NCBI GenBank assembly: GCA_030425205.1
Contig: JAUIAP010000031.1
Coordinates: 1 to 64,000, forward strand
Direction of reading: 5' to 3'
Length of the DNA stretch: 64,000 bases
Source of the DNA: Anaerolineae bacterium
GTDB lineage: Bacteria > Chloroflexota > Anaerolineae > Promineifilales > Promineifilaceae
Program-made: the position numbers and the translations under genes
Notes under the pieces: generated by a model
Told to the model about the DNA's origin: nothing
Database searches by the model: none
What the model saw: the letters and a program-made list of their open reading frames with translations, nothing else
Shown: one piece after another, positions 1 through 64,000 of the stretch
Layout of the letters: the number at the start of each line of letters is the position of its first letter
How positions within the stretch are numbered: the stretch's first letter is position 1

Positions 1-126
1 CTGATTGAGTTGACGAGCCACTCTCTACTGATTCAAAAAGGGAACGAGCTTAACCCGCGCTATGCGATTCACAGAATTTCAGAGCAGTTTCTAAAAGTTG
101 AGGTGATTCGATGGCACAAGAGGTAG
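1..126 (+). CDS. C-terminal end of an NB-ARC/STAND-type ATPase (partial)
   Basis: An open frame runs from the first base of the window to a TAG at 124-126. Its last residues read as LLIQKG, then RYAIHRISEQFLK and EVIRW. A leucine-rich strand followed by a 'R-Y-x-I-H-R-L/I-x-x-x-F-L' helix is the usual end of the winged-helix part of NB-ARC-type regulators in Chloroflexota, so I infer a STAND ATPase whose body lies to the left. The stop lies inside the next gene, a 16-base overlap, so ATPase and TPR are likely translated together. Only about 41 residues are visible, so the family call rests on this short tail. Confidence 0.45.
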   Translation: MIELTSHSLLIQKGNELNPRYAIHRISEQFLKVEVIRWHKR

Positions 127-1286
127 ACCGAGACTTTGCCGAATTCGTCGAAACCAGTTTGGAAATCGGGATCGCGGACACAGTTGATCTGAACGACAAA
201 AAACTGACTGACATGCAGGACGAATGGGAGAGTTTGCTCATTGCCGTTCAGTATGGCGTATCGCTCTATCCAAAACTGACTGCAAAACTGTGTCTGGCAC
301 TTTTTCCCCTTTTTGAACGTGCAGGCGCAACTGCAATAGGGATCGAAAATTACACACGCCTGCTTGCTGCAACCTCTCTGCCCGCAGAAACACAGGCTCA
401 AATAGCTGACCGTCTAGGCGTTCTTTATCGCACACGAGGCGACAGCAATAAGGCGATTTTATACCATCAGCAGGCACTCAGCTTAACACAGAGTCGTCAA
501 CAAAAAGCGAAGTGTCACGTCCACAGCGCACTGGCCTATTTCGACCAGCACAATTATGCAGCGGCTCAACACCACGCCGACATTGCCACACAGTGTATGG
601 AACAAAGTGACGATCGGAGCTTGGGCTCATTACAAAACATTCACGGCTTGATTGCCCTTCATACAGGGCAGTACGAGCAAGCTATCACCTATTTTCAGCA
701 GGCGATCTCCGTTTGGAAAAAAATTGGCGACAAAAGCTATCATGGCACCACACTTAACAATCTCGGCTTAACACGAACCAAATTAGGACAATACGCAGAT
801 GCGTTACAGATTTTTGAGGAAGCGTTACTGATTATAGAAAAGACGGTCAATGAAACAGAGCGGGTGCGCATTCTGTTAAATACGGGCGTAATGTTTAACA
901 GACTTGGTCAGTTTGGAAAAGGATTACAAGCGTTTGAAAAAGCAGACCGCAAACAATTTCGCACAATACCAAACCCGAAACTTCAAGCCCAATTAGATAC
1001 AAGTATCGGCTACACCTTAATTCAACTGGCACGTCCAGAGGAGGCAATTCTCTCTCTAGATGACGCGCTTGAGAAATGGACGCTGTTGGCGGACAAACTA
1101 AATTTTGCCAATGCGCTAGGCGAGCGCGGTCGGGCTTGGATTCAATTGGGGGAGATAGAAAAAGGGCGCGCTGAGTTGGATGAGGCAATTTTGCAGTTAG
1201 CTCACTTTCAAGACGATGTTTGGGGCAAACAACTGTTGCAAGAGTTTCAACGTGAGCGAGAAAATGCGGGTCAATCGGCCGATTGA
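111..1286 (+). CDS. TPR-repeat protein, partner of upstream NB-ARC ATPase
   Basis: This 391-residue protein is built of tetratricopeptide repeats from about residue 90 to the end. Typical helix pairs are visible, for example 'G-x-Y-E-Q-A-I-x-Y-F-Q-Q-A' and 'L-G-Q-Y-A-D-A-L-Q-I-F-E-E-A'. There is no signal peptide or membrane segment, so it should be cytoplasmic. TPR arrays of this sort form the sensor arm of STAND regulators. Here the array is a separate gene whose ATG overlaps the end of the upstream ATPase frame, with GAGGTG as ribosome-binding site five bases before it. I infer a split STAND sensor. The final codons before the stop (Ser-Ala-Asp) are made by a TCGGCCGA palindrome at 1275-1282, centred in a 16-bp perfect palindrome. 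Confidence 0.75.
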   Translation: MAQEVDRDFAEFVETSLEIGIADTVDLNDKKLTDMQDEWESLLIAVQYGVSLYPKLTAKLCLALFPLFERAGATAIGIENYTRLLAATSLPAETQAQIADRLGVLYRTRGDSNKAILYHQQALSLTQSRQQKAKCHVHSALAYFDQHNYAAAQHHADIATQCMEQSDDRSLGSLQNIHGLIALHTGQYEQAITYFQQAISVWKKIGDKSYHGTTLNNLGLTRTKLGQYADALQIFEEALLIIEKTVNETERVRILLNTGVMFNRLGQFGKGLQAFEKADRKQFRTIPNPKLQAQLDTSIGYTLIQLARPEEAILSLDDALEKWTLLADKLNFANALGERGRAWIQLGEIEKGRAELDEAILQLAHFQDDVWGKQLLQEFQRERENAGQSAD

Positions 1287-1495
1287 CCTGTTTCTCAGTT
1301 AGCAGTCGGTTCCACTCCTAAAACCACGACGAGTTATCGCACTCTGACTTTGCGTTGCCGCATAAGGATTATGCGTTTGGGTTGTCCTACCGGGCTGATT
1401 ATCGAGGCGGCAGGTGCATCTATCATCATCGCAGAAGATGCAGATAAATATGCGTTTGCCAACACGCCCGACTACTCGTTTGCAACCAATCAAGA

Positions 1496-4429
1496 TCAGT
1501 CTAGCGGTGTGCACACGACAACACAAAAAAGTATGCCGATCAGAGAGAACAGAAGACGGCTTGGAATAGCTGGATTTTCGGCCGAAAATCCCCCCAACCC
1601 CACCGCCGTCGGCACCCCCTCATACTCAAACGCTCCGATGTCACAATCTGCGCCTTGTGGTCGCGCCACGCCGCGCTGATCGATGGCGAGACAAGATGCG
1701 CTGCTCGCCGCATTGATGGCGGGGCTGGTTGGCGCGAGCGCATAGGTCTTTGTCGCGCCGCCATTGTCAGCGAGTAGATTGAGTTGGGGATCGGCCGAAA
1801 TCATCCCCACACAGGCAAGATTGCGCGACCCATTTATCAAGCTGCCACTATTGCCGCCGAGCAACGCACGATTGACACAGTTGCCACCCAAATTATTGGC
1901 GACGATGGTGTTATGCAGATAGAGCGTGCCACCGTTGTTATTATGAATACCGCCACCAAACGCATAGCCGTTGTCATCGGCAAAGTTGTCGGCGATGGTG
2001 GCGTGGCGCAGCGTTAGCGTGCCGCCATTGTTGAAAATTGCGCCGCCCCCAGCCGTGCCGCGTGTGCGCGTCATCACACGCGCATCGTTGCCGCTAAACG
2101 TGCTGTTCTGCACAGAGGCCAAGCCGCCGTTGTAGAGACCCGCGCCGCCACTGCCACCACTCGTCACCTTGTTGAGCAATAGTAAGCTGCGCTCCAGCAC
2201 CAGTTCGCCCGTTGCGCTGACAAACAGCCCGCCGCCAAAATCGGCCGCCGTATTTTCGTTGATGGTACTGTCCCGCACGATCACTTTGCCAGTCGCATAA
2301 ATACCCGCCCCTTCCGTTGCGACATTGTTACTGATTTGGACGCGCTCCAGCGTCAAAACGCCGCCGCTGTGCAGAACCGCGCCGCCACTTGTCGCCGCGC
2401 CATTGCGTAAGATAACGTTTCGCAGCGTACTCGTCTCAAAACGGTGATCGATAAGGCGACCCTGTTGGGCTGCGTCGAGGATGGTGGGGTTGCTAAAATC
2501 GGCCGATTTCCAATTCGCCAGCGAGTACCCCCCTTCCAACGTGTGTGCTGTGATGAGAAAGATCATCTGCCCCGCCCCGCCCGTTCCTAGACAATGACCC
2601 GCCAGTTTGACAAAACTGCCTGCCGCATCAATCGCCTGCTGCACGGCCGCGCCATCCACGCTGCTAAACACCGTGACACCATGATCGGGCGTGGCAAAAC
2701 AGCCGTCTGGCGGTGCGTCCTCCTGCACCTCAAACGCACCAATATCGCACGCGCCGACGTTACGCGGTTCGCCGCGCTGGTCGGTTTCAGGACATTGCGC
2801 GTTACTACCTGCGTTAATGGCGGGGCTTCCTTCGAGCAGCGCATGTGTCTGCGTCGCGCCGCCGTTGTCTGCCAGTGCGCCGAGCAGTGGATCACCCGTC
2901 AGCGTTGCGCCGCACGAGCCATCTTCAATCAGCGTATTGGTCAGCGTCGCACCTCCCGCGCAGTCGGAGCCGCCGCTGCTGTTGGCAATAATCGTGTTGA
3001 TCAGCGTCGCCGTGCCTGAATTGGTGAAGCCGATGCCGTTTTGCGGCTGACCGTTTTGCGTCGTTGTGCTGTTGTCGCTGATCGTGGTGTTCGTGAGCGT
3101 GATGGTTCCGCGATTGTCGATGCCAGCGATGGAGGGCGCAGAGGGTGAAGAATTGTTGCTGATGGTGCTGTTGGTGATTTCGGCCGATCCCACATTCAAC
3201 AACGCCCCGCGCCCCAGCCCGTGGGATACCTCAATGCCGTGAATCGTGCTGCCGTTTACGTCAAGCGTCCCGCTGTTGAAAATACCACCCGCACTGTCCA
3301 AACTAAAGCTGTTGGCGATCGTTGTGTTTGCCTCAATCGTCAGCACACTTGTGTTGTGAATGGCGCCTGCGCCAAACGTGCTGCGCCCGTCAATCAGCGT
3401 GCTGTCACGGATGATGAGGCTGCCGCTGTTGTGAATGTGACCCGACGACTCGCCGCTCCCATTCCGCATTACGACATTCTCAATTCGCCCGTCCCCACTG
3501 GCGTGAAGCAGGCTGCCAGCAGCATAGCTTGCCGTATGGCTGAGGATTTGCGTCGAGTCGATGCTCAATTGCCCGACATTAAAGAGTGCGCCGCCCGATC
3601 CTTCGCCCGCGCCATTTTCAGCCAGCGTGCTGTCCGATATGGTCAGTGAGCCGCGACTGTAGATACCGCCGCCACTCCCGAAGACGGTGCGATTGTTGTG
3701 GATTTCGGCCGATACAATCGTGATGTTTTTATCACCCGCCACGCCACCGCCGTCTCCATTCGTGCTGAAATTATGGCTGACTGCGCCGCCCGTTATGCTG
3801 ATATCGCCATTTTCAGCCGCTATGCCGCCGCCGCCAGCATTGGTGCTGCTGTTTTGTGTCACCAGCGAATCAGACAGATCGAGATCGCCGTTGCGGATAA
3901 AAATACCGCCGCCGCGCCCGCCGTCAATGCCTGTGTCATCCCCCGTGATGCTGTCGCGCACGGTGACGTTGGACAGGTCAAGATCGCCATCCGTCGCAAA
4001 TATGCCGCCACCGTCCCCCTGAAAGTTGCCGTTTTGCATGACAATATTGCCCATCAAAACATCTACACCGTTGATATAGATGATGCGTCCAGCGCGATTC
4101 GCGTCCAGCGTCGATTGCGCCGCAGCGCTCAGCGGCAGCCACGTCGTGCTGTCGTATCCGCCATAAATCGAAAGGGACTTGTCGATGTAGAGCAGTTGCG
4201 GCGTGCCGTTAACGATTTGCGTGCCTGTGCATGTGCCAGCGACGCGCACGGTCGTGCCGCTGCTGGCTGAATTGACCGCTTGCTGGATGGCGGAGGCGTC
4301 TGCGCTGGAAAAGACGGTTGTGCCATCATCATGGGTGGCGTGGCAGGTGTTGGCCGCTTCGGCCGCATAAACACCAAACAGCCCAATGCTGATCAGGAGC
4401 AGTGTGATAAATGCGATGCGTGTTTTCAT
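1496..4429 (-). CDS. Secreted beta-helix protein with two choice-of-anchor-Q modules
   Basis: This protein of about 977 residues starts at the ATG at 4427-4429 (Met-Lys-Thr-Arg), followed by a clear signal peptide ending near Ala-Glu-Ala. Its ATG overlaps the TGA of the upstream gene (ATGA), so the two are translationally coupled. The longer upstream start would add 24 residues ahead of the signal peptide. The body has two copies of a 'C-x-A-T-x-D-x-G-x-T-V-F-S-S' opening module. Each is followed by right-handed beta-helix rungs rich in GGGI, SG and NS-T, and each ends in a '[21 protein letters not shown] ... DQRG ... CDIGAFE' segment typical of choice-of-anchor Q domains. A hydrophobic helix ([14 protein letters not shown]) closes the protein and likely anchors it. 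Role inferred: cell-surface adhesin or polymorphic outer-layer protein. Confidence 0.8.
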
Positions 4430-7400
4430 GGTAGCTGTCGGATCACGGGCAAAAACGTATGGAATCCATAGCGCAAGTTGACGTTCGCCGTGTTGTCCCA
4501 ATCGGCCGATTCCATCCCCCCATGTGAAATCTCAGCCTGAATCGTTATCGTCGTGTTAAGCGGTTGGATGCGATTATATTGTAGGGTGAGATTGTGGCTA
4601 TTTTCGGCCGAAATCTCTCCCACCTGCCAGCGCACCACATTGCCTGTCACATTATACCCCGCCGTGCCATCCACCACGGTGAACCCAACTGGTAACGTCA
4701 GTGTAACCTCGCCATCCGTCGCCGCAAGCGGCGCATGATTGCCGTAATGAATCGTGACCGCCACCTGCTCTCCGTTGGCGATCATCTGCTTGTCGCTGAC
4801 GAGCCTCACCCACGTATTGGGTGTGGCGGCTCCCAAGGCGACGTTATCAATCGCCACATTGAGTCGCGGTTCACCCATCGCCTGCTTAACTCCGAACGTC
4901 ACCGTCACCGTCTTCCCAGCCCACGCCGACATATCCGCCCAAAACGGCTGCCAGCGCATCGTAAGCTGTGGGGCCGCAAGTTCGGTCAGCGCACTGCCAT
5001 CGTCAACCGTCACAACCATCTGCGTCTCATCATCTGGTGCAATATCCCCCACCCCGCGTGCCAGCCAGCTCAACGTTTGCGCCTCAGCTGTCCCAACGGT
5101 GACGACCTGCTGTGCCGTTGCCTCTGTCGCGCTCGCCGCCGGTGTCCGTGCAGTGTAGCGCAATTTGGGGATGTTCGTCTGTGTATCAGGGTCGTAGCCT
5201 AAGTATCCCCACGCCACCGTCGCTCCCACCGCAGGAGATGGAATCAGCGTCGGCGTGTTACCGTCATACTGGGTTGTCAAAATCGTCTGGCTAAACTGCG
5301 TTGCGCCGTGTGGCAGCTGGTGCTGGATAAGTGACCCTGTGAAGCTGCGATACACAACATACACCGTACCAGTTGCATCGACCGTCATGCGTATCTGATT
5401 CGAACCATCAATCTCAATCGGGATGGGCACAGTGGCTGACCCGTTCACCAAGCGTTGATAAAACCGCTCTTCCGACCCAAACTCAGCCGTAATGGTGTGC
5501 AGATTGCCGCCTGCGTCCACCGCCATACCGAACAGTCCACGCTGCGTCAGCACGACGCCGTAATCGTGCCAACTGCCAGCCACATCGCGCACGGCATAGC
5601 GCACGACGTTCATGTAAAACCCGTTGGCGTCCAGCAAATCGTCTCCCCAAAGTAGATGGACGCGCCCGTATGCATCGAAGCCAAGTCTCCCGCCGCTGCC
5701 GCTAGAATAGCCGCTGTGAAATGTGAGCGTTTCGGCCGATTGCCACCCATCGTCATATCTGATATGGACGAGCGACTCTTCAGAGTTGTATAGGTCGAGA
5801 ACCAGCGCCGCCGCACCGTTCTGTGCCAGCGCAACCGCTCGCAACCCATAGCTCGTCGGCATGACGGTCGTGCGCTTTTGCCATGCGCCGTTCTTGGACT
5901 TCGTAAAGTGGTAGAAGCGGGACGGACTGCTGATCGAGCCACTAGAGCCGAGCATGTAGAGCGTATCGCCGTCAATTTGTAGGTGAATGTTTTGCAGGTT
6001 GGACGAGTTGGGGATTGCCGTTTGTGTCACCGTGCCATCGGGCGCGATCACCATTTGGGTCAGATTATCGGTGAGCGTTCGGCCGATAATGTGCAGATTT
6101 CCCGCATCGTCATACTGCCCAGCATTTTCTAGCACGCCATCCACATCGTATTCGCGGCGCATCACACACGGGTCGGTGCAGCTTGCCCCTGCCAGACCCA
6201 ACGTGCCGCTGTGAGCAGCCACCGCCGTGCGCGTCATATCCGTCAGTATCCAATCCCCCAGTTGTTCAAAACTCCCTGCCGTGATCGCACTGTCTTGCGG
6301 TGGCAGATAGTGCGCCATGTTGTATTGTCCATTTGGGGTCGCTGGAAAATCCCCGTTTGGCAGCGTCACCTTATGCGTGGTTGTCGAGAGCGTATACGCA
6401 TGAAACTGTCCCGCCGCATCACTTTGCGCTGGCTCGACTGGCTGTGGTGCAATTGCCAGCGGTGCATGAGGCAACCGATTGCCGCGATTGTCCACCACCG
6501 TCCCGCGCATTTCACCCGCAACGAGCGTCGTTTTTTCTCCATACGGCGACTCCCATGCCTCATAGTTGTACGCATCATCGCGCGCGCGGCTGCGGAAATA
6601 AACCGTCTCGCCCACTGTACCCGCATACGCCTTTATGCTGCCATAAGTCGCTGCGACAAACGGCTGCCACGTCCCGTTTTCACCCACGCGCACCTCTATT
6701 TCGATTATCGCCTCGTTGAAGCTGTCGGGATCTTCATCCGTTAACCGCCACTGTATGTAAGGCTGGTACACTAAGCTGTATTGCGGCAGCGGATAAAGCG
6801 ACGACTGTGGCGCGACCGTGTCAGTACTAACCCAATCGGCTCCTGCACTCAATGGTTGGTTGATAAATGGCTGCGCGTAATGGTTACTAACCTCAATGCG
6901 CTCCGTCATGAGGGCTTCTATGTACAACTGCCCCTGATAGACGATGAAATCTACCAGCGAGTAGACGACGTGCTCTCCGCTCGGTGACCAGCCGCTTGCC
7001 CACGTGTCGAACATGTGGCCGCGATCTGCCAACACAGTGACCTGCGCGGTCTCTAAATCGACCGTCATCAGCTCTTGCCATGTATCGCCGTCGGGGTCGC
7101 CATCAAATGCGATGGTGCGGCCGTCGGGCGACCACTGTGGGCGGAAGCTGTAGGGCGTGTTGTTCACTTGGCGCAGGTTGCCACCGTTCACGTCCAATGT
7201 GTAGATGCGATAGCCGCCCGTGCGCCGCGAGATAAATGCCAACTGCTTGCCATCGGGCGACCATGTGGGCATGCCGTCGTAATCTGGGTGGGTCGTCATG
7301 CGGCGCACGTTGCCACCGTCGGCATTCATAATGAAAATGTCGGGCTGTCCGTGCAGGTCAGACTGATAGGCGATTTGCGTGCCGTCGGGCGACCATTTGG

Positions 7401-7830
7401 GGGCGGTCTCATCGGCCGATCCGCTCGTCAACTGCCGCAACCCACCGCCATGATATGCCATGCTGTAGAGATCATAACTCCCCGCCGCATCGCTGACGAA
7501 AACGACCATTTCTGCGCCACGTGACAAGTTGGGCTGAATCTCAGACGCTGGTGACCCGGCAATCGTTGCTGGCGGGCCAAAAATACCATCATTGATCATT
7601 CTCACCTGCCAGCCACTTTCGTTGTCAAACTGCTGAAAGACGACCCGCGCATCGCGGTACTGATCCCGCGCGCCCGCCGCTGGTGGGACAGGTGACAAAT
7701 CTACATTCGGGGCGACGGGAAGCGTCGCGCTGATGTGACGGTCGGCTCGTTCGCCACTATCCGCCTGCACCAGCCAAACGCTTAACAACAACATGACACT
7801 ACCTAACAAAATACAGATTGTTCTGGACAC
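4426..7830 (-). CDS. Secreted TolB-like PD40 beta-propeller protein
   Basis: This 1134-residue protein uses a GTG start at 7830 with AGGGAGA upstream, followed by a signal peptide ([19 protein letters not shown]). Residues about 90-290 contain repeated 'P-x-W-S-P-D-G-x-x-I-A-F/Y' blades of the TolB/PD40 propeller. A large middle part has Ig-like and further propeller-like strands. The end carries a DUF11-like module ([14 protein letters not shown], then [12 protein letters not shown]) and stops with F-L-P-V-I-R, an ending I associate with Chloroflexota extracellular proteins. It is the first gene of a two-gene operon with the beta-helix protein that overlaps its stop. Likely role: surface-exposed scaffold or binding protein. 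No catalytic motif is visible. Confidence 0.8.
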
Positions 7831-8216
7831 AATATTCTCCCTGATGAAACGCTTTTTGGAACCTAACTTTTATGCGCTACGATTGTCCTGCATGTCGGGT
7901 ATTTTGAGCAACCCCAAAATTTGGTGCCTTTGTTTGTCCCGCGTTTGGCCGTTGTTTTTCCATTCCACAGTTCTGTCTCCTTCTGCCACTTTTTAGCATG
8001 CAAATGCCCCGCAATTGTTTGTGTCCATGCAGCAATAACTATCGCTGCTTGCTATAATTGTTGCCATGTCGTTTACAGCAATCGGTAAGCGAACCACACG
8101 TTGAATCAAATTGAATAAGGGTCTCATTTAGTACATCTGTTGAAGATGTGTTGACCGCCTCACACTGAACAGACATCGAGTCGATAGTTGAATGCAGTGA
8201 GGCAACGGAGTCGATA
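7831..8216. other. Divergent intergenic region, 386 bp
   Basis: This region separates the divergent propeller gene and subtilisin-fusion gene and must hold both promoters. The only organised signal I see is the imperfect dyad at 8032-8064, which overlaps a TATAAT. The one open frame here, on the minus strand at 8039-8326, runs into the start of the protease gene and has no family features. I do not call it a gene. Confidence 0.5.
8032..8064 (+). promoter_or_regulatory. Imperfect dyad overlapping a TATAAT -10-like box
   Basis: Two 14-base arms (8032-8045 and 8051-8064) match at 11 positions as an inverted repeat around a 5-base centre. The right arm contains TATAAT at 8053-8058. It lies about 160 bases before the protease start. 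A regulator site is plausible, but no good -35 box stands at 17 bases, so the promoter call is weak. Confidence 0.3.
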
Positions 8217-11200
8217 ATGAAACGAGGTCTGTTGATTTGCTGTAGCGCGATGCTACTCATTTTTTTCGGATGGCAGCACATTTCGGCCGAAACAAGTTCG
8301 CTTGCAAAAGTAGACCCAGACATCATTGCGCAATTTCAAAGTCGTGACAGTAGCGCCAGCTATCTTGTTTGGATGCAGGAACAAGCCGACCTAAGTGCCG
8401 CCTACACCATCCAAGATTGGGACGCACGCGGTTGGTATGTCTATCACACCTTACGCACGACAGCCGATGCATCCCAACAGCAGTTGCGGGAATTACTCGA
8501 AAAGGCGCGTCAACAACAGCCAGCTATCGAATTTGAACCGTACTACATTATCAATGCCGTTGCGGTGCAGTCTGACTTTTCCACCCTGAGTCAAATTGCG
8601 ACGCTGCCTGAGGTGCGGCATATTTCGGCCGAACCACAACTGACCCTCCCAGAGCCACAAATCAGAACAACGCAACCCACGCGGGCAACGCCTGCCATGA
8701 TCCCGTATGGCATCGAACAACTGCGCGCCGTTGACGTTTGGGAGCAATTCGGCGAGCGCGGAAAGGGGGTCGTCGTCGCCAATTTGGATACGGGAGTGGC
8801 CCACACCCATCCAGCGTTAGCAGAAAACTATCGCGGCCGACTCGGAACGTATGGCTATGACCACAATTACAATTGGTATGATTTTGCCGCACAATCGCCA
8901 GTGCCAGTGGATAACGATGGGCACGGAACCCACACAATGGGGACGATCGCTGGCAATGACGCGAACACTGTCTACGGTCTTGCCCCCGATGCATCGTGGA
9001 TGACCGTGCGCGTTTGTACAACAAGCCAATCCTGCTACAACTTTATCAATGCGGCTCAATGGGCGCTGGCACCCTTCCCGATCAGTGGACAAACAGAGCT
9101 TGCCGATCCAGCGCTGCGCCCAAACGTCGTCAACAATTCGTGGGAATACATTTCGACCAATGCCCAGTTTCAGCAGATTGCCGATGCGTGGCACGCGGCT
9201 GGCATGATCGCCATCTTTGCTGCGGGCAATCACGGCGGCAGTGTGGGGAGCATTTCAAGCCCTGGCGAATACTGTAATGTGATCGGCGTTGGCGCATCGG
9301 CCGAAAATGGTTCGATTGCCTCTTTCAGCGGACGGGGGCCTGGTCACTTTGCCCCCTGTCAAACAAGTAAACCCGACCTCGCTGCGCCCGGTGTTGATGT
9401 CCTATCTGCCTATCCACCCGACGACGTTCAGACACTGTCGGGTACGTCGATGGCGTCGCCGCATGTCGCTGGATGTGTGGCACTCCTATTGGGGCTTGAT
9501 CCGACATTGAGTTATGCTGAAGTGTTCGCATTACTGACAGAAACTGCGCAAGATTTAGGCGCAGTGGGATTTGACTACCATGCCGGACATGGGCGTGTCG
9601 ATTGCTATGCAGCGGCCAGCAAATTGACCTTTCTGACCGTCCATCCTGAATCACAGGCGGTTTGTGGGGGCGATTCGGCCGAATTTCAGCTCAACCTGAT
9701 CCGTGGGGACCGCCCCCCCTTTGAAGTCACCCTCAGCCAAAGTGGTGCGCCAGCTGGCGGTTCTGCCAGCTTTACAGCGAACCCGATCTCGGCGGGCTGG
9801 CCCGCGACCACAACCTTACTGATTACTGCCCCAGCAACGGCGAGTACCAGCGCGATTGCGCTCACCGCCACGACCCTTACCGAAACACGCCAAGTTACCG
9901 TCACACTCAATGTTTTCAGCACTGTCCCTGCCAGCACCACATTATTGACACCAGCTGACAATGCCATCAATGTTGGTCAACGGCCAAACTTGACATGGCA
10001 GCCAGTCGCTGCGGAGCGCTACCTTGTTGAAATTGCCAGCGATAGCGGGTTTGCAAATGTTGTTTACTCAGCCACCGTCGCGACAGCAGCGCATCAACCT
10101 CATCAAGACCTACCAGCCAATCAGCGGTTGTACTGGCGTGTAACACCCCAAAACCCTTGCGGTGTGGGCGCAGTAACAGGGGGACAACCCTTTCAAACCA
10201 CGACGCCGATCATCTTTGTTAGCCCGACGACGCATCGCACAATGGACGGCGCGAGTTGGGCAACTGCGTTCAACAGTCTAGCCTTAGCCATGCAAGTCGC
10301 CGCGCCTACGACTGAAATATGGGTCGCCAGCGGCACCTATACGCCGGGCAATCGCGCACAGGACAGCTTTGAGTTGCGGGATGGCGTCCATGTATACGGT
10401 GGCTTCGCTGGGGATGAAGCGAGCCTCACCGAGCGCAATGCCGATCCAGCCACCAATGCGACCATTTTGGATGGCAACAACGTCAACGAGCATGTCGTCA
10501 GCGCATACTTTTTGCAGTCAGCCGCCCGTTTAGACGGGTTTACCGTGCGCGGCGGCAATGCTTCGGACGATGGTGGGGGCATCTTTGTCAGATCCAGCCA
10601 GCTTACCCTTTCTAACTTAATCATCGAAGATAATGCTGCCTATGATGGTGGGGGCGGCCTCTACGCATCTGGGCCAATGACAATCACCCTGCAAAATAGT
10701 GTCGTGCGTCGCAATCGCGCCACCCGAGGGGGCGGAATCGCTGGACAGGCTTTCGTTGTAAGTCAAACGCGCATCGAGCAAAACCACGCCGACTTCACAG
10801 GAGGTGGAATGCATGCGGTTGGCTATCTCGATCTAACCAACGTTCACCTGCGCGGCAATACCGCTAATTTAGGAGGTGGGATGCTACTCAACGACGGCAA
10901 GTTCAATAACGTGTTGTTTGTTGGCAACGTCAGCTCCAATCAAGGCGGGGGCATCTATATGAGTGGCAGTGATAGCACCCCGCATTTTACGAACACCACC
11001 TTTGTCAGAAATCGAGCCAGCGTGCAGGGCGGCGCGATCTATGATGCTTCTGCGCAATTTGGGAACGCTGGACCACGTGTCACGAACAGCATTTTCTGGC
11101 GCAATACACCCGAGAATGTTTACAAATATCGCAACGGTCACTTCTCTCTAAACGATTCCCTGATCGAGGCGGGCTGCCCCAATCGCGTGCTGTGTGGCGG

Positions 11201-11627
11201 ACTTCTTCTGACCAGTAACCCCCTTTTTGTACAGCTCCCCACGGCTGGACCGGATGCCATCTGGGGAACCGCCGATGACGTTTATGGGGATCAGCAGTTG
11301 CAGCCAGACTCACCTGCCTTAGACGCAGGCAACAATAGTTGGCTACCTCAAGATACAACTGATCTTGACCAAGATGGCAATGTTAGTGAAGAGATTCCCT
11401 ATGATCTAGCCAATGCACGGCGACGCATTGATGCAACTGCAACTGATGTCGGATCTGGCTCTGCCCCGTTGGTCGATCTCGGTGCCTATGAATGTCAGAG
11501 TTGCGGCATTCCAACAGCGACGACGCTGCAAATGGTCAAGTCCCAAGTGGCACACACGGCCTTCTATTGGGTACTGTTCTGTTTATTGCTTGCCATCACA
11601 TATCTCTGTTGGCGGCAGCCGATCTAA
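8217..11627 (+). CDS. Secreted subtilisin-like (S8) protease fused to beta-helix domain
   Basis: This 1136-residue protein has a signal peptide at residues 1-24. A propeptide-like region precedes an S8 protease domain with all three catalytic motifs: Asp191 (ANLDTG), His236 (DGHGTH) and Ser411 (GTSMASPHVAG). The oxyanion-hole Asn338 sits in AAGNHG. After about residue 475 come Ig/FnIII-like strands, then a segment opening with IFVSPTTHRTMDGASW and GGFAGDE that leads into right-handed beta-helix rungs rich in DGGGG and GGGI. The C-terminal hydrophobic helix (FYWVLFCLLLAITYL) should anchor it. GGAG seven bases before the ATG supports the start. It probably processes neighbouring secreted proteins or digests external protein while held at the surface. 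The protease-beta-helix fusion is less common than either part alone. Confidence 0.88.
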   Translation: MKRGLLICCSAMLLIFFGWQHISAETSSLAKVDPDIIAQFQSRDSSASYLVWMQEQADLSAAYTIQDWDARGWYVYHTLRTTADASQQQLRELLEKARQQQPAIEFEPYYIINAVAVQSDFSTLSQIATLPEVRHISAEPQLTLPEPQIRTTQPTRATPAMIPYGIEQLRAVDVWEQFGERGKGVVVANLDTGVAHTHPALAENYRGRLGTYGYDHNYNWYDFAAQSPVPVDNDGHGTHTMGTIAGNDANTVYGLAPDASWMTVRVCTTSQSCYNFINAAQWALAPFPISGQTELADPALRPNVVNNSWEYISTNAQFQQIADAWHAAGMIAIFAAGNHGGSVGSISSPGEYCNVIGVGASAENGSIASFSGRGPGHFAPCQTSKPDLAAPGVDVLSAYPPDDVQTLSGTSMASPHVAGCVALLLGLDPTLSYAEVFALLTETAQDLGAVGFDYHAGHGRVDCYAAASKLTFLTVHPESQAVCGGDSAEFQLNLIRGDRPPFEVTLSQSGAPAGGSASFTANPISAGWPATTTLLITAPATASTSAIALTATTLTETRQVTVTLNVFSTVPASTTLLTPADNAINVGQRPNLTWQPVAAERYLVEIASDSGFANVVYSATVATAAHQPHQDLPANQRLYWRVTPQNPCGVGAVTGGQPFQTTTPIIFVSPTTHRTMDGASWATAFNSLALAMQVAAPTTEIWVASGTYTPGNRAQDSFELRDGVHVYGGFAGDEASLTERNADPATNATILDGNNVNEHVVSAYFLQSAARLDGFTVRGGNASDDGGGIFVRSSQLTLSNLIIEDNAAYDGGGGLYASGPMTITLQNSVVRRNRATRGGGIAGQAFVVSQTRIEQNHADFTGGGMHAVGYLDLTNVHLRGNTANLGGGMLLNDGKFNNVLFVGNVSSNQGGGIYMSGSDSTPHFTNTTFVRNRASVQGGAIYDASAQFGNAGPRVTNSIFWRNTPENVYKYRNGHFSLNDSLIEAGCPNRVLCGGLLLTSNPLFVQLPTAGPDAIWGTADDVYGDQQLQPDSPALDAGNNSWLPQDTTDLDQDGNVSEEIPYDLANARRRIDATATDVGSGSAPLVDLGAYECQSCGIPTATTLQMVKSQVAHTAFYWVLFCLLLAITYLCWRQPI

Positions 11628-11820
11628 ACCTTTGCGGTCGTGATCGAAATTCCTGCGTCGGCCGATACCTATTTGGCTTCAGATCGGCCGCTTGGCATCT
11701 AACTGGAACGAACACCGCTCACACTATCCTACTTCGAGAATCCCCACGCCTTCTGCGCCAAAGAACCCAAGTGGTCAGCAATCCCAGCAAGCTCAGCGGT
11801 AGCATACCGCCAGCACGACC

Positions 11821-12069
11821 GCCCTCAATCATGCCTACTTCACGCAACGCAACTAGCGTGTTTCATTCGTCAAACAGCAAGGTCTCGACGGCGTGGTTGA
11901 ACCACCGCTGCTTTTGCAAAACTGCGTCTACGTATTGCAAGAAACACGCCGGGCGAATGTAGCCGCCGATATGTCAAATCGCTTGAGACAATGGGTTGAA
12001 ATGGTCGCGGCTCGGATAAGTGATCCCACCGTGCGGGCTTCTTTTAGCGCGCAATTCAAGGGCCTCTGA
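11821..12069 (+). pseudogene. Decayed C-terminus of a TPR/AfsR-type transcriptional activator
   Basis: An open stretch ending at TGA 12067-12069 encodes 'QNCVYVLQETRRANVAAD' and then 'VAARISDPTVRASF'. The 'A-x-x-I-S-D-P-x-x-R-x-x-F' ending matches the end of the intact activator at 12505-15792 (VEISDPEMREIF). The same frame is broken by an in-frame TAG at 11854-11856 and another about 70 bases earlier, and no start or DNA-binding part remains. I read this as the remnant of a lost regulator paralogue. The region 11628-11820 contains one TCGGCCGA copy and nothing else I can name. Confidence 0.4.
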
Positions 12070-12130
12070 GCTGACATAAATTCTGCAAGTGTGCCAAGTT
12101 ATGAAACTTATCGAGCAAAATCATGGCTTC

Positions 12131-12403
12131 TTAGCGATCTGCACCATCAGCATAACTCGTATCATAACCGTCATCCGGCATTGGATACGATTGACAGTAA
12201 CGGTCGATATAGGCAAAGGCAGCATCCAGCGATGGAAAGGGGATGCGCTCGCCGTCGATGGTGACGACAACACGTGGCTCACCTTGCTGACGAAAAATCC
12301 GTAGCAAAATGAGCGTATCGGTCGTCAACGGTGATGCTGATCTGCTCCAAGTCATAGTCGAACTCATTGTCGTTTGCCGTGCGCACTGACCAACTAGATG
12401 CAC
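12131..12403 (-). pseudogene. Small conserved-looking ORF, possibly frameshifted
   Basis: The 90-codon minus-strand frame has a convincing second half (EPRVVVTIDGERIPFPSLD, then FAYIDRYCQ) and a poor first half rich in Ser/Thr. In another minus frame, bases near 12330-12390 read N-E-F-D-Y-D-L-E-Q-I-S-I-T-V-D-D. That is acidic and regular, and would join smoothly to TLILLRIFRQQGEPR of the first frame. This pattern suggests a single-base frameshift near 12325 in a short protein of unknown function. It is not recognised. A genuine short CDS starting at an internal ATG remains possible. Confidence 0.35.
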
Positions 12404-12440
12404 GGCTGTCAGTAAATAGCAGTTAATTGCCGTATTGCCC

Positions 12441-12446
12441 TATAAT
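12441..12446 (+). promoter_or_regulatory. Consensus -10 box for the AfsR-like activator
   Basis: A perfect TATAAT lies 59 bases before the ATG at 12505. A longer reading frame could start at TTG 12427, but that would put this box inside the gene. The box therefore favours the ATG at 12505, with transcription beginning near 12453. No good -35 hexamer is visible. Confidence 0.4.
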
Positions 12447-12504
12447 TGGCACTATAACGATTACTTGCGACCAAGATGCGACCATACCAACCACATCTGC
12501 AACC

Positions 12505-15500
12505 ATGCTCAACTTAGCCCTTTTCGGCTCCCCCACAGTTACACAAAATGGCACTTCGGTCACGACTTTTCGCTCCGCAAAAAGCGTCGCGCTACTCGCT
12601 TATCTTGTGCTTGAACAGCAAGCGGCCCCGACGCGCTCGACGCTGGCGACGCTGTTCTGGTCTAATCAGGAGGAGCGCAAAAGTCGCCACAATTTGACAC
12701 AGACGCTGGCACGGCTGCGGCGGGATTTGGGTGACAGGGGCCGTGCATCGCGTTATTTTCAAACAAAGGGGCAAACGATCAGGCTGCGGGAGACTGCGGA
12801 GATTGCCTGTGATGTGGTGGTGTTTGAGGGGATTATCGGCCGAATTCACACCCACCCCCACGACGACATCACGACGTGCGACTCGTGTCAAAATGGCCTA
12901 CAGCAAGCGGTCAAGTTGGCAAGCGGAGAGCTGCTGGCAGGGTTTGAAGTGGGCGGTGGGGCAGAACTGTTTGAGGAGTGGCTCGTGCTGCGGCGTGAAT
13001 ATCTCTATCAGCAGCGGCTCGACGTGCTATACGAGCGAACCGAGGGACTACTGGCGCGAGGGGAGTTGAATGATGCGCTGCGCTATGCACGCGAGCAGGT
13101 TGCGCTAGAAAGCTGGCGCGAAAAGGCACATCAACAGTTGATGCGCGTCTTTGCAGGGCGCGGCGAGCGTGCGCTGGCGTTGCAGCAGTACCAGACGTGC
13201 GCGGCTGTGCTGCGCGACGAGTTGGGGGTTGCGCCTGAGCGCGAGACGGAGATGTTGCGTGAGGCGATTGAGCGCGGGAGGTTGACAGCGCGGCGTGAAT
13301 CGACCGAAATCGCCTCCTATCTGCCAGCCCCCACCACACCGTTTATCGGCCGCGAAACTGAGATCGCTCAGCTTTCTCAACGGCTCGAAGCACGCGCCTA
13401 TCGCCTAATCAGCATCGTCGGACCGGGCGGCATCGGCAAGACGCGCCTTGCGTTGGAGGTGGCACAGGCGTACATCGGCCGATTTGAGGACGGCGTGTTC
13501 TTTGTGCCGCTTGAAGGTGTCGCTGCCGCCTCCGACATTCCCGCCGCCATTGCGGCCGCGCTCGGTCTTATCTTTATCGGCGACGGCTCTCCCGACAAGC
13601 AGCTGCTCCGCGCCCTCAAAGAGCGGCGGCTTCTGCTAATCATCGACAATCTTGAGCACATTATCCAAGACAGCACACCCCTGCTGCTCCACCTGTTGGC
13701 GGGTGCGCCGCACATCGTGCTGCTGGTCACGTCGCGGCAAGAGCTAAACGTACAGGCAGAAGATCTGTTTCGTCTGCACGGTCTGCCCCATCCGACGGCG
13801 GTGGTAGACTTGTCCAGCGCGGGCGAGTTCGCGGCGGTGCGGCTGTTTGTAGAACGCGCCCATCGTCTCTCAAAGCGGTTCAAACTGACGGACGACAACG
13901 TACGGGCGGTCTGTGATATTTGCCACACGGTCGAGGGGTTACCGCTGGGCTTGGAGCTAGCCGCATCGTGGATACGTGACCTCGATGTACACGGCATTGC
14001 GGCCGAGTTGCAGCGCGACATCGACCTGTTGCAAACCGATCTGCACGACATTTCGCCGCGCCATCGCAGTTTGGCGAGCGTCTTTGACTATTCGTGGCAG
14101 CTGTTGACGGCGGAGGAGCGCGGGGTACTGATGCGGCTGAGCGTATTTCGTAGCGGGTTTGGATCGGCCGATGCGAACGCCATCGCCGCCGCCTCACCGC
14201 TCACGCTGCAACGGCTGCGTAAAAAGTCGCTGCTCCGCAACAGCGGCAGTCGTCGCTACAGTTTGCACGAGCTGATCCGCCAGCTTGCCGGGCGCAAACT
14301 CGCCGCTCAACCAGACCGTCTGCAACAATCGCAGCATTCGCACAGCCAGCACTACCTGAAACGCTTGGCAACAGAGGCGGCGCATCTCAACACGACGCGC
14401 GCCGCAGCGGTTGCCGCCGTGTTGCGGCAAGATTTAAACAATATCCGACGGGCATGGCGAATCGCAGTCGCCAACGAGGACGCCGCACTGCTGGCGTGCG
14501 CGGCCGACGGCATGCGCGAACTGTACTCACACAGCGGCTTCAACATTGAGGGGGCGCAGTTGTTGCAGTTTGCCAGCGAACGCATCGGCGATGAGGATGT
14601 GCTGCCGCTGCTTTTGGTCAACCAGTTGCTGCTGCTCGACGGGCGGTCGACGATGGCTGAGTTGGAGCCACTACGCGAGCGGGTGCTTACCCTGACGACG
14701 GGCAATCCCCGCTTCATAGACCTGCACATCCAGGTGTTGCTCTCCCGTGCCTACGATGTTCTGGAGGAGCGGCGGGACGGCGTTGCGGCATACGCTATCC
14801 TCCAAAAACTGTTAGACCGCTTAAATGAACAGGACGTCGGCCCAAAAACAGTCGCCCGCCTCTATTGTGCTAAAAGTCGCGTGCATCTGTTTGAGGGGGC
14901 GTTTGACCAAGCGGTAGAGGCGGCGCAAAAAGCACTCGCTATCTATCAATCGCTCGGAGATTTGCGCGGTCAATCAAGCGCCTACAGTGCGCTCGCGCCT
15001 GCCTACGCCGAAGGAAACCGCATCGGGCCGGGCTTGATTTGCGACCGTGAGGCGTTGCGTCTGTGTCAACTGCTCGATGATCAGGCGCGGCTGAGTGCAT
15101 GCCACAGCAATTTAGCCCACACCTATCTTCTGCTCGGCGCGTATGACGTGGCGCGTTCCCATCTTCTACAAACACTCGAACTAGCGCAAGCGCAGGGGGA
15201 TGAGTTGATGATTGCGCTTGGCAGTTGGACATACGCCAACGTGCTGATCGGATTGGGTGACGAGCACGCCGCCATCGACTACTTTCAGCGAGCAATCGAG
15301 CTGTTACAGACGCTCAATAAGAGCTACTTTCTAGGTGATGCATTGGTCGGTTGGGGGAGTTTGCAGCGGCGAATCGGCCGATTTGCTGCCGCCGAAATCA
15401 CGTTCAAAGAAGCGATTGCCCTAGAAAAAGACGAAGAACACATGCGGCTGACGGCGCTGATGAAGCTGGCTGAGCTCTATCTGGCGCAAGGTCGTATGGC

Positions 15501-15792
15501 GGAGAGTGTCGCGCTGGCCGATGAGGTGTGGACGTCCAGCGCACCAACCGGCGGGCGTGATTTGCCATCCCCGATTGAGACGCTGTTTCTCTGTCATCGC
15601 GTGTTCGCGCAGGCGGGTGACGCGCGCGCGGACGACGCGCTCGCGCTGGCGGCGGCGATGTTAGAACACACGGCAGTTGAGATCAGCGACCCAGAGATGC
15701 GCGAAATTTTTCTCTCGCATGAGCTGGTCAACCGCGCACTGCGCGCGACGCTGGAACGGCACACGAAGGTCACCAATCGCATTGGGCAGTAG
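12505..15792 (+). CDS. AfsR/SARP-like transcriptional activator (BTAD + NB-ARC + TPR)
   Basis: This protein has about 1095 residues from the chosen ATG. Residues 1-95 form an OmpR-like winged helix beginning LNLALFGSP, followed by a bacterial transcriptional activation domain (BTAD, about 100-250) with a CDSC pair. The AAA/NB-ARC module begins at TTPFIGRE with Walker A GPGGIGKT (residues 306-313) and a Walker B-like LLLIIDN. The last 450 residues are TPR helices. Proteins of this plan switch on target operons after binding a ligand through the TPR arm and ATP through the NB-ARC. It stands alone, so its target is unknown. The two genes downstream (16009, 17024) run in the same direction but after a 216-bp gap with their own promoter candidate. 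Confidence 0.88.
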   Translation: MLNLALFGSPTVTQNGTSVTTFRSAKSVALLAYLVLEQQAAPTRSTLATLFWSNQEERKSRHNLTQTLARLRRDLGDRGRASRYFQTKGQTIRLRETAEIACDVVVFEGIIGRIHTHPHDDITTCDSCQNGLQQAVKLASGELLAGFEVGGGAELFEEWLVLRREYLYQQRLDVLYERTEGLLARGELNDALRYAREQVALESWREKAHQQLMRVFAGRGERALALQQYQTCAAVLRDELGVAPERETEMLREAIERGRLTARRESTEIASYLPAPTTPFIGRETEIAQLSQRLEARAYRLISIVGPGGIGKTRLALEVAQAYIGRFEDGVFFVPLEGVAAASDIPAAIAAALGLIFIGDGSPDKQLLRALKERRLLLIIDNLEHIIQDSTPLLLHLLAGAPHIVLLVTSRQELNVQAEDLFRLHGLPHPTAVVDLSSAGEFAAVRLFVERAHRLSKRFKLTDDNVRAVCDICHTVEGLPLGLELAASWIRDLDVHGIAAELQRDIDLLQTDLHDISPRHRSLASVFDYSWQLLTAEERGVLMRLSVFRSGFGSADANAIAAASPLTLQRLRKKSLLRNSGSRRYSLHELIRQLAGRKLAAQPDRLQQSQHSHSQHYLKRLATEAAHLNTTRAAAVAAVLRQDLNNIRRAWRIAVANEDAALLACAADGMRELYSHSGFNIEGAQLLQFASERIGDEDVLPLLLVNQLLLLDGRSTMAELEPLRERVLTLTTGNPRFIDLHIQVLLSRAYDVLEERRDGVAAYAILQKLLDRLNEQDVGPKTVARLYCAKSRVHLFEGAFDQAVEAAQKALAIYQSLGDLRGQSSAYSALAPAYAEGNRIGPGLICDREALRLCQLLDDQARLSACHSNLAHTYLLLGAYDVARSHLLQTLELAQAQGDELMIALGSWTYANVLIGLGDEHAAIDYFQRAIELLQTLNKSYFLGDALVGWGSLQRRIGRFAAAEITFKEAIALEKDEEHMRLTALMKLAELYLAQGRMAESVALADEVWTSSAPTGGRDLPSPIETLFLCHRVFAQAGDARADDALALAAAMLEHTAVEISDPEMREIFLSHELVNRALRATLERHTKVTNRIGQ

Positions 15793-15883
15793 CTAGATAC
15801 GCATCTCGGCAAAATCTGAACAGCCTGTTCGTGCAGGCATGGAACTGCCACGCATTTGACTCTCTCAGTTCCGCTACGCATTC

Positions 15884-15912
15884 TTGTTGCAAATGCGTAA
15901 CAAAGCTACAAT
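15884..15912 (+). promoter_or_regulatory. Candidate sigma-70-type promoter for the cyclase-glycosylase operon
   Basis: TTGTTG at 15884-15889 and TACAAT at 15907-15912 are 17 bases apart. The predicted start near 15919 leaves a leader of about 90 bases before the ATG at 16009. This is a motif match only. Confidence 0.3.
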
Positions 15913-16008
15913 AGAACATGCGTACCACATCTTAAAACGCTAGCGGCCGTGTCGTAACAAAACATGGTCAGCGCTGAATCTGAACGAACAAAATAAGGAG
16001 AACCGCAG

Positions 16009-17013
16009 ATGATAGTGAATCCCCCAAAGTGGCAATCCCAAGATACGACGAATGCCGTTATTCAGTGGCTACTGGATTCTGATCCAGCCATCCGCTGGCA
16101 GGTGTTACGTGATCTAACTGATGCACCAGCAGAAGTCGTTGCGGCGGAACGCGCTCGCGTGGCGACGGAAGGCTGGGGAGCGCGGTTGCTGGCCCTGCAA
16201 GGGGCAGACGGTCAGTGGGCAGGGGGCGCATTATTCCCTGCACGCTGGTTTGAACCAACAAACAGCGAACGCGGCACTGGGCAGCCTTGGACTGCCACAG
16301 CCTACACACTCGAATACCTGCACGACTTCGGTATTGATCCACACAATGACAAGGTGCGGCGAGCGGTGGCGCAAGTGCGCGCAAACTGCCGCTGGGAACA
16401 TGACGGTCAACCATTTTTTGATGGCGAGGTTGAGCCGTGCATCAATGGGATGACCGTCATGTTGGGTGTTTACTTTGGACAAGACGTTGCCGCTGTGGTT
16501 GCACGGCTGCTCGATGAGCAGCTTGCGGATGGTGGGTGGAACTGTGAGGCGAAGAATGGGTCGGTGCGATCATCTTTCCATACCACGATTCGCGTCTTGG
16601 AAGGGTTGTTGGCGTATGAACGTGGGGTGGGGGAATCGGCCGAAATCAGCACAGCCCGCCGGCGTGGTGAAGAATATCTACTCGAACGCCAGTTGTCCCG
16701 ACGCAAAAGCACGGGGGCTGTCGTCGATCCTGCATGGCTTCAATTCTCGTTTCCAACCCGCTGGCATTACGATGTCCTGCGTGGCTTGGAATACTTTCGT
16801 GCAGTTGGGGAGCCGCCTGACCCACGGATTGATGAGGCGATTGCGCTGCTCCGCGCCAAACAGCAGGTTGACGGCAGATGGCTGCTGGAAAACACGCATC
16901 GCGGCGCAGTCCCCTTTGCGCTTGAGGACGGAGATGGTCGGCCAAGTCGCTGGAATACGCTGCGTGCCTTACGGGTGCTGGACTGGTATTCAGGACATAA
17001 CACAGGCAAATGA
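16009..17013 (+). CDS. Terpenoid-cyclase/prenyltransferase-fold (alpha/alpha toroid) protein
   Basis: This 334-residue soluble protein is preceded by AAGGAG. It has repeated cyclase-type helices with 'LLALQGADGQWAGG', 'LLDEQLADGGWNCE' and 'LLRAKQQVDGRWLLEN'. These are the Gln-x-x-Asp-Gly-x-Trp motifs of squalene-cyclase and prenyltransferase alpha/alpha barrels. The D-x-D-D catalytic acid motif of true squalene-hopene cyclases is not evident, and the protein is half their length. I therefore infer a single-barrel, perhaps non-enzymatic or prenyl-binding protein. Its stop TGA lies 10 bases before the next ATG, so it forms an operon with the glycosylase-like gene. Confidence 0.75.
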   Translation: MIVNPPKWQSQDTTNAVIQWLLDSDPAIRWQVLRDLTDAPAEVVAAERARVATEGWGARLLALQGADGQWAGGALFPARWFEPTNSERGTGQPWTATAYTLEYLHDFGIDPHNDKVRRAVAQVRANCRWEHDGQPFFDGEVEPCINGMTVMLGVYFGQDVAAVVARLLDEQLADGGWNCEAKNGSVRSSFHTTIRVLEGLLAYERGVGESAEISTARRRGEEYLLERQLSRRKSTGAVVDPAWLQFSFPTRWHYDVLRGLEYFRAVGEPPDPRIDEAIALLRAKQQVDGRWLLENTHRGAVPFALEDGDGRPSRWNTLRALRVLDWYSGHNTGK

Positions 17014-17023
17014 AGGAGACCCC

Positions 17024-18280
17024 ATGTTGACAATTGATAAGGAAATTGCGCGTCGTTTTATTCTCGGCAAACAGGGATTGTGGCCGGGACGACGCTGGCG
17101 CGGTAATGCGGGTGTGGCGCAAGCGATGCGCGAAATCGAATATCTGCAACTTGATCCATTGCAAATCATCGCGCGTAGCCACGACATCATGCTGCACAGT
17201 CGCGTGCTGGATTATACACCGGGTCTATGGGAAGACGTGACCTACGAGCAGCGCGACTTTTTTGATTGGGGTGGCTGGCTGGCGGTTCGGCCGATGGATG
17301 AACTCCCTCACTGGCGCGTCGTCATGCGCCGTGAGCGCGATGAGGGTGTGCGTCTTCGCAAATCAGCGCACGATCATGCCGATGCCATTATTGAAATGCG
17401 AGCCATCTTGCGTGAACGTGGCACCGTCAGTAACCGTGATTTCAAGATGGCAAATCGCAAACGGACAGACAACTATCGTGGGCGCAAGGATAGCGCGGTG
17501 GCGTTGTACTATCTGTGGCGCACGGGTGAAGTGATGACGCATCACCGCGAGAATTTTGAGCGCGTCTATGCGCTTACTGAAACGGTTGCGCCTGCACACC
17601 TCATCGTCGAGAGCAACGAGGATGAGGCTGACCGCTTCTTGATCAAAAAGGATATCAGCTTTTCTGGCTTGTCGCGGCTAAGCCGAGCGCAGGACGTGTT
17701 TTGTCGTCCTATGCCATCTAGTGAGTCTAGACAGATACGCGATGATCTGTTGGCTGATGGCGAACTCATCGAAGTGCAGATTGAAGGGTGGAAGGGGATG
17801 TATTATGCGCTTGCGACCGACGCCGAAATGCTAAACGATTTGAGCGCGGGACACATCCCGTCAGCATGGACACCGCTGGAAACATCCACAACTGAAGAGG
17901 TCATCTTTCTCGCTCCGCTCGATCCCGTCAGCGCACGGGGGAGAGCGAAAATTTTGTTTGACTTTGACTATGTGTGGGAGGTTTACAAGCCTGTCGAGAA
18001 GCGCAAGTTTGGCTACTACACGCTGCCTATTTTGTGGGGGGATAGACTTATCGGCCGATTTGACAGCAAACTCGACCGCACCACCAACACCTTCATTATC
18101 TTGGGTTTTTGGCTGGAAGATGAAACGCTTCGCACAAATTCTGACTTCGCGGAAGCATTGGCGCGTGGGTTTGCGCGGTTTGTGACGTTCTTGGGGGTGG
18201 AGAAGCTGGATATCAAGGCAGCGGGTGAACCGCTCAATCACTTGCTATTGGGATCGCTCCAGGGGCTGATACGAACTTAA
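17024..18280 (+). CDS. YcaQ/AlkX-type DNA glycosylase (HTH_42 family)
   Basis: This 418-residue protein starts at the ATG at 17024, just after AAGGAG that overlaps the stop of the preceding gene. The reading frame is open much further upstream, but only inside the neighbouring gene. The sequence fits the winged-helix HTH_42 family: an N-terminal helix with 'YLQLDPLQII', the 'RDFFDWGGW' region, and a C-terminal 'FDFDYVWEVYKPVEKRKFGYYTLPILWGDRLIGRFD' region. The Gln-Leu-Asp at residues 42-44 fits the Gln-hydrophobic-Asp motif reported for YcaQ-like enzymes, as opposed to Gln-x-Gln in AlkZ. Members unhook interstrand crosslinks or excise N7-alkyl bases. Substrate is inferred from family only. 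Confidence 0.85.
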   Translation: MLTIDKEIARRFILGKQGLWPGRRWRGNAGVAQAMREIEYLQLDPLQIIARSHDIMLHSRVLDYTPGLWEDVTYEQRDFFDWGGWLAVRPMDELPHWRVVMRRERDEGVRLRKSAHDHADAIIEMRAILRERGTVSNRDFKMANRKRTDNYRGRKDSAVALYYLWRTGEVMTHHRENFERVYALTETVAPAHLIVESNEDEADRFLIKKDISFSGLSRLSRAQDVFCRPMPSSESRQIRDDLLADGELIEVQIEGWKGMYYALATDAEMLNDLSAGHIPSAWTPLETSTTEEVIFLAPLDPVSARGRAKILFDFDYVWEVYKPVEKRKFGYYTLPILWGDRLIGRFDSKLDRTTNTFIILGFWLEDETLRTNSDFAEALARGFARFVTFLGVEKLDIKAAGEPLNHLLLGSLQGLIRT

Positions 18281-18375
18281 AATGTATCGTTGTTTATGAC
18301 GGGGCTACGCCAAATAGCGGATGAGGTACTCGTTTCTATTTGCTATTGTTAAGGGAAAAACACAAGGGGAAATCC

Positions 18376-18893
18376 ATGAACAATAACAATTACAAGCGAT
18401 TCGCAGCAATGATCGGGACATCAATGGTCGCAATGTACGTGCTGATGTATCTCAACACCTATCAGCTTTCACACGTCCGCTGGAGCGAAACCGCTTCTTC
18501 ATGACGTTCATCATGGGCGCCGCAATGGCCGTGATCATGTTGACGTTCATGCGCGGAATGTACAAGAGCGACAAGGCGAACATGGCGATTTACGTGGGCA
18601 GCCTCATCGTCTTTCTCGGCGCGCTGTTTCTCGTGCGCAGCCAAACGTCGGTGCAGGATGAGTCGTGGCTGCGGGCGATGATTCCCCATCACTCAATTGC
18701 GATTTTGACGAGCGAACGGGCGGAGATTGACGACGTGCGCGTGAAAGAGCTTGCCAATGAAATTATCGATGCACAGCGGCGCGAGATTGATGAGATGAAC
18801 TGGTTGTTGGAAGATATTGCTGAGAACGGGGCGGCGACGACACAAGCGGAAGCGGATGCGCGGCCTGTTCCCGATTTTTCAGCCAGCCCATAA
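18376..18893 (+). pseudogene. DUF305-family membrane protein gene, broken by a frameshift
   Basis: The gene starts at ATG 18376 after AAGGGG and encodes a first membrane segment (YKRFAAMIGTSMVAMYVLMYL), reaching Ser-Glu-Thr near 18490 before hitting TGA at 18502-18504. The next frame continues exactly where the family would: FMTFIMGAAMAVIMLTF, a further membrane helix, then 'RAMIPHHSIAI', the His-His motif of DUF305. It ends with 'ANEIIDAQRREIDEM'. Inserting one base in the run near 18490-18492 restores a single protein of about 172 residues. The breakage could be a real mutation or a one-base assembly error. DUF305 proteins are small helical proteins often linked to metal handling. Confidence 0.8.
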
Positions 18894-19022
18894 GAAATGG
18901 TTGCAGGAGCTCGCAACTCATAGAGCCAAGTGGCGCATCGGCACAGTTTCTCTTGCACAATCCGCATTGCAACATGCTTTCCGACTTATTTCTCTCCACT
19001 CAAACGGTGTTGCGTCCCTCTC

Positions 19023-21371
19023 TCAACTATCGTTCTGGACTAGTTGCATGATTTGAGAAGCAGTCAAAAGCTGTCCAATCTGCCATGCGTTGTCAAAAGC
19101 TGAACCAGCAAATTTTTGGCGTAGCGTCGTTAATAATCGTTCAAAGTGGATGAAATCGCTTCCCTCAACGTCGACATTTCTCCGACTGTTCAGTGATTGC
19201 ACAAAACTGAGCATTTGCGTCGCCACCTCTAATTTGCCTTCACCGATGTAGACACCCGCAATGGTTTGCAGCGTCCGAGCGACACTTCGCTCATCACCCA
19301 GATCAAAACTCAGCTCAAGACTCTGTTGAAAGTTCGTCAGTGCGACTTGATGCTGTTCTTGGCGTCGTGTGACTGCGCCGATGTTGTGTGAATTGATTGA
19401 CATGAGCCACTCGTAGCCGATCTCTGTCGAGAGTTCCAACGACTTTTCATAATAGCTCAACGCGCTATCATAACGCTGTTTTGCCCGCTCCACGCACCCA
19501 CAGGCATTGAGTAAACTGGCTGTTAGCCAAGGTTGTTGACTCTCACGCGCAGCGGCAAACCCCTGTTCCAGCCAACCCAACAGCTTTTCATCTTCTTCCA
19601 CCTCATGGTGGCTCATAACGATTCCTAAATAGGCAAAGGCGATCTCCGCTTGATTTTGTGACGCGACCGCAAGCTGCATAGCTTGGCGTGCATAGTGTGA
19701 TGCGAGCGCGTTGTTGCCAGCGAAATCGGCTGCCATCGCAGCACGGCCCAGCAGCTTGCCACGCGCAACTTCGAGCGGTAGACCGTCCGTCGCAGCGATC
19801 AGATCGCTGGCATAACGTAGCGCCAGTACAGAATGATTGTGATAGACCCAGTACTCGCCCAGTGCGCCCGCGAGTTGTAGCGCCTGCAGCCATGCACGTT
19901 TGTCGATGAAATAATCTAAGGCGGCGAGGAGATTGTCGTGTTCGGCCGATAATTCCGCCAATGTCTCCGCTGGCTTACCAGAATGGAGGCGTGGCTCCAT
20001 TTTTTGGGCAAATTGAAGATAGTAGTTGGCGTGACGCTGCAAAACGGCATCTAACTGAGTCGTTTTGTTTAGTTCAACGAGCGCAAATTCACGGATTGTC
20101 ACCAACGTGATGAAACGCAAATCGGCCGATTTCTCTGGATCACGTTTCAGGAGACTCATATCAACCAGTGCTGACAACAGATCTAATGCATTTTCTTGCG
20201 GCTCTGCGACAAATTGAGCCGCGTCAAGCGTGAACCCATTGACAAAAACACCGAGACGACAGAAGAATTCACGCTCGGCTGCGTTCAGCAAATCAACGCT
20301 CCATGCAATCGCCGTGCCTAACGTATGGTGACGCTCGTCCATATCGACGGCTCCCCGAGAGGTCAATATCTCTTGGCCTGTCAATCTTTCCAAAATTTCT
20401 TGCGGTTGCAAGAGACGAAGACGGGCGGCGACGATCTCTATGGCCAGCGGCACGCCATCTAAACGCGCACAAATTTCGGCAACGGCAAAGGCGTTCTGGC
20501 TGGTTAATTCAAATGTGGGAATCACGGCCGTTGCCCGTTCCACAAACAGTTGCACAGCGGGGTAGCTACCGATGCGCGCATCATAGTGTGTAGAAAGGTA
20601 GCCGGGCAATGCCAGCGGCTCAACAGGCAGTTGCCTTTCTCCTCGAATCCGAAGCGGAGAACGACTTGTCACAACGATCTTGAGAAGCGGACAACCCATG
20701 AGAAGATCCCGCACGATGTACGCGCCATCGAGTAGCTGCTCAAAGTTGTCTAGGATCAGCAACATCTGCCTTTCAAAAAGGGACTGTTTCAAGCTGTCCA
20801 GCGAATCCTTACGGCCTGAAATGACGATGCCCAACGATTGCGCAATGGTTGATGCAATCTGGTCTGTTTTGTGCGTGGCAGTGAGCGGGACAAAATAGAC
20901 GCCGTTGGGATAATCGAGAATGGCCGTTTCCCCCAATTTAATCGCAACCCGCGTCTTGCCGATACCGGGTGACCCGACGAGCGTGATCAAGCGCACATCA
21001 TCCTTTTTCAGCAACCTGTGGGCGTGTGTGACGATCTGTTCCCGTCCAATCAAGCTATCAAGCTGTGTCGGCAAATTGCTATCTGGAATAAAGTGGGTGC
21101 GCCATGGGGTTTGCGGGGATGAACGGCCGTTTATCTGAAACGGTTTTGTGGCTCTTGCAAATTGGATGAACGCCTCTTGGTCGCCCGCGTCGATACCGAG
21201 TTCTTGACGCAACAACTTGGCGATCTGTAAAGAGGGTCGTCTGCGTCCCGCTTCGATTTTGTAAATTGTTTCGGCGGAACAGTGGGTGCGTTCTGCGAGT
21301 GACTTTTGCGTGATCCCCAATGATTTGCGGCGACGCTTCAGCCAATCTCCAAATGTAATTTCTCGCTGCAT
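19023..21371 (-). CDS. XRE-NB-ARC-TPR regulator
   Basis: This protein has about 782 residues from the ATG at 21371, immediately before the Cro/C1-type helix-turn-helix (FGDWLKRRRKSLGITQKSLAERT). A start at 21410 would add 13 residues. The HTH occupies residues 5-60. The NB-ARC core begins at PTQLDSLIGRE, with Walker A GSPGIGKT (133-140), Walker B-like MLLILDNFEQLL and the sensor VVTSRSPL. TPR helices fill the last 350 residues (ALSYYEKSLELSTEIG, ALTNFQQSLELSFDLG). It is a STAND-type transcription factor related in plan to the activator at 12505 but with a different DNA-binding head. It converges on the DUF305 gene, and its 5' side faces a MITE-like element. Confidence 0.88.
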   Translation of the reverse strand: MQREITFGDWLKRRRKSLGITQKSLAERTHCSAETIYKIEAGRRRPSLQIAKLLRQELGIDAGDQEAFIQFARATKPFQINGRSSPQTPWRTHFIPDSNLPTQLDSLIGREQIVTHAHRLLKKDDVRLITLVGSPGIGKTRVAIKLGETAILDYPNGVYFVPLTATHKTDQIASTIAQSLGIVISGRKDSLDSLKQSLFERQMLLILDNFEQLLDGAYIVRDLLMGCPLLKIVVTSRSPLRIRGERQLPVEPLALPGYLSTHYDARIGSYPAVQLFVERATAVIPTFELTSQNAFAVAEICARLDGVPLAIEIVAARLRLLQPQEILERLTGQEILTSRGAVDMDERHHTLGTAIAWSVDLLNAAEREFFCRLGVFVNGFTLDAAQFVAEPQENALDLLSALVDMSLLKRDPEKSADLRFITLVTIREFALVELNKTTQLDAVLQRHANYYLQFAQKMEPRLHSGKPAETLAELSAEHDNLLAALDYFIDKRAWLQALQLAGALGEYWVYHNHSVLALRYASDLIAATDGLPLEVARGKLLGRAAMAADFAGNNALASHYARQAMQLAVASQNQAEIAFAYLGIVMSHHEVEEDEKLLGWLEQGFAAARESQQPWLTASLLNACGCVERAKQRYDSALSYYEKSLELSTEIGYEWLMSINSHNIGAVTRRQEQHQVALTNFQQSLELSFDLGDERSVARTLQTIAGVYIGEGKLEVATQMLSFVQSLNSRRNVDVEGSDFIHFERLLTTLRQKFAGSAFDNAWQIGQLLTASQIMQLVQNDS

Positions 21372-21475
21372 GGTGTCTGTCCCTGTGTTGGGTACGGCTC
21401 TGTACGACATTGTACGGATTTTTGTACGACTTTTCCATAGAAATGGATGCCGCCTCTGTGCTTTACTGTCTGTGT

Positions 21476-21648
21476 CTTAGTACTACAACGAGACTTTGCC
21501 AAAATCCTACGGCTAAAGCCGAAGGCTATTATGCGAAACGCGCTCAAGCGCGTTGTTTGCAGTGCGTTTCAACGCACTTTATGTACCAGCCTTTGGTTTT
21601 AACCATAGGCTCTTTAATCAGTCCATTGAAGTCTCGTTGTAGTCTTAG
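21476..21648. mobile_element. MITE-like element with terminal inverted repeats and four serial hairpins
   Basis: A 15-bp inverted repeat (ACTACAACGAGACTT) occurs at 21482-21496 and, as its complement, at 21629-21643. The direct pentamer CTTAG flanks it at 21476-21480 and 21644-21648, as a target-site duplication would. Inside are four short-loop hairpins in a row: 21506-21525, 21537-21554, 21561-21578 and 21589-21610, with stems of 8 bp including an outer CCT/AGG or GCCT/AGGC pair in two of them. No coding frame is present. It sits 31 bp before the acetyltransferase ATG and could supply its leader. Confidence 0.65.
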
Positions 21649-21679
21649 AACAGGTGGCAAATAACCAAGGAGCTTAAAA

Positions 21680-22510
21680 ATGCAAGCAATGATTGATACG
21701 ACCTCAGCGGAAAAACTACAAAGTGCCTCAATAAAGAATATGACCGCATTCTACTCTATTTATGGGCGCGGAGAGGGCGGGGCTCTCGTATCGACCGCCA
21801 GCAGTGTCTCCTTTTATTCCGGTCTTCCGGGTCCTGTGTTTAATGGCGTTGTCTCCGTCAATATGACATGTGAGGATGTGCGCGCAACGGCGGACAACCT
21901 GCAAGCCAAGCTAAACCAAAAGGGTGGCCCAGCCATGTGGTGGGTTGGCCCGCAAACCACGCCTGAAAACATCGACGCACTATTGGCACAACACGGTTTG
22001 CAACCAGCGGGAGAAGCACCCAATATGGTCCTAGATTTGGCAGAGATGCGTTCCGCGCCTTCCCAGATTGAAAACTTCAGAATTGAAAAGGTCAACAAAG
22101 TCAACAATGCGGCGGGGCAAGCGTTGTGGGCGCGAACGACGGCAAAGGGGTTTGGCGTGCCTGACTTCATCGGTGCCGAGGTAGCAGCAATGGAAGCGAC
22201 CTATAACGATTTACATTATAAGGCAGCCCATCATTACATTGGCTATTTAGATGATGTGCCAGTTGCAGCCTCTGCAATGATATTGGATTCTGGCGTTGCA
22301 GGTATCTATGCTGTCGCTACAGTCCCAGAAGCACGACGCAAAGGGATTGGGGCAGCCATGACCATGTTGCCATTGTATGAGGCAAAAGAGCTGGGTTATC
22401 GCGTTGGTGTCTTGCAGGCTTCAGCGATGGGATTCCCTGTCTATAAAAGGATTGGCTTTCAAGTGATATTTCGGTTTCGGAACTATTTGCAATCTCGACA
22501 GGAAGCGTGA
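21680..22510 (+). CDS. GNAT-family N-acetyltransferase
   Basis: This 276-residue soluble protein starts after AAGGAG. The second half has the acetyl-CoA-binding motif A of GNAT enzymes, VPEARRKGIGAAMTML (Arg/Gln-x-x-Gly-x-Gly/Ala type), preceded by 'AGIYAVATVP' and followed by 'GVLQASAMGFPVYKRIGF', the usual motif-B tail. The N-terminal half is a second, degenerate GNAT-like fold often seen in such two-domain proteins. The acetyl acceptor is not evident. Its 3' end converges on the giant surface gene, separated by a strong hairpin. No TCGGCCGA copy occurs in this gene or its flanks. Confidence 0.82.
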   Translation: MQAMIDTTSAEKLQSASIKNMTAFYSIYGRGEGGALVSTASSVSFYSGLPGPVFNGVVSVNMTCEDVRATADNLQAKLNQKGGPAMWWVGPQTTPENIDALLAQHGLQPAGEAPNMVLDLAEMRSAPSQIENFRIEKVNKVNNAAGQALWARTTAKGFGVPDFIGAEVAAMEATYNDLHYKAAHHYIGYLDDVPVAASAMILDSGVAGIYAVATVPEARRKGIGAAMTMLPLYEAKELGYRVGVLQASAMGFPVYKRIGFQVIFRFRNYLQSRQEA

Positions 22511-22571
22511 CCGTTTGCGGGCTACGACCTTTAGGGCTAGAAACTCGTGACTATGCGAAGCAACTAGCGAG

Positions 22572-22606
22572 AAAGTGACTATGTTGATGGTCAACATAGC
22601 CACTTT
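22572..22606. terminator. Hairpin between convergent genes, likely bidirectional terminator
   Basis: Arms 22572-22587 and 22591-22606 form a 16-bp stem with one mismatch and a 3-base loop. The stem lies between the stop of the acetyltransferase and the stop of the giant surface protein. Each arm begins or ends in AAAG/CTTT, but there is no long T-tract. Confidence 0.6.
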
Positions 22607-22622
22607 AATCTGCTCGATTACC

Positions 22623-25600
22623 CTATTCTCGCTTTTTCCTCGTCAGGACGAACCACCCACTCAATGCCAGCAATAAACCAAACCAGAGGGGTGACAACCT
22701 GTTCACCACCCCGAATTCGGTTAGCGTGAGAGCCAGCGAATTCGGGTTAAGAATGAACTTGTTGTTATCGTGTGACGAGTCGGGCAAGCTGCCATCGACC
22801 ATTGCAGAGAAATATAACGCATCAAATGGGTCACCCGCTTCATTGTCCAACACGATCACGATCACTGCGGACTGCTGCTGCATCAACGTTGGCAACTCAC
22901 AATCGATCCCTGAGATACTACAGGTTCCCATCGTTGTTGTCACGTGTCGCACAGCCAACGATGTTGAAGCAACAACATGTACATTCTCGTTGGCACTCGG
23001 CCCGTTATTGAAGACGGTCAAGGTCACTGTCATGATCTCGCCGGTGCGGACTGTTGTCGTTTGCACCGTGCCAAACAGCGTCAAGTCAGCATAGACGGGA
23101 ACGGTCACGTGATAAGGGCCGCTCGTTGTGCTGTTGCCACCACGATCTGTTGTGTCGATCCAGAAGGTATGGTCGCCGACAGCCTGTGGGGTGAGTGTGA
23201 ATGCCCACTCGCCTGTTAGCTCATCAACTGCCACATCTGCCCACAAATTCTGCTCAGCATCAGTGTAGCCGCGCACCACGACATCTGCGGTCGTGCTGTT
23301 GTCGCTGACCGTTCCGCTGAGGATCGGAGCGGTCATTTCGCTGGGGGTCGGCGTTGCGATGTGCTGCGTGACGGTGATGACAGGCGCGACGGTGTCGATG
23401 TTGAGCGTGAGCGCAACTGGCTCAGCACTGCGGTTGCCCACCTCATCGAGTGATGTAACTTGCAACGTGCGCGTGATGCTCTCCGTGTTTTCTGACACGT
23501 TGAGCAGATAACGCCATGGCCAGTTTACGGTGATGTCGTCTCCCGCTTCCGCGAGAATGAGCTGACTGCGTTGGTAGGTTCCAGCATCGTCATCGCCATC
23601 GTCGCAGAGTGTCAACTGCCATGTCCCTGCGGCATCTTCACCGACGAACGTGCTGAGCGGTTCGGTGGGCGCAACGCGACGGTCATAGAAAGGTCGTCCA
23701 ATGTCGTCGCCGCCGCCAGCAAAGAGTGAAAGTCCTGCGGTGTCATCGAGGAGAATGTCAAAATCGGCCGATTCTGCCCCTGCACTATCATCCCCCACAA
23801 TCACGTTCACCAACGTCCCCTCTGGCGAAATCAGCTCAACCCAAACGTCACCGCGATACGCATGGCTGGCGTTAAAGCCGAGCTTGATATCACCAACGAC
23901 AAATGAACTGCCGACCTCAAACGTGCGGATGATTTCGCCGCCGCCGCACGCCGCGCTGATTTCGTCAAACGCAATCGGTGTAGCGGGGATGTCGTCGATG
24001 ATGAGGAGGTTTTCGGCCGATAACGCCGCCACCGTCGCAAGCGTCTCGCACGACTCACTGTTCGCAGTCACCGTACAGACTTCAACCGCCGTTACGCCGC
24101 TGTTGTCGTCGGCTAAACCCGTGATGGCAACCGTTTCCACACCAACCGTCGCGTCATCCAATGCGGCACTGTCTGGACCAATGCTGACGGTTGGTCGTAT
24201 TGCGTCGACCGTCACGTTGTTGGGTGCCGACCAGTTGCCAACGTGTCCATGAATATCGATGGCGCGTGCGGAGAGGGCAAAGTGGTCGGCATTGATCGCG
24301 CCACGGTTGTCCCACTCGCACGACCAGAAACCACCCTCCCCTTCAACGACACAGGCCAATGCTTGCGTCGCATCGTCAGCGAGGTTTGTCACGATCAGCT
24401 CGACCTGCGCCAGTTGCGATTCGTCATAAACGTATCCCGCAATCGAGACGACATCTGAACCGACCACATTCTGCGGTGTGTCGATGCTCAGGTAGACGGG
24501 CGGCACTGCATCAACGGAGTGATCAACCCAAATCCATTCGAGCGGATCGGCCGAAAGTTCTGCACTCAGCCCATCATCGACAAACGCATCAAGCGTCGCC
24601 CAGCCAAACTCGTCCGCATCGTTGTAGCAGTCATCGGGGTCTTCTGGCTCGTCCGCCATACATTCCTCATAGACCGCCACAATGTCGCTATCATCCAGCT
24701 CACCCACAAACGCAAACGTCGCTGTCTCGCCCGCTGGGATGTCGCCCATGTCGACGATCAGGTTTTCAAACTCGCCCGCATCGAATACGTCTGGCAGATG
24801 GAGCGCGTCCCACGCCGCAATATCGACAACGACCTGATTTGCGGGGCGCGTCCCCTTGTTCTCAACCGTCACGGTGAAGTTGATCTCCTCATCAATGCCG
24901 ACGGCGGGAATGTCTGTATCCAAGAAGCTAAACACGTCATCCTCTGATCCGACATCGTCAAAGATGACGGCATCCCAGAGCCAGAAGAGGCCGCTTTGTA
25001 GGAGGCTGTAGGTGATGCCGTCGGGATCGGCCGAAATTGTCACCGCCAAGCGCGAATCGACAAACTGCCCATCACTTGGCGCAATCCCCGCCCCCATGTC
25101 GAGCCATTGATATTGATGCGTCATCGCAAAGCGGTGGCTTTCGGCAAAGCCGTTTGTGCTGACAACGCGCTCGCTGTTGGCGGGATTATTGTTCGGCATC
25201 GCACCCCACAGACGCAGTTCGTACTCCTCAGAAGCAACCGCCAACATTTTGAAATTGACCGACGTGGGGTCGCCCACGCCCAGTGCATTGAACGGCAGAT
25301 AAAGGGCTGTCGTGCTACTTTCTGTCTGGAACTGTGCGTCCGTCAGCACGGTGTCCAACACCCATTTATCACCATCCCAGCGCATCAAGTCTGCATTGTC
25401 GCTATCTTGAATCCAGACGAGATAGTCCGCTTCATGTGCGTCGAGCGTGCGGGCATTGCGCTGCACGGCGGCCGATTGCTGTTGACGTGCGGTCAACTCT
25501 GGGCGATTGCCCGGCAGATAGATCAGCGTGTCAGCTTGCGTCGCGGGGTACGGGTTGTACAGCGTTGTCGCGCCACCACTGACCGTATCGAAGTAGATGA

Positions 25601-28600
25601 ACAGATCGCCGTCCACATCCCAATCAGCCCCCTGCCAATCAAGCCGCACGCCGTCGGCATCCCAACTGCCGTAAAGCTGTTGTTGTGCCGCCAATGTTGA
25701 CAGCGTTGCGACGGACTCCGTTAGCGCGGTCGTCTGCAACAAACCGATCAGCGTGTCGTCGTTGTGCCAATCGTTGTAATCGAGATTGGTGACAAGATCG
25801 GGGGTCAAAACGCGGTCGATGTAGTAGGGGCCAGAGCTGCTGACCGTCTCGTTGCCGACTGCATCGACCCCAATCAGGTGTGCATACATCGTGGCCTGAT
25901 CATTGACCGTGCCGACGTATTCGCGGTCGGTTGTCGCCAGTTCGGTCAGTTGTTCACGGGTCGCTGTCTCGCTTTCCGTCAACCCCGCATAGAGTTCAAC
26001 GAGATCATCGTCTTCTATTGTCCAACGCATCCGCAACATAGACGCATCGGTCAACGTCTGATAAGTGTTCGTCAACGTTTGCCATGTGCCATCTTGGTCA
26101 TAGGAGAACGCCACATCCAAGAAGGTGGGTGCAGCAATATCGACCGTCACCGTTTCTGTGATGATCGTCTGTTGATTTGCCCCATCAGTGGCACGCACCG
26201 TTGTCGTCATGCTCTCCGCAGTGAGATAGATCGGCTCCAATTCGAGTGACCAATTTCCAGCGGAAACGGTCGCCGCCTGCCACTCGCCGTTGCTGCCAAT
26301 TTGCACATCCACGATGGCATCTGGGTCTGCGCTCGTGATGGTTCCGACTATCTCAGTGGTGAAATAGCGACCCAAATCATCGACCCGTATCAGCTCTGTC
26401 GTCAACGTCACCTGTGGTGGGGCGATGTCGGTCATGATGGATCGTTCGCTGTTTTGTGACATCCGACTCGCTTGAGCAGGTGCGTCACCCAACAACCCTT
26501 GCCAGAGAACAGGTGAATAGGTTTGATTGCCTAGCGTGTCGGTGGCGCGGGTCATGATGGCGAAGCGATCCCTTGTTGTCGGAAGCGGTGCGTTCCACAA
26601 AATGCCGTGTCTTGCGTTGATGGCTGGTTCGAGCGTGGCGGGGTGCCACGTTGTGTTGTTGGCTGATTGCGATAACGCTGCCACCTCTGCATCGCTCAAC
26701 GCTCGCTTGTAGATACGCAGATCGTCAAGCGCACCGTTCAGATAGCCGCCAAGCGATCGGCCGATATAAATCAGTCCGTCATGCTGGGGTCGAACATGAT
26801 TGGACGTTTGCGCGTCGATTTGCCCATCGACAAAGATAGTTTGCACACCGCTGTTTTCGGCCGAATAGCGAAAGACCACGTGATACCAACGATTCGCGTC
26901 TAACACCTGATTGCCAAATGTGTCATTGTCCCAGAACGCCATCAGCCACTTGCGGTCACGCAGAACGAGGTGAACGTTTTGGTTGCTCTCTGCGGTCAAT
27001 CCGCTCAACAGCGGCTCATCGCCACCGTTAAATTGATCGACGTAGAGCCACGCGGCAACGGTGAAATCATCGCCCCCTTTCAAACCGAGCGTCTCACCTG
27101 TGTTCAGAACGACATGATCATCCACGCCGTCGAACTGCATGGCGCGGTCAACTTCTCCCGCCACTGAAACGGGGCAGGTGTTCGTACTACATGTGCCGTG
27201 TAGCGCATTGCCAGAGCTATCGGCGAGTCGCTGGCTGGGTTGTCTGTCGAAAGTGAGATGTAATTTTAGGCGGCCTTGCACATCGGCCGATTGCGCCAAC
27301 CGACCAATCTCCGCCTCGTTCAACGCCCGCTGATACACTCTGAAATCATCAACCGCACCGTCGAGATTTCCGCCCAACGACCCACCGAGATAGACCTTGC
27401 CGACATGCTCAGGCGGTATGTGGTTGACCGTCTGGTTGTCGAGTTGTCCATCAATGTAGATTGCTTGCTGACCTGTGCTGACCGTGTAGCGGAAGGCGAC
27501 ATGATACCAGCGGGCAACTTCCAATTCTTGCGTGCCGAACGTGTCGTTGCCCCAGAACGACATCAACCACTTGCGCTCACGCAAAACGAGATGGACATTC
27601 TTGTTTTGCTCGCCCGTCATACCGCTGATCAACGGTTCATTGAAGCTGTTGAACGCGTCAACACGCATCCACGCCGCCACGGTGAAATCACCGCTGTTAA
27701 AACCGAGTTCATCCCCTGTGGCAAGCTCGACTTGGTCATCCACGCCATCAAATTGCAGCGCATCCTGCCCTTTCCCCGTCGTCGTCGTTGGGCAACCATC
27801 GCCACTGCATGTTCCATGTAGTTGGTTACCGGAGCTATCGGCGAGGGGATTGCCGTCGCCGTCACCCGCGCTGAACTGTTCTTCAAAGCGCAGATGGGTG
27901 ATCGTGTTGGCTTGTGCCTCAATCTGACTCATCGGCACATACGCTACATCGACCGAGCTGATGTCGTCCCTAAACCCCGCTGTCTCGGTGGCGATTCCAG
28001 TGATGCGCTTGCCGTGCGCGGGAGTCAATGCGCCGCTGAGTGCCGCGATCTCGCTGTTCGACAACGGGCGTTGATAAATCCGCAAATCGTCAATCGCGCC
28101 ATCCCAATAGCCGTAGAGGAATCGTCCAACCTGTACCGCATCCGTCTGTTGCGGAGCGAAACGACTCACTGCAACAGCGTCTAGCTGACCATTTAGGAAA
28201 AGCGCAAGTTCGCTTGTCTCCGCCGTATAGCGGAATGTAGCATGATACCATTGACCTGTTTGAACGACTGTTTTGCCACCAACCGAGCTATTCCAGAAAT
28301 CCATGTACAGGCGTTGATTGCGAACGAGCATATGAATATTTTGACCGTCCCCGCGTGTCAAACCACCTACAATTGGTCTACCGATGTTTGTGTCATACGT
28401 CTCAAGATTGATCCACGCTGAAACGGTAAAGTCACCGCCGCCCAAGCCGACTATTGGCGCATCTGGCAGTGTCAGATGATCGTCAACACCGTCAAACACC
28501 AGTGTCGTACCGTGGACACCCGCGCTTGAACTTGCGGGACACGTTGCGCCCTGACAGGTCGCAACGTGTCCATTCCCACTCGCGTCCCAAGCAAGATTTG

Positions 28601-31600
28601 TTTGCGTTAGCTGGCTAATCGGCTCATTCAGCGGCAGGTGAACGCGCATGTCGTTGGGCGATGTGTCCCGCGACAGTTGCGCGACATCAAACTGAGAAAG
28701 CGCACTGTTGAAGAGACGGACATCATCGATCTGCCCTACCAAGTACGGCTTTTCATGAACGTAACCGACGAAGGCGTAGGTGTCGAAGTTGAAGATGGAA
28801 GCAGTAAGCTGCCCTGTTGCACGATGCACGCCATCAACGTATAGGCGTTGTGCGCCAACGTCACCACCGAACGTATGTACCACATGATGCCAACCGTTAT
28901 CAGCGAACGTTTCGGCCGTGCAGATCGTTTCGCTCGTGAAGACAAAAGCGCAGATACGCCCGCCGCTCGTGAAGATGGTGCGATCAAACGCGCCGCCACG
29001 GTCGGTGATCTCGAAGATGCCACAGTCAACACATTCCGTCTTCAGCCACAGCGATGCGCCATAGCTTGTTTCGGAAATATTGACAGGAAGTTGCAGAACA
29101 TCATCAACACCGTCAAAAAGAACGCTCGCTCCCGTTGAGCCTTGCCCTACGGTGATGGGGCAACTTCCTCTACATGTTGCATGATGACCATTGCCAGTTA
29201 AATCTATCCATTTGTTCGTCGCGTCGCGTTTGTCAAAGGGTAAGTTCACCTCTGGTTCTGGTGTCTGCCGCACATTGCGATAAAGTTGTGTGATTTCGTC
29301 TACAGTAATGGCATGGTCGAAGAGATGCACGTCTGACATTCGGCCGAAATACATGCTCCAATGTGCGGCCGAAGCATAGCCACCAAGGAAGTGATGGTTT
29401 ACGCCGTCATAGCGAATGTTGCCGGATGGATCGGCCGATTCAGCGACCAGCACCCCATTTTGATACAGGCGGGTCGTCTCACCATCATAAGTCGCGGCAA
29501 CGTGGTTCCACTGGTGAGGGGGCGCATGTTGCCAAGCTTCCATGCGTGTCACATCGTCGCCGCCGCCCTCCGTCGCCAACTCGAAGAATAAGTTTCCGTC
29601 ATGCGTGCCAATCGCCCAGCCCGCGTCTTTCGCATTGACCTTTTCTATTGCGCTCATGAACCCCATGTTCGGCGCGTAGCGGTCTGGGCGAACCCACATC
29701 GCCACGCTCATCTCTCTTTCAGGGAGAGCCGCGTTTGTTGTTTCTGCGCTGTATGGGAACACCAGCGGTTGATTATTGAACTGCACGCCGTTGGTGCCGC
29801 CGCTACCGACTGGGCAGCCAGTACAAGCTGCTGGCTGAAGGCCAGTGGGCGCACTGTTGACGAACTGCGTCACGCTTGCCACCTCGTTTAACGGCATGGC
29901 GATGAGGTCACCCTCTGCAACGACAAATTGATGCAAGCTGGCAACTGGCGCAGCGTTATCAATGGCAAGCTCGCCAACAACAATCGCTGCGCTTTGGTTG
30001 CCAGCGCTATCCGTCGCCCGCACCTGCACCTGATACCTGCCTGACGGTTCTGCGCCAAACGACGGCAGTTGATACGCTGGGATTTGCCATGTTCCGTTTG
30101 TGACGGTCGCTGCTTGCCATGTACCGCCCGCGCCTTGCAAGCCAACGGGCGACAGTTGCGCCTCAAGGGTTGCAAATCCGCTGACAGCAATGCCACCATC
30201 GCTACCCGTTCCAGATAGTGCGACCGTGAAGCTGCCGTCGCTGTGTGGGTCTGCTCTGATCACGTCTGCGGGCAACGCGGCCGTCGCAGTTGGCGCCGTG
30301 TTGTCAACTTGGAAAGTGCGAGTCTGAATCGCCTCCTCCACAAATCCGACGACATCGGTGGCGCGTGTCCTAATCGTATAGGTTCCCTCTGTCGAGACAG
30401 ATAGCGTATGCGCCCAACTGCCGCCACCAATCGCGGGTTGCCACGCGCCGTTGTTGACGCTCACCTCGACTTTGGCGATACCTGAGGTTGTGTCATCGGC
30501 CGATCCGCCCACGATCAGCGTCCCGTTTGCCTTGATAATCGCCCCCTCGCTGAGCGATGTGACAGAAGAAGTGGGCTTATCGTTGTCAACAACTAAATTG
30601 ACCGTTTCTCGTTGTGACGGCAAGTTGATTGGCACGTTTCGGTTAATTGCAACCTGCGTTTTCCGTAAATCGGTGTTGAATGGAGCCGTGTGAACGCACG
30701 TAAATTTAGTTACACTGGTTATTGAACCCAAACATGCCAAATCTGTCTGTTGATTCGTCGTGAATGTCCAATTCGTTTTCTCCGTCAACCCATACGCTTG
30801 ATCGCTAAACGCTCGATAGTGGAAGCGCGAATTGGTTTGCCAACCGACCAGCCACGCGCCTGAGCGCGGATCGAACGCCACTGCGGGAGATTCGGCTGGG
30901 GTAGCAGCGAGCTGGCGACTACTTCCAACCCTCTCAAGCGTCGTTGACAACGCTTGGCCTACGATTGCATCGTCCAGATTGTACGCAAGCAACATACGCG
31001 CAGATGATGGATTGAAAGCGAGCGTCGTCTCACCGATTTGGGAGGTGGCTGGTTTTTGTATGATGCGACGTTTGGCAACAAGGGAACCTGTCCCATCAAG
31101 CGTCGCTCCCCACATCTCCTTGTTGTTTGGTGAATTGTCTTCCAGCCAAACGGTCGTATAGTTGTCGTTTACCCCAACGATTGCATAATCGGAACTCTCT
31201 CTAGCGTCCGAAAGAACCGAGGGTGGCTCATACGCACCTGAATTTGAAACTGGATGCTTGATCAAGAGTTGACGGTCGTAATCATGGTGGAAACCGTTAT
31301 ATAGAACCACGAACGAATCACCATTGCTTGCAATACGGGTTCCAAAATCAACGTTGCCTGTTGATGGTGCAGCTTGACTATGAATCTGATCAACTGTTGC
31401 TGGATGATGACTGCCTGTCCAAGTATGATCAAAAGCGAGTTTTGAAGGATTGTTTGGGTCTGGCACCAAGCGAAACCGCAGCATCATGAGGTAGTTATGT
31501 ACGCTAAAAAACTCTGTTCTCACGCTGACAAGCACAGCACAAATGTTGCGGTCGCTTGCACACGCAATCGTGGGTGTTCCATATAGGTCTGCACGGCTTG

Positions 31601-34600
31601 GGAAGGAAGGATCTTCATTCGGATCGTATATCGTATAACTAAGACCATTTAGGTGAACATTAACCACCCGAAAAGAGCGTATTGAATGCGTTAACTCCGT
31701 TATCGTCGCCGTTATGAATGGATCATCAACGTCGGTTTGTGAACTGAGCGCGGCCGTTGCACTGCTCTCATCGAGTAGCTCATTGTACGGATCGGCCGAC
31801 TGCACGGTTAAATCTTCAGTTTTAAGCAGATACTCTAGCCGAACAGAGGCTGTGCTAGATACTTCAGCAGGCCCAGAGGCAGCGTTAGGATCAACCGTCA
31901 GTGAGGTGGTGGCAGATGCGGCCGTGCTGTTGGGCGTGTTAAAACCGAGTGGACGGACGACAGAGTCGTGTGCCAGCGCACCACCATACGTGAAAGTCGC
32001 CTCACCACCGCTCCAATAGACATTGGGGAGCGTATTGCTGATAGTCGTCGTCACATTCACATCCTGACCGCCATGCAAGAAACCATCTGCGTCATTGGTG
32101 GTCACGTAGCTTGCCAACGGTGAGTCGTTGACAACTCGTGGGTGGAATCCCTGTGAATCTAATGAATACTCAGTATGGTCTGAAATGCCGTCGCCATCTC
32201 CATCCTGACTGAGCGGGTCTGACGTGACGTGATACAACGTATTGTTGATCGTAATGTCCCAACCGCTAATTTCTTGGGCATCGGTCAAGCCATCGTAATC
32301 GCTGTCTGGATTGGCTGGATTGGTGTTGAGGCGGACTTCTGTTAAGTCATCGAGTGAATCGCCGTCGGTATCGGCCGATTCTGGCGACACCGCAATCCCC
32401 TCCGCCCTTAGAGCCAACTCACGCGCATCTGACAATCCGTCCCCATCTGTGTCCCATTGACTATCGTCTGGATCATTCCCATTATGCAATTGGGATATAA
32501 CACCATCCCCATCTGCATCCAGAAAGCCATTAAATCTGTCATCCCAATTTAGCGTATAACCTTCCCCTTGCGTCTTGTGTAGCGTATAAAACTGATCGAC
32601 AGTAGCTGGCACAACATCAAAAACATATAACTCACCAATGGAGGAGGTAATGAAGTTGCGCTCCGTTTCATCCCCCTTCACGGTACAGCTTTCGAGAAGA
32701 AATTTCACACAGGTAATCTTTCCATTCGCTTGCCCGATATTAAAATAGAGCGGTGCGAGCGAACTGTCGATGCCTGCTTGCAACGTTTTGCTAAACGCGA
32801 CTGCGTCTTGTTTAGAGACGTAAGATACGTGCGGATTTTCAGGCGTAACTTTGCCAGAGTTTACTTCCCAATCCTCACGCATCTGATTTTGCTCCAGCTC
32901 AAACCGATTCAAATTACTGTCACTCAACTCGTAGAACACAGATGCAGAACGCACAATGCTGTCGATATGTTCGACCGATTTTGAATCGGCGAACGGGTTA
33001 AGTGTTGGTCTTAGAAGCGGTTCATAACTTCTATAAAAGTTTGCGCCGCCCTGTCTCAAGCCACCGACAGTCGTGATGGGAAAGCTAACCCGTATCGAAT
33101 TGCCTGCCGCATACCCCTGTCCTCTGTCAAACTCAATATCGGTTCGACCTGTCGTCACTGTGTCCAATTGGAAAAGTGAATTTTCTTCATAAAAAATCGC
33201 TACCGCAATTTTGGAGAGTTGGTTCTTGAAGTCACAGACAGCCCGGACACCAGCAGCACAGAGAAGTGACAAAACACCAGTGACCAGACTGTAGAGAATG
33301 CCAATCAGCGCGGCAAGCAGGAGTCCAGCCACCGACGTTAAGCTGAGAATAAACAGAGCGAGCGCGAAAATTGTGTTTGCCACGGCTGTCAAAACGACCG
33401 TCACTGCGGCTGTTGCCGTCAGCGCACCGTTTGCTGCAAGCAGGATGATTTGAAAGATGGCGACACCCCAAGTCGAGATAGCTGTCAGCACAAACCCAAG
33501 AGCGAGTCCAGCAGTCGCAACACCTAATATTTGGGTCGCTCCTCCCAACACCTGCCCCGTCGCTTGTATAGCTGTTGCCCCCGTATTGACGACCGCCACT
33601 ATCGTTTTCACGACGCTGATGATTGGCTTGACGATACTGATTACAAACTGCACGGCGGTAATGAGTAACAACACGATTGGGACAACCACCTTACTTGTTT
33701 TGGGGTAGAAATATAAGATGATGAGTGTGACGATCACTGCCAAGACAACGGCTGCGATAATCACAATGCCTAGCGTTCCAGCGATAATTTTCCCCACATT
33801 TGCACGGGCATTTTTTAGTACGCCAGTGAGATCCTTTAATATGGATGTAGCTCCGACAATACCCCCTCGTTCTATCGCCTGCTTACCGATCTGCTTTAAG
33901 AGGGGCGTTGTGACGATGCGTGCGAGCGCAACATCATTGACGACAAATTTAATATATGACCTTGCGACAGCACTGCCTATTTTCGTCAAGGTTAGCGCAA
34001 TTTTACTGTCGGACGACAACCCATTGCTTGGGTTATGTGCGCCATCAACGGCGACCACCTGCGTCACGCTGTTGAAAAGTGTCGTGAAGTAAAGCTGGAT
34101 CATCAACAGTTCACCCGCCGCGATCTCTGGGTCTTTGCCCGTTACAGATGTGTCCTCCGCATGGAACTGTTCCAGTACGTCCCAATAAGTGTCCAGCTTG
34201 CACTTGACCCAATCGCCGCCTTCACGACAGTAGGGAACCATCGTCATGCTTGCGACCGTTTGTATCGATTCGGCCGATTGATTGTCGGGATGCAGATCAA
34301 CCGAAAGTACGCGACCCGACCAGTTGACATAATCGCCGCTGTGGGCGAGTGCGTCGAGATTGGTGGCGCGGTAGCTCTCCTCACGCATGTAGAGCAAGGT
34401 TGGATAGATTGGAGCGGCCTCGCTGTAATGGTGGGTGAACGTATCATCGAGAATCCCACGCGAAACGGACGCGCCTAATTGGTAGATCGCCTTATCCTGA
34501 TGCTCGTATGTCTCTGTGGTAACGACTTGAAAAATGTTGGGCAGCCCCCAAGTTGGCTCCTTGTCGGCATTGGGATGATTGTCCCGATCTAAGAGGGATG

Positions 34601-37016
34601 CGATACTGGTGTCGCCAGCACTCGGCCGCACAGAGATGTCGCGGCGACCGTTGTTATCCACATCACGCGCAGACAAAAACGCCTGTTCAAAACCATACGT
34701 TGAGGCAAACAGCGCACCTTCATGATAGGAGGTGTCCACATCTGGGTCTTCATAGATAACAGCGGCATCCGTGCCGTGATCCTCGCGCACGTCAAAGCCC
34801 GTCATGATCCAATCATCATAATAGACGTGCAAAACTTGCTGAACGTTCGCCTCACCTGTTCGTTGACAATCAGGTTGCTGCTTCTTTTGTGCATCTTCAT
34901 ATGATGCACAGGTGTCAACCAACCCTTGTAACATCCACGCAAGGCGCACGGTGTGATTGTTGCCCCAGTTCGCGCTTTCGGGCAGATAAAGCATTTTCCC
35001 CTCAAACGCTTGACGTGTCTGCTGCTCATCTATAACAAGTTGGAGGGGAACATAAATCTTTTTCTCTTGCTCCTTAACCGTTTCACGCACGGTGATTTTA
35101 TAGGGAGTCAGGTCTGGATAGGTGGTAACTCCATTTGCATCTGTTGTGCTAGGGGGCAAATGCGCCCCGTTCCCTGAGGTGGTGTCTATCGTAATCTCCA
35201 GCACAGGTACGATTCGCATGTCGCCGTTGCGCTCAACGGGGGCGGCTGCGGGATTGGTGTCAAAAAAGGTCTTGTCATCATGATCTTGGATGTGGCCTCT
35301 TCTATCGCTCGGCCAATCGATGGGATTAAAGGCGTACCAGAGAAATTCGGGGTCGGTTGGACGCAACTGGAAATTGACGTAGGTATACTTTTGAGGGGTT
35401 AGATCAGATATTTGGAAGGAGAATGGTGCGGAGTCGGTGAATGTTTCGGCCGATTTTTGATAAGCCGACATATCATAGCGATCCAGCACACCATCTCCAT
35501 CGTTGTCATCATCGAACAGATCGGGCGTGCCATCCCCGTCTGTGTCGTCGGGAATGCCGTTCTTGTCTGTATCGACCCACCATTCGCGTGCATCGTCCAC
35601 GCCATCGGCGTTGCTGTCGCGCTCTAGCGCATCGCCGTACCACATCTGACCCGCATAGCTAAACCCCGTGATTTCATCATAGTCAGAGACGGTGTCACCA
35701 TCACTGTCAACGAGATCGGGAAACGTTCCCAACTGTGTCTCAACGTAATCGGTCAGGCCGTCTCCATCGGTGTCGGTGGCATCATTGGGGACATCATTTG
35801 TCGTTGGGGCGGTCACTGCGCCAGTGGCGGCAACTGTGCTGGCGACGACGGCTTGCGCTTCCGCGAGCGCAATCGGTGAGTGATTGGGTTCATGGCTCGC
35901 CGTATACAGCTCATCCGCAATGCGGTCACGCTCCTGTTGCTCCGCCTCTTGTGCTTCTCGCCCACTCGCCTGTATCTCCTGAACTGCCGAAAAGTCGGCC
36001 GCCTGCGCCATTTGCACAAATGGATTGAACAACGTCGGAACGAGGATGACCCAGACCATCGCCCACTGTCTGCGTCGATTTGATTGCAGCCCGATGACGG
36101 CGATGACGCTCAACATGAGCGTCGAAGCGGCAAAAGAAGATACAAAGTTGGTGGGGAAAGAGAAAGCTGGAATGGAAAATGCAAAAGTTGACCAGTGACC
36201 ATCCATTGCGCCCACGAAGCTTTGCTCAAACCCATGAAAGGCGATGTCGAGCGTTGCGTTGGTACGATGATCAACTCCTTCCCGGGCTGGAAACGCCAAT
36301 TCGATAAGCTGACGCACGGGGAGACCATCGGCCGAAATCCACAGCTCGCCCGTCCCCGACATACCTGCATACAGCTCCGATGCACTCAACGTCATACCCA
36401 TAGGCAATTCGCCACTGCGCGTCATCTCTTCCTGCATCTGACTGCGAATAAACTCCGCATAGGCGGGGCCGTCCACATCAAACGTGTAGCGCGTCAACAT
36501 ATCAGAAACGGGCAAAACGCTATTTTCTAACCCGCTCGACGCAGCCCGCTCAATGTTCGTCGCGGCGACTAAAAACGCCATCACGTCGCTATCATGCGAG
36601 AAGAGACCCGTAAAATCTTCGATCTCTTCCCACTGTCCACCCGCCTGCCGCGCTCGCGCCGTATCGCCATCGACTTCAATCTGCACGCCGCTATCGGGAT
36701 TGGTGACAGAGCCGCCGTTGGTGTAGTAGACGAGCGACATTTGATCATCGCGGAGATTGGTTTCTCCTTCAAGATACATGCGCTGCGTTTCAGATTGTCG
36801 GCCGACGTTGGTGATGGTGACGAGGGGGATAGTCGTTTGAAGAATATCTGCCGAATACCCATACTCGCCCGCCCGTTTTGCCCGTTCCCAGACGCGCATC
36901 ACCTCTCCTTCTGCGCTGGTCGAGCGACGTTGGGCGGTTGCCTGCACGGGCAACCATGCAAGAATGATTAAGCCAAAAAATATAGCGAATAAGTTGCGTC
37001 TTCTTTTTGCGTTCAT
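22623..37016 (-). CDS. Giant multidomain surface protein (TSP3, LamG, P-domain, internal membrane block)
   Basis: This protein has 4797 residues with AAGGAG eight bases before the ATG and a signal peptide (residues 1-29). In order: a lipoprotein-carrier-like N-domain; a hydrophobic pair near 285-335; calcium-type thrombospondin-3 repeats (DTDGDGLTDY) at about 420-520; about eight membrane-length hydrophobic helices at about 1075-1260; a second TSP3 set at about 1490-1620; a long beta-rich part with Ig-like strands; five LamG modules at about 2370-3455, each with 'FDGVDD'-type motifs and a Cys pair; more Ig-like domains; a proprotein-convertase P domain (RGDVWVELISPEG) at about 4340-4490; a DUF11-like domain; and a final helix with R-K-K-R-E. 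Likely surface adhesin or matrix protein. The membrane block in the middle is odd. It carries 16 TCGGCCGA copies. Confidence 0.88.
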   Translation of the reverse strand: MNAKRRRNLFAIFFGLIILAWLPVQATAQRRSTSAEGEVMRVWERAKRAGEYGYSADILQTTIPLVTITNVGRQSETQRMYLEGETNLRDDQMSLVYYTNGGSVTNPDSGVQIEVDGDTARARQAGGQWEEIEDFTGLFSHDSDVMAFLVAATNIERAASSGLENSVLPVSDMLTRYTFDVDGPAYAEFIRSQMQEEMTRSGELPMGMTLSASELYAGMSGTGELWISADGLPVRQLIELAFPAREGVDHRTNATLDIAFHGFEQSFVGAMDGHWSTFAFSIPAFSFPTNFVSSFAASTLMLSVIAVIGLQSNRRRQWAMVWVILVPTLFNPFVQMAQAADFSAVQEIQASGREAQEAEQQERDRIADELYTASHEPNHSPIALAEAQAVVASTVAATGAVTAPTTNDVPNDATDTDGDGLTDYVETQLGTFPDLVDSDGDTVSDYDEITGFSYAGQMWYGDALERDSNADGVDDAREWWVDTDKNGIPDDTDGDGTPDLFDDDNDGDGVLDRYDMSAYQKSAETFTDSAPFSFQISDLTPQKYTYVNFQLRPTDPEFLWYAFNPIDWPSDRRGHIQDHDDKTFFDTNPAAAPVERNGDMRIVPVLEITIDTTSGNGAHLPPSTTDANGVTTYPDLTPYKITVRETVKEQEKKIYVPLQLVIDEQQTRQAFEGKMLYLPESANWGNNHTVRLAWMLQGLVDTCASYEDAQKKQQPDCQRTGEANVQQVLHVYYDDWIMTGFDVREDHGTDAAVIYEDPDVDTSYHEGALFASTYGFEQAFLSARDVDNNGRRDISVRPSAGDTSIASLLDRDNHPNADKEPTWGLPNIFQVVTTETYEHQDKAIYQLGASVSRGILDDTFTHHYSEAAPIYPTLLYMREESYRATNLDALAHSGDYVNWSGRVLSVDLHPDNQSAESIQTVASMTMVPYCREGGDWVKCKLDTYWDVLEQFHAEDTSVTGKDPEIAAGELLMIQLYFTTLFNSVTQVVAVDGAHNPSNGLSSDSKIALTLTKIGSAVARSYIKFVVNDVALARIVTTPLLKQIGKQAIERGGIVGATSILKDLTGVLKNARANVGKIIAGTLGIVIIAAVVLAVIVTLIILYFYPKTSKVVVPIVLLLITAVQFVISIVKPIISVVKTIVAVVNTGATAIQATGQVLGGATQILGVATAGLALGFVLTAISTWGVAIFQIILLAANGALTATAAVTVVLTAVANTIFALALFILSLTSVAGLLLAALIGILYSLVTGVLSLLCAAGVRAVCDFKNQLSKIAVAIFYEENSLFQLDTVTTGRTDIEFDRGQGYAAGNSIRVSFPITTVGGLRQGGANFYRSYEPLLRPTLNPFADSKSVEHIDSIVRSASVFYELSDSNLNRFELEQNQMREDWEVNSGKVTPENPHVSYVSKQDAVAFSKTLQAGIDSSLAPLYFNIGQANGKITCVKFLLESCTVKGDETERNFITSSIGELYVFDVVPATVDQFYTLHKTQGEGYTLNWDDRFNGFLDADGDGVISQLHNGNDPDDSQWDTDGDGLSDARELALRAEGIAVSPESADTDGDSLDDLTEVRLNTNPANPDSDYDGLTDAQEISGWDITINNTLYHVTSDPLSQDGDGDGISDHTEYSLDSQGFHPRVVNDSPLASYVTTNDADGFLHGGQDVNVTTTISNTLPNVYWSGGEATFTYGGALAHDSVVRPLGFNTPNSTAASATTSLTVDPNAASGPAEVSSTASVRLEYLLKTEDLTVQSADPYNELLDESSATAALSSQTDVDDPFITATITELTHSIRSFRVVNVHLNGLSYTIYDPNEDPSFPSRADLYGTPTIACASDRNICAVLVSVRTEFFSVHNYLMMLRFRLVPDPNNPSKLAFDHTWTGSHHPATVDQIHSQAAPSTGNVDFGTRIASNGDSFVVLYNGFHHDYDRQLLIKHPVSNSGAYEPPSVLSDARESSDYAIVGVNDNYTTVWLEDNSPNNKEMWGATLDGTGSLVAKRRIIQKPATSQIGETTLAFNPSSARMLLAYNLDDAIVGQALSTTLERVGSSRQLAATPAESPAVAFDPRSGAWLVGWQTNSRFHYRAFSDQAYGLTEKTNWTFTTNQQTDLACLGSITSVTKFTCVHTAPFNTDLRKTQVAINRNVPINLPSQRETVNLVVDNDKPTSSVTSLSEGAIIKANGTLIVGGSADDTTSGIAKVEVSVNNGAWQPAIGGGSWAHTLSVSTEGTYTIRTRATDVVGFVEEAIQTRTFQVDNTAPTATAALPADVIRADPHSDGSFTVALSGTGSDGGIAVSGFATLEAQLSPVGLQGAGGTWQAATVTNGTWQIPAYQLPSFGAEPSGRYQVQVRATDSAGNQSAAIVVGELAIDNAAPVASLHQFVVAEGDLIAMPLNEVASVTQFVNSAPTGLQPAACTGCPVGSGGTNGVQFNNQPLVFPYSAETTNAALPEREMSVAMWVRPDRYAPNMGFMSAIEKVNAKDAGWAIGTHDGNLFFELATEGGGDDVTRMEAWQHAPPHQWNHVAATYDGETTRLYQNGVLVAESADPSGNIRYDGVNHHFLGGYASAAHWSMYFGRMSDVHLFDHAITVDEITQLYRNVRQTPEPEVNLPFDKRDATNKWIDLTGNGHHATCRGSCPITVGQGSTGASVLFDGVDDVLQLPVNISETSYGASLWLKTECVDCGIFEITDRGGAFDRTIFTSGGRICAFVFTSETICTAETFADNGWHHVVHTFGGDVGAQRLYVDGVHRATGQLTASIFNFDTYAFVGYVHEKPYLVGQIDDVRLFNSALSQFDVAQLSRDTSPNDMRVHLPLNEPISQLTQTNLAWDASGNGHVATCQGATCPASSSAGVHGTTLVFDGVDDHLTLPDAPIVGLGGGDFTVSAWINLETYDTNIGRPIVGGLTRGDGQNIHMLVRNQRLYMDFWNSSVGGKTVVQTGQWYHATFRYTAETSELALFLNGQLDAVAVSRFAPQQTDAVQVGRFLYGYWDGAIDDLRIYQRPLSNSEIAALSGALTPAHGKRITGIATETAGFRDDISSVDVAYVPMSQIEAQANTITHLRFEEQFSAGDGDGNPLADSSGNQLHGTCSGDGCPTTTTGKGQDALQFDGVDDQVELATGDELGFNSGDFTVAAWMRVDAFNSFNEPLISGMTGEQNKNVHLVLRERKWLMSFWGNDTFGTQELEVARWYHVAFRYTVSTGQQAIYIDGQLDNQTVNHIPPEHVGKVYLGGSLGGNLDGAVDDFRVYQRALNEAEIGRLAQSADVQGRLKLHLTFDRQPSQRLADSSGNALHGTCSTNTCPVSVAGEVDRAMQFDGVDDHVVLNTGETLGLKGGDDFTVAAWLYVDQFNGGDEPLLSGLTAESNQNVHLVLRDRKWLMAFWDNDTFGNQVLDANRWYHVVFRYSAENSGVQTIFVDGQIDAQTSNHVRPQHDGLIYIGRSLGGYLNGALDDLRIYKRALSDAEVAALSQSANNTTWHPATLEPAINARHGILWNAPLPTTRDRFAIMTRATDTLGNQTYSPVLWQGLLGDAPAQASRMSQNSERSIMTDIAPPQVTLTTELIRVDDLGRYFTTEIVGTITSADPDAIVDVQIGSNGEWQAATVSAGNWSLELEPIYLTAESMTTTVRATDGANQQTIITETVTVDIAAPTFLDVAFSYDQDGTWQTLTNTYQTLTDASMLRMRWTIEDDDLVELYAGLTESETATREQLTELATTDREYVGTVNDQATMYAHLIGVDAVGNETVSSSGPYYIDRVLTPDLVTNLDYNDWHNDDTLIGLLQTTALTESVATLSTLAAQQQLYGSWDADGVRLDWQGADWDVDGDLFIYFDTVSGGATTLYNPYPATQADTLIYLPGNRPELTARQQQSAAVQRNARTLDAHEADYLVWIQDSDNADLMRWDGDKWVLDTVLTDAQFQTESSTTALYLPFNALGVGDPTSVNFKMLAVASEEYELRLWGAMPNNNPANSERVVSTNGFAESHRFAMTHQYQWLDMGAGIAPSDGQFVDSRLAVTISADPDGITYSLLQSGLFWLWDAVIFDDVGSEDDVFSFLDTDIPAVGIDEEINFTVTVENKGTRPANQVVVDIAAWDALHLPDVFDAGEFENLIVDMGDIPAGETATFAFVGELDDSDIVAVYEECMADEPEDPDDCYNDADEFGWATLDAFVDDGLSAELSADPLEWIWVDHSVDAVPPVYLSIDTPQNVVGSDVVSIAGYVYDESQLAQVELIVTNLADDATQALACVVEGEGGFWSCEWDNRGAINADHFALSARAIDIHGHVGNWSAPNNVTVDAIRPTVSIGPDSAALDDATVGVETVAITGLADDNSGVTAVEVCTVTANSESCETLATVAALSAENLLIIDDIPATPIAFDEISAACGGGEIIRTFEVGSSFVVGDIKLGFNASHAYRGDVWVELISPEGTLVNVIVGDDSAGAESADFDILLDDTAGLSLFAGGGDDIGRPFYDRRVAPTEPLSTFVGEDAAGTWQLTLCDDGDDDAGTYQRSQLILAEAGDDITVNWPWRYLLNVSENTESITRTLQVTSLDEVGNRSAEPVALTLNIDTVAPVITVTQHIATPTPSEMTAPILSGTVSDNSTTADVVVRGYTDAEQNLWADVAVDELTGEWAFTLTPQAVGDHTFWIDTTDRGGNSTTSGPYHVTVPVYADLTLFGTVQTTTVRTGEIMTVTLTVFNNGPSANENVHVVASTSLAVRHVTTTMGTCSISGIDCELPTLMQQQSAVIVIVLDNEAGDPFDALYFSAMVDGSLPDSSHDNNKFILNPNSLALTLTEFGVVNRLSPLWFGLLLALSGWFVLTRKKRE

Positions 37017-37105
37017 CTACCGTGCTCCTTCGATGGTGGATTTACGTTCAACCGATCTTTTTGTGTTGGATAAGCGTAATCGTGTTGGCGTGATTGTCCT
37101 ACCCT

Positions 37106-37140
37106 AAAAATGACCATATTGACTGGTCATTTTTGACCAG
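37106..37140. promoter_or_regulatory. Inverted-repeat element A (TGACCA family) upstream of the giant gene
   Basis: Perfect 11-bp arms at 37106-37116 and 37124-37134 (AAAAATGACCA and its complement) are followed directly by a third half-site, TGACCAG (37134-37140). It lies 90 bp upstream of the giant gene start. The same arrangement, with the same CCTACCCTAA lead-in, recurs at 41240-41274. Operator or short mobile repeat. Confidence 0.55.
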
Positions 37141-37230
37141 ATCGCACGCCAAAATGCGTCATTCAAGGATTTTTCAGCCGGCTAACTGCCCTATGCTGAG
37201 CGAAGTCGTTTATAGGACAGCTTTATCCGA

Positions 37231-37284
37231 AAAGAGGGTTCCAATAACGCGGCAGACTTTGCCACGTTATTTGGAACCCTCTTT
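37231..37284 (-). terminator. Strong hairpin terminator of the beta-lactamase-fold gene
   Basis: Arms of 24-25 bases (37231-37254 and 37260-37284) pair with one bulge and one mismatch around a 5-base loop. On the minus strand the stem ends CCCTCTTTT, directly downstream of the stop at 37311. It isolates that gene from the giant surface gene. Confidence 0.65.
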
Positions 37285-37310
37285 AGATGTGTGCAACCGC
37301 GTAACGATTG

Positions 37311-38594
37311 CTAACGCTGCTTTTGTGCGAGATGTGTAGATCGGCCGATTAGCAAAACCAGTGCCAGCAGCACCAAAGAAATCCCCCAATTGATCTGCTG
37401 AGCCGTTTGCATCGCGTTCAGCTCAACCGCTGTTGGTGTCCCTGTGCTGTTCTCTACGATTTCATCGACTACATCTTGGAGGAATGTTTCGGCTGAATCG
37501 GCCGAATTGGTCAAAACCACAAACCCGACACCCCGATCTGGCATAAAGCCAACGACGCTGAGATAGTTGTCAAACGATCCCTCATGCAGGACTACATCCA
37601 CATCACCAACAAGCACTGTCTCCCAACCCAACCCATAATCTTCGAGTGCGGGTTGCCACATCTCCCGAATCGTGTTGGCGGCAACGATGCGTGTTCCATT
37701 CGGTGCCACGCCTTCGTTCAGTTGCGTCTGAACATAGATCGCCATCTCGCGCACGTTTGCCTTGATCGAGCCAGAGGGGGCGAGCGGATCGCCGTCGAAA
37801 TCTTCTGGATCAGCCTCGACCAACACGCCACCGTCTAAGATGTAGGATTTGCCATAGTTAGGATTGTTGGCGACGTCGCTGACGCGCACCCTTGCCGTCG
37901 TCATTCCCATCGGTTGCAAGACGGTATCTTCTAGCAGGTCGGCATAATCGTCGTAAAGCGCATCATCTTGTCCACTTTCAGCGATGACGGCTAAGTAACC
38001 AGCCGCCGTGGTCGAGAGATTGCTATAGCTAAACTGTTGACCGGGGGCGGCGAGTAGTTCGGCCGATTCTAAAAACGGTAACACATCCTGTGCCGTCGAG
38101 TTATCAATGTCAAAATCATCCTCGTTGTAGTCGGCAATGCCACTGCTCATGTTGAGCAGGTGGCGCAGCGTCACCGTATCGGTCGCCTGCTGTGTTTCAA
38201 GTGCGAAGTCGGGATAAATTTGAATGGCGGGCTCATCCCAATCCACGACTCCATCATCGACTAGCGTCGCCATCAGCAGTGCGGTGAACGATTTCGTGAT
38301 CGAGGCAATGTGAAAGAAGGTCTCCTCCGTCACGGGCAGGTTTGCCACTACATCACGCTTCCCAAACCCTTCCAACAGAATGATCTCATCTCCCCGCACA
38401 ATCGCAGTGGCAACCCCCGCAATCTTGTCTGACGCAATACGATCACTGATAAATGTACGATAGGCGGCAACGTCAGCCGCATTCCAGCCAGCCGATCTCT
38501 TCGCACTCACGGTTGTGGGCGAAAAATTCTGGGGAGGCAGTCCCGTGCAAGCCAATAAAACCAGCGCGAGTAAAATGATGTATGCTGTTTTCAT
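37311..38594 (-). CDS. Beta-lactamase/DD-peptidase-family serine hydrolase, lipoprotein
   Basis: This 427-residue protein has a lipoprotein signal with LLAC (Cys16). The class C beta-lactamase/penicillin-binding fold is shown by Ser98-x-x-Lys101 (SITK), Tyr190-Ser-Asn192 and His337-Glu-Gly. These are the nucleophile/base motifs of esterase EstB-like, DD-carboxypeptidase or D-aminopeptidase members. A C-terminal hydrophobic helix (INWGISLVLLALVLLI) followed by basic residues gives a second membrane contact. It should act outside the membrane. The substrate could be a peptide, ester or beta-lactam and cannot be told from motifs. It has its own terminator, and its promoter region contains the REP/MITE-like element at 38732-38872. 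Confidence 0.87.
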   Translation of the reverse strand: MKTAYIILLALVLLACTGLPPQNFSPTTVSAKRSAGWNAADVAAYRTFISDRIASDKIAGVATAIVRGDEIILLEGFGKRDVVANLPVTEETFFHIASITKSFTALLMATLVDDGVVDWDEPAIQIYPDFALETQQATDTVTLRHLLNMSSGIADYNEDDFDIDNSTAQDVLPFLESAELLAAPGQQFSYSNLSTTAAGYLAVIAESGQDDALYDDYADLLEDTVLQPMGMTTARVRVSDVANNPNYGKSYILDGGVLVEADPEDFDGDPLAPSGSIKANVREMAIYVQTQLNEGVAPNGTRIVAANTIREMWQPALEDYGLGWETVLVGDVDVVLHEGSFDNYLSVVGFMPDRGVGFVVLTNSADSAETFLQDVVDEIVENSTGTPTAVELNAMQTAQQINWGISLVLLALVLLIGRSTHLAQKQR

Positions 38595-38731
38595 AATTTA
38601 GTCTCTTATTACAACGCGAGTTGAATCAACTGCACCGAGCCAATGAGCGCCCCAACCATTGCAAATGTGACATAGACAAAGTGTATCCAATTTAATTCAC
38701 AATGTGGTCATTTGCACGCCAAAAAAAGCTG

Positions 38732-38872
38732 TTCGCTGTTAACACTTTGGAAATAAAACGGACACAAACATGTCATACCCGCGTAGGCGGGTATCCACTC
38801 TTGTGCCTCAGTGAAGAATGGATTCCCACCTCCGTGGGAATGACAATTCTAATACCTATTGTTAACAGCGAA
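38732..38872. mobile_element. REP/MITE-like element with nested hairpins
   Basis: A 13-bp inverted repeat (TTCGCTGTTAACA at 38732-38744, its complement at 38860-38872) bounds 141 bp. Inside are two 8-bp-stem hairpins with 4-base loops, ATACCCGC...GCGGGTAT (38776-38795) and ATTCCCAC...GTGGGAAT (38822-38841). They are arranged as inverted copies of one another with compensating changes that keep both stems paired. The inner unit resembles the widespread 'GTCATxCCCGC...GCGGGxATCCA' dispersed repeats. It lies between two minus-strand genes and may end transcription of the gene above it. Confidence 0.6.
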
Positions 38873-38886
38873 TAACTTTGGTGAGG

Positions 38887-40767
38887 TTACTCGCCGCGCT
38901 GGGGACGAACCGCTGCCCAGACTGTTAGTGTAAGCAGTCCAGCAACGAGGGCGACAAGCGTTGTGCGAGATGCCTGGCTGTCTGTTGTCGCGTGGCGGAA
39001 GCTGACGGCAAGCGGTGCACCATCAGCTTCATACGCGCCGATGTCGCACATATTGTCTGGCCGTCCGTATCCACGCTGGTCGAGCGTCGCGCATGTTGCG
39101 TTGTCACCTGCGTTAACGGCGGGGCTAGGGTCAAGCAGCGCGTGAGTCTGCGTCGCGCCACCGTTATCAGCGAGGGCGGCGAGGTTAGGGTCGACACCGA
39201 TCTGGTTGTCGTCTGTGCCGTCAACGAGGTTGCAAGCGTCTGTGCCCGTCGCCTCAATCAGCGTGTGAGCAGCGTTGACGCTGCCAGATGACGCATCAAT
39301 TTGGCAATCGCCGCCGCTCAAGCTGTTGGCGATAATCGTGTTGCTCATGGTGAGCGTGCCAGTGATGACGTGAATGCCGCCACCTGATGTGGTCGCTGCG
39401 TTACCTGTCAGCGTGTTGTTGTTGAGGGTGAGGTCTTTGCCAGTGGAGACGCCGCCACCCGACACGCCAGCCGAATTGCCGCTAAACGTGTTGTTCGTGG
39501 CGATAACGGTTGTGTCTGTCACAATGATCCCTGTGATAACTCGCAATGCACCACCAAATTCTGCGGCCGAGTTGTTCGTGAATGTGCTGGTATTGAGCGT
39601 CAAACTACCCAGTACGTTGAGCGCGCCACCGCGAGCAGACTGGTTGCCATCAAAGGTGCTTCTCTCGATCGTCGTTGTCCCCGTGCTACCCAACCGCGCT
39701 GCACCGCCTGCATCGAGTGCCCTATTATTTGTGAAGGTACTATCGCTCAGTGTCAAATCGCCCTGAGCCAACAATCCCCCACCCACTTCAGCCGCGACAT
39801 TGCTTGTAAAGGTGCTGGTCATGATTGTCGTAACCGTCTCTGAAATTGTTGCCAGCGCGCCGCCATTGGTTGCTTGATTATCAGTGAAAGTGCTATCGAT
39901 CACGGTTAATTGTCCCGGTGGAAGAGGCGCTTGAAGATTGTTGTTGAGTGCTGCCCCAGCAATCGCTTGGTTTCCTTTGAATGAGCTGGTGCGCACAATC
40001 AGCGTCCCGACATTGAGCGCACCGCCGCCAAATCCGGCAATGTTGTCCGTGAAGGTGCTACCATCAATCGTGCCTCGACCCGCATTGACAACTGCACCAG
40101 CGGCGGCGGTGTTGCGCTCAAACGTGCTGCCGCTGATCGCCATGAAACCGAGATTGGCGACAGCGCTACCTTGACCGCCTGCGTTGGCGCGGAAGGTGCT
40201 ATCGTTGACAAAGAGTGCGCCGCCGACATTGGCAATGCCGCCCCCCGCCTCTGTGTTGGCGGCGAGACTGTTGCTGAGGAAGGTGCTGCTGTTGATGGTC
40301 ACCTGTCCATAGTTGAGAACACCGCCACCACAGGCCGTCGCCGCACTCCCACACTGTAGGGGAGAAACGGTTGTTGGCACGCCGCGCTGGATGGTGAGAT
40401 TGTTGATCGCCACAACGGTTTGTTGACCGATAATCAATCCCGTAAAGGTATTGTTGGCGTCTAGCACCTGCCCGTTGCCCGCAATGACGAGCGATGCGCC
40501 AGCCGTTGCATTGCTGATTGTGGTCGTTGTGCCAGTCAGTACGATGTCGGCCGTCAAGCTGATCGTCGTTGTTCCCGCTGTTGCCGAGTTGTTGAAGCAG
40601 GTAATCGCTTCATTCAGGTCAGTCGTGTTGCCAGCCGCCATCGACTGAGAACAGGCGACCTGTGCCGCCGCTGGTGTGACCAGTAGCGCAACGAACGCCA
40701 GCAGGAGTCCAGAAAAAAGTAACGTCATCCATAGACGTTTTGAAAGTGATGTAAATCGAGCGTTCAT
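38887..40767 (-). CDS. Secreted beta-helix surface protein with choice-of-anchor-Q domain
   Basis: This 626-residue protein has AAAGGAA before the ATG and a signal peptide ending near AAAQV. More than ten rungs of the form 'L-x-x-S-x-S-T-F-x-x-N-x-A-x-x-G-G-A-L' make a right-handed beta-helix of the polymorphic outer-membrane type. It ends with '[23 protein letters not shown] ... DQRG ... CDIGAYE' (choice-of-anchor Q) and a membrane helix (TTLVALVAGLLTLTVWAAV) followed by R-P-Q-R-G-E. It is similar in plan to the protein at 1496-4429. Unlike almost every other long gene here it contains no TCGGCCGA copy, and its codons are dominated by a repetitive Asn/Thr/Ser pattern. Likely an adhesin. Confidence 0.82.
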   Translation of the reverse strand: MNARFTSLSKRLWMTLLFSGLLLAFVALLVTPAAAQVACSQSMAAGNTTDLNEAITCFNNSATAGTTTISLTADIVLTGTTTTISNATAGASLVIAGNGQVLDANNTFTGLIIGQQTVVAINNLTIQRGVPTTVSPLQCGSAATACGGGVLNYGQVTINSSTFLSNSLAANTEAGGGIANVGGALFVNDSTFRANAGGQGSAVANLGFMAISGSTFERNTAAAGAVVNAGRGTIDGSTFTDNIAGFGGGALNVGTLIVRTSSFKGNQAIAGAALNNNLQAPLPPGQLTVIDSTFTDNQATNGGALATISETVTTIMTSTFTSNVAAEVGGGLLAQGDLTLSDSTFTNNRALDAGGAARLGSTGTTTIERSTFDGNQSARGGALNVLGSLTLNTSTFTNNSAAEFGGALRVITGIIVTDTTVIATNNTFSGNSAGVSGGGVSTGKDLTLNNNTLTGNAATTSGGGIHVITGTLTMSNTIIANSLSGGDCQIDASSGSVNAAHTLIEATGTDACNLVDGTDDNQIGVDPNLAALADNGGATQTHALLDPSPAVNAGDNATCATLDQRGYGRPDNMCDIGAYEADGAPLAVSFRHATTDSQASRTTLVALVAGLLTLTVWAAVRPQRGE

Positions 40768-40846
40768 ATTATTCCTTTAAAAATAGATACTGCATTTCAG
40801 CGTATACGGTTCGTACAGGTCAAATGTGTGTGAACAAAATCCTCAG

Positions 40847-41200
40847 CTACTCAATGCCCCCGCTTAACCAATCTTGCATTTGCATCGTCAACTCCTGCGT
40901 TGTCACGCTTGTGTAGATAATTCCGCTTACCTGCCGGGCGCGGGCAGCCCGTTCCTGTCGCGCAGAATGGACAAGCGCAAGACAGTACGTATCAGGTGTC
41001 GCGTCCCACAGACAGTTCAACAAAACGGCATCAACAATCAAAAGTCCAAAGTGTGTCGTTTGCAGCAAGTGGGTCGCCGTTTCACAATCTTGGGTCTGCA
41101 AAACGGTGCGGGCTGGATCGGCCGAACGGACAATTGCACACAATCCATTGCCGAAATGTTGATGCGGTGTAGCGATAAGGACAGCCCCAGATTTGTTCAT
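40847..41200 (-). CDS. Receiver-like (CheY-fold) single-domain protein
   Basis: This protein has about 117 residues from the ATG at 41200. A TTG at 41227 would add nine more but lacks support. The pattern fits a response-regulator receiver: strand AVLIATPHQ, a helix, then LLIVDAVLL with Asp in the phospho-acceptor position, CLALVHSA as strand 4 and GIIYTSVTTQEL as the last turn. The acidic pocket near the first strand is replaced by T-P-H, so it may be a pseudo-receiver. It is divergent from the histidine kinase and could act as a non-DNA-binding partner of that system. Function inferred. Confidence 0.5.
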   Translation of the reverse strand: MNKSGAVLIATPHQHFGNGLCAIVRSADPARTVLQTQDCETATHLLQTTHFGLLIVDAVLLNCLWDATPDTYCLALVHSARQERAARARQVSGIIYTSVTTQELTMQMQDWLSGGIE

Positions 41201-41239
41201 GCACCTAGCATAGATGATGTAAGGCAACTCACCTACCCT

Positions 41240-41274
41240 AATAATGACCAGATCGACTGGTCATTATTGACCAG
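41240..41274. promoter_or_regulatory. Inverted-repeat element B (TGACCA family) upstream of the sensor kinase
   Basis: Perfect 12-bp arms (41240-41251 and 41257-41268, AATAATGACCAG and its complement) flank ATCGA, followed by a third half-site GACCAG ending at 41274. The lead-in CCTACCCTAA is identical to that of element A at 37106. It occupies the divergent promoter region between the receiver-like gene and the sensor kinase, about 40 bp from the latter. Confidence 0.6.
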
Positions 41275-41312
41275 AATGAAATCTGGTAAGGGTGTTATAC
41301 TGGGGTACAACA

Positions 41313-43970
41313 ATGCAGTACATTCACATCTCACCCATCGTCCTCAGCTACTTCCCCATTGTTCTTTTAGAGTTGGCTTGTCTCATCTATCTTGGGACAC
41401 GCCGCAACAAAGATGCCGCCATTTGGTGGCTGCTGGGCTGGATGGCTGGCCTGACCGTTGTGATGGGGGGGCTTGTCGTCGCCTATTCGCTTTATCATCC
41501 CAATACGCGCTTTATCTTCTGGCTGGCTGGAACCTATGGCAAGATGTTTTCCGTCCTCTGCTTTGTACAGTTTGCCTACAACTTCCCCAGTTTTGAACGA
41601 CCACACGAAGCGCGTCTCGCCTTTTGGTTAGGCGTGATCATCATTGGGGTTGAGATGGTTCTCTCGGTCGGCGAACAAATTCAGGTTAATCAGTCTAGCG
41701 TGAGCGGGTTTACGGTCTACAGCTTTCCCCAATTTCTGCATCAAACGGTTTTTGACCTGCATGGGGGGTGGTTCAACGCCGTTATCTTTTTTAACTTGTC
41801 GATTGTGGTGGGGTATGCGTGGTCAATTGGGCTATGGGTGCGGCAAATTTTGCGGGGTGGGTGGCGCAATTTCGGCCGAAATATCCTCTCCCCCACCAGC
41901 ACCAGCATCCGCATTTCACGCAACTATGTGTTGGTTGCCATCCTTGCCATCTGCATTATCGGCACCGCCTTCAACGAAAATATCGTGCGCGTGACCCCCA
42001 GCCACTTCTTCACGATTCTCTACATCAGCACACTCTTTTTGTTCATTCTGCTCTACCTCAACGATGCACCGCAGCCGACGAGCTTTATGGTGAAGCTAGG
42101 CAGCGGCACGCTCACCATCGTCCTGATCTTGCTGATCGTGGTCAACAGCAACGCACTCGCTAATGTGGAGGCCAACGCCGATGAGCTGCGCCGCCGTGAT
42201 ACGCTGCAAACGATTCTCAATCTAAGCACGGCAACCGACCCGCCGCAGTCAGTTGATTACGTCGCGCTGCGCCCAGCGGCAGGCGGCATCTTTTCTGATA
42301 GCTACACGATGCTGTTTAGTCGTGGGGCGATTTCGGCCGAAACGCTGCAAGCCGAAGACGCGCTGTTACGCACGGGGATTACCGCAGGTCACTTTCCGAT
42401 GGAGGCGGCCACAGTCGCCCAGATGGGCTGGTTGGGCTGGTCAAATGTGCGTGCTCCTGAAATGATTGCCACAGTCACCATGCCAACTGACCAACCGAGT
42501 TATCGCGGTGCGCTGGGTGATACATCTGACCACTACATTCGCTATGCTGTGATAGATAATGCGATGCTTTATGAGGTTGGTTTTTCCTATGCCCAGTTCC
42601 GAGCCTTTCTCCATCAACAGGCAATGGCACAAATTTGGCTCACGCTGATCGTTTCGATCCTCTCGCTTTTTCTCGTCACTGTCTTCTACTATTACAGTCT
42701 GCAACGACCCTTGAAGGCCATTTTGCTGGGGATCAATGCGGTGGAGGCAGGCGATCTCGATGTTTCTGTTCCCGTCACGACATGGGATGAGGCGCGACCG
42801 TTGACGCTCTCATTCAACAAAATGGTGCGCTCATTGCGCGACGAAAATCGGGAACGTCTGCGTGCCGAAGCGCAATACCAATCGCTGAACGAATCTCTGG
42901 TAGAGCGTATCAGCCAGCGCACCCATGAACTGAACGTCCTATACAACGTCTCGGCGGTCGGGAGTCATGCCGTCAGCATTCAAAATTTACTTGCCGATTC
43001 GTTGGATGAGATCGACAAGGTTACATCGGCGACAGTCAGCGCAATCTACTTGCAGGAGGATGCTGGCTTAACACGTGCGGTCGGCACATCGGCACAACTT
43101 GACGAGTTGGCGCAGACGCTTGACCTGACCGCATGGATAGATCAACCGCGTGAACCGCGTCTCATCACTCAACAAGAATTAGTTGTTTCCAACGTGCTGT
43201 TCATTTTGCTGCTGTCGGAACAAACGCCGCAAGGTCTATTGGCATTTGCCCGTGAAAGCGCGTTTACACTCGACGAGATTGCGCTCTTGATGCTCGTCGG
43301 CGAACAGCTAGCGCGGGCATTGGAGACACACCAACTGCGCGAGGTGGCGGAAGAGGCGTCGCTTATCCGCGAGCGTGAGGAGATCGCCCAGCGGCTGCAT
43401 GATACGGCGACACAATCGCTCTACGGTCTCAATATGTTGACGGAGGCGGGGCAAGCGCAGTTAGAAATGGGGTCGCATGAACGAGTTGAACGGACGTTTG
43501 ACCGCATCGGCCGAATTACTCAACAAGCCATCAAAGAGATGCGCCTCTTTATCTTCCAACTGCGGCCACCAGAGCTTGAGGAGGAAGGATTAGCAGCAGC
43601 ATTACAGCAGCGGCTCGACGCGGTGGAAGGTCGCTTTGATGTAGCGACACGTCTGCACGATCAAACGACAGAACGCCTGCCACTATCCATAGAAAACGCC
43701 TTTTACTGGATTGCCCAAGAAGCATTGAACAACGTGTTACGCCATGCGAAGGCGACCCAACTCTCTGTGGTTATCTGCTTAAACGATACAATGGCGACGC
43801 TGAGCATTCAGGATGATGGGTGCGGGTTTGCGCTCAACGGCGCGTTGCCAGCGGGAATGGGGTTGCAGGGAATTGAGCGCAGATCGGCCGAAATCGGCGG
43901 CTCTTGCACATGGCAATCGGCGGTCGGACAGGGAACGATATTAACCGCGACCGTTCCATTGGAGAATTAA
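41313..43970 (+). CDS. NarL-type sensor histidine kinase (7TM-like, HAMP, GAF, HisKA_3)
   Basis: This protein has about 885 residues. The chosen ATG at 41313 follows a TATACT at 41296-41301; an in-frame GTG at 41292 is possible. The N-terminal 290 residues hold at least seven membrane helices, then an extracytoplasmic loop of about 140 residues, another helix (WLTLIVSILSLFLVTVFYYY), a HAMP domain and a coiled coil. A GAF-like domain follows. The HisKA_3 box REREEIAQRLHD has the phospho-acceptor His at about residue 696. The ATPase has EALNNVLRHA and DDGCGF. It phosphorylates the regulator two bases downstream. The signal is unknown. Expression may involve the palindrome at 41240. Confidence 0.9.
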   Translation: MQYIHISPIVLSYFPIVLLELACLIYLGTRRNKDAAIWWLLGWMAGLTVVMGGLVVAYSLYHPNTRFIFWLAGTYGKMFSVLCFVQFAYNFPSFERPHEARLAFWLGVIIIGVEMVLSVGEQIQVNQSSVSGFTVYSFPQFLHQTVFDLHGGWFNAVIFFNLSIVVGYAWSIGLWVRQILRGGWRNFGRNILSPTSTSIRISRNYVLVAILAICIIGTAFNENIVRVTPSHFFTILYISTLFLFILLYLNDAPQPTSFMVKLGSGTLTIVLILLIVVNSNALANVEANADELRRRDTLQTILNLSTATDPPQSVDYVALRPAAGGIFSDSYTMLFSRGAISAETLQAEDALLRTGITAGHFPMEAATVAQMGWLGWSNVRAPEMIATVTMPTDQPSYRGALGDTSDHYIRYAVIDNAMLYEVGFSYAQFRAFLHQQAMAQIWLTLIVSILSLFLVTVFYYYSLQRPLKAILLGINAVEAGDLDVSVPVTTWDEARPLTLSFNKMVRSLRDENRERLRAEAQYQSLNESLVERISQRTHELNVLYNVSAVGSHAVSIQNLLADSLDEIDKVTSATVSAIYLQEDAGLTRAVGTSAQLDELAQTLDLTAWIDQPREPRLITQQELVVSNVLFILLLSEQTPQGLLAFARESAFTLDEIALLMLVGEQLARALETHQLREVAEEASLIREREEIAQRLHDTATQSLYGLNMLTEAGQAQLEMGSHERVERTFDRIGRITQQAIKEMRLFIFQLRPPELEEEGLAAALQQRLDAVEGRFDVATRLHDQTTERLPLSIENAFYWIAQEALNNVLRHAKATQLSVVICLNDTMATLSIQDDGCGFALNGALPAGMGLQGIERRSAEIGGSCTWQSAVGQGTILTATVPLEN

Positions 43971-43972
43971 TC

Positions 43973-44623
43973 ATGCAAGAAACAATCCGCGTTTTACTCG
44001 CCGATGACCACGCCGTCGTGCGTGAAGGGCTTGAGGCGATTTTAGAGACACAGCCCGACATTGAGGTGATTGGGACGGCCAAGAATGGGCGTGAGGCGAT
44101 TGCGTTGGCGCGGGAGCTAGAGCCAGATGTCCTGCTAACCGACATCGAAATGCCGTTTGTTGATGGCGTTGCCGTCGTCGCTGCCCTGCACGAAAGCCAC
44201 CCACACATCCACACGCTCATCCTGACCAGCTTTAGCGATGATCGGCGCGTCTTTGCCGCGATCAAGGCGGGCGCATTGGGCTATCTGCTCAAAGACACAC
44301 CCCGCCAACAGCTACTAAAATCACTACGCGAAGTGGCGCAAGGGCAAGCGTCGCTGCATCCCGCGATTGCGATGAAGGTGCTGCGGGAGATGAATGCGGG
44401 ATCGGCCGAAACAGACCCCGCCACTACCCTCACCGACCGTGAACTAGAGACGTTGCGCTATCTCGCACAGGGGCTGACCAATCAAGAAATTTCAACGGCA
44501 ATGACCGTCCATGTACGAACCATCGCCAAATATGTCGGCAGCATTCTGACCAAACTGCACCTCGCCAACCGCACGCAGGCGGCACTTTACGCCTTGCGAA
44601 ACGGTATTTCTGAGCTTGGATAA
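43973..44623 (+). CDS. NarL/LuxR-family response regulator
   Basis: This 216-residue protein starts at the ATG at 43973, two bases after the kinase stop, with GGAG in the end of the kinase gene. A longer frame from 43904 lies wholly within that gene. The receiver has Asp11-Asp12, phospho-acceptor Asp57 (LLTDIEMP), the Thr/Ser switch (LILTSFS) and the conserved Lys in YLLKDTP. The C-terminal LuxR-type HTH reads LTDRELETLRYLAQGLTNQEIS, ending with 'TKLHLANRTQAALYALRNG'. It binds DNA as a dimer when phosphorylated. The two long palindromes at 37106 and 41240 are natural candidate targets. Confidence 0.92.
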   Translation: MQETIRVLLADDHAVVREGLEAILETQPDIEVIGTAKNGREAIALARELEPDVLLTDIEMPFVDGVAVVAALHESHPHIHTLILTSFSDDRRVFAAIKAGALGYLLKDTPRQQLLKSLREVAQGQASLHPAIAMKVLREMNAGSAETDPATTLTDRELETLRYLAQGLTNQEISTAMTVHVRTIAKYVGSILTKLHLANRTQAALYALRNGISELG

Positions 44624-44644
44624 GTACCATCTATTTGATCGGCG

Positions 44645-44989
44645 TCATCCCAAATACAACTCAGCACGCAAGGGCGGCTTTTGCCAAAACCATGCGATCC
44701 ATTGTGCGTATGAAACGCCCTTCTGCTTGGCATCGTGCCAAATCCCGTTGGGCAGGTCATGTTGTTCATCGCGGAACCAGCCTCGCCGTGAAACAAACTG
44801 TATTTCACCTTCCCACAGCACGTCATCCCCGTCAAAGATACGTAGAAAATGACCGTTCTTCAACCAGATTGGCAGCGTGCCAGCCTCACGCAGCGCGGGA
44901 TCGTCTGGATAAAAGGCATACTCAATCCGCCCTTCCATCCCCTGTTCCCAGTACGCCTCCAACTGTCCCGTTAATCGCTTTTGTGTCAT
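44645..44989 (-). CDS. Conserved hypothetical protein in WYL-regulator operon
   Basis: This 114-residue protein is rich in Trp and acidic residues (GHFLRIFDGDDVLWEGEIQFV, then YAQWIAWFWQKPPLRAELYL). Its ATG overlaps the stop of the WYL regulator (ATGA), so it is translated with it. There is no signal peptide or membrane helix. The fold looks like a small all-beta domain with a C-terminal helix. I do not recognise the family. Position suggests either a co-regulated effector or a partner of the regulator. Confidence 0.7.
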   Translation of the reverse strand: MTQKRLTGQLEAYWEQGMEGRIEYAFYPDDPALREAGTLPIWLKNGHFLRIFDGDDVLWEGEIQFVSRRGWFRDEQHDLPNGIWHDAKQKGVSYAQWIAWFWQKPPLRAELYLG

Positions 44990-45945
44990 GTGATGACCTC
45001 TCTATGTACGCGCATCGCATCGGCCGATTCAAGCACCGCATGGCGCAACGCTGCTGGTTGGATAATGCGTGCATCCTCCCCTAACCCGAACAGCAACATC
45101 TTCGCCAAATCAACTGTTTCGAGCTGAAGTTGTACGGTAAGCCAATCGTCTGCTTGTGCGATTACGTCTGAACGACCGGGAACGATCTGCTGAATAAATG
45201 GCAAGCGCGCCGTACGCACCCGCAGCGTGCAGATAAAGGCCGCGGAGATCTCATCCCGAAAGGTTGTCATATGTGTGCGCCAGTAGGTAGGCAGGTCAAA
45301 ATCAGCCTCACGCACAAAGTGCTGTTCAAGCACCTCGACACGCCGCAACCGCTGCACGCGATAGGTGCGTCGCGCTCCAGCATGTACCGCGACCAAATAC
45401 CACACACTCGACTTTGCCACCAAGCTGTATGGCTCCAAAACGCGCCGGACCATCTGCCCATCATACCGTTCGTAATCGACGTCGATCAGATAATCTTCGT
45501 AAACGGCGCGTTGCAGCGCATCCCACCATGCGGACGCATCTTGCTCATGCCACCACCATGTCGGGTCGATCAAAATGCGTTGCCGCATCGCATCAACGGC
45601 GGTGAGATGGCGTTCTGGCAGAATGGCGCGCAGCTTCGCCAGCGAGCTGGCCCCTGCATCCCCTAACCCCAACTCAGTGAGGATGGGCTGCACGTCATTG
45701 AGAAAGAGCGTGCGGATTTCTGCCTCCTTCATGCCAGCCAGCGTGCTGTGATACTGCTCGTCCAACGCAATGCCGCCGCCGTGACCGCCGCTGGCATAGA
45801 TGGGAACGCCCGCCGTGGATAGCGCATTGATGTCACGCAAGATGGTGCGCCGCGACACTTCAAGTTTTTCTGCCAATGCAGAGGCGGTCATTTTCCCATG
45901 TGTCTGGAGCAGTAACATCATGCCCAGCAAACGATCTGCACGCAT
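44986..45945 (-). CDS. WYL-domain transcriptional regulator (YafY type)
   Basis: This 319-residue protein has AAGGAGA before the ATG. Residues 1-60 form an HTH_11 winged helix (RADRLLGMMLLLQTHGKMTASALAEKLEVSRRTILRDINAL). Residues about 140-220 contain the WYL domain, with SSVWYLVAVHAGARRTYRVQRLRRVEV. A C-terminal WCX-like region follows. WYL domains bind a small ligand, often a nucleic-acid-related one, and change the DNA-binding state. A 19-bp palindrome sits 21 bp upstream in the divergent promoter region shared with the alpha/beta hydrolase, which suggests autoregulation together with control of the hydrolase. Confidence 0.9.
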   Translation of the reverse strand: MRADRLLGMMLLLQTHGKMTASALAEKLEVSRRTILRDINALSTAGVPIYASGGHGGGIALDEQYHSTLAGMKEAEIRTLFLNDVQPILTELGLGDAGASSLAKLRAILPERHLTAVDAMRQRILIDPTWWWHEQDASAWWDALQRAVYEDYLIDVDYERYDGQMVRRVLEPYSLVAKSSVWYLVAVHAGARRTYRVQRLRRVEVLEQHFVREADFDLPTYWRTHMTTFRDEISAAFICTLRVRTARLPFIQQIVPGRSDVIAQADDWLTVQLQLETVDLAKMLLFGLGEDARIIQPAALRHAVLESADAMRVHREVIT

Positions 45946-45965
45946 TTTGACATCTCCTTATCTTG

Positions 45966-45984
45966 GGTGACAGAAGGTGTCACC
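45966..45984. promoter_or_regulatory. Operator palindrome GGTGACAGAAGGTGTCACC
   Basis: Perfect 7-bp arms with a 5-bp centre lie between the divergent WYL regulator (start 45945) and hydrolase (start 46031). A TATCAT (-10-like) follows at 45995-46000 towards the hydrolase. It is the only dyad in this short region, so it is the likely binding site of the WYL protein. Confidence 0.6.
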
Positions 45985-46030
45985 GAACGCTCTGTATCAT
46001 AGCATCAAATATAACCAATAAGGAACAATC

Positions 46031-46858
46031 ATGTCTCAACAATTTCAAATAAACGATGGGTCTCTCTCTTTTGATGTAACAGGTGCGGGGTTACCGCTTG
46101 TCTTTATTCATGCCGGTTTTGTTGACCGCCGCATGTGGGAGACACAAGTTGCGGCTTTCTCCAAACAGTATCAAGTGATTCGCTACGATATGCGCGGTTT
46201 TGGGGAGTCCTCACCTGCAACGGGACCAATAGACCGCCGCGCCGAGTTGCGGCATCTGCTCGACCAGCTCGACTTAGAGCGCGTCATTCTGGTCGGCTGC
46301 TCGATGGGGGGTGAAATTGCGCTCGATGTGGCATTGGAGCAGCCAGATCGTGTCGCCGCGCTCGTGCTGGTCGCCAGTGTGCCGGGTGGATTTGAATTTC
46401 AAGGTGAGCCACCAGCGGATATGCTGCAACTATTTGAGGCATTGCAAGCCAACGATATTGAGCGAGCGGTTGCGCTGCAAAATCAGCTTTGGATCAGCGG
46501 CCCACATCGTCAGCGAGCAGATGTAGACCCATCTATTTGGCAGAAATCGGCCGAAATGGGGCGCATTCCCGTCACTAATCAGACGATGCTAACGGCCGAT
46601 ATGCAGCCGCTCGACCCGCTCGATCCACCCTCCATCACTCGCCTACACACCGTCTCATGCCCCACGCTTGTCATTGCAGGGTCGCTCGACGACGCAGAAC
46701 TGCTGCGCGGCAATGTGCTGCTCGCTGAACAGATTCCCCATGCACAGCGCATCATCATGCAGGGGGTCGCCCATCTCCCCAACATGGAGCAGCCCGATGC
46801 GTTTAATCAGACTGTGCTCGGTTTTCTCGACGATGCAGTGCAAACAATCTCCAAATGA
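46031..46858 (+). CDS. Alpha/beta hydrolase
   Basis: This 275-residue protein has AAGGAA before the ATG. The alpha/beta hydrolase core is complete: the oxyanion strand LPLVFIHAGFVDRRMW, RYDMRGFGES, the nucleophile elbow GCSMGG with Ser91, an acid after 'LVIAGSLDDAE', and catalytic His in 'GVAHLPNMEQP'. The plan is that of 3-oxoadipate enol-lactonase-like and haloperoxidase-like enzymes. The substrate is not predictable. It is divergent from the WYL regulator and probably under its operator. No signal peptide is present. Confidence 0.9.
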   Translation: MSQQFQINDGSLSFDVTGAGLPLVFIHAGFVDRRMWETQVAAFSKQYQVIRYDMRGFGESSPATGPIDRRAELRHLLDQLDLERVILVGCSMGGEIALDVALEQPDRVAALVLVASVPGGFEFQGEPPADMLQLFEALQANDIERAVALQNQLWISGPHRQRADVDPSIWQKSAEMGRIPVTNQTMLTADMQPLDPLDPPSITRLHTVSCPTLVIAGSLDDAELLRGNVLLAEQIPHAQRIIMQGVAHLPNMEQPDAFNQTVLGFLDDAVQTISK

Positions 46859-46914
46859 TGGCAACTGGTGTTATATTTAGCGGCACAAATCGACCTTACA
46901 TGGAGCATTCAACT

Positions 46915-47718
46915 ATGACCCATTTCATCTGCCAAACGTGCGGCACACAGTTTGCCGCGACCGCTACACCCCCTGACCACTGTCCCATCTGCACCGATGA
47001 GCGACAATATGTTGGACACGACGGCCAACAGTGGACAACGCTAGCTGATCTGCAAATTACCCATCACAACATCATTAAGACGGTGGAGCCAAATCTGACG
47101 GGCATCGGCTCCCATCCCAGCTTTGCGATTGGACAGCGTGCGCTGCTGCTACAAACACCAAACGGTAATGTGCTGTGGGACTGCATCAGCCTGCTCGACG
47201 ATCCAACAATCGCTGTTGTCAATGCGCTAGGTGGTATTGACGCAATCGCCATTTCACATCCCCATTACTACAGTTCGATGATTGAGTGGAGCCGTGCGTT
47301 TGATGCGCCGATCTATCTCCATGCGGCCGACCGTGAGTGGGTGATGCGCCCTGACCCTGCCATCCATTTTTGGGAAGGCGCAACGCATTCGCTCATTGAT
47401 GGCGTAACGCTGATTCGCTGTGGTGGACACTTTGCAGGTGGTACTGTTCTTCATTGGGCAGCTGGGGCGGATGGCAATGGCGCAATGCTCAGTGGAGATA
47501 TTTTGCAGGTCGTATCAGATCGTCGCTTTGTCAGCTTCATGTACAGCTATCCTAACCTGATCCCCCTGCCCGCTCGTGCTGTTGAACAAATTGTCGCGGC
47601 GGTTGAGCCGTTTGCATTTGACCGTATCTATGGGGCGTGGTGGGGGCGGATTGTTGCAGACGATGGAAAGGCAAGTGTGCAGCGTTCGGCCGATCGGTAT
47701 ATCGCAGCATTGACGTAA
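46915..47718 (+). CDS. Metallo-beta-lactamase-fold protein with N-terminal rubredoxin-like zinc ribbon
   Basis: This protein has about 267 residues from the ATG at 46915 (GGAG nine bases before). The frame is open from 46855, but the extra 20 residues are unsupported. Residues 1-30 hold Cys-x-x-Cys and Cys-Pro-Ile-Cys, a rubredoxin-like knuckle. The rest follows the MBL fold: SHPSFAIGQRALLLQTPNGNVLWDC, then 'AISHPHYYSSM' in place of the usual His-x-His-x-Asp-His, then GGHFAGGTVLHW and GAMLSGDIL. Because the Asp-His of the zinc motif are missing, one metal site is altered or lost. It follows the hydrolase in the same direction after 56 bp. Role unknown. Confidence 0.8.
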   Translation: MTHFICQTCGTQFAATATPPDHCPICTDERQYVGHDGQQWTTLADLQITHHNIIKTVEPNLTGIGSHPSFAIGQRALLLQTPNGNVLWDCISLLDDPTIAVVNALGGIDAIAISHPHYYSSMIEWSRAFDAPIYLHAADREWVMRPDPAIHFWEGATHSLIDGVTLIRCGGHFAGGTVLHWAAGADGNGAMLSGDILQVVSDRRFVSFMYSYPNLIPLPARAVEQIVAAVEPFAFDRIYGAWWGRIVADDGKASVQRSADRYIAALT

Positions 47719-47748
47719 ATCATTTTCGGCCGAATTATCAATGCTCGA

Positions 47749-47768
47749 TTTAGCACTTTTGTGCTAAA
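47749..47768. promoter_or_regulatory. 20-bp operator-like palindrome overlapping a -10 box
   Basis: TTTAGCACTTTTGTGCTAAA has perfect 8-bp arms and a T4 centre. It overlaps TGCTAAAAT (extended -10-like, TAAAAT at 47765-47770) and lies 36 bp before the ATG of the small gene that leads the DUF4132-type operon. The half-site TTAGCAC resembles that of CIRCE, but the spacing does not fit CIRCE. Confidence 0.5.
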
Positions 47769-47803
47769 ATTACTGCGTTAAAACAATGCGGAGGAATCTC
47801 TCA

Positions 47804-48211
47804 ATGTTGACGATTGAAGCGAAACAATTCGGCCGATCTAATCCCAATCTCTATCGTTCCACTCTCCCCATCCCAACAAAACAGACGACCCTGCGTGACT
47901 TACTCACCGAGATCGTCAGCGCAGAAGTTGCCGCCTTTCATGACCGTCAGCGCGACCGCGCACTCTTCCGCGTGTTGACCGAGCAACAGATCAACGACGG
48001 CGCAACCAGTGGCAAAATCGACCCCGCTGACCATGCTGCCCAAACAGTCAACCTAGCTACCGCGATTGACACAGCCATAAAAGCGTTTGAGGACGGCTTG
48101 TTTTTCACCTTTGTCGATCAGGCCCAAATCGAATCACTTGACACACGGCTATCGCTCCACGAGGATAGTCACATCACATTTCTGCGTCTCGTCGCACTGG
48201 TCGGAGGGTAA
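47804..48211 (+). CDS. Small partner protein of the DUF5724/DUF4132-type giant
   Basis: This 135-residue protein starts at the ATG at 47804 with GGAGGA eight bases before. An in-frame ATG at 47786 precedes that ribosome site, so I reject it. The sequence opens 'LTIEAKQFGRSNPNLY', has an amphipathic helical centre (LRDLLTEIVSAEVAAFHDRQRDRALFRVLTE) and ends 'HITFLRLVALVGG', a strand with a di-glycine tail. Its stop is directly followed by the GTG of the large gene, so they form one unit. I recall similar short proteins next to DUF4132 genes, but no function is known. The Leu-x-x-Leu-Val-Gly-Gly tail resembles that of ubiquitin-like proteins, which I note only as speculation. Confidence 0.7.
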   Translation: MLTIEAKQFGRSNPNLYRSTLPIPTKQTTLRDLLTEIVSAEVAAFHDRQRDRALFRVLTEQQINDGATSGKIDPADHAAQTVNLATAIDTAIKAFEDGLFFTFVDQAQIESLDTRLSLHEDSHITFLRLVALVGG

Positions 48212-51200
48212 GTGAACGGTGAGGCTACATTGGGATTGTATGATCCGAGGCAGCGGACATCCGTCGTTCCACCACGTGCTCTACGCTTGCCAGCGCAAGG
48301 TTCATCTAGCGCAACCCTAATACGATCTCTCAACAATCTCATCGAACAACACAGCGAAACCCCGATCCGCTTTCAAAATTGGCGCGGTGAAACGATTGAG
48401 AAGCGGTTGACTGAACAAATTGGTCACGCTGGGAATTTTCCACGTGTAGATTACCACAGGGAACGTGCCGCAAATGTAGCAAACTTCCCGTTGGCGGAGG
48501 TGTGGTTGGAATGGTGGGCGGGACAATCGGCCGATCTGCGCGAACCCAACGACTTTGGCCTCTATCGCCTGACTGCGCTTCTATTTGCAACCGATCACTT
48601 TTCGCATCGTAGTCAAGTTCCAAGCTGGATTAGGGAGATCATCCGCCTAACGGTTGGAGAGACAGATGGCACGATGCAACAGTCGACACATCGGCGAGTT
48701 GCCATCCGCGTCGTCGAATGGCTCTGCTATCTCGTTGATCCCCATCCCATCCTAGACACACTGCTCGATCTCGCTGAACAAGCCAATCAGTTGGCACAAA
48801 TTCCGCCACTTGACGAGCGCGGAGAATCTTTATTTTCGGTCAACAAACATTGGCAATTTTGGCTTAGACTGTTGGCGCGGCATCGCCAACAGCAACCCAA
48901 CCGTTGGCAAGATCGCCACCACATTCGCTATTGGCAACTGTTGCACTGGCTCGACCAGCCCGAACCGCACTACCATCGCTGCTGGCCTGATTTTGAGACG
49001 TTGATACAGGCGCTTGTGCGTGGTGCAGCGAACGAACATGATCTGTATGACCAGTTAATCGGCCGATGCACCTGCCAAATTTGCCAAACAGACGAAAATG
49101 CGCACCGTTTTCTACGTGATCTCGACAATGCCAGCCAGCGACATCCCAACACGAAAAAGTTTCCCCTGAGCGATCACCTTTATGTGCAGACCGCAGTAGA
49201 AAACATACGTCGGCGCGTGGTTGAACTCGAACGACAGCGTGATGAGATAGCAACGGCGGCCTCGTCCATCTTGCATCGCCTCAGCGACACAGGTGGGATT
49301 GAGACAATGCTGCCAATCGTCGCGGCATTGGGCAACAAGACGTTAGTGCATGGCTGGACGGCTGAACGCGAATCACGCGCCGCCACGTTCGCGCACCTCA
49401 TACGCGCCAGCTCCCCTCGTCCGAATGACACAATTCCCGCATTCATCACCGCTGTACAGGAGTACGACATTCAACCCAAACAACTACTCCGTATCGCGCT
49501 ATTTGCACCACAATGGGCGCGGCATATCGAGGCAGTGATCGGCTGGCCGAAATTGGCGGAGGCAGTTTGGTGGCTACACGCCCATCTCGCAAGCGGTGGC
49601 TGGCAGGGGGAGGAGATCAGTGACGTACAGGTCGCGGAAATTAGAAAGCGCACTGTCTTGACTGACAAGGAGCGATTGGCGGGAGCGGTCGATGTTGCAT
49701 GGTTTTGGCGCGTTTACCACGTCCTCGGCGCCGAACGCTGGGCGCAAATCAACAAATTGGCTAAATATACTGCTACCAGCGGCGGACACAAGCGGGCGCA
49801 ACTGTTCGCGGATGCCCTGCTGGGTAAGTTGGATGAGATCGCCCTGCTCGACCGAGTAATCAAAAAGCGGTATCAAGATGGCGTGCGGGCAATTGGGTTG
49901 TTGCCATTGCCAGATGCAGAACGGGATGAAGTCCTCCTACGCCGTTATCTCGCGTTGCAAAACTTTCTCAAAAGCGACCGAAAGATCGGTTCACAACGTC
50001 GCGCCAATGAAAAACAGGCGGTCGAGATTGGGTTGGCAAATCTGGCACGCACAGCTGGCTATCTCGATCCACAGCGGCTGCAATGGGCGATGGAGCAGCA
50101 CGCCGTCGCCGATCTGGCACAAGGTGCAGTCGCAGTCACTATTGAGGAGACGACCGTCACGCTCTCCATCGACTTTCTCGGTGAGCCACAGCTTGCGGTC
50201 AACAAAAACGGGCGCACGCTCAAAAACATCCCCGCCAAGCTAAAAAAGCAGCCAGCCGTGATGCAGTTGATTGAACGGCGCAAGACGTTGCGTCAGCAAG
50301 TGCGTCGAATGCGGCAGACGTTGGAGGCGATGATGGTGCGCGGTGAGATGGTGCGTGGTGCGGAGTTGCAACCGCTTTTTGGACATCCCTTATTGCAACC
50401 GCTGTTGGAGGATCTGCTCTTTGTCAGTGATGATGGGGTTGGTTATGTTGAAGGGACACAATTGGTTGATTATGCGGGTGAATGGGTTGCGTTTTCGGCC
50501 GAAACATCTCTACGCATCGCCCATCCCCATGACCTTTATCTGCGTGGTGACTGGCACTTGTGGCAACGCGACTGCTTCCGTCGGGAACGGATCCAGCCAT
50601 TCAAACAGATTTTCCGCGAACTGTACGTCGTTACGCCAGCCGAACTTACGGCGGGAACACATTCCGCCCGTTATGCTGGGCAACTGGTTTATGCGGGGCA
50701 GGCAAGCGCATTGTTAGGGAGCAAAGGCTGGGTCGTGACTTTCAATGAGCCAGCACGCCGCAGCTTCCCAGAGAAAGATTTGACAGTGTGGCTCAACACG
50801 TCCAGCGGGTACTATTTTGACAGTAGCGGCACGTTGACGCTCGACACCCTGCATTTTACACGACAGTCCGATCATGCCTCTGTCCCACTAGCAGATGTCC
50901 CTGCCCGTATTTTTAGTACTGTAATGCGTGATCTCGATCTTGTCGTCAGTGTCGCACATGCTGGCGGGGTTGATCCGGAGGCAACTGTATCGACTGTCGA
51001 GCTGCGTGGGCAGATGGTGATGGAATCGGCCGAACTGCTCAAACTCACCAACGTGCATGTGGATGGCAACCGTGTTTGGATCGACGGCTCACGGAATCGT
51101 TACACCGTACATCTTGGCAGTGGTGTGATCCACCAGCAACCAGGCGGCTATCTGTGTATCGTGCCTGTCAGCCGACAGCGTCGCGGGCGGATCTTCCTCC

Positions 51201-51328
51201 CCTTTGTTGACGATGATCCGAAATCGGCCGAAATTATTGCGAAAGTCATGATGCTTGCACGGGATGAAAAGATAAAAGACCCGACCATACTGCAACAAAT
51301 ACAAACAAGAGTCAGAGAAATCCCATAA
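48212..51328 (+). CDS. DUF5724/DUF4132/DUF7737-type large protein
   Basis: This 1038-residue soluble protein starts at a GTG with no gap after the preceding stop, implying translational coupling. The N-terminal 550 residues are helical, HEAT-like, with Trp-rich motifs and a Cys cluster (RCTCQICQ). A central region (LQWAMEQHAVADLAQGAVAVTI ... VTLSIDFLGEPQLAV) fits DUF4132. A C-terminal part beginning 'FKQIFRELYVVTPAEL' and ending 'GGYLCIVPVSRQRRGRIFLPFVDDDP' fits the last domain of this family. MolR-like DUF4132 proteins have no firmly established activity. No signal peptide, membrane helix or ATPase motif is visible. Six TCGGCCGA copies occur in the gene. Confidence 0.7.
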   Translation: MNGEATLGLYDPRQRTSVVPPRALRLPAQGSSSATLIRSLNNLIEQHSETPIRFQNWRGETIEKRLTEQIGHAGNFPRVDYHRERAANVANFPLAEVWLEWWAGQSADLREPNDFGLYRLTALLFATDHFSHRSQVPSWIREIIRLTVGETDGTMQQSTHRRVAIRVVEWLCYLVDPHPILDTLLDLAEQANQLAQIPPLDERGESLFSVNKHWQFWLRLLARHRQQQPNRWQDRHHIRYWQLLHWLDQPEPHYHRCWPDFETLIQALVRGAANEHDLYDQLIGRCTCQICQTDENAHRFLRDLDNASQRHPNTKKFPLSDHLYVQTAVENIRRRVVELERQRDEIATAASSILHRLSDTGGIETMLPIVAALGNKTLVHGWTAERESRAATFAHLIRASSPRPNDTIPAFITAVQEYDIQPKQLLRIALFAPQWARHIEAVIGWPKLAEAVWWLHAHLASGGWQGEEISDVQVAEIRKRTVLTDKERLAGAVDVAWFWRVYHVLGAERWAQINKLAKYTATSGGHKRAQLFADALLGKLDEIALLDRVIKKRYQDGVRAIGLLPLPDAERDEVLLRRYLALQNFLKSDRKIGSQRRANEKQAVEIGLANLARTAGYLDPQRLQWAMEQHAVADLAQGAVAVTIEETTVTLSIDFLGEPQLAVNKNGRTLKNIPAKLKKQPAVMQLIERRKTLRQQVRRMRQTLEAMMVRGEMVRGAELQPLFGHPLLQPLLEDLLFVSDDGVGYVEGTQLVDYAGEWVAFSAETSLRIAHPHDLYLRGDWHLWQRDCFRRERIQPFKQIFRELYVVTPAELTAGTHSARYAGQLVYAGQASALLGSKGWVVTFNEPARRSFPEKDLTVWLNTSSGYYFDSSGTLTLDTLHFTRQSDHASVPLADVPARIFSTVMRDLDLVVSVAHAGGVDPEATVSTVELRGQMVMESAELLKLTNVHVDGNRVWIDGSRNRYTVHLGSGVIHQQPGGYLCIVPVSRQRRGRIFLPFVDDDPKSAEIIAKVMMLARDEKIKDPTILQQIQTRVREIP

Positions 51329-51355
51329 AAGCACGGCAAACAATTTCCGACTAGC

Positions 51356-52543
51356 TCATCCGTGTAACCACCCTGCCCAGAAAACGACAGTGCCATTCTG
51401 CTGAGCGTGCAGATAGATGTCGTTATTTCGGCCGAAAACCCGCCCCGCCTGCTTGCCGTCGGTAAAGAAAAGCCGTCGAATCTGCCCGTTGCTGTTCCCC
51501 TGCGTCCCATAATTCGCAAGGTCTTGCTTGAGTTTGTGATTCAACCGCTTGCGCTTTCCTGTGAGGCGTGCGTAACGAGTTGTGTTGTAGCTGTTCGGCA
51601 AACGGATAGCGGTATAGCTTGCGCCTGCCCTGCCCTGTTTGCCTTGTCGGTCAGTAAATGTAAATGCCGCACGACCATGCTGCCATGCCGTTTCTTGGTC
51701 ACCAGCATCGGTGACGAGCGAAAAGTTAGCGACGCGCTCGGTATTGTGTACGTCGTCATAGTGACGTTGTGTTCGTTCTGGCACGCCAGTTACTTTATTT
51801 AATGTTGCGCGTGAGATGGGGCTAGATTCCCGCCCACAGTGAAAGGCGGTATAAAAAGCATTGCGCACCTCACCCATTGTGCCTAATAGCTCTTGGACGG
51901 GTAATTGAATCTCATCACCTGAGAAGTGGGTCACGCCGAGATGACGTGCGACGCGGATATTGCCATAGAGCCATAATCGACCGAAATCATCTCGCTCCCA
52001 AAACACACCCTTCCCTGCATTCAAAATCTGCCGCAAACGTCGCCAGCCAACGATGCGCAATGGCGAAGATTTGTCCGTGAGCTGTTGGCGTAGCTCATCA
52101 ATAGTTAACCAACCGCGTCCGTGTTCGTCTAAGAAACGTGCGAGGAGCCAAATTCGGCCGATGGCCGCCACCTCATTTTTCAAGCAGGCGACCAACAAAG
52201 ATGGATGAACAGAGCATGTTTGAACCCGTTCAGACTCGCTGGGACCCTTAGATATATCCGCCGCTACCGCGTCTTCATTGACGGGCGTGACTGTCAACGC
52301 AATCTGAGGCTTAGATTGTGGTGGAACGCGATTTGGCTGAGTCGGGATGCGGTCACTGCTCCACCCTAAATGGGGTGGCAGGCGTGATGGGACTGGTGTT
52401 TCGGTTGCGACAACCGAAATCGTCTGAGCTAAATTGCCCCGTTGTTGCTGCAACTGTTCACGTAATCTATGAAGCTGTGCGTTGGCAACGGTTAGACCAC
52501 CTGCGCTATTGACAGCGTTAACCAACCGTGATATGTTTCCCAC
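51356..52543 (-). CDS. Winged-helix replication-like protein of a plasmid-type element
   Basis: The frame is open from a TTG at 52591. A GTG at 52543 with AGGAAA eight bases upstream is a better start, giving about 395 residues. The N-terminal part is a Gln-rich helix plus a disordered Pro/Ser stretch. The middle (VACLKNEVAAIGRIWLLARFLDEHGRGWLTIDELRQQLT) reads as a winged helix. The second half has 'EVRNAFYTAFHCGRESSPISRATLNKVTGVPERTQRHYDDV', a second HTH, and a basic C-terminal region. Such two-HTH proteins beside ParA modules are often replication initiators or their regulators. That role is inferred from context. No HUH or primase motif is seen. Confidence 0.5.
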   Translation of the reverse strand: MGNISRLVNAVNSAGGLTVANAQLHRLREQLQQQRGNLAQTISVVATETPVPSRLPPHLGWSSDRIPTQPNRVPPQSKPQIALTVTPVNEDAVAADISKGPSESERVQTCSVHPSLLVACLKNEVAAIGRIWLLARFLDEHGRGWLTIDELRQQLTDKSSPLRIVGWRRLRQILNAGKGVFWERDDFGRLWLYGNIRVARHLGVTHFSGDEIQLPVQELLGTMGEVRNAFYTAFHCGRESSPISRATLNKVTGVPERTQRHYDDVHNTERVANFSLVTDAGDQETAWQHGRAAFTFTDRQGKQGRAGASYTAIRLPNSYNTTRYARLTGKRKRLNHKLKQDLANYGTQGNSNGQIRRLFFTDGKQAGRVFGRNNDIYLHAQQNGTVVFWAGWLHG

Positions 52544-52658
52544 GATATAAGTTTCCTGATGGAGAGGTACAACATCCCCCTCCCCAATCAAGAGGCTCTT
52601 GTTAGACAGTTCAGAGATTGCCGCTCATTACTGTCAATCTATATAAGACTATTTTCGG

Positions 52659-52681
52659 AGACCAACACGGTTGGTCTTTTT
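52659..52681 (+). terminator. Rho-independent terminator on the plus strand
   Basis: AGACCAAC and GTTGGTCT form an 8-bp perfect stem with a 3-base loop, followed by five T. There is no plus-strand gene before it between 51328 and 52659. It could end a short RNA made opposite the start of the replication-like gene. Confidence 0.65.
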
Positions 52682-52941
52682 CACTTTTAGGGCATTTACC
52701 CTAAAGACAGCCTAAACTGCCTATCACTACCTATGACTTTTAACAGCATAAACAGTGATAGATCGTTTAGGGAAAGGATGTTTTTCAAATTTGGATGCAA
52801 TCATGCTCCATTTCCTTCTGAAATATTCAGTTGTGGATAAAAGAATGGGGCTAAAAAGCGAACGCTTCTTGAGTGGGTTGCAACGAATACACGAAATAGT
52901 ATAATTCTTTGCAGAAGAGTTATATTTTTTAACCCCCCATA

Positions 52942-52984
52942 AAAAGCCCCGTGATTTCCGTCGAAAGAGTATCATGGGGCTTTT
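52942..52984. terminator. Bidirectional terminator-like hairpin
   Basis: Arms 52942-52955 and 52971-52984 (AAAAGCCCC... and ...GGGGCTTTT) form 14 pairs, one of them G-T, with a 15-base loop. T-tracts are built into both strands. Confidence 0.6.
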
Positions 52985-53068
52985 GCCCTTATATCCAAAA
53001 TTTAGATCAAGATTATAAACAAAGATCGGAGATTTAGCGAAGATCAAAATCATTTTGCTGTCCCCAAA

Positions 53069-53245
53069 TTAGCTGACCTGTCTTGCTAGATGGTTAATGC
53101 CAGCGAGTGTCGCGCCGTAAAAAAGTGTACGTGGTCGTTTGGGAACTTGGCTAAAATCAAAGTGGCCGATGTGCTCATGCATGACAAATCTAGATTCGTC
53201 GGCACATTGAAGACGCGAGCGTAATCCCCGTAGGCGCACATTCAC
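53069..53245 (-). CDS. Short hypothetical ORF, 58 residues
   Basis: A GTG at 53245 preceded by AGGGG opens a 58-residue frame whose sequence looks protein-like: LRSRLQCADESRFVMHEHIGHFDFSQVPKRPRTLFYGATLAGINHLARQVS. The frame is closed by stops on both sides. No family is recognised. It could be a small gene of the plasmid-like segment or a fragment of a longer lost gene. It lies downstream of the antirepressor operon and past that operon's terminator. Confidence 0.3.
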   Translation of the reverse strand: MNVRLRGLRSRLQCADESRFVMHEHIGHFDFSQVPKRPRTLFYGATLAGINHLARQVS

Positions 53246-53299
53246 TCAACCCCTCACATGATTTCATTGATACTTGAGAAGTTTTATACCCAAACTAAA

Positions 53300-53332
53300 A
53301 CGACTGCAAGAATCTCAGTTCCTAGCAGTCGT
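53300..53332 (-). terminator. Terminator of the parA-RHH-antirepressor operon
   Basis: ACGACTGC (53300-53307) pairs with GCAGTCGT (53325-53332). On the minus strand the stem is followed by TTTAGTTT. It lies 80 bp beyond the antirepressor stop. Confidence 0.55.
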
Positions 53333-53410
53333 AATAATTTGATTCGATTTTTTTGATGAGAAGGGATGGTCAATCGCAGAAAGCTGGCAACATTTTGTCA
53401 GCTGGTTGAA

Positions 53411-54220
53411 TTAAAAAGGGGACTCTACATCTGTCAGTGATTGCAGCCATTGGTTCAGCCAATTAAGTGCATCCTCAAATTTATTAACAGGTAGTGTTTT
53501 ATAGCTGTTGATACTGTACCGGCGATAAAGTTCGCCATAGACACCCCCGTACTCATTTCTGCCCGAACGCTTCCCTAGCTCAACCGCGATTGCCTTGACA
53601 GCTTGGCTAATTTGCATCGCTTGATCTGGTGTAATATGACGATCTGGGTGGCCTAACTGATTTTCGATCAGTTCGAGCCTTTGTTCATGACTAGATAGGC
53701 GGCCTTCATGATTGTTTAGCTGAGATTCCAAAAGAAGCTGTTGACGCGCCATTTTCATAATGGCATTTGCCATTTTATAGGCTTGAGCAGCGGGTGAATC
53801 CCCTTCTAGTAGTTCTAAGAAAGTGGGTTCTGATGTCAAACCTCCCTCTTGGAACGCTTCATTCAGCACTTCATAGCATTCACGTTGATAGCGAACAAGT
53901 TTGTCAGTGACCTCTGGTTTGACACGACTTGCATTAATGCCAAACAAGAAGCCACTGATGTATTTTAGGGGTAGGCATAGTTTGTTTGGATTACCCCCTA
54001 GGGAGTTTGTTGCCGTTACGGCAACAATCCTCACCTCTTCCGCTAAAACGAGGTCACGGCGCATTCGTCGCGTTTGTGCTGCCCAGTCGACGCCGAGTAA
54101 CTCGCAGATCGGCCGAACTGGAACATATACCTCCCCATTCTCCAATCGGACAGCGACGATTTGATCATCGTAAAATGAAACAGTCTTTTGGTCAACGGGT
54201 ACAATTGCATTATTACTCAT
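53411..54220 (-). CDS. Phage-type antirepressor (P22_AR_N and ORF6C domains)
   Basis: This 269-residue protein has an N-terminal domain with 'VSFYDDQIVAVRLENGEVYVPVRPICELLGVDW' and 'LVLAEEVRIVAVTATNSLGG', ending 'CLPLKYISGFLFGINASRVKP', which is the P22 antirepressor N-terminal (BRO-like) domain. A coiled-coil linker at about 145-190 follows (LLLESQLNNHEGRLSSHEQRLELIENQL). The C-terminal domain 'ITPDQAMQISQAVKAIAVELG' to 'YGELYRRYSINSYKTLP' matches ORF6C. These proteins relieve phage or plasmid repressors. The gene is 35 bp downstream of the ribbon-helix-helix gene, same strand, which marks the cluster as mobile-element derived. Confidence 0.85.
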   Translation of the reverse strand: MSNNAIVPVDQKTVSFYDDQIVAVRLENGEVYVPVRPICELLGVDWAAQTRRMRRDLVLAEEVRIVAVTATNSLGGNPNKLCLPLKYISGFLFGINASRVKPEVTDKLVRYQRECYEVLNEAFQEGGLTSEPTFLELLEGDSPAAQAYKMANAIMKMARQQLLLESQLNNHEGRLSSHEQRLELIENQLGHPDRHITPDQAMQISQAVKAIAVELGKRSGRNEYGGVYGELYRRYSINSYKTLPVNKFEDALNWLNQWLQSLTDVESPF

Positions 54221-54255
54221 AGCTTTCTCTTCACGGTGTATAGCGAACTGTCAAA

Positions 54256-54624
54256 TTATGATGGATCATAGCGATGGCGAATTTCTTGCGTTGTGGGTGG
54301 CTGCACCCCATTTTCAACGGCCTCGATGCCCATATCAACAAACCAGCGAATTAAATCGTTTTTTGACAAGCTTAATTGGGCGGCTAGCTGTTCAATGCTA
54401 TCGAGTTGTTCAGGGCGATAGGTAAATGATCGCCGAATAAATTTACCAGCGACAGTTGATTGCTTACCCGTCGCGCGAGCGGTGCGCCTGCGATCCGTGC
54501 TACTTTCAGCTAATGCACTGCGATAGTTCTTTGTACGTCCTTCACGCTTGCTGGGCGAACTCTTTCTGGGTTTATCCTTGATTGTATCTAAGTCATCAAA
54601 TAGGTCATTTAGTGGGTCGCTCAT
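54256..54624 (-). CDS. Ribbon-helix-helix DNA-binding protein, ParA partner
   Basis: This 122-residue protein has a basic, disordered N-terminal 65 residues (Lys/Arg/Ser-rich) and a C-terminal ribbon-helix-helix: 'FIRRSFTYRPEQLDSIEQLAAQLSLSKNDLIRWFVDMGIEAVENG'. Its ATG overlaps the parA stop (ATGA), the classical arrangement of a small centromere-binding protein behind a plasmid ParA. Type Ib plasmid partition uses exactly such RHH proteins in place of ParB. The repeat block just upstream of parA (55436-55600) is the natural binding site, both as centromere and as operator. Confidence 0.75.
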   Translation of the reverse strand: MSDPLNDLFDDLDTIKDKPRKSSPSKREGRTKNYRSALAESSTDRRRTARATGKQSTVAGKFIRRSFTYRPEQLDSIEQLAAQLSLSKNDLIRWFVDMGIEAVENGVQPPTTQEIRHRYDPS

Positions 54625-55433
54625 GTGCTGTGTATCCTGTCGATAAGTTCTTGATATGCTTTTGCAGCCGCGGAATTTGGACGGTATTCAAAGATTGTTT
54701 GCCCCTCAACGGCAGGAGCTTGCTCAAAAACAGTCGAACGTGGAATGGGTGTGGCAACTGTTGCCTTGCCATAGTGCGTTCTTAGCGCCTCTAAGACAGA
54801 GCGTGCGATAGTGAGGCGCTTGTCGTAGAAGGTCGGCAAAATGCAGTTGATTTGAATGTCAATGCCATATGATTGTGCGTCCAGAATATCATTGGTGTGA
54901 CGTGCTGTTCCGACCTCGCCTAGAAAATCTGTCTTGACAGGAACAATTGCCTCATCTGCTAACCGATAGACGGAGTCTGAAAAGACGTCAAGTGTCGGTG
55001 GACAATCAATCACGACATAATTAAATAAATCTCGCACAAACCCTAATTTTTCATTGAGAACATTCTCAATCGGCGTCGCCTTTCGACCCCCAATGGCGGA
55101 CTTAATCATCAGTTCACCCTTCGCTTCGGCCAATGTGTCATTGGAAGGTAGAACAAAGAGATTTGGTCTGGGAAATCCTTCATCAGCACGATCGGCCGAA
55201 ATAACACAATCCCTAAACTCTGCACGATCGAGTAATAAGTCAGCGAGATCACGTTTGCGTAGTTCAAGCTTGAGCGATGTCGCTACATTACCCTGTGGAT
55301 CGAAATCGATCAGTAAAACCCTGCCCCCACTATCAGCGATCTTTTGAGCTAATCCATGTGCAACCGTAATTGCCGTTGTCGTCTTGCCCACCCCACCCTT
55401 GCGATTGGCTACTGCGAAAATCCTTTTTGACAT
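54621..55433 (-). CDS. parA: ParA-family partition ATPase
   Basis: This 270-residue protein has a deviant Walker A with signature Lys, RKGGVGKTTT (Lys12 and Lys17), 'RVLLIDFDPQGN' and 'YVVIDCPPTLD'. These are the standard motifs of ParA/Soj ATPases that move DNA along the nucleoid. There is no N-terminal HTH, so it is the small type-Ib form, which agrees with the RHH partner overlapping its 3' end. No Shine-Dalgarno sequence precedes the ATG. Instead the tandem TGGATTCA repeats end three bases before it, so binding there would block expression directly. Confidence 0.92.
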   Translation of the reverse strand: MSKRIFAVANRKGGVGKTTTAITVAHGLAQKIADSGGRVLLIDFDPQGNVATSLKLELRKRDLADLLLDRAEFRDCVISADRADEGFPRPNLFVLPSNDTLAEAKGELMIKSAIGGRKATPIENVLNEKLGFVRDLFNYVVIDCPPTLDVFSDSVYRLADEAIVPVKTDFLGEVGTARHTNDILDAQSYGIDIQINCILPTFYDKRLTIARSVLEALRTHYGKATVATPIPRSTVFEQAPAVEGQTIFEYRPNSAAAKAYQELIDRIHST

Positions 55434-55435
55434 GC

Positions 55436-55600
55436 TTTGAATCCATTTGAATCCATGTTGGATGTTTACTTACCCACTATGGATGTTATTGCATCTAACT
55501 ATGGAGAAGAATAACACAAGTATGCTTCTTTGCCAATAATGAATCAATATGGATGTTTAGTAATTCAATGTGGATGTCTATTGGATTCATTTGGATTCAC
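55436..55600. repeat. Iteron-like block upstream of parA
   Basis: Tandem decamers TTTGAATCCA (55436-55445, 55446-55455) face, in inverted orientation, tandem TTGGATTCAT/C (55581-55590, 55591-55600). Between them are four GGATGT copies in one orientation (55460, 55481, 55551, 55572), most preceded by AT or TG and followed by T. The whole block is 165 bp, is A+T-rich and abuts the parA start. It is best read as the centromere/operator of the ParA-RHH system, or as replication iterons. Confidence 0.7.
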
Positions 55601-55834
55601 TTTCGCATTGTTGCTAATAATTGGGGGAATTATGGATACGGTCTGACGTGCAATGCTGCTTCCTCTAAACCATTGACTATCTTTACTCGCAGCTAACCAC
55701 GCAACCGCACCGTCAATGACCATTTCTAACGGGGCAGGTGGGTTGTTGGGTAGTTTGTCAAAGAGAACCTTGTTCAAATTCGCTACATGCCAAATACACT
55801 TTTGTTCGTCAGAGAATGTCCGATCGCCATCCAT
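55565..55834 (-). CDS. Doubtful short ORF overlapping the iteron block
   Basis: An 89-residue frame with a protein-like start (MDGDRTFSDEQKCIWHVANLNKVLFDKLP). Its last ten residues are simply the translation of the TGGATTCA repeats. There is no ribosome site worth naming and no family. It lies directly upstream of parA on the same strand, so it might be a short leader gene of the partition operon. I keep it only as a low-confidence entry. Confidence 0.25.
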   Translation of the reverse strand: MDGDRTFSDEQKCIWHVANLNKVLFDKLPNNPPAPLEMVIDGAVAWLAASKDSQWFRGSSIARQTVSIIPPIISNNAKVNPNESNRHPH

Positions 55835-55855
55835 CGTGGAAACAGAATATGAACA

Positions 55856-55871
55856 TGTTTCACGCGAAACA
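55856..55871. promoter_or_regulatory. parS-like ParB-binding site
   Basis: TGTTTCACGCGAAACA matches the canonical chromosomal parS TGTTTCACGTGAAACA at 15 of 16 positions. It lies 422 bp upstream of the parA start. The chance of such a match in 64 kb is very low. It would be bound by the host's ParB-CTP clamp, since no ParB gene is in the window. Confidence 0.7.
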
Positions 55872-56104
55872 TTTCTGAGCGAAATTAAATTAAGTATGAT
55901 GTTTGTGTCCTATCAATCCGTTCTGGCAGCTTACGCGAATCGGCCAATAGATAACTGACAACACCACCGCTTTGACAAGATAAAGCCCCCATTGTGCATA
56001 ATGACAATTCAATGCCAAGTTCAAGGCATTTTCACGTATACTAAATTGCGTGGACTTCACGACGAACGATTAGATTTAACACGTTGAATTTACTTGGAAC
56101 CGAT

Positions 56105-57439
56105 ATGATGTCACTAGAAAAAAGATGTGTGCTGATGGTCATTGGGTTATGCTGTTTTCTCATGGCGTGTGGCGGCGTGTCCAGCGACAGTGCCGTGACA
56201 GTTGCGGTCACCGCGACAGTACAGACTGCTACGACACCTGAAACAACTCCCACGACGCATGCACAATCCGCCAGCCCAACCGCTACAACACAGTTTGTAG
56301 ATGACAAAGCGACGACTCAGCCGTTACACCAAGTGAGCTTAGTTGAATTTCCAAACGCTGGCTCCATCGATTTCACATTTAGCGGGGAGGGACATGTCTA
56401 TGTCGTGTACGGACAGGAAAGTGATCTCTATGTGACCCAATCGGATGATGGAGGTGCGACCTTTAGTGAACCAGTCGTTGCCACCGATGTGAGTAATGTG
56501 TTTGTCTACCCACTGGAAAGACCCGCGATTGCGGTCGGGGCAGACGGACAGATTCATGTGGCATGGCCTGAGGATAACTTTCCCAATCGGATTTGGTATG
56601 CAGTATCGGCCGATGATGGACAAACATTTAGCCCCTCCATACCGTTGAGTCAGCCGGGACAAGAAACGGTCTTGGTGCGACTCCTGTTAGGCTCGAATGA
56701 TTCTCCATTTGCCTTTTGGCTGCAAAACAGCGGATTGTCGTTTGCCAAGAGCGAGGAGGACGCTGCCGGCTTCCTGCCAGACCGCGTCATCGACGAGCAG
56801 ACGTGCGACTGCTGCCACCCGCAACCGCAATGGCTAAATGGTGAGTTGGTGATCGCCTATCGCAATCTGGTCATTGACGAAGATGGCCGACATATCCGCG
56901 ACATCTATCTGGTCAAATCAGTGGACGGCGGCGAGACGTTTGCGGAACCGGTTCGCATCAGCGATGCCCCTTGGTATATCGCGTCATGTCCGTTTTCTGG
57001 TCCCTCGATGGTGGCAGATGGGGATGGGACGCTGTATGTTAGTTGGATGGATGGGCGCAACGATAGCGCGGGTGACTTCAGTCAGACGGATATTTGGCTG
57101 GCAAGTTCGGCCGATGGGGGTCAAACATTCTCCGCAAATCGGCGCATCAACCAAACCACAGACGTTTACAACAATTTGCCATCTATCGCAGTGGACGCGA
57201 CGGTACGGTTGCACTTTCTCTGGCAGGCACGCGAGGCAAAACGCGACGTTCTCTACTACACCACCTCAAGCGATGGCGGTGAGACGATTGCACCAGCCCA
57301 AGTGCTGGTCGATAGTCGTGATAATGCTGGCAGACGACCAACCAACGCTACCTTGTACGTCAGTTCAGAAGGGGTTGTCTACGCTAGTTGGGTTGATAGG
57401 GCAGGCGGCTATTTCGCTAGTTGGCAAACAGGTGAATAA
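56105..57439 (+). CDS. BNR/sialidase-fold lipoprotein with Cys-x-Cys-Cys motif
   Basis: This protein has about 444 residues from the ATG at 56105. A TTG at 56084 is possible but would lengthen the signal. Lipobox FLMAC gives Cys22, followed by a long Thr/Ala/Ser-rich linker. The body has several Asp-box blades: 'SDDGGATFSEP', 'SADDGQTFSPS', 'SVDGGETFAEP', 'SADGGQTFSAN' and 'SSDGGETIAPA', a sialidase-like propeller without evident catalytic Arg triad. A 'TCDCCHP' cluster lies in the middle. The next gene, ten bases on, is a thioredoxin-like TlpA, which may act on these cysteines or on a metal bound by them. Likely an extracellular binding or redox protein. Confidence 0.8.
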   Translation: MMSLEKRCVLMVIGLCCFLMACGGVSSDSAVTVAVTATVQTATTPETTPTTHAQSASPTATTQFVDDKATTQPLHQVSLVEFPNAGSIDFTFSGEGHVYVVYGQESDLYVTQSDDGGATFSEPVVATDVSNVFVYPLERPAIAVGADGQIHVAWPEDNFPNRIWYAVSADDGQTFSPSIPLSQPGQETVLVRLLLGSNDSPFAFWLQNSGLSFAKSEEDAAGFLPDRVIDEQTCDCCHPQPQWLNGELVIAYRNLVIDEDGRHIRDIYLVKSVDGGETFAEPVRISDAPWYIASCPFSGPSMVADGDGTLYVSWMDGRNDSAGDFSQTDIWLASSADGGQTFSANRRINQTTDVYNNLPSIAVDATVRLHFLWQAREAKRDVLYYTTSSDGGETIAPAQVLVDSRDNAGRRPTNATLYVSSEGVVYASWVDRAGGYFASWQTGE

Positions 57440-57448
57440 GGGGGCGTG

Positions 57449-57922
57449 ATGAGACGACTTGGCTGGATCTACATGATGATACTTTTGGTGGCTTGCAGCG
57501 CGAGTGAGCCACAAACTCAACGCGACTTACCCCTGCAAACATTAAGCGGTGAACAAAGCAACCTCAGCGACTACGCGGGACAGGTGGTGATCGTCAATTT
57601 TTGGGCGACGTGGTGTGCGCCGTGTCGCGTTGAAATGCCAGAATTAGATGCCTTCTATCGCGCACACCAAGAGGAGGGGGTGGTGGTGCTGGCGGTCAAT
57701 GCGGGTGAATCTGTCAAGCGCGTCCAAGCGTACATCGATCAGGAAGGCTATCGCTTCCCCGTGCTGCTCGACGCAGATGAAGCGGTTGCCGACTACTTTG
57801 GCGGTGTGCGCGGGATGCCAACGACGTTTGTTCTCAATCGGCACGGTGAGATCGCGTATCAACACATCGGTCCGCTTGACCAAGCCATTCTCTCCGAGCA
57901 GGTGTTCCCATTGCTTCCGTAA
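57449..57922 (+). CDS. TlpA/ResA-type thioredoxin-like lipoprotein
   Basis: This 157-residue protein has lipobox LVAC (Cys16). The thioredoxin fold has VVIVNFWATWCAPC, active-site Cys56 and Cys59, then 'PELDAFYRAHQEEGVVVLAVNAGE', and the cis-Pro in 'GGVRGMPTTFVLNRHGEI'. It reduces disulfides outside the membrane, typically for cytochrome c or copper-protein maturation. GTG at 57446 or ATG at 57449 can both start it. GGGGG stands just before. It forms a pair with the Cys-x-Cys-Cys lipoprotein upstream. Confidence 0.9.
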   Translation: MRRLGWIYMMILLVACSASEPQTQRDLPLQTLSGEQSNLSDYAGQVVIVNFWATWCAPCRVEMPELDAFYRAHQEEGVVVLAVNAGESVKRVQAYIDQEGYRFPVLLDADEAVADYFGGVRGMPTTFVLNRHGEIAYQHIGPLDQAILSEQVFPLLP

Positions 57923-57927
57923 TATAG

Positions 57928-58056
57928 TCCGAACTACACGGTGATGAAGCCAGAGCGCGTGGTGGTGATTTAGATGAGGTTATTCACGAGGCTGCGCTGA
58001 TGCTTCAAGGGATGCGTGAGGTGCGGCTGGCGTATGAAGCGAACCGTACCGAGTAA
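57928..58056 (+). pseudogene. Gene fragment, helical C-terminus without a start
   Basis: From a TAG at about 57925 to TAA 58054-58056 the frame encodes 'GGDLDEVIHEAALMLQGMREVRLAYEANRTE', a regular amphipathic helix. There is no start codon or ribosome site before it. It looks like the last 40 residues of a lost gene, but chance cannot be excluded. Confidence 0.25.
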
Positions 58057-58083
58057 AAAACAGTAAAATCTGGAGCGACAACG

Positions 58084-59037
58084 ATGACAATACCCCATCT
58101 GCACGAACTGCACAAAGTGGTCGACGACTTGACGCGGCGCAAACAGTACGCGCTGGCGTTTGCGCTCTGTGAGGTCTATCGGCACGTTTTTGACGACGGC
58201 TATTTGCATCATCACTATCTGACGTTGCCGTGGCGGATGGGCGACCTCGACAAAACGGTTGCCTTGATGCGGGAGGCCATTGAGCAGAATCGCTGGATTA
58301 GCACATGGTACATGCAGCAGTTCGGCACGTTTGCCGAGTTTATGGAGGAGCCATCTTTTCAAGCGGTGCTGAGGGAGATACGCAAGGCGGAGCAAGCGTA
58401 TTGGCAGAGCGAGCTGGCGCGGCCGATCACGACTGTACCGAATAATGAGGTTGCCCCATTTCCGCTTCTGATCGCCCTGCACGGCAATGGCCTGAATGCG
58501 AGACATTCGGCCGAAAACTGGTCAGCCGCCACCGAATACGGCTGGCTCACGACCCATCCCGTCGCGCCGAACATCATCGGCTACCATCAACACTGGTGGA
58601 ATGAGATGGCACACTCTGAGCAGACTGTTCTTACACATTTGGCAGCAATACAAGAACAGTTCACCATTGACAATAAAGGCATTGTGCTGGCTGGTTTCTC
58701 GTCAGGTGGACAGGTCGCGCTTCACATGGCGTTGACGGGAGAGACAGGCGCACACGGGTTCCTGCTCGTCGGTGCGGGTGGGCAGCATTTCAGCAAACCA
58801 GAGAGCTATTGGCGATCGCTCATGGCGAATGCACCGGCTGGCTTGCGTGGTGTGATGTGGTACTCTGCCTACGATATGGAGCGGTCTGGTGAGGATGTCA
58901 GCCGGTTGCTGCGGCTGTTTGACGAGCATGAAATTGCAGTGCAGTTTGTTGAACTGAACATCGCGGGGCATGGGTTTTCGGCCGATTTTGGCGAGCAGTT
59001 GCAATTGGGATTAACCTTCGTCACGGGGAGTGCGTGA
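58084..59037 (+). CDS. Alpha/beta hydrolase (esterase-like) with N-terminal helical domain
   Basis: This 317-residue protein has GGAG before the ATG. The first 110 residues are helical, TPR-like (YALAFALCEVYRHVF, DLDKTVALMREAIEQN). The hydrolase domain has 'PLLIALHGNGLNA' as oxyanion strand, the nucleophile Ser206 in GFSSGG, Asp264 (YSAYDMERSGED) as likely acid, and His296 in AGHGFS, a full catalytic triad. No signal peptide is present. It resembles phospholipase/carboxylesterase-type enzymes. The substrate is unknown. Confidence 0.87.
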   Translation: MTIPHLHELHKVVDDLTRRKQYALAFALCEVYRHVFDDGYLHHHYLTLPWRMGDLDKTVALMREAIEQNRWISTWYMQQFGTFAEFMEEPSFQAVLREIRKAEQAYWQSELARPITTVPNNEVAPFPLLIALHGNGLNARHSAENWSAATEYGWLTTHPVAPNIIGYHQHWWNEMAHSEQTVLTHLAAIQEQFTIDNKGIVLAGFSSGGQVALHMALTGETGAHGFLLVGAGGQHFSKPESYWRSLMANAPAGLRGVMWYSAYDMERSGEDVSRLLRLFDEHEIAVQFVELNIAGHGFSADFGEQLQLGLTFVTGSA

Positions 59038-59072
59038 ACACGGTGACCATTCCACCCAAAGCAACAAGCTAG

Positions 59073-60374
59073 TCAAACTGTAGCGTGCGGAACCGACAAC
59101 GTGAGTGGCGTGACAGGCTGTGCGAGATAGGTTCGTAGCAGATCGCCATAGCTGCCACTCGCGCCGAGTCGCGCCAAGACAGCATACAATCCCCACTGGA
59201 GTCGTTGGAGCCAAATCCACTGCGGCGCGAACACCAAATGACGGAGGTTCGGGTTTTTGGGTCCAGAGAACTCGAAGGCACGCCGCACAAATTCGGCCGA
59301 AAAGTGAAACGATGGCGACCAGAACGGCATATACTGATGGCGCAGCAGTTCCCAGTGCAGGTCGTAATCGAAGCGGTGGTCGTTGTGCACCATCCCGATG
59401 TCGCGTAACAGCGGTCGAAAGGCGGCTCGTCTATTGTCGATGATGATCTTTGCCAGTTGGCGTTCTCCTTCGATAAAGTCAGCGTCAAAAACGCGCACCG
59501 CACCAAAGTCGAGAAAGGTGACCCGACCATCAGCCTCGAAAAGATAGTTGCCGGGATGCGGATCTGCGTTGATGCTGCCCAATGCAAATGCACAGCGTAG
59601 GGCGAATTGCAACAGCACATCCGCCGCCGCATGGCGCTGCGTTGCTGAAGCTGACGCGACAAATTGGTAGAAATTCTGTCCGTCATGCCAGCAGGTGGTC
59701 AGCACGCGCCGTGCACTGTGACTGTCGAAGACGGCTGGAATGGCAACCGCTGTATCGTTAGCGAATGCGCTGCGAAAAGCGTTCTGGGCGCTGGCCTCCG
59801 CACGATAGTCGCACTCGGCAGCGATGTTGTCGCGCAATTCGGCCGTTACCGCCTGCCCATCGATGGACGTGACGGTGCTAATCAGTCCACTGAGATGCTG
59901 TAGGCGGCTGAAATCACGCTCGATGGTGGTGCTGATGTGCGGATACTGCACTTTGACAGCGACCTCGTCGTTGCCAAGACGCGCCCGATGCACTTGCCCA
60001 ATCGAAGCGGAGGCGACAGGCTCTAAATCGAAGCGGCTAAATGCAACCGCTGGCGGCTGCCCAAGCTCTGCTTCAATCAGTGCCGTGACTTGCGCGGTGG
60101 GCATCCGCGTTACGCCCAGTTGTAGCATGCGTAATGCCGCGTGTGCATCGGCTGGTAAGATGCCGTCAAAGTAGGACAGAATCTGCCCGACCTTCATCGC
60201 CATCCCCTTCATTTGGTCCAGTTCGGCCGCCAGCACATCCCCCAGCATCCCATCACGACTGCCATCCATCCCCAACCCGCGCCGCACGCCAAGCTGGACG
60301 GCAGAGGAGGCGAGACGACGAGTCGTTTGCAGGCGGGAGAGTAGGGGGCGTTTATCGGCAGTAAAAGGATTCAT
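59073..60374 (-). CDS. UbiB/ABC1/ADCK-family atypical kinase
   Basis: This 433-residue protein shows the family hallmarks: KxGQ motif in 'MAMKVGQILSYFDG', the Ala-rich nucleotide loop 'PVASASIGQVHRA', the Lys strand 'DEVAVKVQYP', the Glu/Asp 'CDYRAEA', the catalytic loop 'INADPHPGNYLF' and 'VTFLDFGAVR'. ADCK/UbiB proteins bind ATP and act in isoprenoid-lipid or quinone metabolism rather than protein phosphorylation. It converges on the hydrolase gene and has no obvious operon partner. No Shine-Dalgarno sequence is seen. Confidence 0.92.
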   Translation of the reverse strand: MNPFTADKRPLLSRLQTTRRLASSAVQLGVRRGLGMDGSRDGMLGDVLAAELDQMKGMAMKVGQILSYFDGILPADAHAALRMLQLGVTRMPTAQVTALIEAELGQPPAVAFSRFDLEPVASASIGQVHRARLGNDEVAVKVQYPHISTTIERDFSRLQHLSGLISTVTSIDGQAVTAELRDNIAAECDYRAEASAQNAFRSAFANDTAVAIPAVFDSHSARRVLTTCWHDGQNFYQFVASASATQRHAAADVLLQFALRCAFALGSINADPHPGNYLFEADGRVTFLDFGAVRVFDADFIEGERQLAKIIIDNRRAAFRPLLRDIGMVHNDHRFDYDLHWELLRHQYMPFWSPSFHFSAEFVRRAFEFSGPKNPNLRHLVFAPQWIWLQRLQWGLYAVLARLGASGSYGDLLRTYLAQPVTPLTLSVPHATV

Positions 60375-60452
60375 GGACTTAGACCGCTGCGAGATTTTGC
60401 ACAGCGATTCTAGCCCGTATCATACCATCGTAAGGACAGGTAAAATAGCCCC

Positions 60453-60572
60453 ATGAATATCATCGGGTTGTCCGCCTTTTACCACGATTCTGCCTGTTGC
60501 CTAATTCAAAACGGCGAGATTGTCGCTGCCGCTGCGGAAGAACGCTTCTCGCGTCGCAAGCATGATCCTGCC
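60453..60572 (+). pseudogene. NodU/CmcH-family carbamoyltransferase, truncated after 40 residues
   Basis: The sequence MNIIGLSAFYHDSACCLIQNG then AAAAEERFSRRKHDPA is an almost perfect carbamoyltransferase N-terminus (the HxxSAC carbamoyl-phosphate motif and EERFxRxKHD). These enzymes are normally about 550-600 residues. Identity stops abruptly near 60572. The remaining 55 codons of the frame are the complement of the PD40 gene ending at 60597. No continuation of the enzyme is found in the rest of the window. A deletion or insertion therefore removed more than 90 percent of the gene. Confidence 0.85.
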
Positions 60573-60596
60573 AACCGCTGCTTTTCGTTAATTGTA

Positions 60597-61313
60597 TCAA
60601 TTGGTGGGAGGCCATGTGGGAGCAGATTCGGCCGATTCCGTTTCCGTCAATTGCCATACTTCTCCATTGCGATACAGCCAAATGTCCTCGTCACGCACAA
60701 ACGCAACCGTGCCATCATCCGACAAAACGGGGGTTGCTAACTCTCCCTCCGTGAACGCTGTCAGCACTGTTACACGTCTGGAGGCAACATAGGTCGCAAG
60801 CTGCGGCACCGCACCAATCGGTTCACTGTAGACAAACACCAGCAATTCCCCATCGGGCGACCACGATGGCCATGCGGCCTGTCCCGTTTGCGTTAGCTGA
60901 AGCGGCTCGCCATCAGGCTGTATTAAAGCCAATAGGTGTGGCTCGCTTTTCTCGCGCTCCCTGAAATCATTTCCACTAGATGACCCAAACCCAATTAGCC
61001 CGCTCGTCTCAATCATGTCAATAACGGCAATGCGTCCGTCCCGTGAACAGGTAACATGCTTGTAGCCACTGCGCTGGCTAAATCCCTCCGCGCCGCGTCC
61101 TGAACTGCGATAAATCCAGTTGAACGTTCGGCCAACGCCGCCACCTGTAAAGTAATAGCTTCCATCACACCACGTGACCGTTTCTATCGAAATCAACCAG
61201 TTTTGCCGCGTTTTCGTCATGCTCGTAAGCGTGCGTGTGCGGTTACGTTGCAGATCAATTTCCTCCACCGCCTCCCCATTCAAATAGGCGAGTTCACTTG
61301 CCGTTTGCCACAT
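60597..61313 (-). CDS. PD40/TolB-like propeller fragment
   Basis: This 238-residue frame shows propeller blades 'AWPSWSPDGELLVFVYSEP' and 'APTWPPTN' at the end. It has no signal peptide or lipobox, although related proteins are secreted. Upstream of the ATG at 61313 the same frame stays open and protein-like (IPSSHHTPRTLMWQTASELAYLNGE) to a TAA about 45 bases back. The gene may thus be the 3' part of a longer protein that lost its N-terminus. Its 3' end abuts the truncated carbamoyltransferase, so both may have been damaged in the same rearrangement. Confidence 0.55.
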   Translation of the reverse strand: MWQTASELAYLNGEAVEEIDLQRNRTRTLTSMTKTRQNWLISIETVTWCDGSYYFTGGGVGRTFNWIYRSSGRGAEGFSQRSGYKHVTCSRDGRIAVIDMIETSGLIGFGSSSGNDFREREKSEPHLLALIQPDGEPLQLTQTGQAAWPSWSPDGELLVFVYSEPIGAVPQLATYVASRRVTVLTAFTEGELATPVLSDDGTVAFVRDEDIWLYRNGEVWQLTETESAESAPTWPPTN

Positions 61314-61526
61314 CAGTGTACGCGGGGTATGGTGCGAACTTGGGATTCGCGCTTAATGGACCTCAAACATAGATGATAAAATGATCACGTTCTGTTGGAT
61401 AGAAAACTCATTGAGAGTTGTTTTAGTTTAACATCATTTTCAACTATCTTGAATTCAATTCGCCACTTAGATATATAGTGGGCTACCTCACTTTAAATGG
61501 CGAAATAGCTGCCTCTGAAGATAATC

Positions 61527-62918
61527 CTAGTTGAGATTAAGCTGTTTAAGAACAAACTTAGTCACGGGGCCGCTGATCTGTTGCAGGATTGGGTTGGCGA
61601 AAGTGCTCGCGATGGTTGTAATAGCGGTAGGGACGAGCTTTGTGAGGCTCTGTAGTAACGTTCCAATCTTTTCGTCGTCTGCCTTATCCCCTTTTTTTGC
61701 CTCTGCCTTAATCGCTTCGACTTTTTGGATGGCATCGGGCATCGCTGCACCAGTGGCCTCTTTCATCATTGTCCTGATAAGCGGCACGAAAAGCTGGTCG
61801 ATTTGGTTATTTAAAACGTTTGTGTTGATTTGGTCGCCGCCAACAATGCTGCCGCCCACGGAGAATGTTCCACCGCTACCAACTTGAATATCGACACCCC
61901 CTACACGCTTATTGCCGCCGATAATATTGTCGTTGCCAATGATGTTGCCGTCACCCGTGATGATGTTTCCCTGACTATCACCCTGAACGATGACGCTGCG
62001 TTCACCACCCGCAATTGCACCATCCCCAATCGCGCCCGCGCCGCTCCCAACGGAGACCTGCATCGGCGGGGGCGGTGTGTTAACAACGGTTGGCTCAGTT
62101 TCTATCCTGAGGTCATCGAACGGTAGATCTTTGGGCTTTAAATCCCCGCCAGCGTAGTAAGCGATGACAAAATTATCGGCGCGGTCAAGTTCAAGAACAG
62201 GATTTTGCACGATTCCCATTTGTGGTGGCACGAGCTCTGGAACACGTCGGCCGACATACTGGCTTACATCAGTTAAACGCACAAAACCATCCTGTCTGGC
62301 AACCGATTTACCCCCTAATGCCTCAAGTAATGCATGGGTGAAAATACTGTGAGGGTAGGCGGCAATGGACTTCTCACTGGCGCGAGAGGAAGCGATAAAC
62401 GCGACCCCACTACCGCTGCCCAACATGTCGAGAGCCTCCTGCGGCATGGCTGACTTGACAAACGTGAGCGACTCAGCTGACTTAATTTGTGTCGGATCAT
62501 AGCCACCCGCGTGGCAGCAATCGAATAGTACGAGCAGCTTCTTGGACGGAATTTTTTTGAGCAAGCGTGCGAACTGTTTTCCTGAGAGTGCAGTCTGACG
62601 TAACTGCTTCGGATCATAGCCATTCGTCAATAAATAGCCTATGTCGTCATGTTCGGTCTGCACCTCTGTACCGTGACCCGAATAGTAGACAATGACTGTT
62701 GATGTTTCGTCCGTGCGTTTTGCCAGACTTTCTAACTCCCTGACAATGCGCTGCACATTTGCATCCTTTTCTGTCAATAAAACAACCTGATCATCTGGGT
62801 AGGCACAAAATGCTTCATTGCTTAAAAAAGCAGCAACATCTTTTGCATCAGTGACGGTGCTTGTTAGATCTGCGCCGACACCGATGATAAGGGCATGACC
62901 CTGTGTGAATAGTGACAT
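61527..62918 (-). CDS. Caspase-like protease with Gly-rich solenoid and helical C-terminal domain
   Basis: This 463-residue protein has three parts. Residues 1-255 are a caspase/metacaspase (C14) domain with catalytic His82 (YYSGHG) and Cys135 (LFDCCHAGG), plus 'VAFIASSRASEKS' and 'SIFTHALLEAL'. A proline linker lies near 281-286. Residues 287-365 are a low-complexity repeat of Gly/Ile/Asn/Asp (GDGNIIGNDNIIGG, then GSIVGGDQIN) that looks like a beta-solenoid or filament-forming segment. Residues 370-463 are helical and contain 'MMKEATGAA' and a hydrophobic end. A similar repeat starts the divergent STAND-like protein at 63162. I infer a death-effector protease activated by co-assembly with that NTPase. 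Confidence 0.87.
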   Translation of the reverse strand: MSLFTQGHALIIGVGADLTSTVTDAKDVAAFLSNEAFCAYPDDQVVLLTEKDANVQRIVRELESLAKRTDETSTVIVYYSGHGTEVQTEHDDIGYLLTNGYDPKQLRQTALSGKQFARLLKKIPSKKLLVLFDCCHAGGYDPTQIKSAESLTFVKSAMPQEALDMLGSGSGVAFIASSRASEKSIAAYPHSIFTHALLEALGGKSVARQDGFVRLTDVSQYVGRRVPELVPPQMGIVQNPVLELDRADNFVIAYYAGGDLKPKDLPFDDLRIETEPTVVNTPPPPMQVSVGSGAGAIGDGAIAGGERSVIVQGDSQGNIITGDGNIIGNDNIIGGNKRVGGVDIQVGSGGTFSVGGSIVGGDQINTNVLNNQIDQLFVPLIRTMMKEATGAAMPDAIQKVEAIKAEAKKGDKADDEKIGTLLQSLTKLVPTAITTIASTFANPILQQISGPVTKFVLKQLNLN

Positions 62919-63161
62919 TATGTTCCCCTTTGAAAATAGCCACGAATTGCGCGAATTACGTGAATTGAATAGCTGTTTTCATTCTTTGTTGGTGAGTTGC
63001 TTAATTCATGGCAACTTCTGCATTAACCGCTGTTTGATGTTCAGGCAGCATTGTAGTTTAAAAATCGATTTGGGTGATTGTCCCACAGTATATGTTGCCA
63101 CATGGATTCCAAAAGAACCTTTTTGTTTCTATCTGGCTGGGAAAGGGTTTACAATGGGGGT

Positions 63162-64000
63162 ATGTCGGAGCAAATCGCACAGACAATTCAGACAGGGTCG
63201 GGTGCAACAGCGATTGGCGCACATAGTCAGGCGGTGGGAGCGGCTGGCGTGTTGATCGGCGGGTCGAGCTATGGGGATATTACGACCAATGTGGCGATTC
63301 AGGGGGCTTCGGAAGCGTTGCTGCAAAAGATCTACGCCGAGTTGAATCGACCAGAAATCGGCGACCTCTTTGAGATCATCGATGATCCGCAACAGCTATT
63401 GCCCACGCTATTTGATGATGTAGCACAATTTGCCAGCCCCTATCGCACAGATTACCGTGAGACGGTGTGGCAATTGTCGCCAAAACATCTGCTGCGGCCG
63501 CTGCTGCTGACAGGCGTGCGCGGGATGGGACGCACGCGCGAGGTGGCAGCGTTTGCCCGCCGACTTTGTGCTGAACGCGGGTGGACGATCTATATCGCCA
63601 AGCCAACGAAAAGCCAACGAATGGGGGAGGTCGCGGGCGTGCCGGTTGATCGAAAAATCTTGCTGATCGTTGAGGAAATCGGCCGATATTCACCCACCTA
63701 CTTAGACCGTCTCAATGCCTTGATCCGTCAATTGCAAAAAGACCCCCAATTAACGCTGGCCGTGATTGCCACGACGACAGCGAGCGCTGCTGAAACGGGC
63801 TGGGAGACAGTCGCCCTGCCCAACTTTTCGACGGCTGGATTGACGCGCTTTCTGGAAGATGTCGCCGCCGTTGCAGGCTTAGCTATCACAACGGCGTCGG
63901 CCGAGCTAGTCACCCGCAGCGATGGGACGCCCAAAACGATTATTGAGAACGTGCGCCATGCCCAGCGCACGGGTGGGGAGATCGGGTTGACTGGTTGGGA
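63162..64000 (+). CDS. STAND/AAA-like NTPase with solenoid-type N-terminus (partial)
   Basis: Frame from ATG 63162 to the window end (279 residues, no stop). Residues 10-40 read 'TGSGATAIGAHSQAVGAAGVLIGG', a repeat like that in the caspase 240 bp away on the other strand. After a helical spacer comes a P-loop-like 'LLLTGVRGMGRTREVAAFARRL' (118-125 is GVRGMGRT, with Arg where Walker A has Lys) and 'KILLIVEEIGRY' in the Walker B position, then a sensor strand 'LAVIATTTAS'. The plan fits a STAND/AAA sensor NTPase. The Lys-to-Arg change may reduce ATP hydrolysis. GGGGG stands immediately before the ATG. The sensor domain is expected downstream, outside the window. Confidence 0.75.
   Translation, partial: MSEQIAQTIQTGSGATAIGAHSQAVGAAGVLIGGSSYGDITTNVAIQGASEALLQKIYAELNRPEIGDLFEIIDDPQQLLPTLFDDVAQFASPYRTDYRETVWQLSPKHLLRPLLLTGVRGMGRTREVAAFARRLCAERGWTIYIAKPTKSQRMGEVAGVPVDRKILLIVEEIGRYSPTYLDRLNALIRQLQKDPQLTLAVIATTTASAAETGWETVALPNFSTAGLTRFLEDVAAVAGLAITTASAELVTRSDGTPKTIIENVRHAQRTGGEIGLTGW

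What the first reader, a model, noticed from the sequence alone, without database searches (positions are those of the whole stretch)
1275..63904. TCGGCCGA is a HIP1-like highly iterated palindrome
I count 73 copies in 64 kb, against about one expected for any octamer at balanced base composition. The copies are spread through unrelated genes on both strands and in several reading frames, so protein sequence does not explain them. HIP1 in cyanobacteria (GCGATCGC) behaves the same way. This is a different octamer in what looks like Chloroflexota, and I do not know it to be described. The core CGGCCG and inner GGCC suggest a link with a solitary DNA methyltransferase, as proposed for HIP1.
Basis: partly seen in the sequence, partly recalled or inferred. 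Interest (0 to 1): 0.9.

Follow-up and report, generated by a model that had tools for sequence, protein, structure and literature searches.

The report
Genome-wide palindrome tag in Chloroflexota bacteria
One eight-letter DNA palindrome is repeated about nine thousand times across this bacterium's genome; relatives carry the same six-letter core with a different outer letter pair, and the repeats are preserved, leave a mark on proteins and sit where the DNA strand bias reverses, while no shared DNA-methylating enzyme was found to explain them.

Summary
TCGGCCGA occurs 73 times in the window (1.3-1.8 expected) and 9,414 times in the 7.8-Mb genome, against 27 for the reversed control. It is one form of a family-wide highly iterated palindrome (HIP) with core CGGCCG in Chloroflexota related to Ardenticatenia/Promineifilum: ACGGCCGT is abundant in 19 of 32 family genomes counted, TCGGCCGA in two, GCGGCCGC in one, and some show no outer preference. 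Outside the family no genome exceeded 430 ACGGCCGT in the class draw, and none but G000 exceeded 655 TCGGCCGA in the phylum draw.

The methyltransferase link is not supported: 16 of 30 family genomes have no PF00145 match, including the one with most sites.

New properties: in 12 of 12 directed comparisons sites stayed intact more often than control 8-mers; tripeptides SAE/SAD or TAV are 2.7-6.9 times over-used; phage contigs carry the palindrome; composition flips from G-rich to C-rich across sites, strongest at synonymous positions.

Best reading, inferred: recognition site of a polar DNA-processing machine; the protein is unknown.

The parts
1275..63904 (.). 73 copies of the palindrome TCGGCCGA, starting at 1275, 1578, 1791, 2499, 3180, 3705, 4502, 4604, 5732, 6079, 7412, 8283, 8625, 9297, 9675, 11658, 12836, 13475, 14164, 15374, 16636, 17287, 18051, 19942, 20122, 23764, 24013, 24547, 25027, 26757, 26857, 27283, 29340, 29431, 30496, 31792, 32371, 34270, 35446, 36328, 36798, 37341, 37498, 38059, 41118, 41872, 42333, 43507, 43884, 44402, 45020, 46547, 47686, 47726, 47829, 48527, 49059, 50495, 51026, 51224, 51428, 52154, 54109, 55192, 56606, 57107, 58507, 58978, 59293, 60628, 62247, 63679, 63897 (each 8 bases)
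1275..1282 (.). first copy; in frame 0 of ORF 111-1286 (+), where it reads S-A-D/E
47726..47733 (.). the one copy outside every ORF of 100 aa or more
37341..37348 (.). example copy in frame 1 of ORF 37311-38594 (-), a Beta-lactamase-family (PF00144) protein
54109..54116 (.). example copy in frame 2 of ORF 53411-54220 (-)
63897..63904 (.). last copy

Best explanation
SHOWN: TCGGCCGA is this genome's form of a family-wide highly iterated palindrome with core CGGCCG. The outer base pair differs by lineage (A..T, T..A, G..C, or none); the sites are conserved above background, leave a mark on protein sequence, occur in phage contigs, and in the A- and T-type genomes sit where the local strand composition flips from G-rich/C-poor (5' side) to C-rich/G-poor (3' side). 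INFERRED: the palindrome is the recognition site of a sequence-specific protein of a polar DNA-processing machine that acts on both strands towards or away from the site, most likely in recombination or repair (functionally like a symmetric Chi site, or a translocase-orienting site such as KOPS). DNA lacking a site nearby is processed worse or degraded, so sites are favoured in the chromosome and in phages, are kept or re-fixed when mutated, and can become evenly spread. A change in the protein's contact with the outermost base pair would let the palindrome switch form while the core stays. The protein has not been identified.
For: Copy number and specificity. Core with four outer-pair states, broadly following an RpoB tree. 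Conservation above control 8-mers in 12 of 12 directed comparisons: for example 18 of 20 sites intact at 85% identity (control 29%), 11 of 16 at 75% (11%), 7 of 9 at 72% (8%). Even spacing in this genome: variance/mean 0.52 in 122 windows of 5 kb, Poisson 95% range 0.75-1.26, 31 control hexamers minimum 0.84, median 1.28. Polarity: G-C skew towards the site +0.14 to +0.28 at 11-20 bp, falling to +0.025 to +0.044 at 301-400 bp, in G000, G008, G723 and a pool of ACG-type relatives; at four-fold degenerate positions 11-20 bp from the site G is 0.52 and C 0.16 in G000. Control palindromes with 49 or more sites (seven in G000, three in G723) stay within 0.06 of zero G-C skew at 11-100 bp, and non-HIP CGGCCG shows no such profile. 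Strictly intergenic flanks show the skew to 20-30 bp. Phage contigs with head, tail or packaging matches carry the palindrome at 15-35 per 10 kb.
Against: No protein is identified. PDDEXK_1 proteins of AddB/AddA/RecB length (over 900 aa) match in only 6 of 30 genomes, so the classical Chi enzymes are not the common reader. Known Chi and KOPS sites are not palindromic (recalled). T is not raised at four-fold sites near the palindrome (G000 A 0.159, T 0.159; G723 A 0.140, T 0.091 at 11-20 bp), so plain cytosine deamination of exposed strands does not explain the skew. G723 sites are not evenly spaced (variance/mean 1.41 in 5-kb windows) and G008 sites are even only up to 2 kb. Phages have the palindrome without the wide skew, and of the no-preference genomes G001 shows weak skew and G006 none. 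Between the two T-type genomes only 1 of 4 and 1 of 3 aligned sites are shared. Some four-fold control bins deviate (CGATCG in G000 +0.188 at 1-10 bp, GGCGCC in G723 -0.173 at 31-50 bp).
Confidence: 0.42

Rival explanations
1. Methyltransferase-linked HIP (the first reader's view; the model proposed for HIP1 and alternate HIPs by Elhai 2015): an orphan methyltransferase marks CGGCCG and methyl-directed mismatch repair creates and keeps the sites.
For: [quoted passage not shown] G001, with a bare CGGCCG form, has a HaeIII-type restriction gene next to a C5 methyltransferase. The window genome has four PF00145 matches and G008 one.
Against: No PF00145 match in 16 of 30 family genomes, including G002, G011, G018, G019, G023, G710 and G723, all rich in sites. 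G006 matches neither family; G723 has only two PF01555 matches, best E 4.6e-4. No cluster among the 66 methyltransferase loci compared spans more than 4 genomes (not every match was compared). C-to-T neighbours at position 2 are only mildly raised (O/E 1.4-1.8).
Confidence: 0.1
2. DNA uptake sequence: a competence receptor prefers DNA with the palindrome, and transformation spreads it (molecular drive), as in Neisseriaceae and Pasteurellaceae.
For: Similar density (average USS spacing about 1,000 bp in H. influenzae, PMC7811141 passages); forms with a shared core; strong proteome footprint, a topic of Findlay and Redfield 2009 for uptake sequences (title seen in a reference list); even spacing in G000.
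Against: Phage contigs carry it as densely as hosts or more densely. The composition flip around each site is not an expected result of uptake. Uptake sequences known to me are not palindromic (recalled). Competence genes were not tested.
Confidence: 0.15
3. Functionless biased gene conversion or biased mismatch repair in cells with several chromosome copies turns near-matches into the palindrome; phage genomes are converted too.
For: Eligible tripeptides are near saturation (79-98% are HIP-coded). Neighbours differing at core position 3 are at 0.39-0.63 of expectation for a genome's own form and 0.70-0.87 for the other form. Phages share the palindrome.
Against: Even spacing in G000 is not expected from a local conversion bias. 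It does not by itself give the wide G/C flip. Order-3 expectations for near-matches are rough.
Confidence: 0.18
4. Binding site of an abundant nucleoid or chromosome-organising protein that phages also need.
For: Palindrome with independent half-site flanks at -2 and -3 (mutual information near bias level in the four large sets); preference extends a few bases beyond the octamer.
Against: Sharpness: neighbours changed at core positions 2-4 are at 0.39-1.38 of expectation for a genome's own form, the outermost position at 1.10-3.99, unlike tolerant nucleoid-protein motifs (recalled). No strand polarity is expected.
Confidence: 0.15

Closest known systems
HIP1 (GCGATCGC) of cyanobacteria
   Same: Palindromic octamer as the dominant 8-mer, about 0.5-2.5 per kb, deviations mainly at the first and last base (PMC4390886: abstract and sections 7, 12 and two of three parts of 14 read; here). 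HIP1-dense viral contigs also exist, and HIP1 on two Trichormus plasmids shows a smaller flank skew of the same sign.
   Different: Different phylum and core (CGGCCG, not CGATCG); no shared methyltransferase found; much stronger flank skew; outer base pair switches within one family. The 50-kb Synechocystis plasmid sample (31 sites) shows no clear HIP1 skew.
Alternate HIPs of cyanobacteria (TCGATCGA, GGGATCCC, GGCGCC, rCCGGy, GCsGC; Elhai 2015)
   Same: One palindrome replaced or joined by another in related genomes (sections 7 and 12).
   Different: There the alternates are rare and each such genome has a putative methyltransferase; here a whole bacterial family shares a core without one in common.
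DNA uptake sequences (USS/DUS)
   Same: Density, proteome footprint, lineage-specific forms (the last two for uptake sequences recalled or from titles).
   Different: Palindromic, present in phage contigs, wide strand-composition flip.
Chi and KOPS sites
   Same: Over-represented octamers linked to G-rich strands (recalled); a symmetric version could give the flip seen here.
   Different: Palindromic, several times denser than E. coli Chi (recalled), and the classical enzymes are not family-wide.

Membership tests
HIP class (highly iterated palindromes) | A palindrome that is the dominant over-represented 8-mer genome-wide | tested here: met
   (8-mer ranking on 635 kb, count on the whole genome)
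HIP class (highly iterated palindromes) | Spread through coding (three frames) and non-coding DNA at about 0.5-2.5 per kb | tested here: met
   three frames; outside every ORF of 100 aa or more 0.69 per kb in G000, 1.38 in G008, 2.00 in G723, elsewhere 1.33, 1.43, 1.93
HIP class (highly iterated palindromes) | One-base deviants biased to the first and last base | tested here: met
   own-form O/E at position 1 against positions 2-4: G000 3.99 vs 0.46-1.32, G723 2.03 vs 0.63-1.19, ACG pool 2.79 vs 0.63-1.38; exception G008 1.10 vs 0.39-1.23
HIP class (highly iterated palindromes) | A cognate methyltransferase in every genome (reported for cyanobacteria) | tested here: not met
   other enzyme families not searched. 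I treat this as a reported correlate rather than part of the definition
HIP1 proper | Sequence GCGATCGC | tested here: not met
   1 copy in the window
DNA uptake sequence | Preferential uptake by competent cells | not testable with these tools
   needs cells; competence genes were not searched
DNA uptake sequence | About one site per kb with proteome footprint | tested here: met
Chi site | Read by RecBCD, AddAB or AdnAB type helicase-nuclease | tested here: inconclusive
Chi site | Strand-polar effect at the site | tested here: inconclusive
   composition flip fits polarity but is not a direct assay
Restriction-modification target | Methyltransferase and nuclease of that specificity present | tested here: inconclusive
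   G000 neighbours are HaeII-type (L006), TdeIII-type beside a methyltransferase frame with a stop (L007), a weak sub-cut-off BsaWI-type match (L005) and an unassigned gene (L008); none of the named types is known to me to read TCGGCCGA, specificities were not assayed

The most novel reading that the evidence does not exclude
Highly iterated palindromes, including cyanobacterial HIP1, are a general class of bidirectional DNA-processing landmarks (a palindromic counterpart of Chi/KOPS), read by a fast-changing protein without DNA methylation; they organise strand composition at sub-kilobase scale, alter proteomes and are adopted by phages as a pass through the host's DNA processing.
Probability: 0.3. 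Interest if true: 0.95.

Novelty: new variant of a known kind. Interest (0 to 1): 0.85.

Why it matters
HIP1 has long lacked an explanation, and the model of Elhai 2015 rests on methyltransferases. Here is a second HIP system in another phylum, at similar density, that persists in genomes where the expected methyltransferase families are missing or nearly so, switches its outer base pair between related lineages, and leaves a strand-polar composition mark around its sites. That gives a direct test (does HIP1 carry the same mark on chromosomes?), a natural comparison of forms for finding the reader protein, and phages that carry the tag. It also points to a DNA-level force strong enough to raise specific tripeptides 2.7-6.9 fold.

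Tried and rejected
Orphan C5 or N4/N6 methyltransferase as common driver: rejected on distribution. AddAB/RecB-type enzyme as common Chi reader: not family-wide. Phage host by terminase homology: no match in 37 genomes, so hosts of the palindrome-rich phages are not shown. Skew as plain cytosine deamination: T is not raised at four-fold sites. HIP as a by-product of tripeptides: rejected, since it also occurs in other frames and in intergenic DNA. Pairing of flanks (RNA or cruciform): no dyad covariation at -2 and -3 in the large sets.

Script faults found and how they were handled: the first rpoB codon alignment mixed strands and was redone. The near-match table used one background for all genomes and was redone. 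The bins beyond 75 bp are inflated by a slicing fault and are not used. One search stopped on an error after printing the count; one search stopped after its main output and its control was redone. The ORF caller drops some overlapping genes, so intergenic figures are taken from the strict recount, made for this check.

Rows dropped or selected: the ACG pool was chosen after one search had shown those genomes to be ACG-type. The density filter saw 257 viral loci (L408 was left out by a range slip) and passed 28: 25 A-type from 19 contigs and 3 T-type; L539 and L544 are GC-rich and may be chance. The phage pool is 20 of the 25, from 14 contigs, with a few overlaps. Methyltransferase proteins were compared for 66 loci, not for every match. 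The HIP1 test used 350 kb of two Trichormus plasmids and 50 kb of one Synechocystis plasmid, no chromosome.
Full report
Observation. The window holds exactly 73 copies of TCGGCCGA between 1275 and 63904, against 1.28 expected from base composition and 1.80 from an order-3 Markov model; the next 8-mer palindrome has 4 copies. In the whole genome (G000, 7.79 Mb, 96.3% complete, 7.7% contamination) there are 9,414 copies against 27 for the reversed control. In 635 kb of this genome, with a background trained on masked sequence, O/E is 84; other 8-mer palindromes are at about 3 or below.

Distribution. Of 40 relatives, TCGGCCGA is very abundant only in G008 of the same family (7,668) and raised in G001 of the same genus (1,326); next come G006 (771, control 213) and G004 (605, control 106). 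In 400 genomes drawn from the phylum none but G000 exceeds 655. Sampling stretches of family members showed why: many carry another palindrome with the same core. ACGGCCGT occurs 2,982-14,867 times in 19 of 32 family genomes of a class-wide search, and no genome outside the family exceeds 430; the other 13 family genomes have 83-1,727. G015 uses GCGGCCGC (38 in 23.6 kb, O/E 94); G001 and G006 have CGGCCG without outer preference. In 80 named loci of relatives, the 45 with RpoB identity of 77% or more include A-, T-, G- and no-preference types and some without enrichment; the 35 more distant loci show no comparable enrichment. The titles there (Ardenticatenaceae, Ardenticatenia, Promineifilum, Anaerolineae) place the family; the window's own record is not named. 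On an RpoB tree the T-type genomes G000 and G008 group with G001, apart from the main ACG-type loci; the G-type locus groups with mixed and no-preference loci; the loci titled Promineifilum fall in a site-poor clade. Types of loci under 7 kb are unsure.

Methylation. Elhai (PMC4390886; abstract, sections 7 and 12 and two of three parts of section 14 read) ties the cyanobacterial HIPs to putative methyltransferases. Here PF00145 matches in 14 of 30 family genomes and is absent from 16, including G002, G011, G018, G019, G023, G710 and G723, all rich in ACGGCCGT. PF01555 matches in 27 of 30, but G723 has two matches with best E 4.6e-4 and G006 none. Among 66 methyltransferase loci compared, the largest cluster spans 4 genomes. 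In the window's genome L006 sits beside a HaeII-type gene and L007, which has a stop in frame, near a TdeIII-type gene; L005 has a weak BsaWI-like neighbour and L008 an unassigned one. So a shared cytosine methyltransferase of these families is not the driver; other modification chemistry was not tested.

Conservation and effect on proteins. In homologous stretches around rpoB, sites stay intact more often than control 8-mers in 12 of 12 directed comparisons: G022 to G635 16 of 16 and back 16 of 18 (93% identity; control 58%); G723 to G022 and back 18 of 20 each (85%; 29%); G723 to G635 16 of 16 (86%; 31%); G710 to G723 11 of 16 and back 11 of 27 (75%; 11%); G023 to G011 4 of 4 (9%); G018 to G023 7 of 9 (8%); G011 to G018 4 of 5 (9%); between the two T-type genomes only 1 of 4 and 1 of 3 (7-8%). 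In the rpoB codon alignment of 27 genomes one site is ACGGCCGT in 18. SAE and SAD are used 5.1 and 3.5 times expectation in G000 and 6.5 and 2.7 times in G008; TAV 6.9 times in G723 and 5.2 times in the ACG pool; 79-98% of them are palindrome-coded where codon usage predicts 6-15%. The 35 distant loci lack the effect, although SAD is 1.9 times expectation there with 6 of 76 palindrome-coded. Sites also occur in the other frames and outside every ORF of 100 aa or more.

Spacing. In G000 the sites are more even than random (variance/mean 0.52 in 122 windows of 5 kb; Poisson 0.75-1.26); 31 hexamers of similar abundance have a minimum of 0.84 and a median of 1.28. G008 is even only up to 2 kb, and G723 is not even.

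Phages. Scans of IMG/VR found contigs with dense ACGGCCGT. Of 11 A-type contigs of which I tested one or more proteins, 6 gave head, tail or packaging matches: tape-measure proteins in L405 and L390 (L390 and L535, with a head-protease match, are one contig), large terminases in L395 and L349, a portal in L293, a tail-spike match in L377. L538 gave lysis-type peptidase matches, L301 an FtsK-like and a lytic-transglycosylase match, L289 a weak replication match, and the proteins tested from L336 and from L540/L311 gave none (contigs). Pooled, 475 sites in 184.5 kb, O/E 57; TAV is 7.1 times expectation with 163 of 168 palindrome-coded. L506 carries 11 TCGGCCGA and no ACGGCCGT beside a phage primase-helicase; L545 (6 TCGGCCGA) gave no match. 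Hosts are not shown: the L395 terminase has no match in 37 family genomes.

Strand-composition flip. On the strand running 5' to 3' towards a site, G exceeds C: skew +0.321, +0.275, +0.189, +0.165, +0.098 in successive 10-bp bins in G000, +0.044 at 101-150 bp and +0.025 at 301-400 bp; G008, G723 and the ACG pool have +0.140, +0.212 and +0.188 at 11-20 bp and the same decline. Control palindromes with 49 or more sites (seven in G000, three in G723) stay within 0.06 of zero at 11-100 bp; three further control words had too few sites to read; CGGCCG outside the palindrome context shows no such profile. The skew is strongest at third and four-fold positions. Strictly intergenic flanks show it too: +0.302, +0.218, +0.161 in the first three bins in G000 (errors about 0.065), +0.160, +0.159, +0.129 in G008, +0.301, +0.189, +0.044 in G723, and no consistent signal beyond. 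At four-fold positions 11-20 bp away in G000, G is 0.523, C 0.160, A 0.159, T 0.159 (n 2,382); skew +0.325 in G008, +0.417 in G723, +0.276 with error 0.131 in G015; five controls are within 0.06 of zero there, with single deviating bins elsewhere (CGATCG in G000 +0.188 at 1-10 bp, GGCGCC in G723 -0.173 at 31-50 bp). In phages it is weak (+0.07, error 0.04, at 11-20 bp) and absent or reversed beyond 50 bp; it is weak in G001 and absent in G006. HIP1 on Trichormus plasmids shows a smaller skew of the same sign (four-fold +0.14 and +0.15 at 11-30 bp, errors about 0.07; +0.06 at 101-200 bp, error 0.026); a 50-kb Synechocystis plasmid sample shows none, and HIP1-dense viral contigs give mixed signs. 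The HIP1 result is suggestive only.

Mechanism. Shown: sharp sequence specificity, conservation, proteome effect, outer-pair forms, presence in phages, a symmetric polar composition mark in A- and T-type genomes, no common cytosine methyltransferase found. Inferred: a protein reads the palindrome as a stop, start or protection signal for a polar DNA-processing machine. The skew trades G for C without raising T at four-fold sites, so it is not simple deamination; selection for G-rich, C-poor strands leading into the site (as for RecA loading or translocase orientation, recalled) or an unusual mutation spectrum could produce it. Phages with the palindrome but without the wide flip fit a site that is selected first and a composition mark that builds slowly on the chromosome.

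Literature. Ten searches were run, of which some were aimed at such a sequence. I saw listings for all, passages of PMC7811141 and PMC3497702, the abstract and outline of PMC1939737 and parts of PMC4390886. In what I saw there is no report of a Chloroflexota HIP or of skew around HIP1; papers outside this library were not seen.

Noticed in passing
L577, L611-L616; L579-L610: HIP1 (GCGATCGC) on Trichormus plasmids shows a weak flank skew of the same sign, and 16 viral loci are dense in HIP1 (518 sites in 156 kb).
   Followed up: partly
G000 sample of 204 kb (window, L062-L068): CCGG is depleted nearly four-fold (217 against 814 expected by an order-1 model) in a genome with a C5 methyltransferase (L005) whose neighbour weakly resembles BsaWI.
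   Followed up: no
L025 and L029 (G001): A HaeIII-type restriction gene and a C5 methyltransferase occur where GGCC outside CGGCCG is depleted and CGGCCG is about ten times over-represented (180 against 17, both strands) without outer preference.
   Followed up: no
window 22623-37016 (-): A single ORF of 4,797 aa on the minus strand carrying 16 of the 73 palindromes; its function was not examined.
   Followed up: no
window 61527-62918 (-) and 48212-51328 (+): A caspase-domain protein (Peptidase_C14) and a DUF5724/DUF4132 protein.
   Followed up: no
G000, G008, G723 and ACG-pool flanks: Form-specific flank preferences beyond the octamer: A/T at -1 in T-type genomes, G at -3 and -4 in ACG-type genomes, G at -7 in G000.
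   Followed up: partly
L395:6596-7963 (+): A palindrome-rich phage contig encodes a borderline N6/N4 DNA methylase (PF01555, E 5.7e-6, 26.9 bits against a cut-off of 26.7).
   Followed up: no
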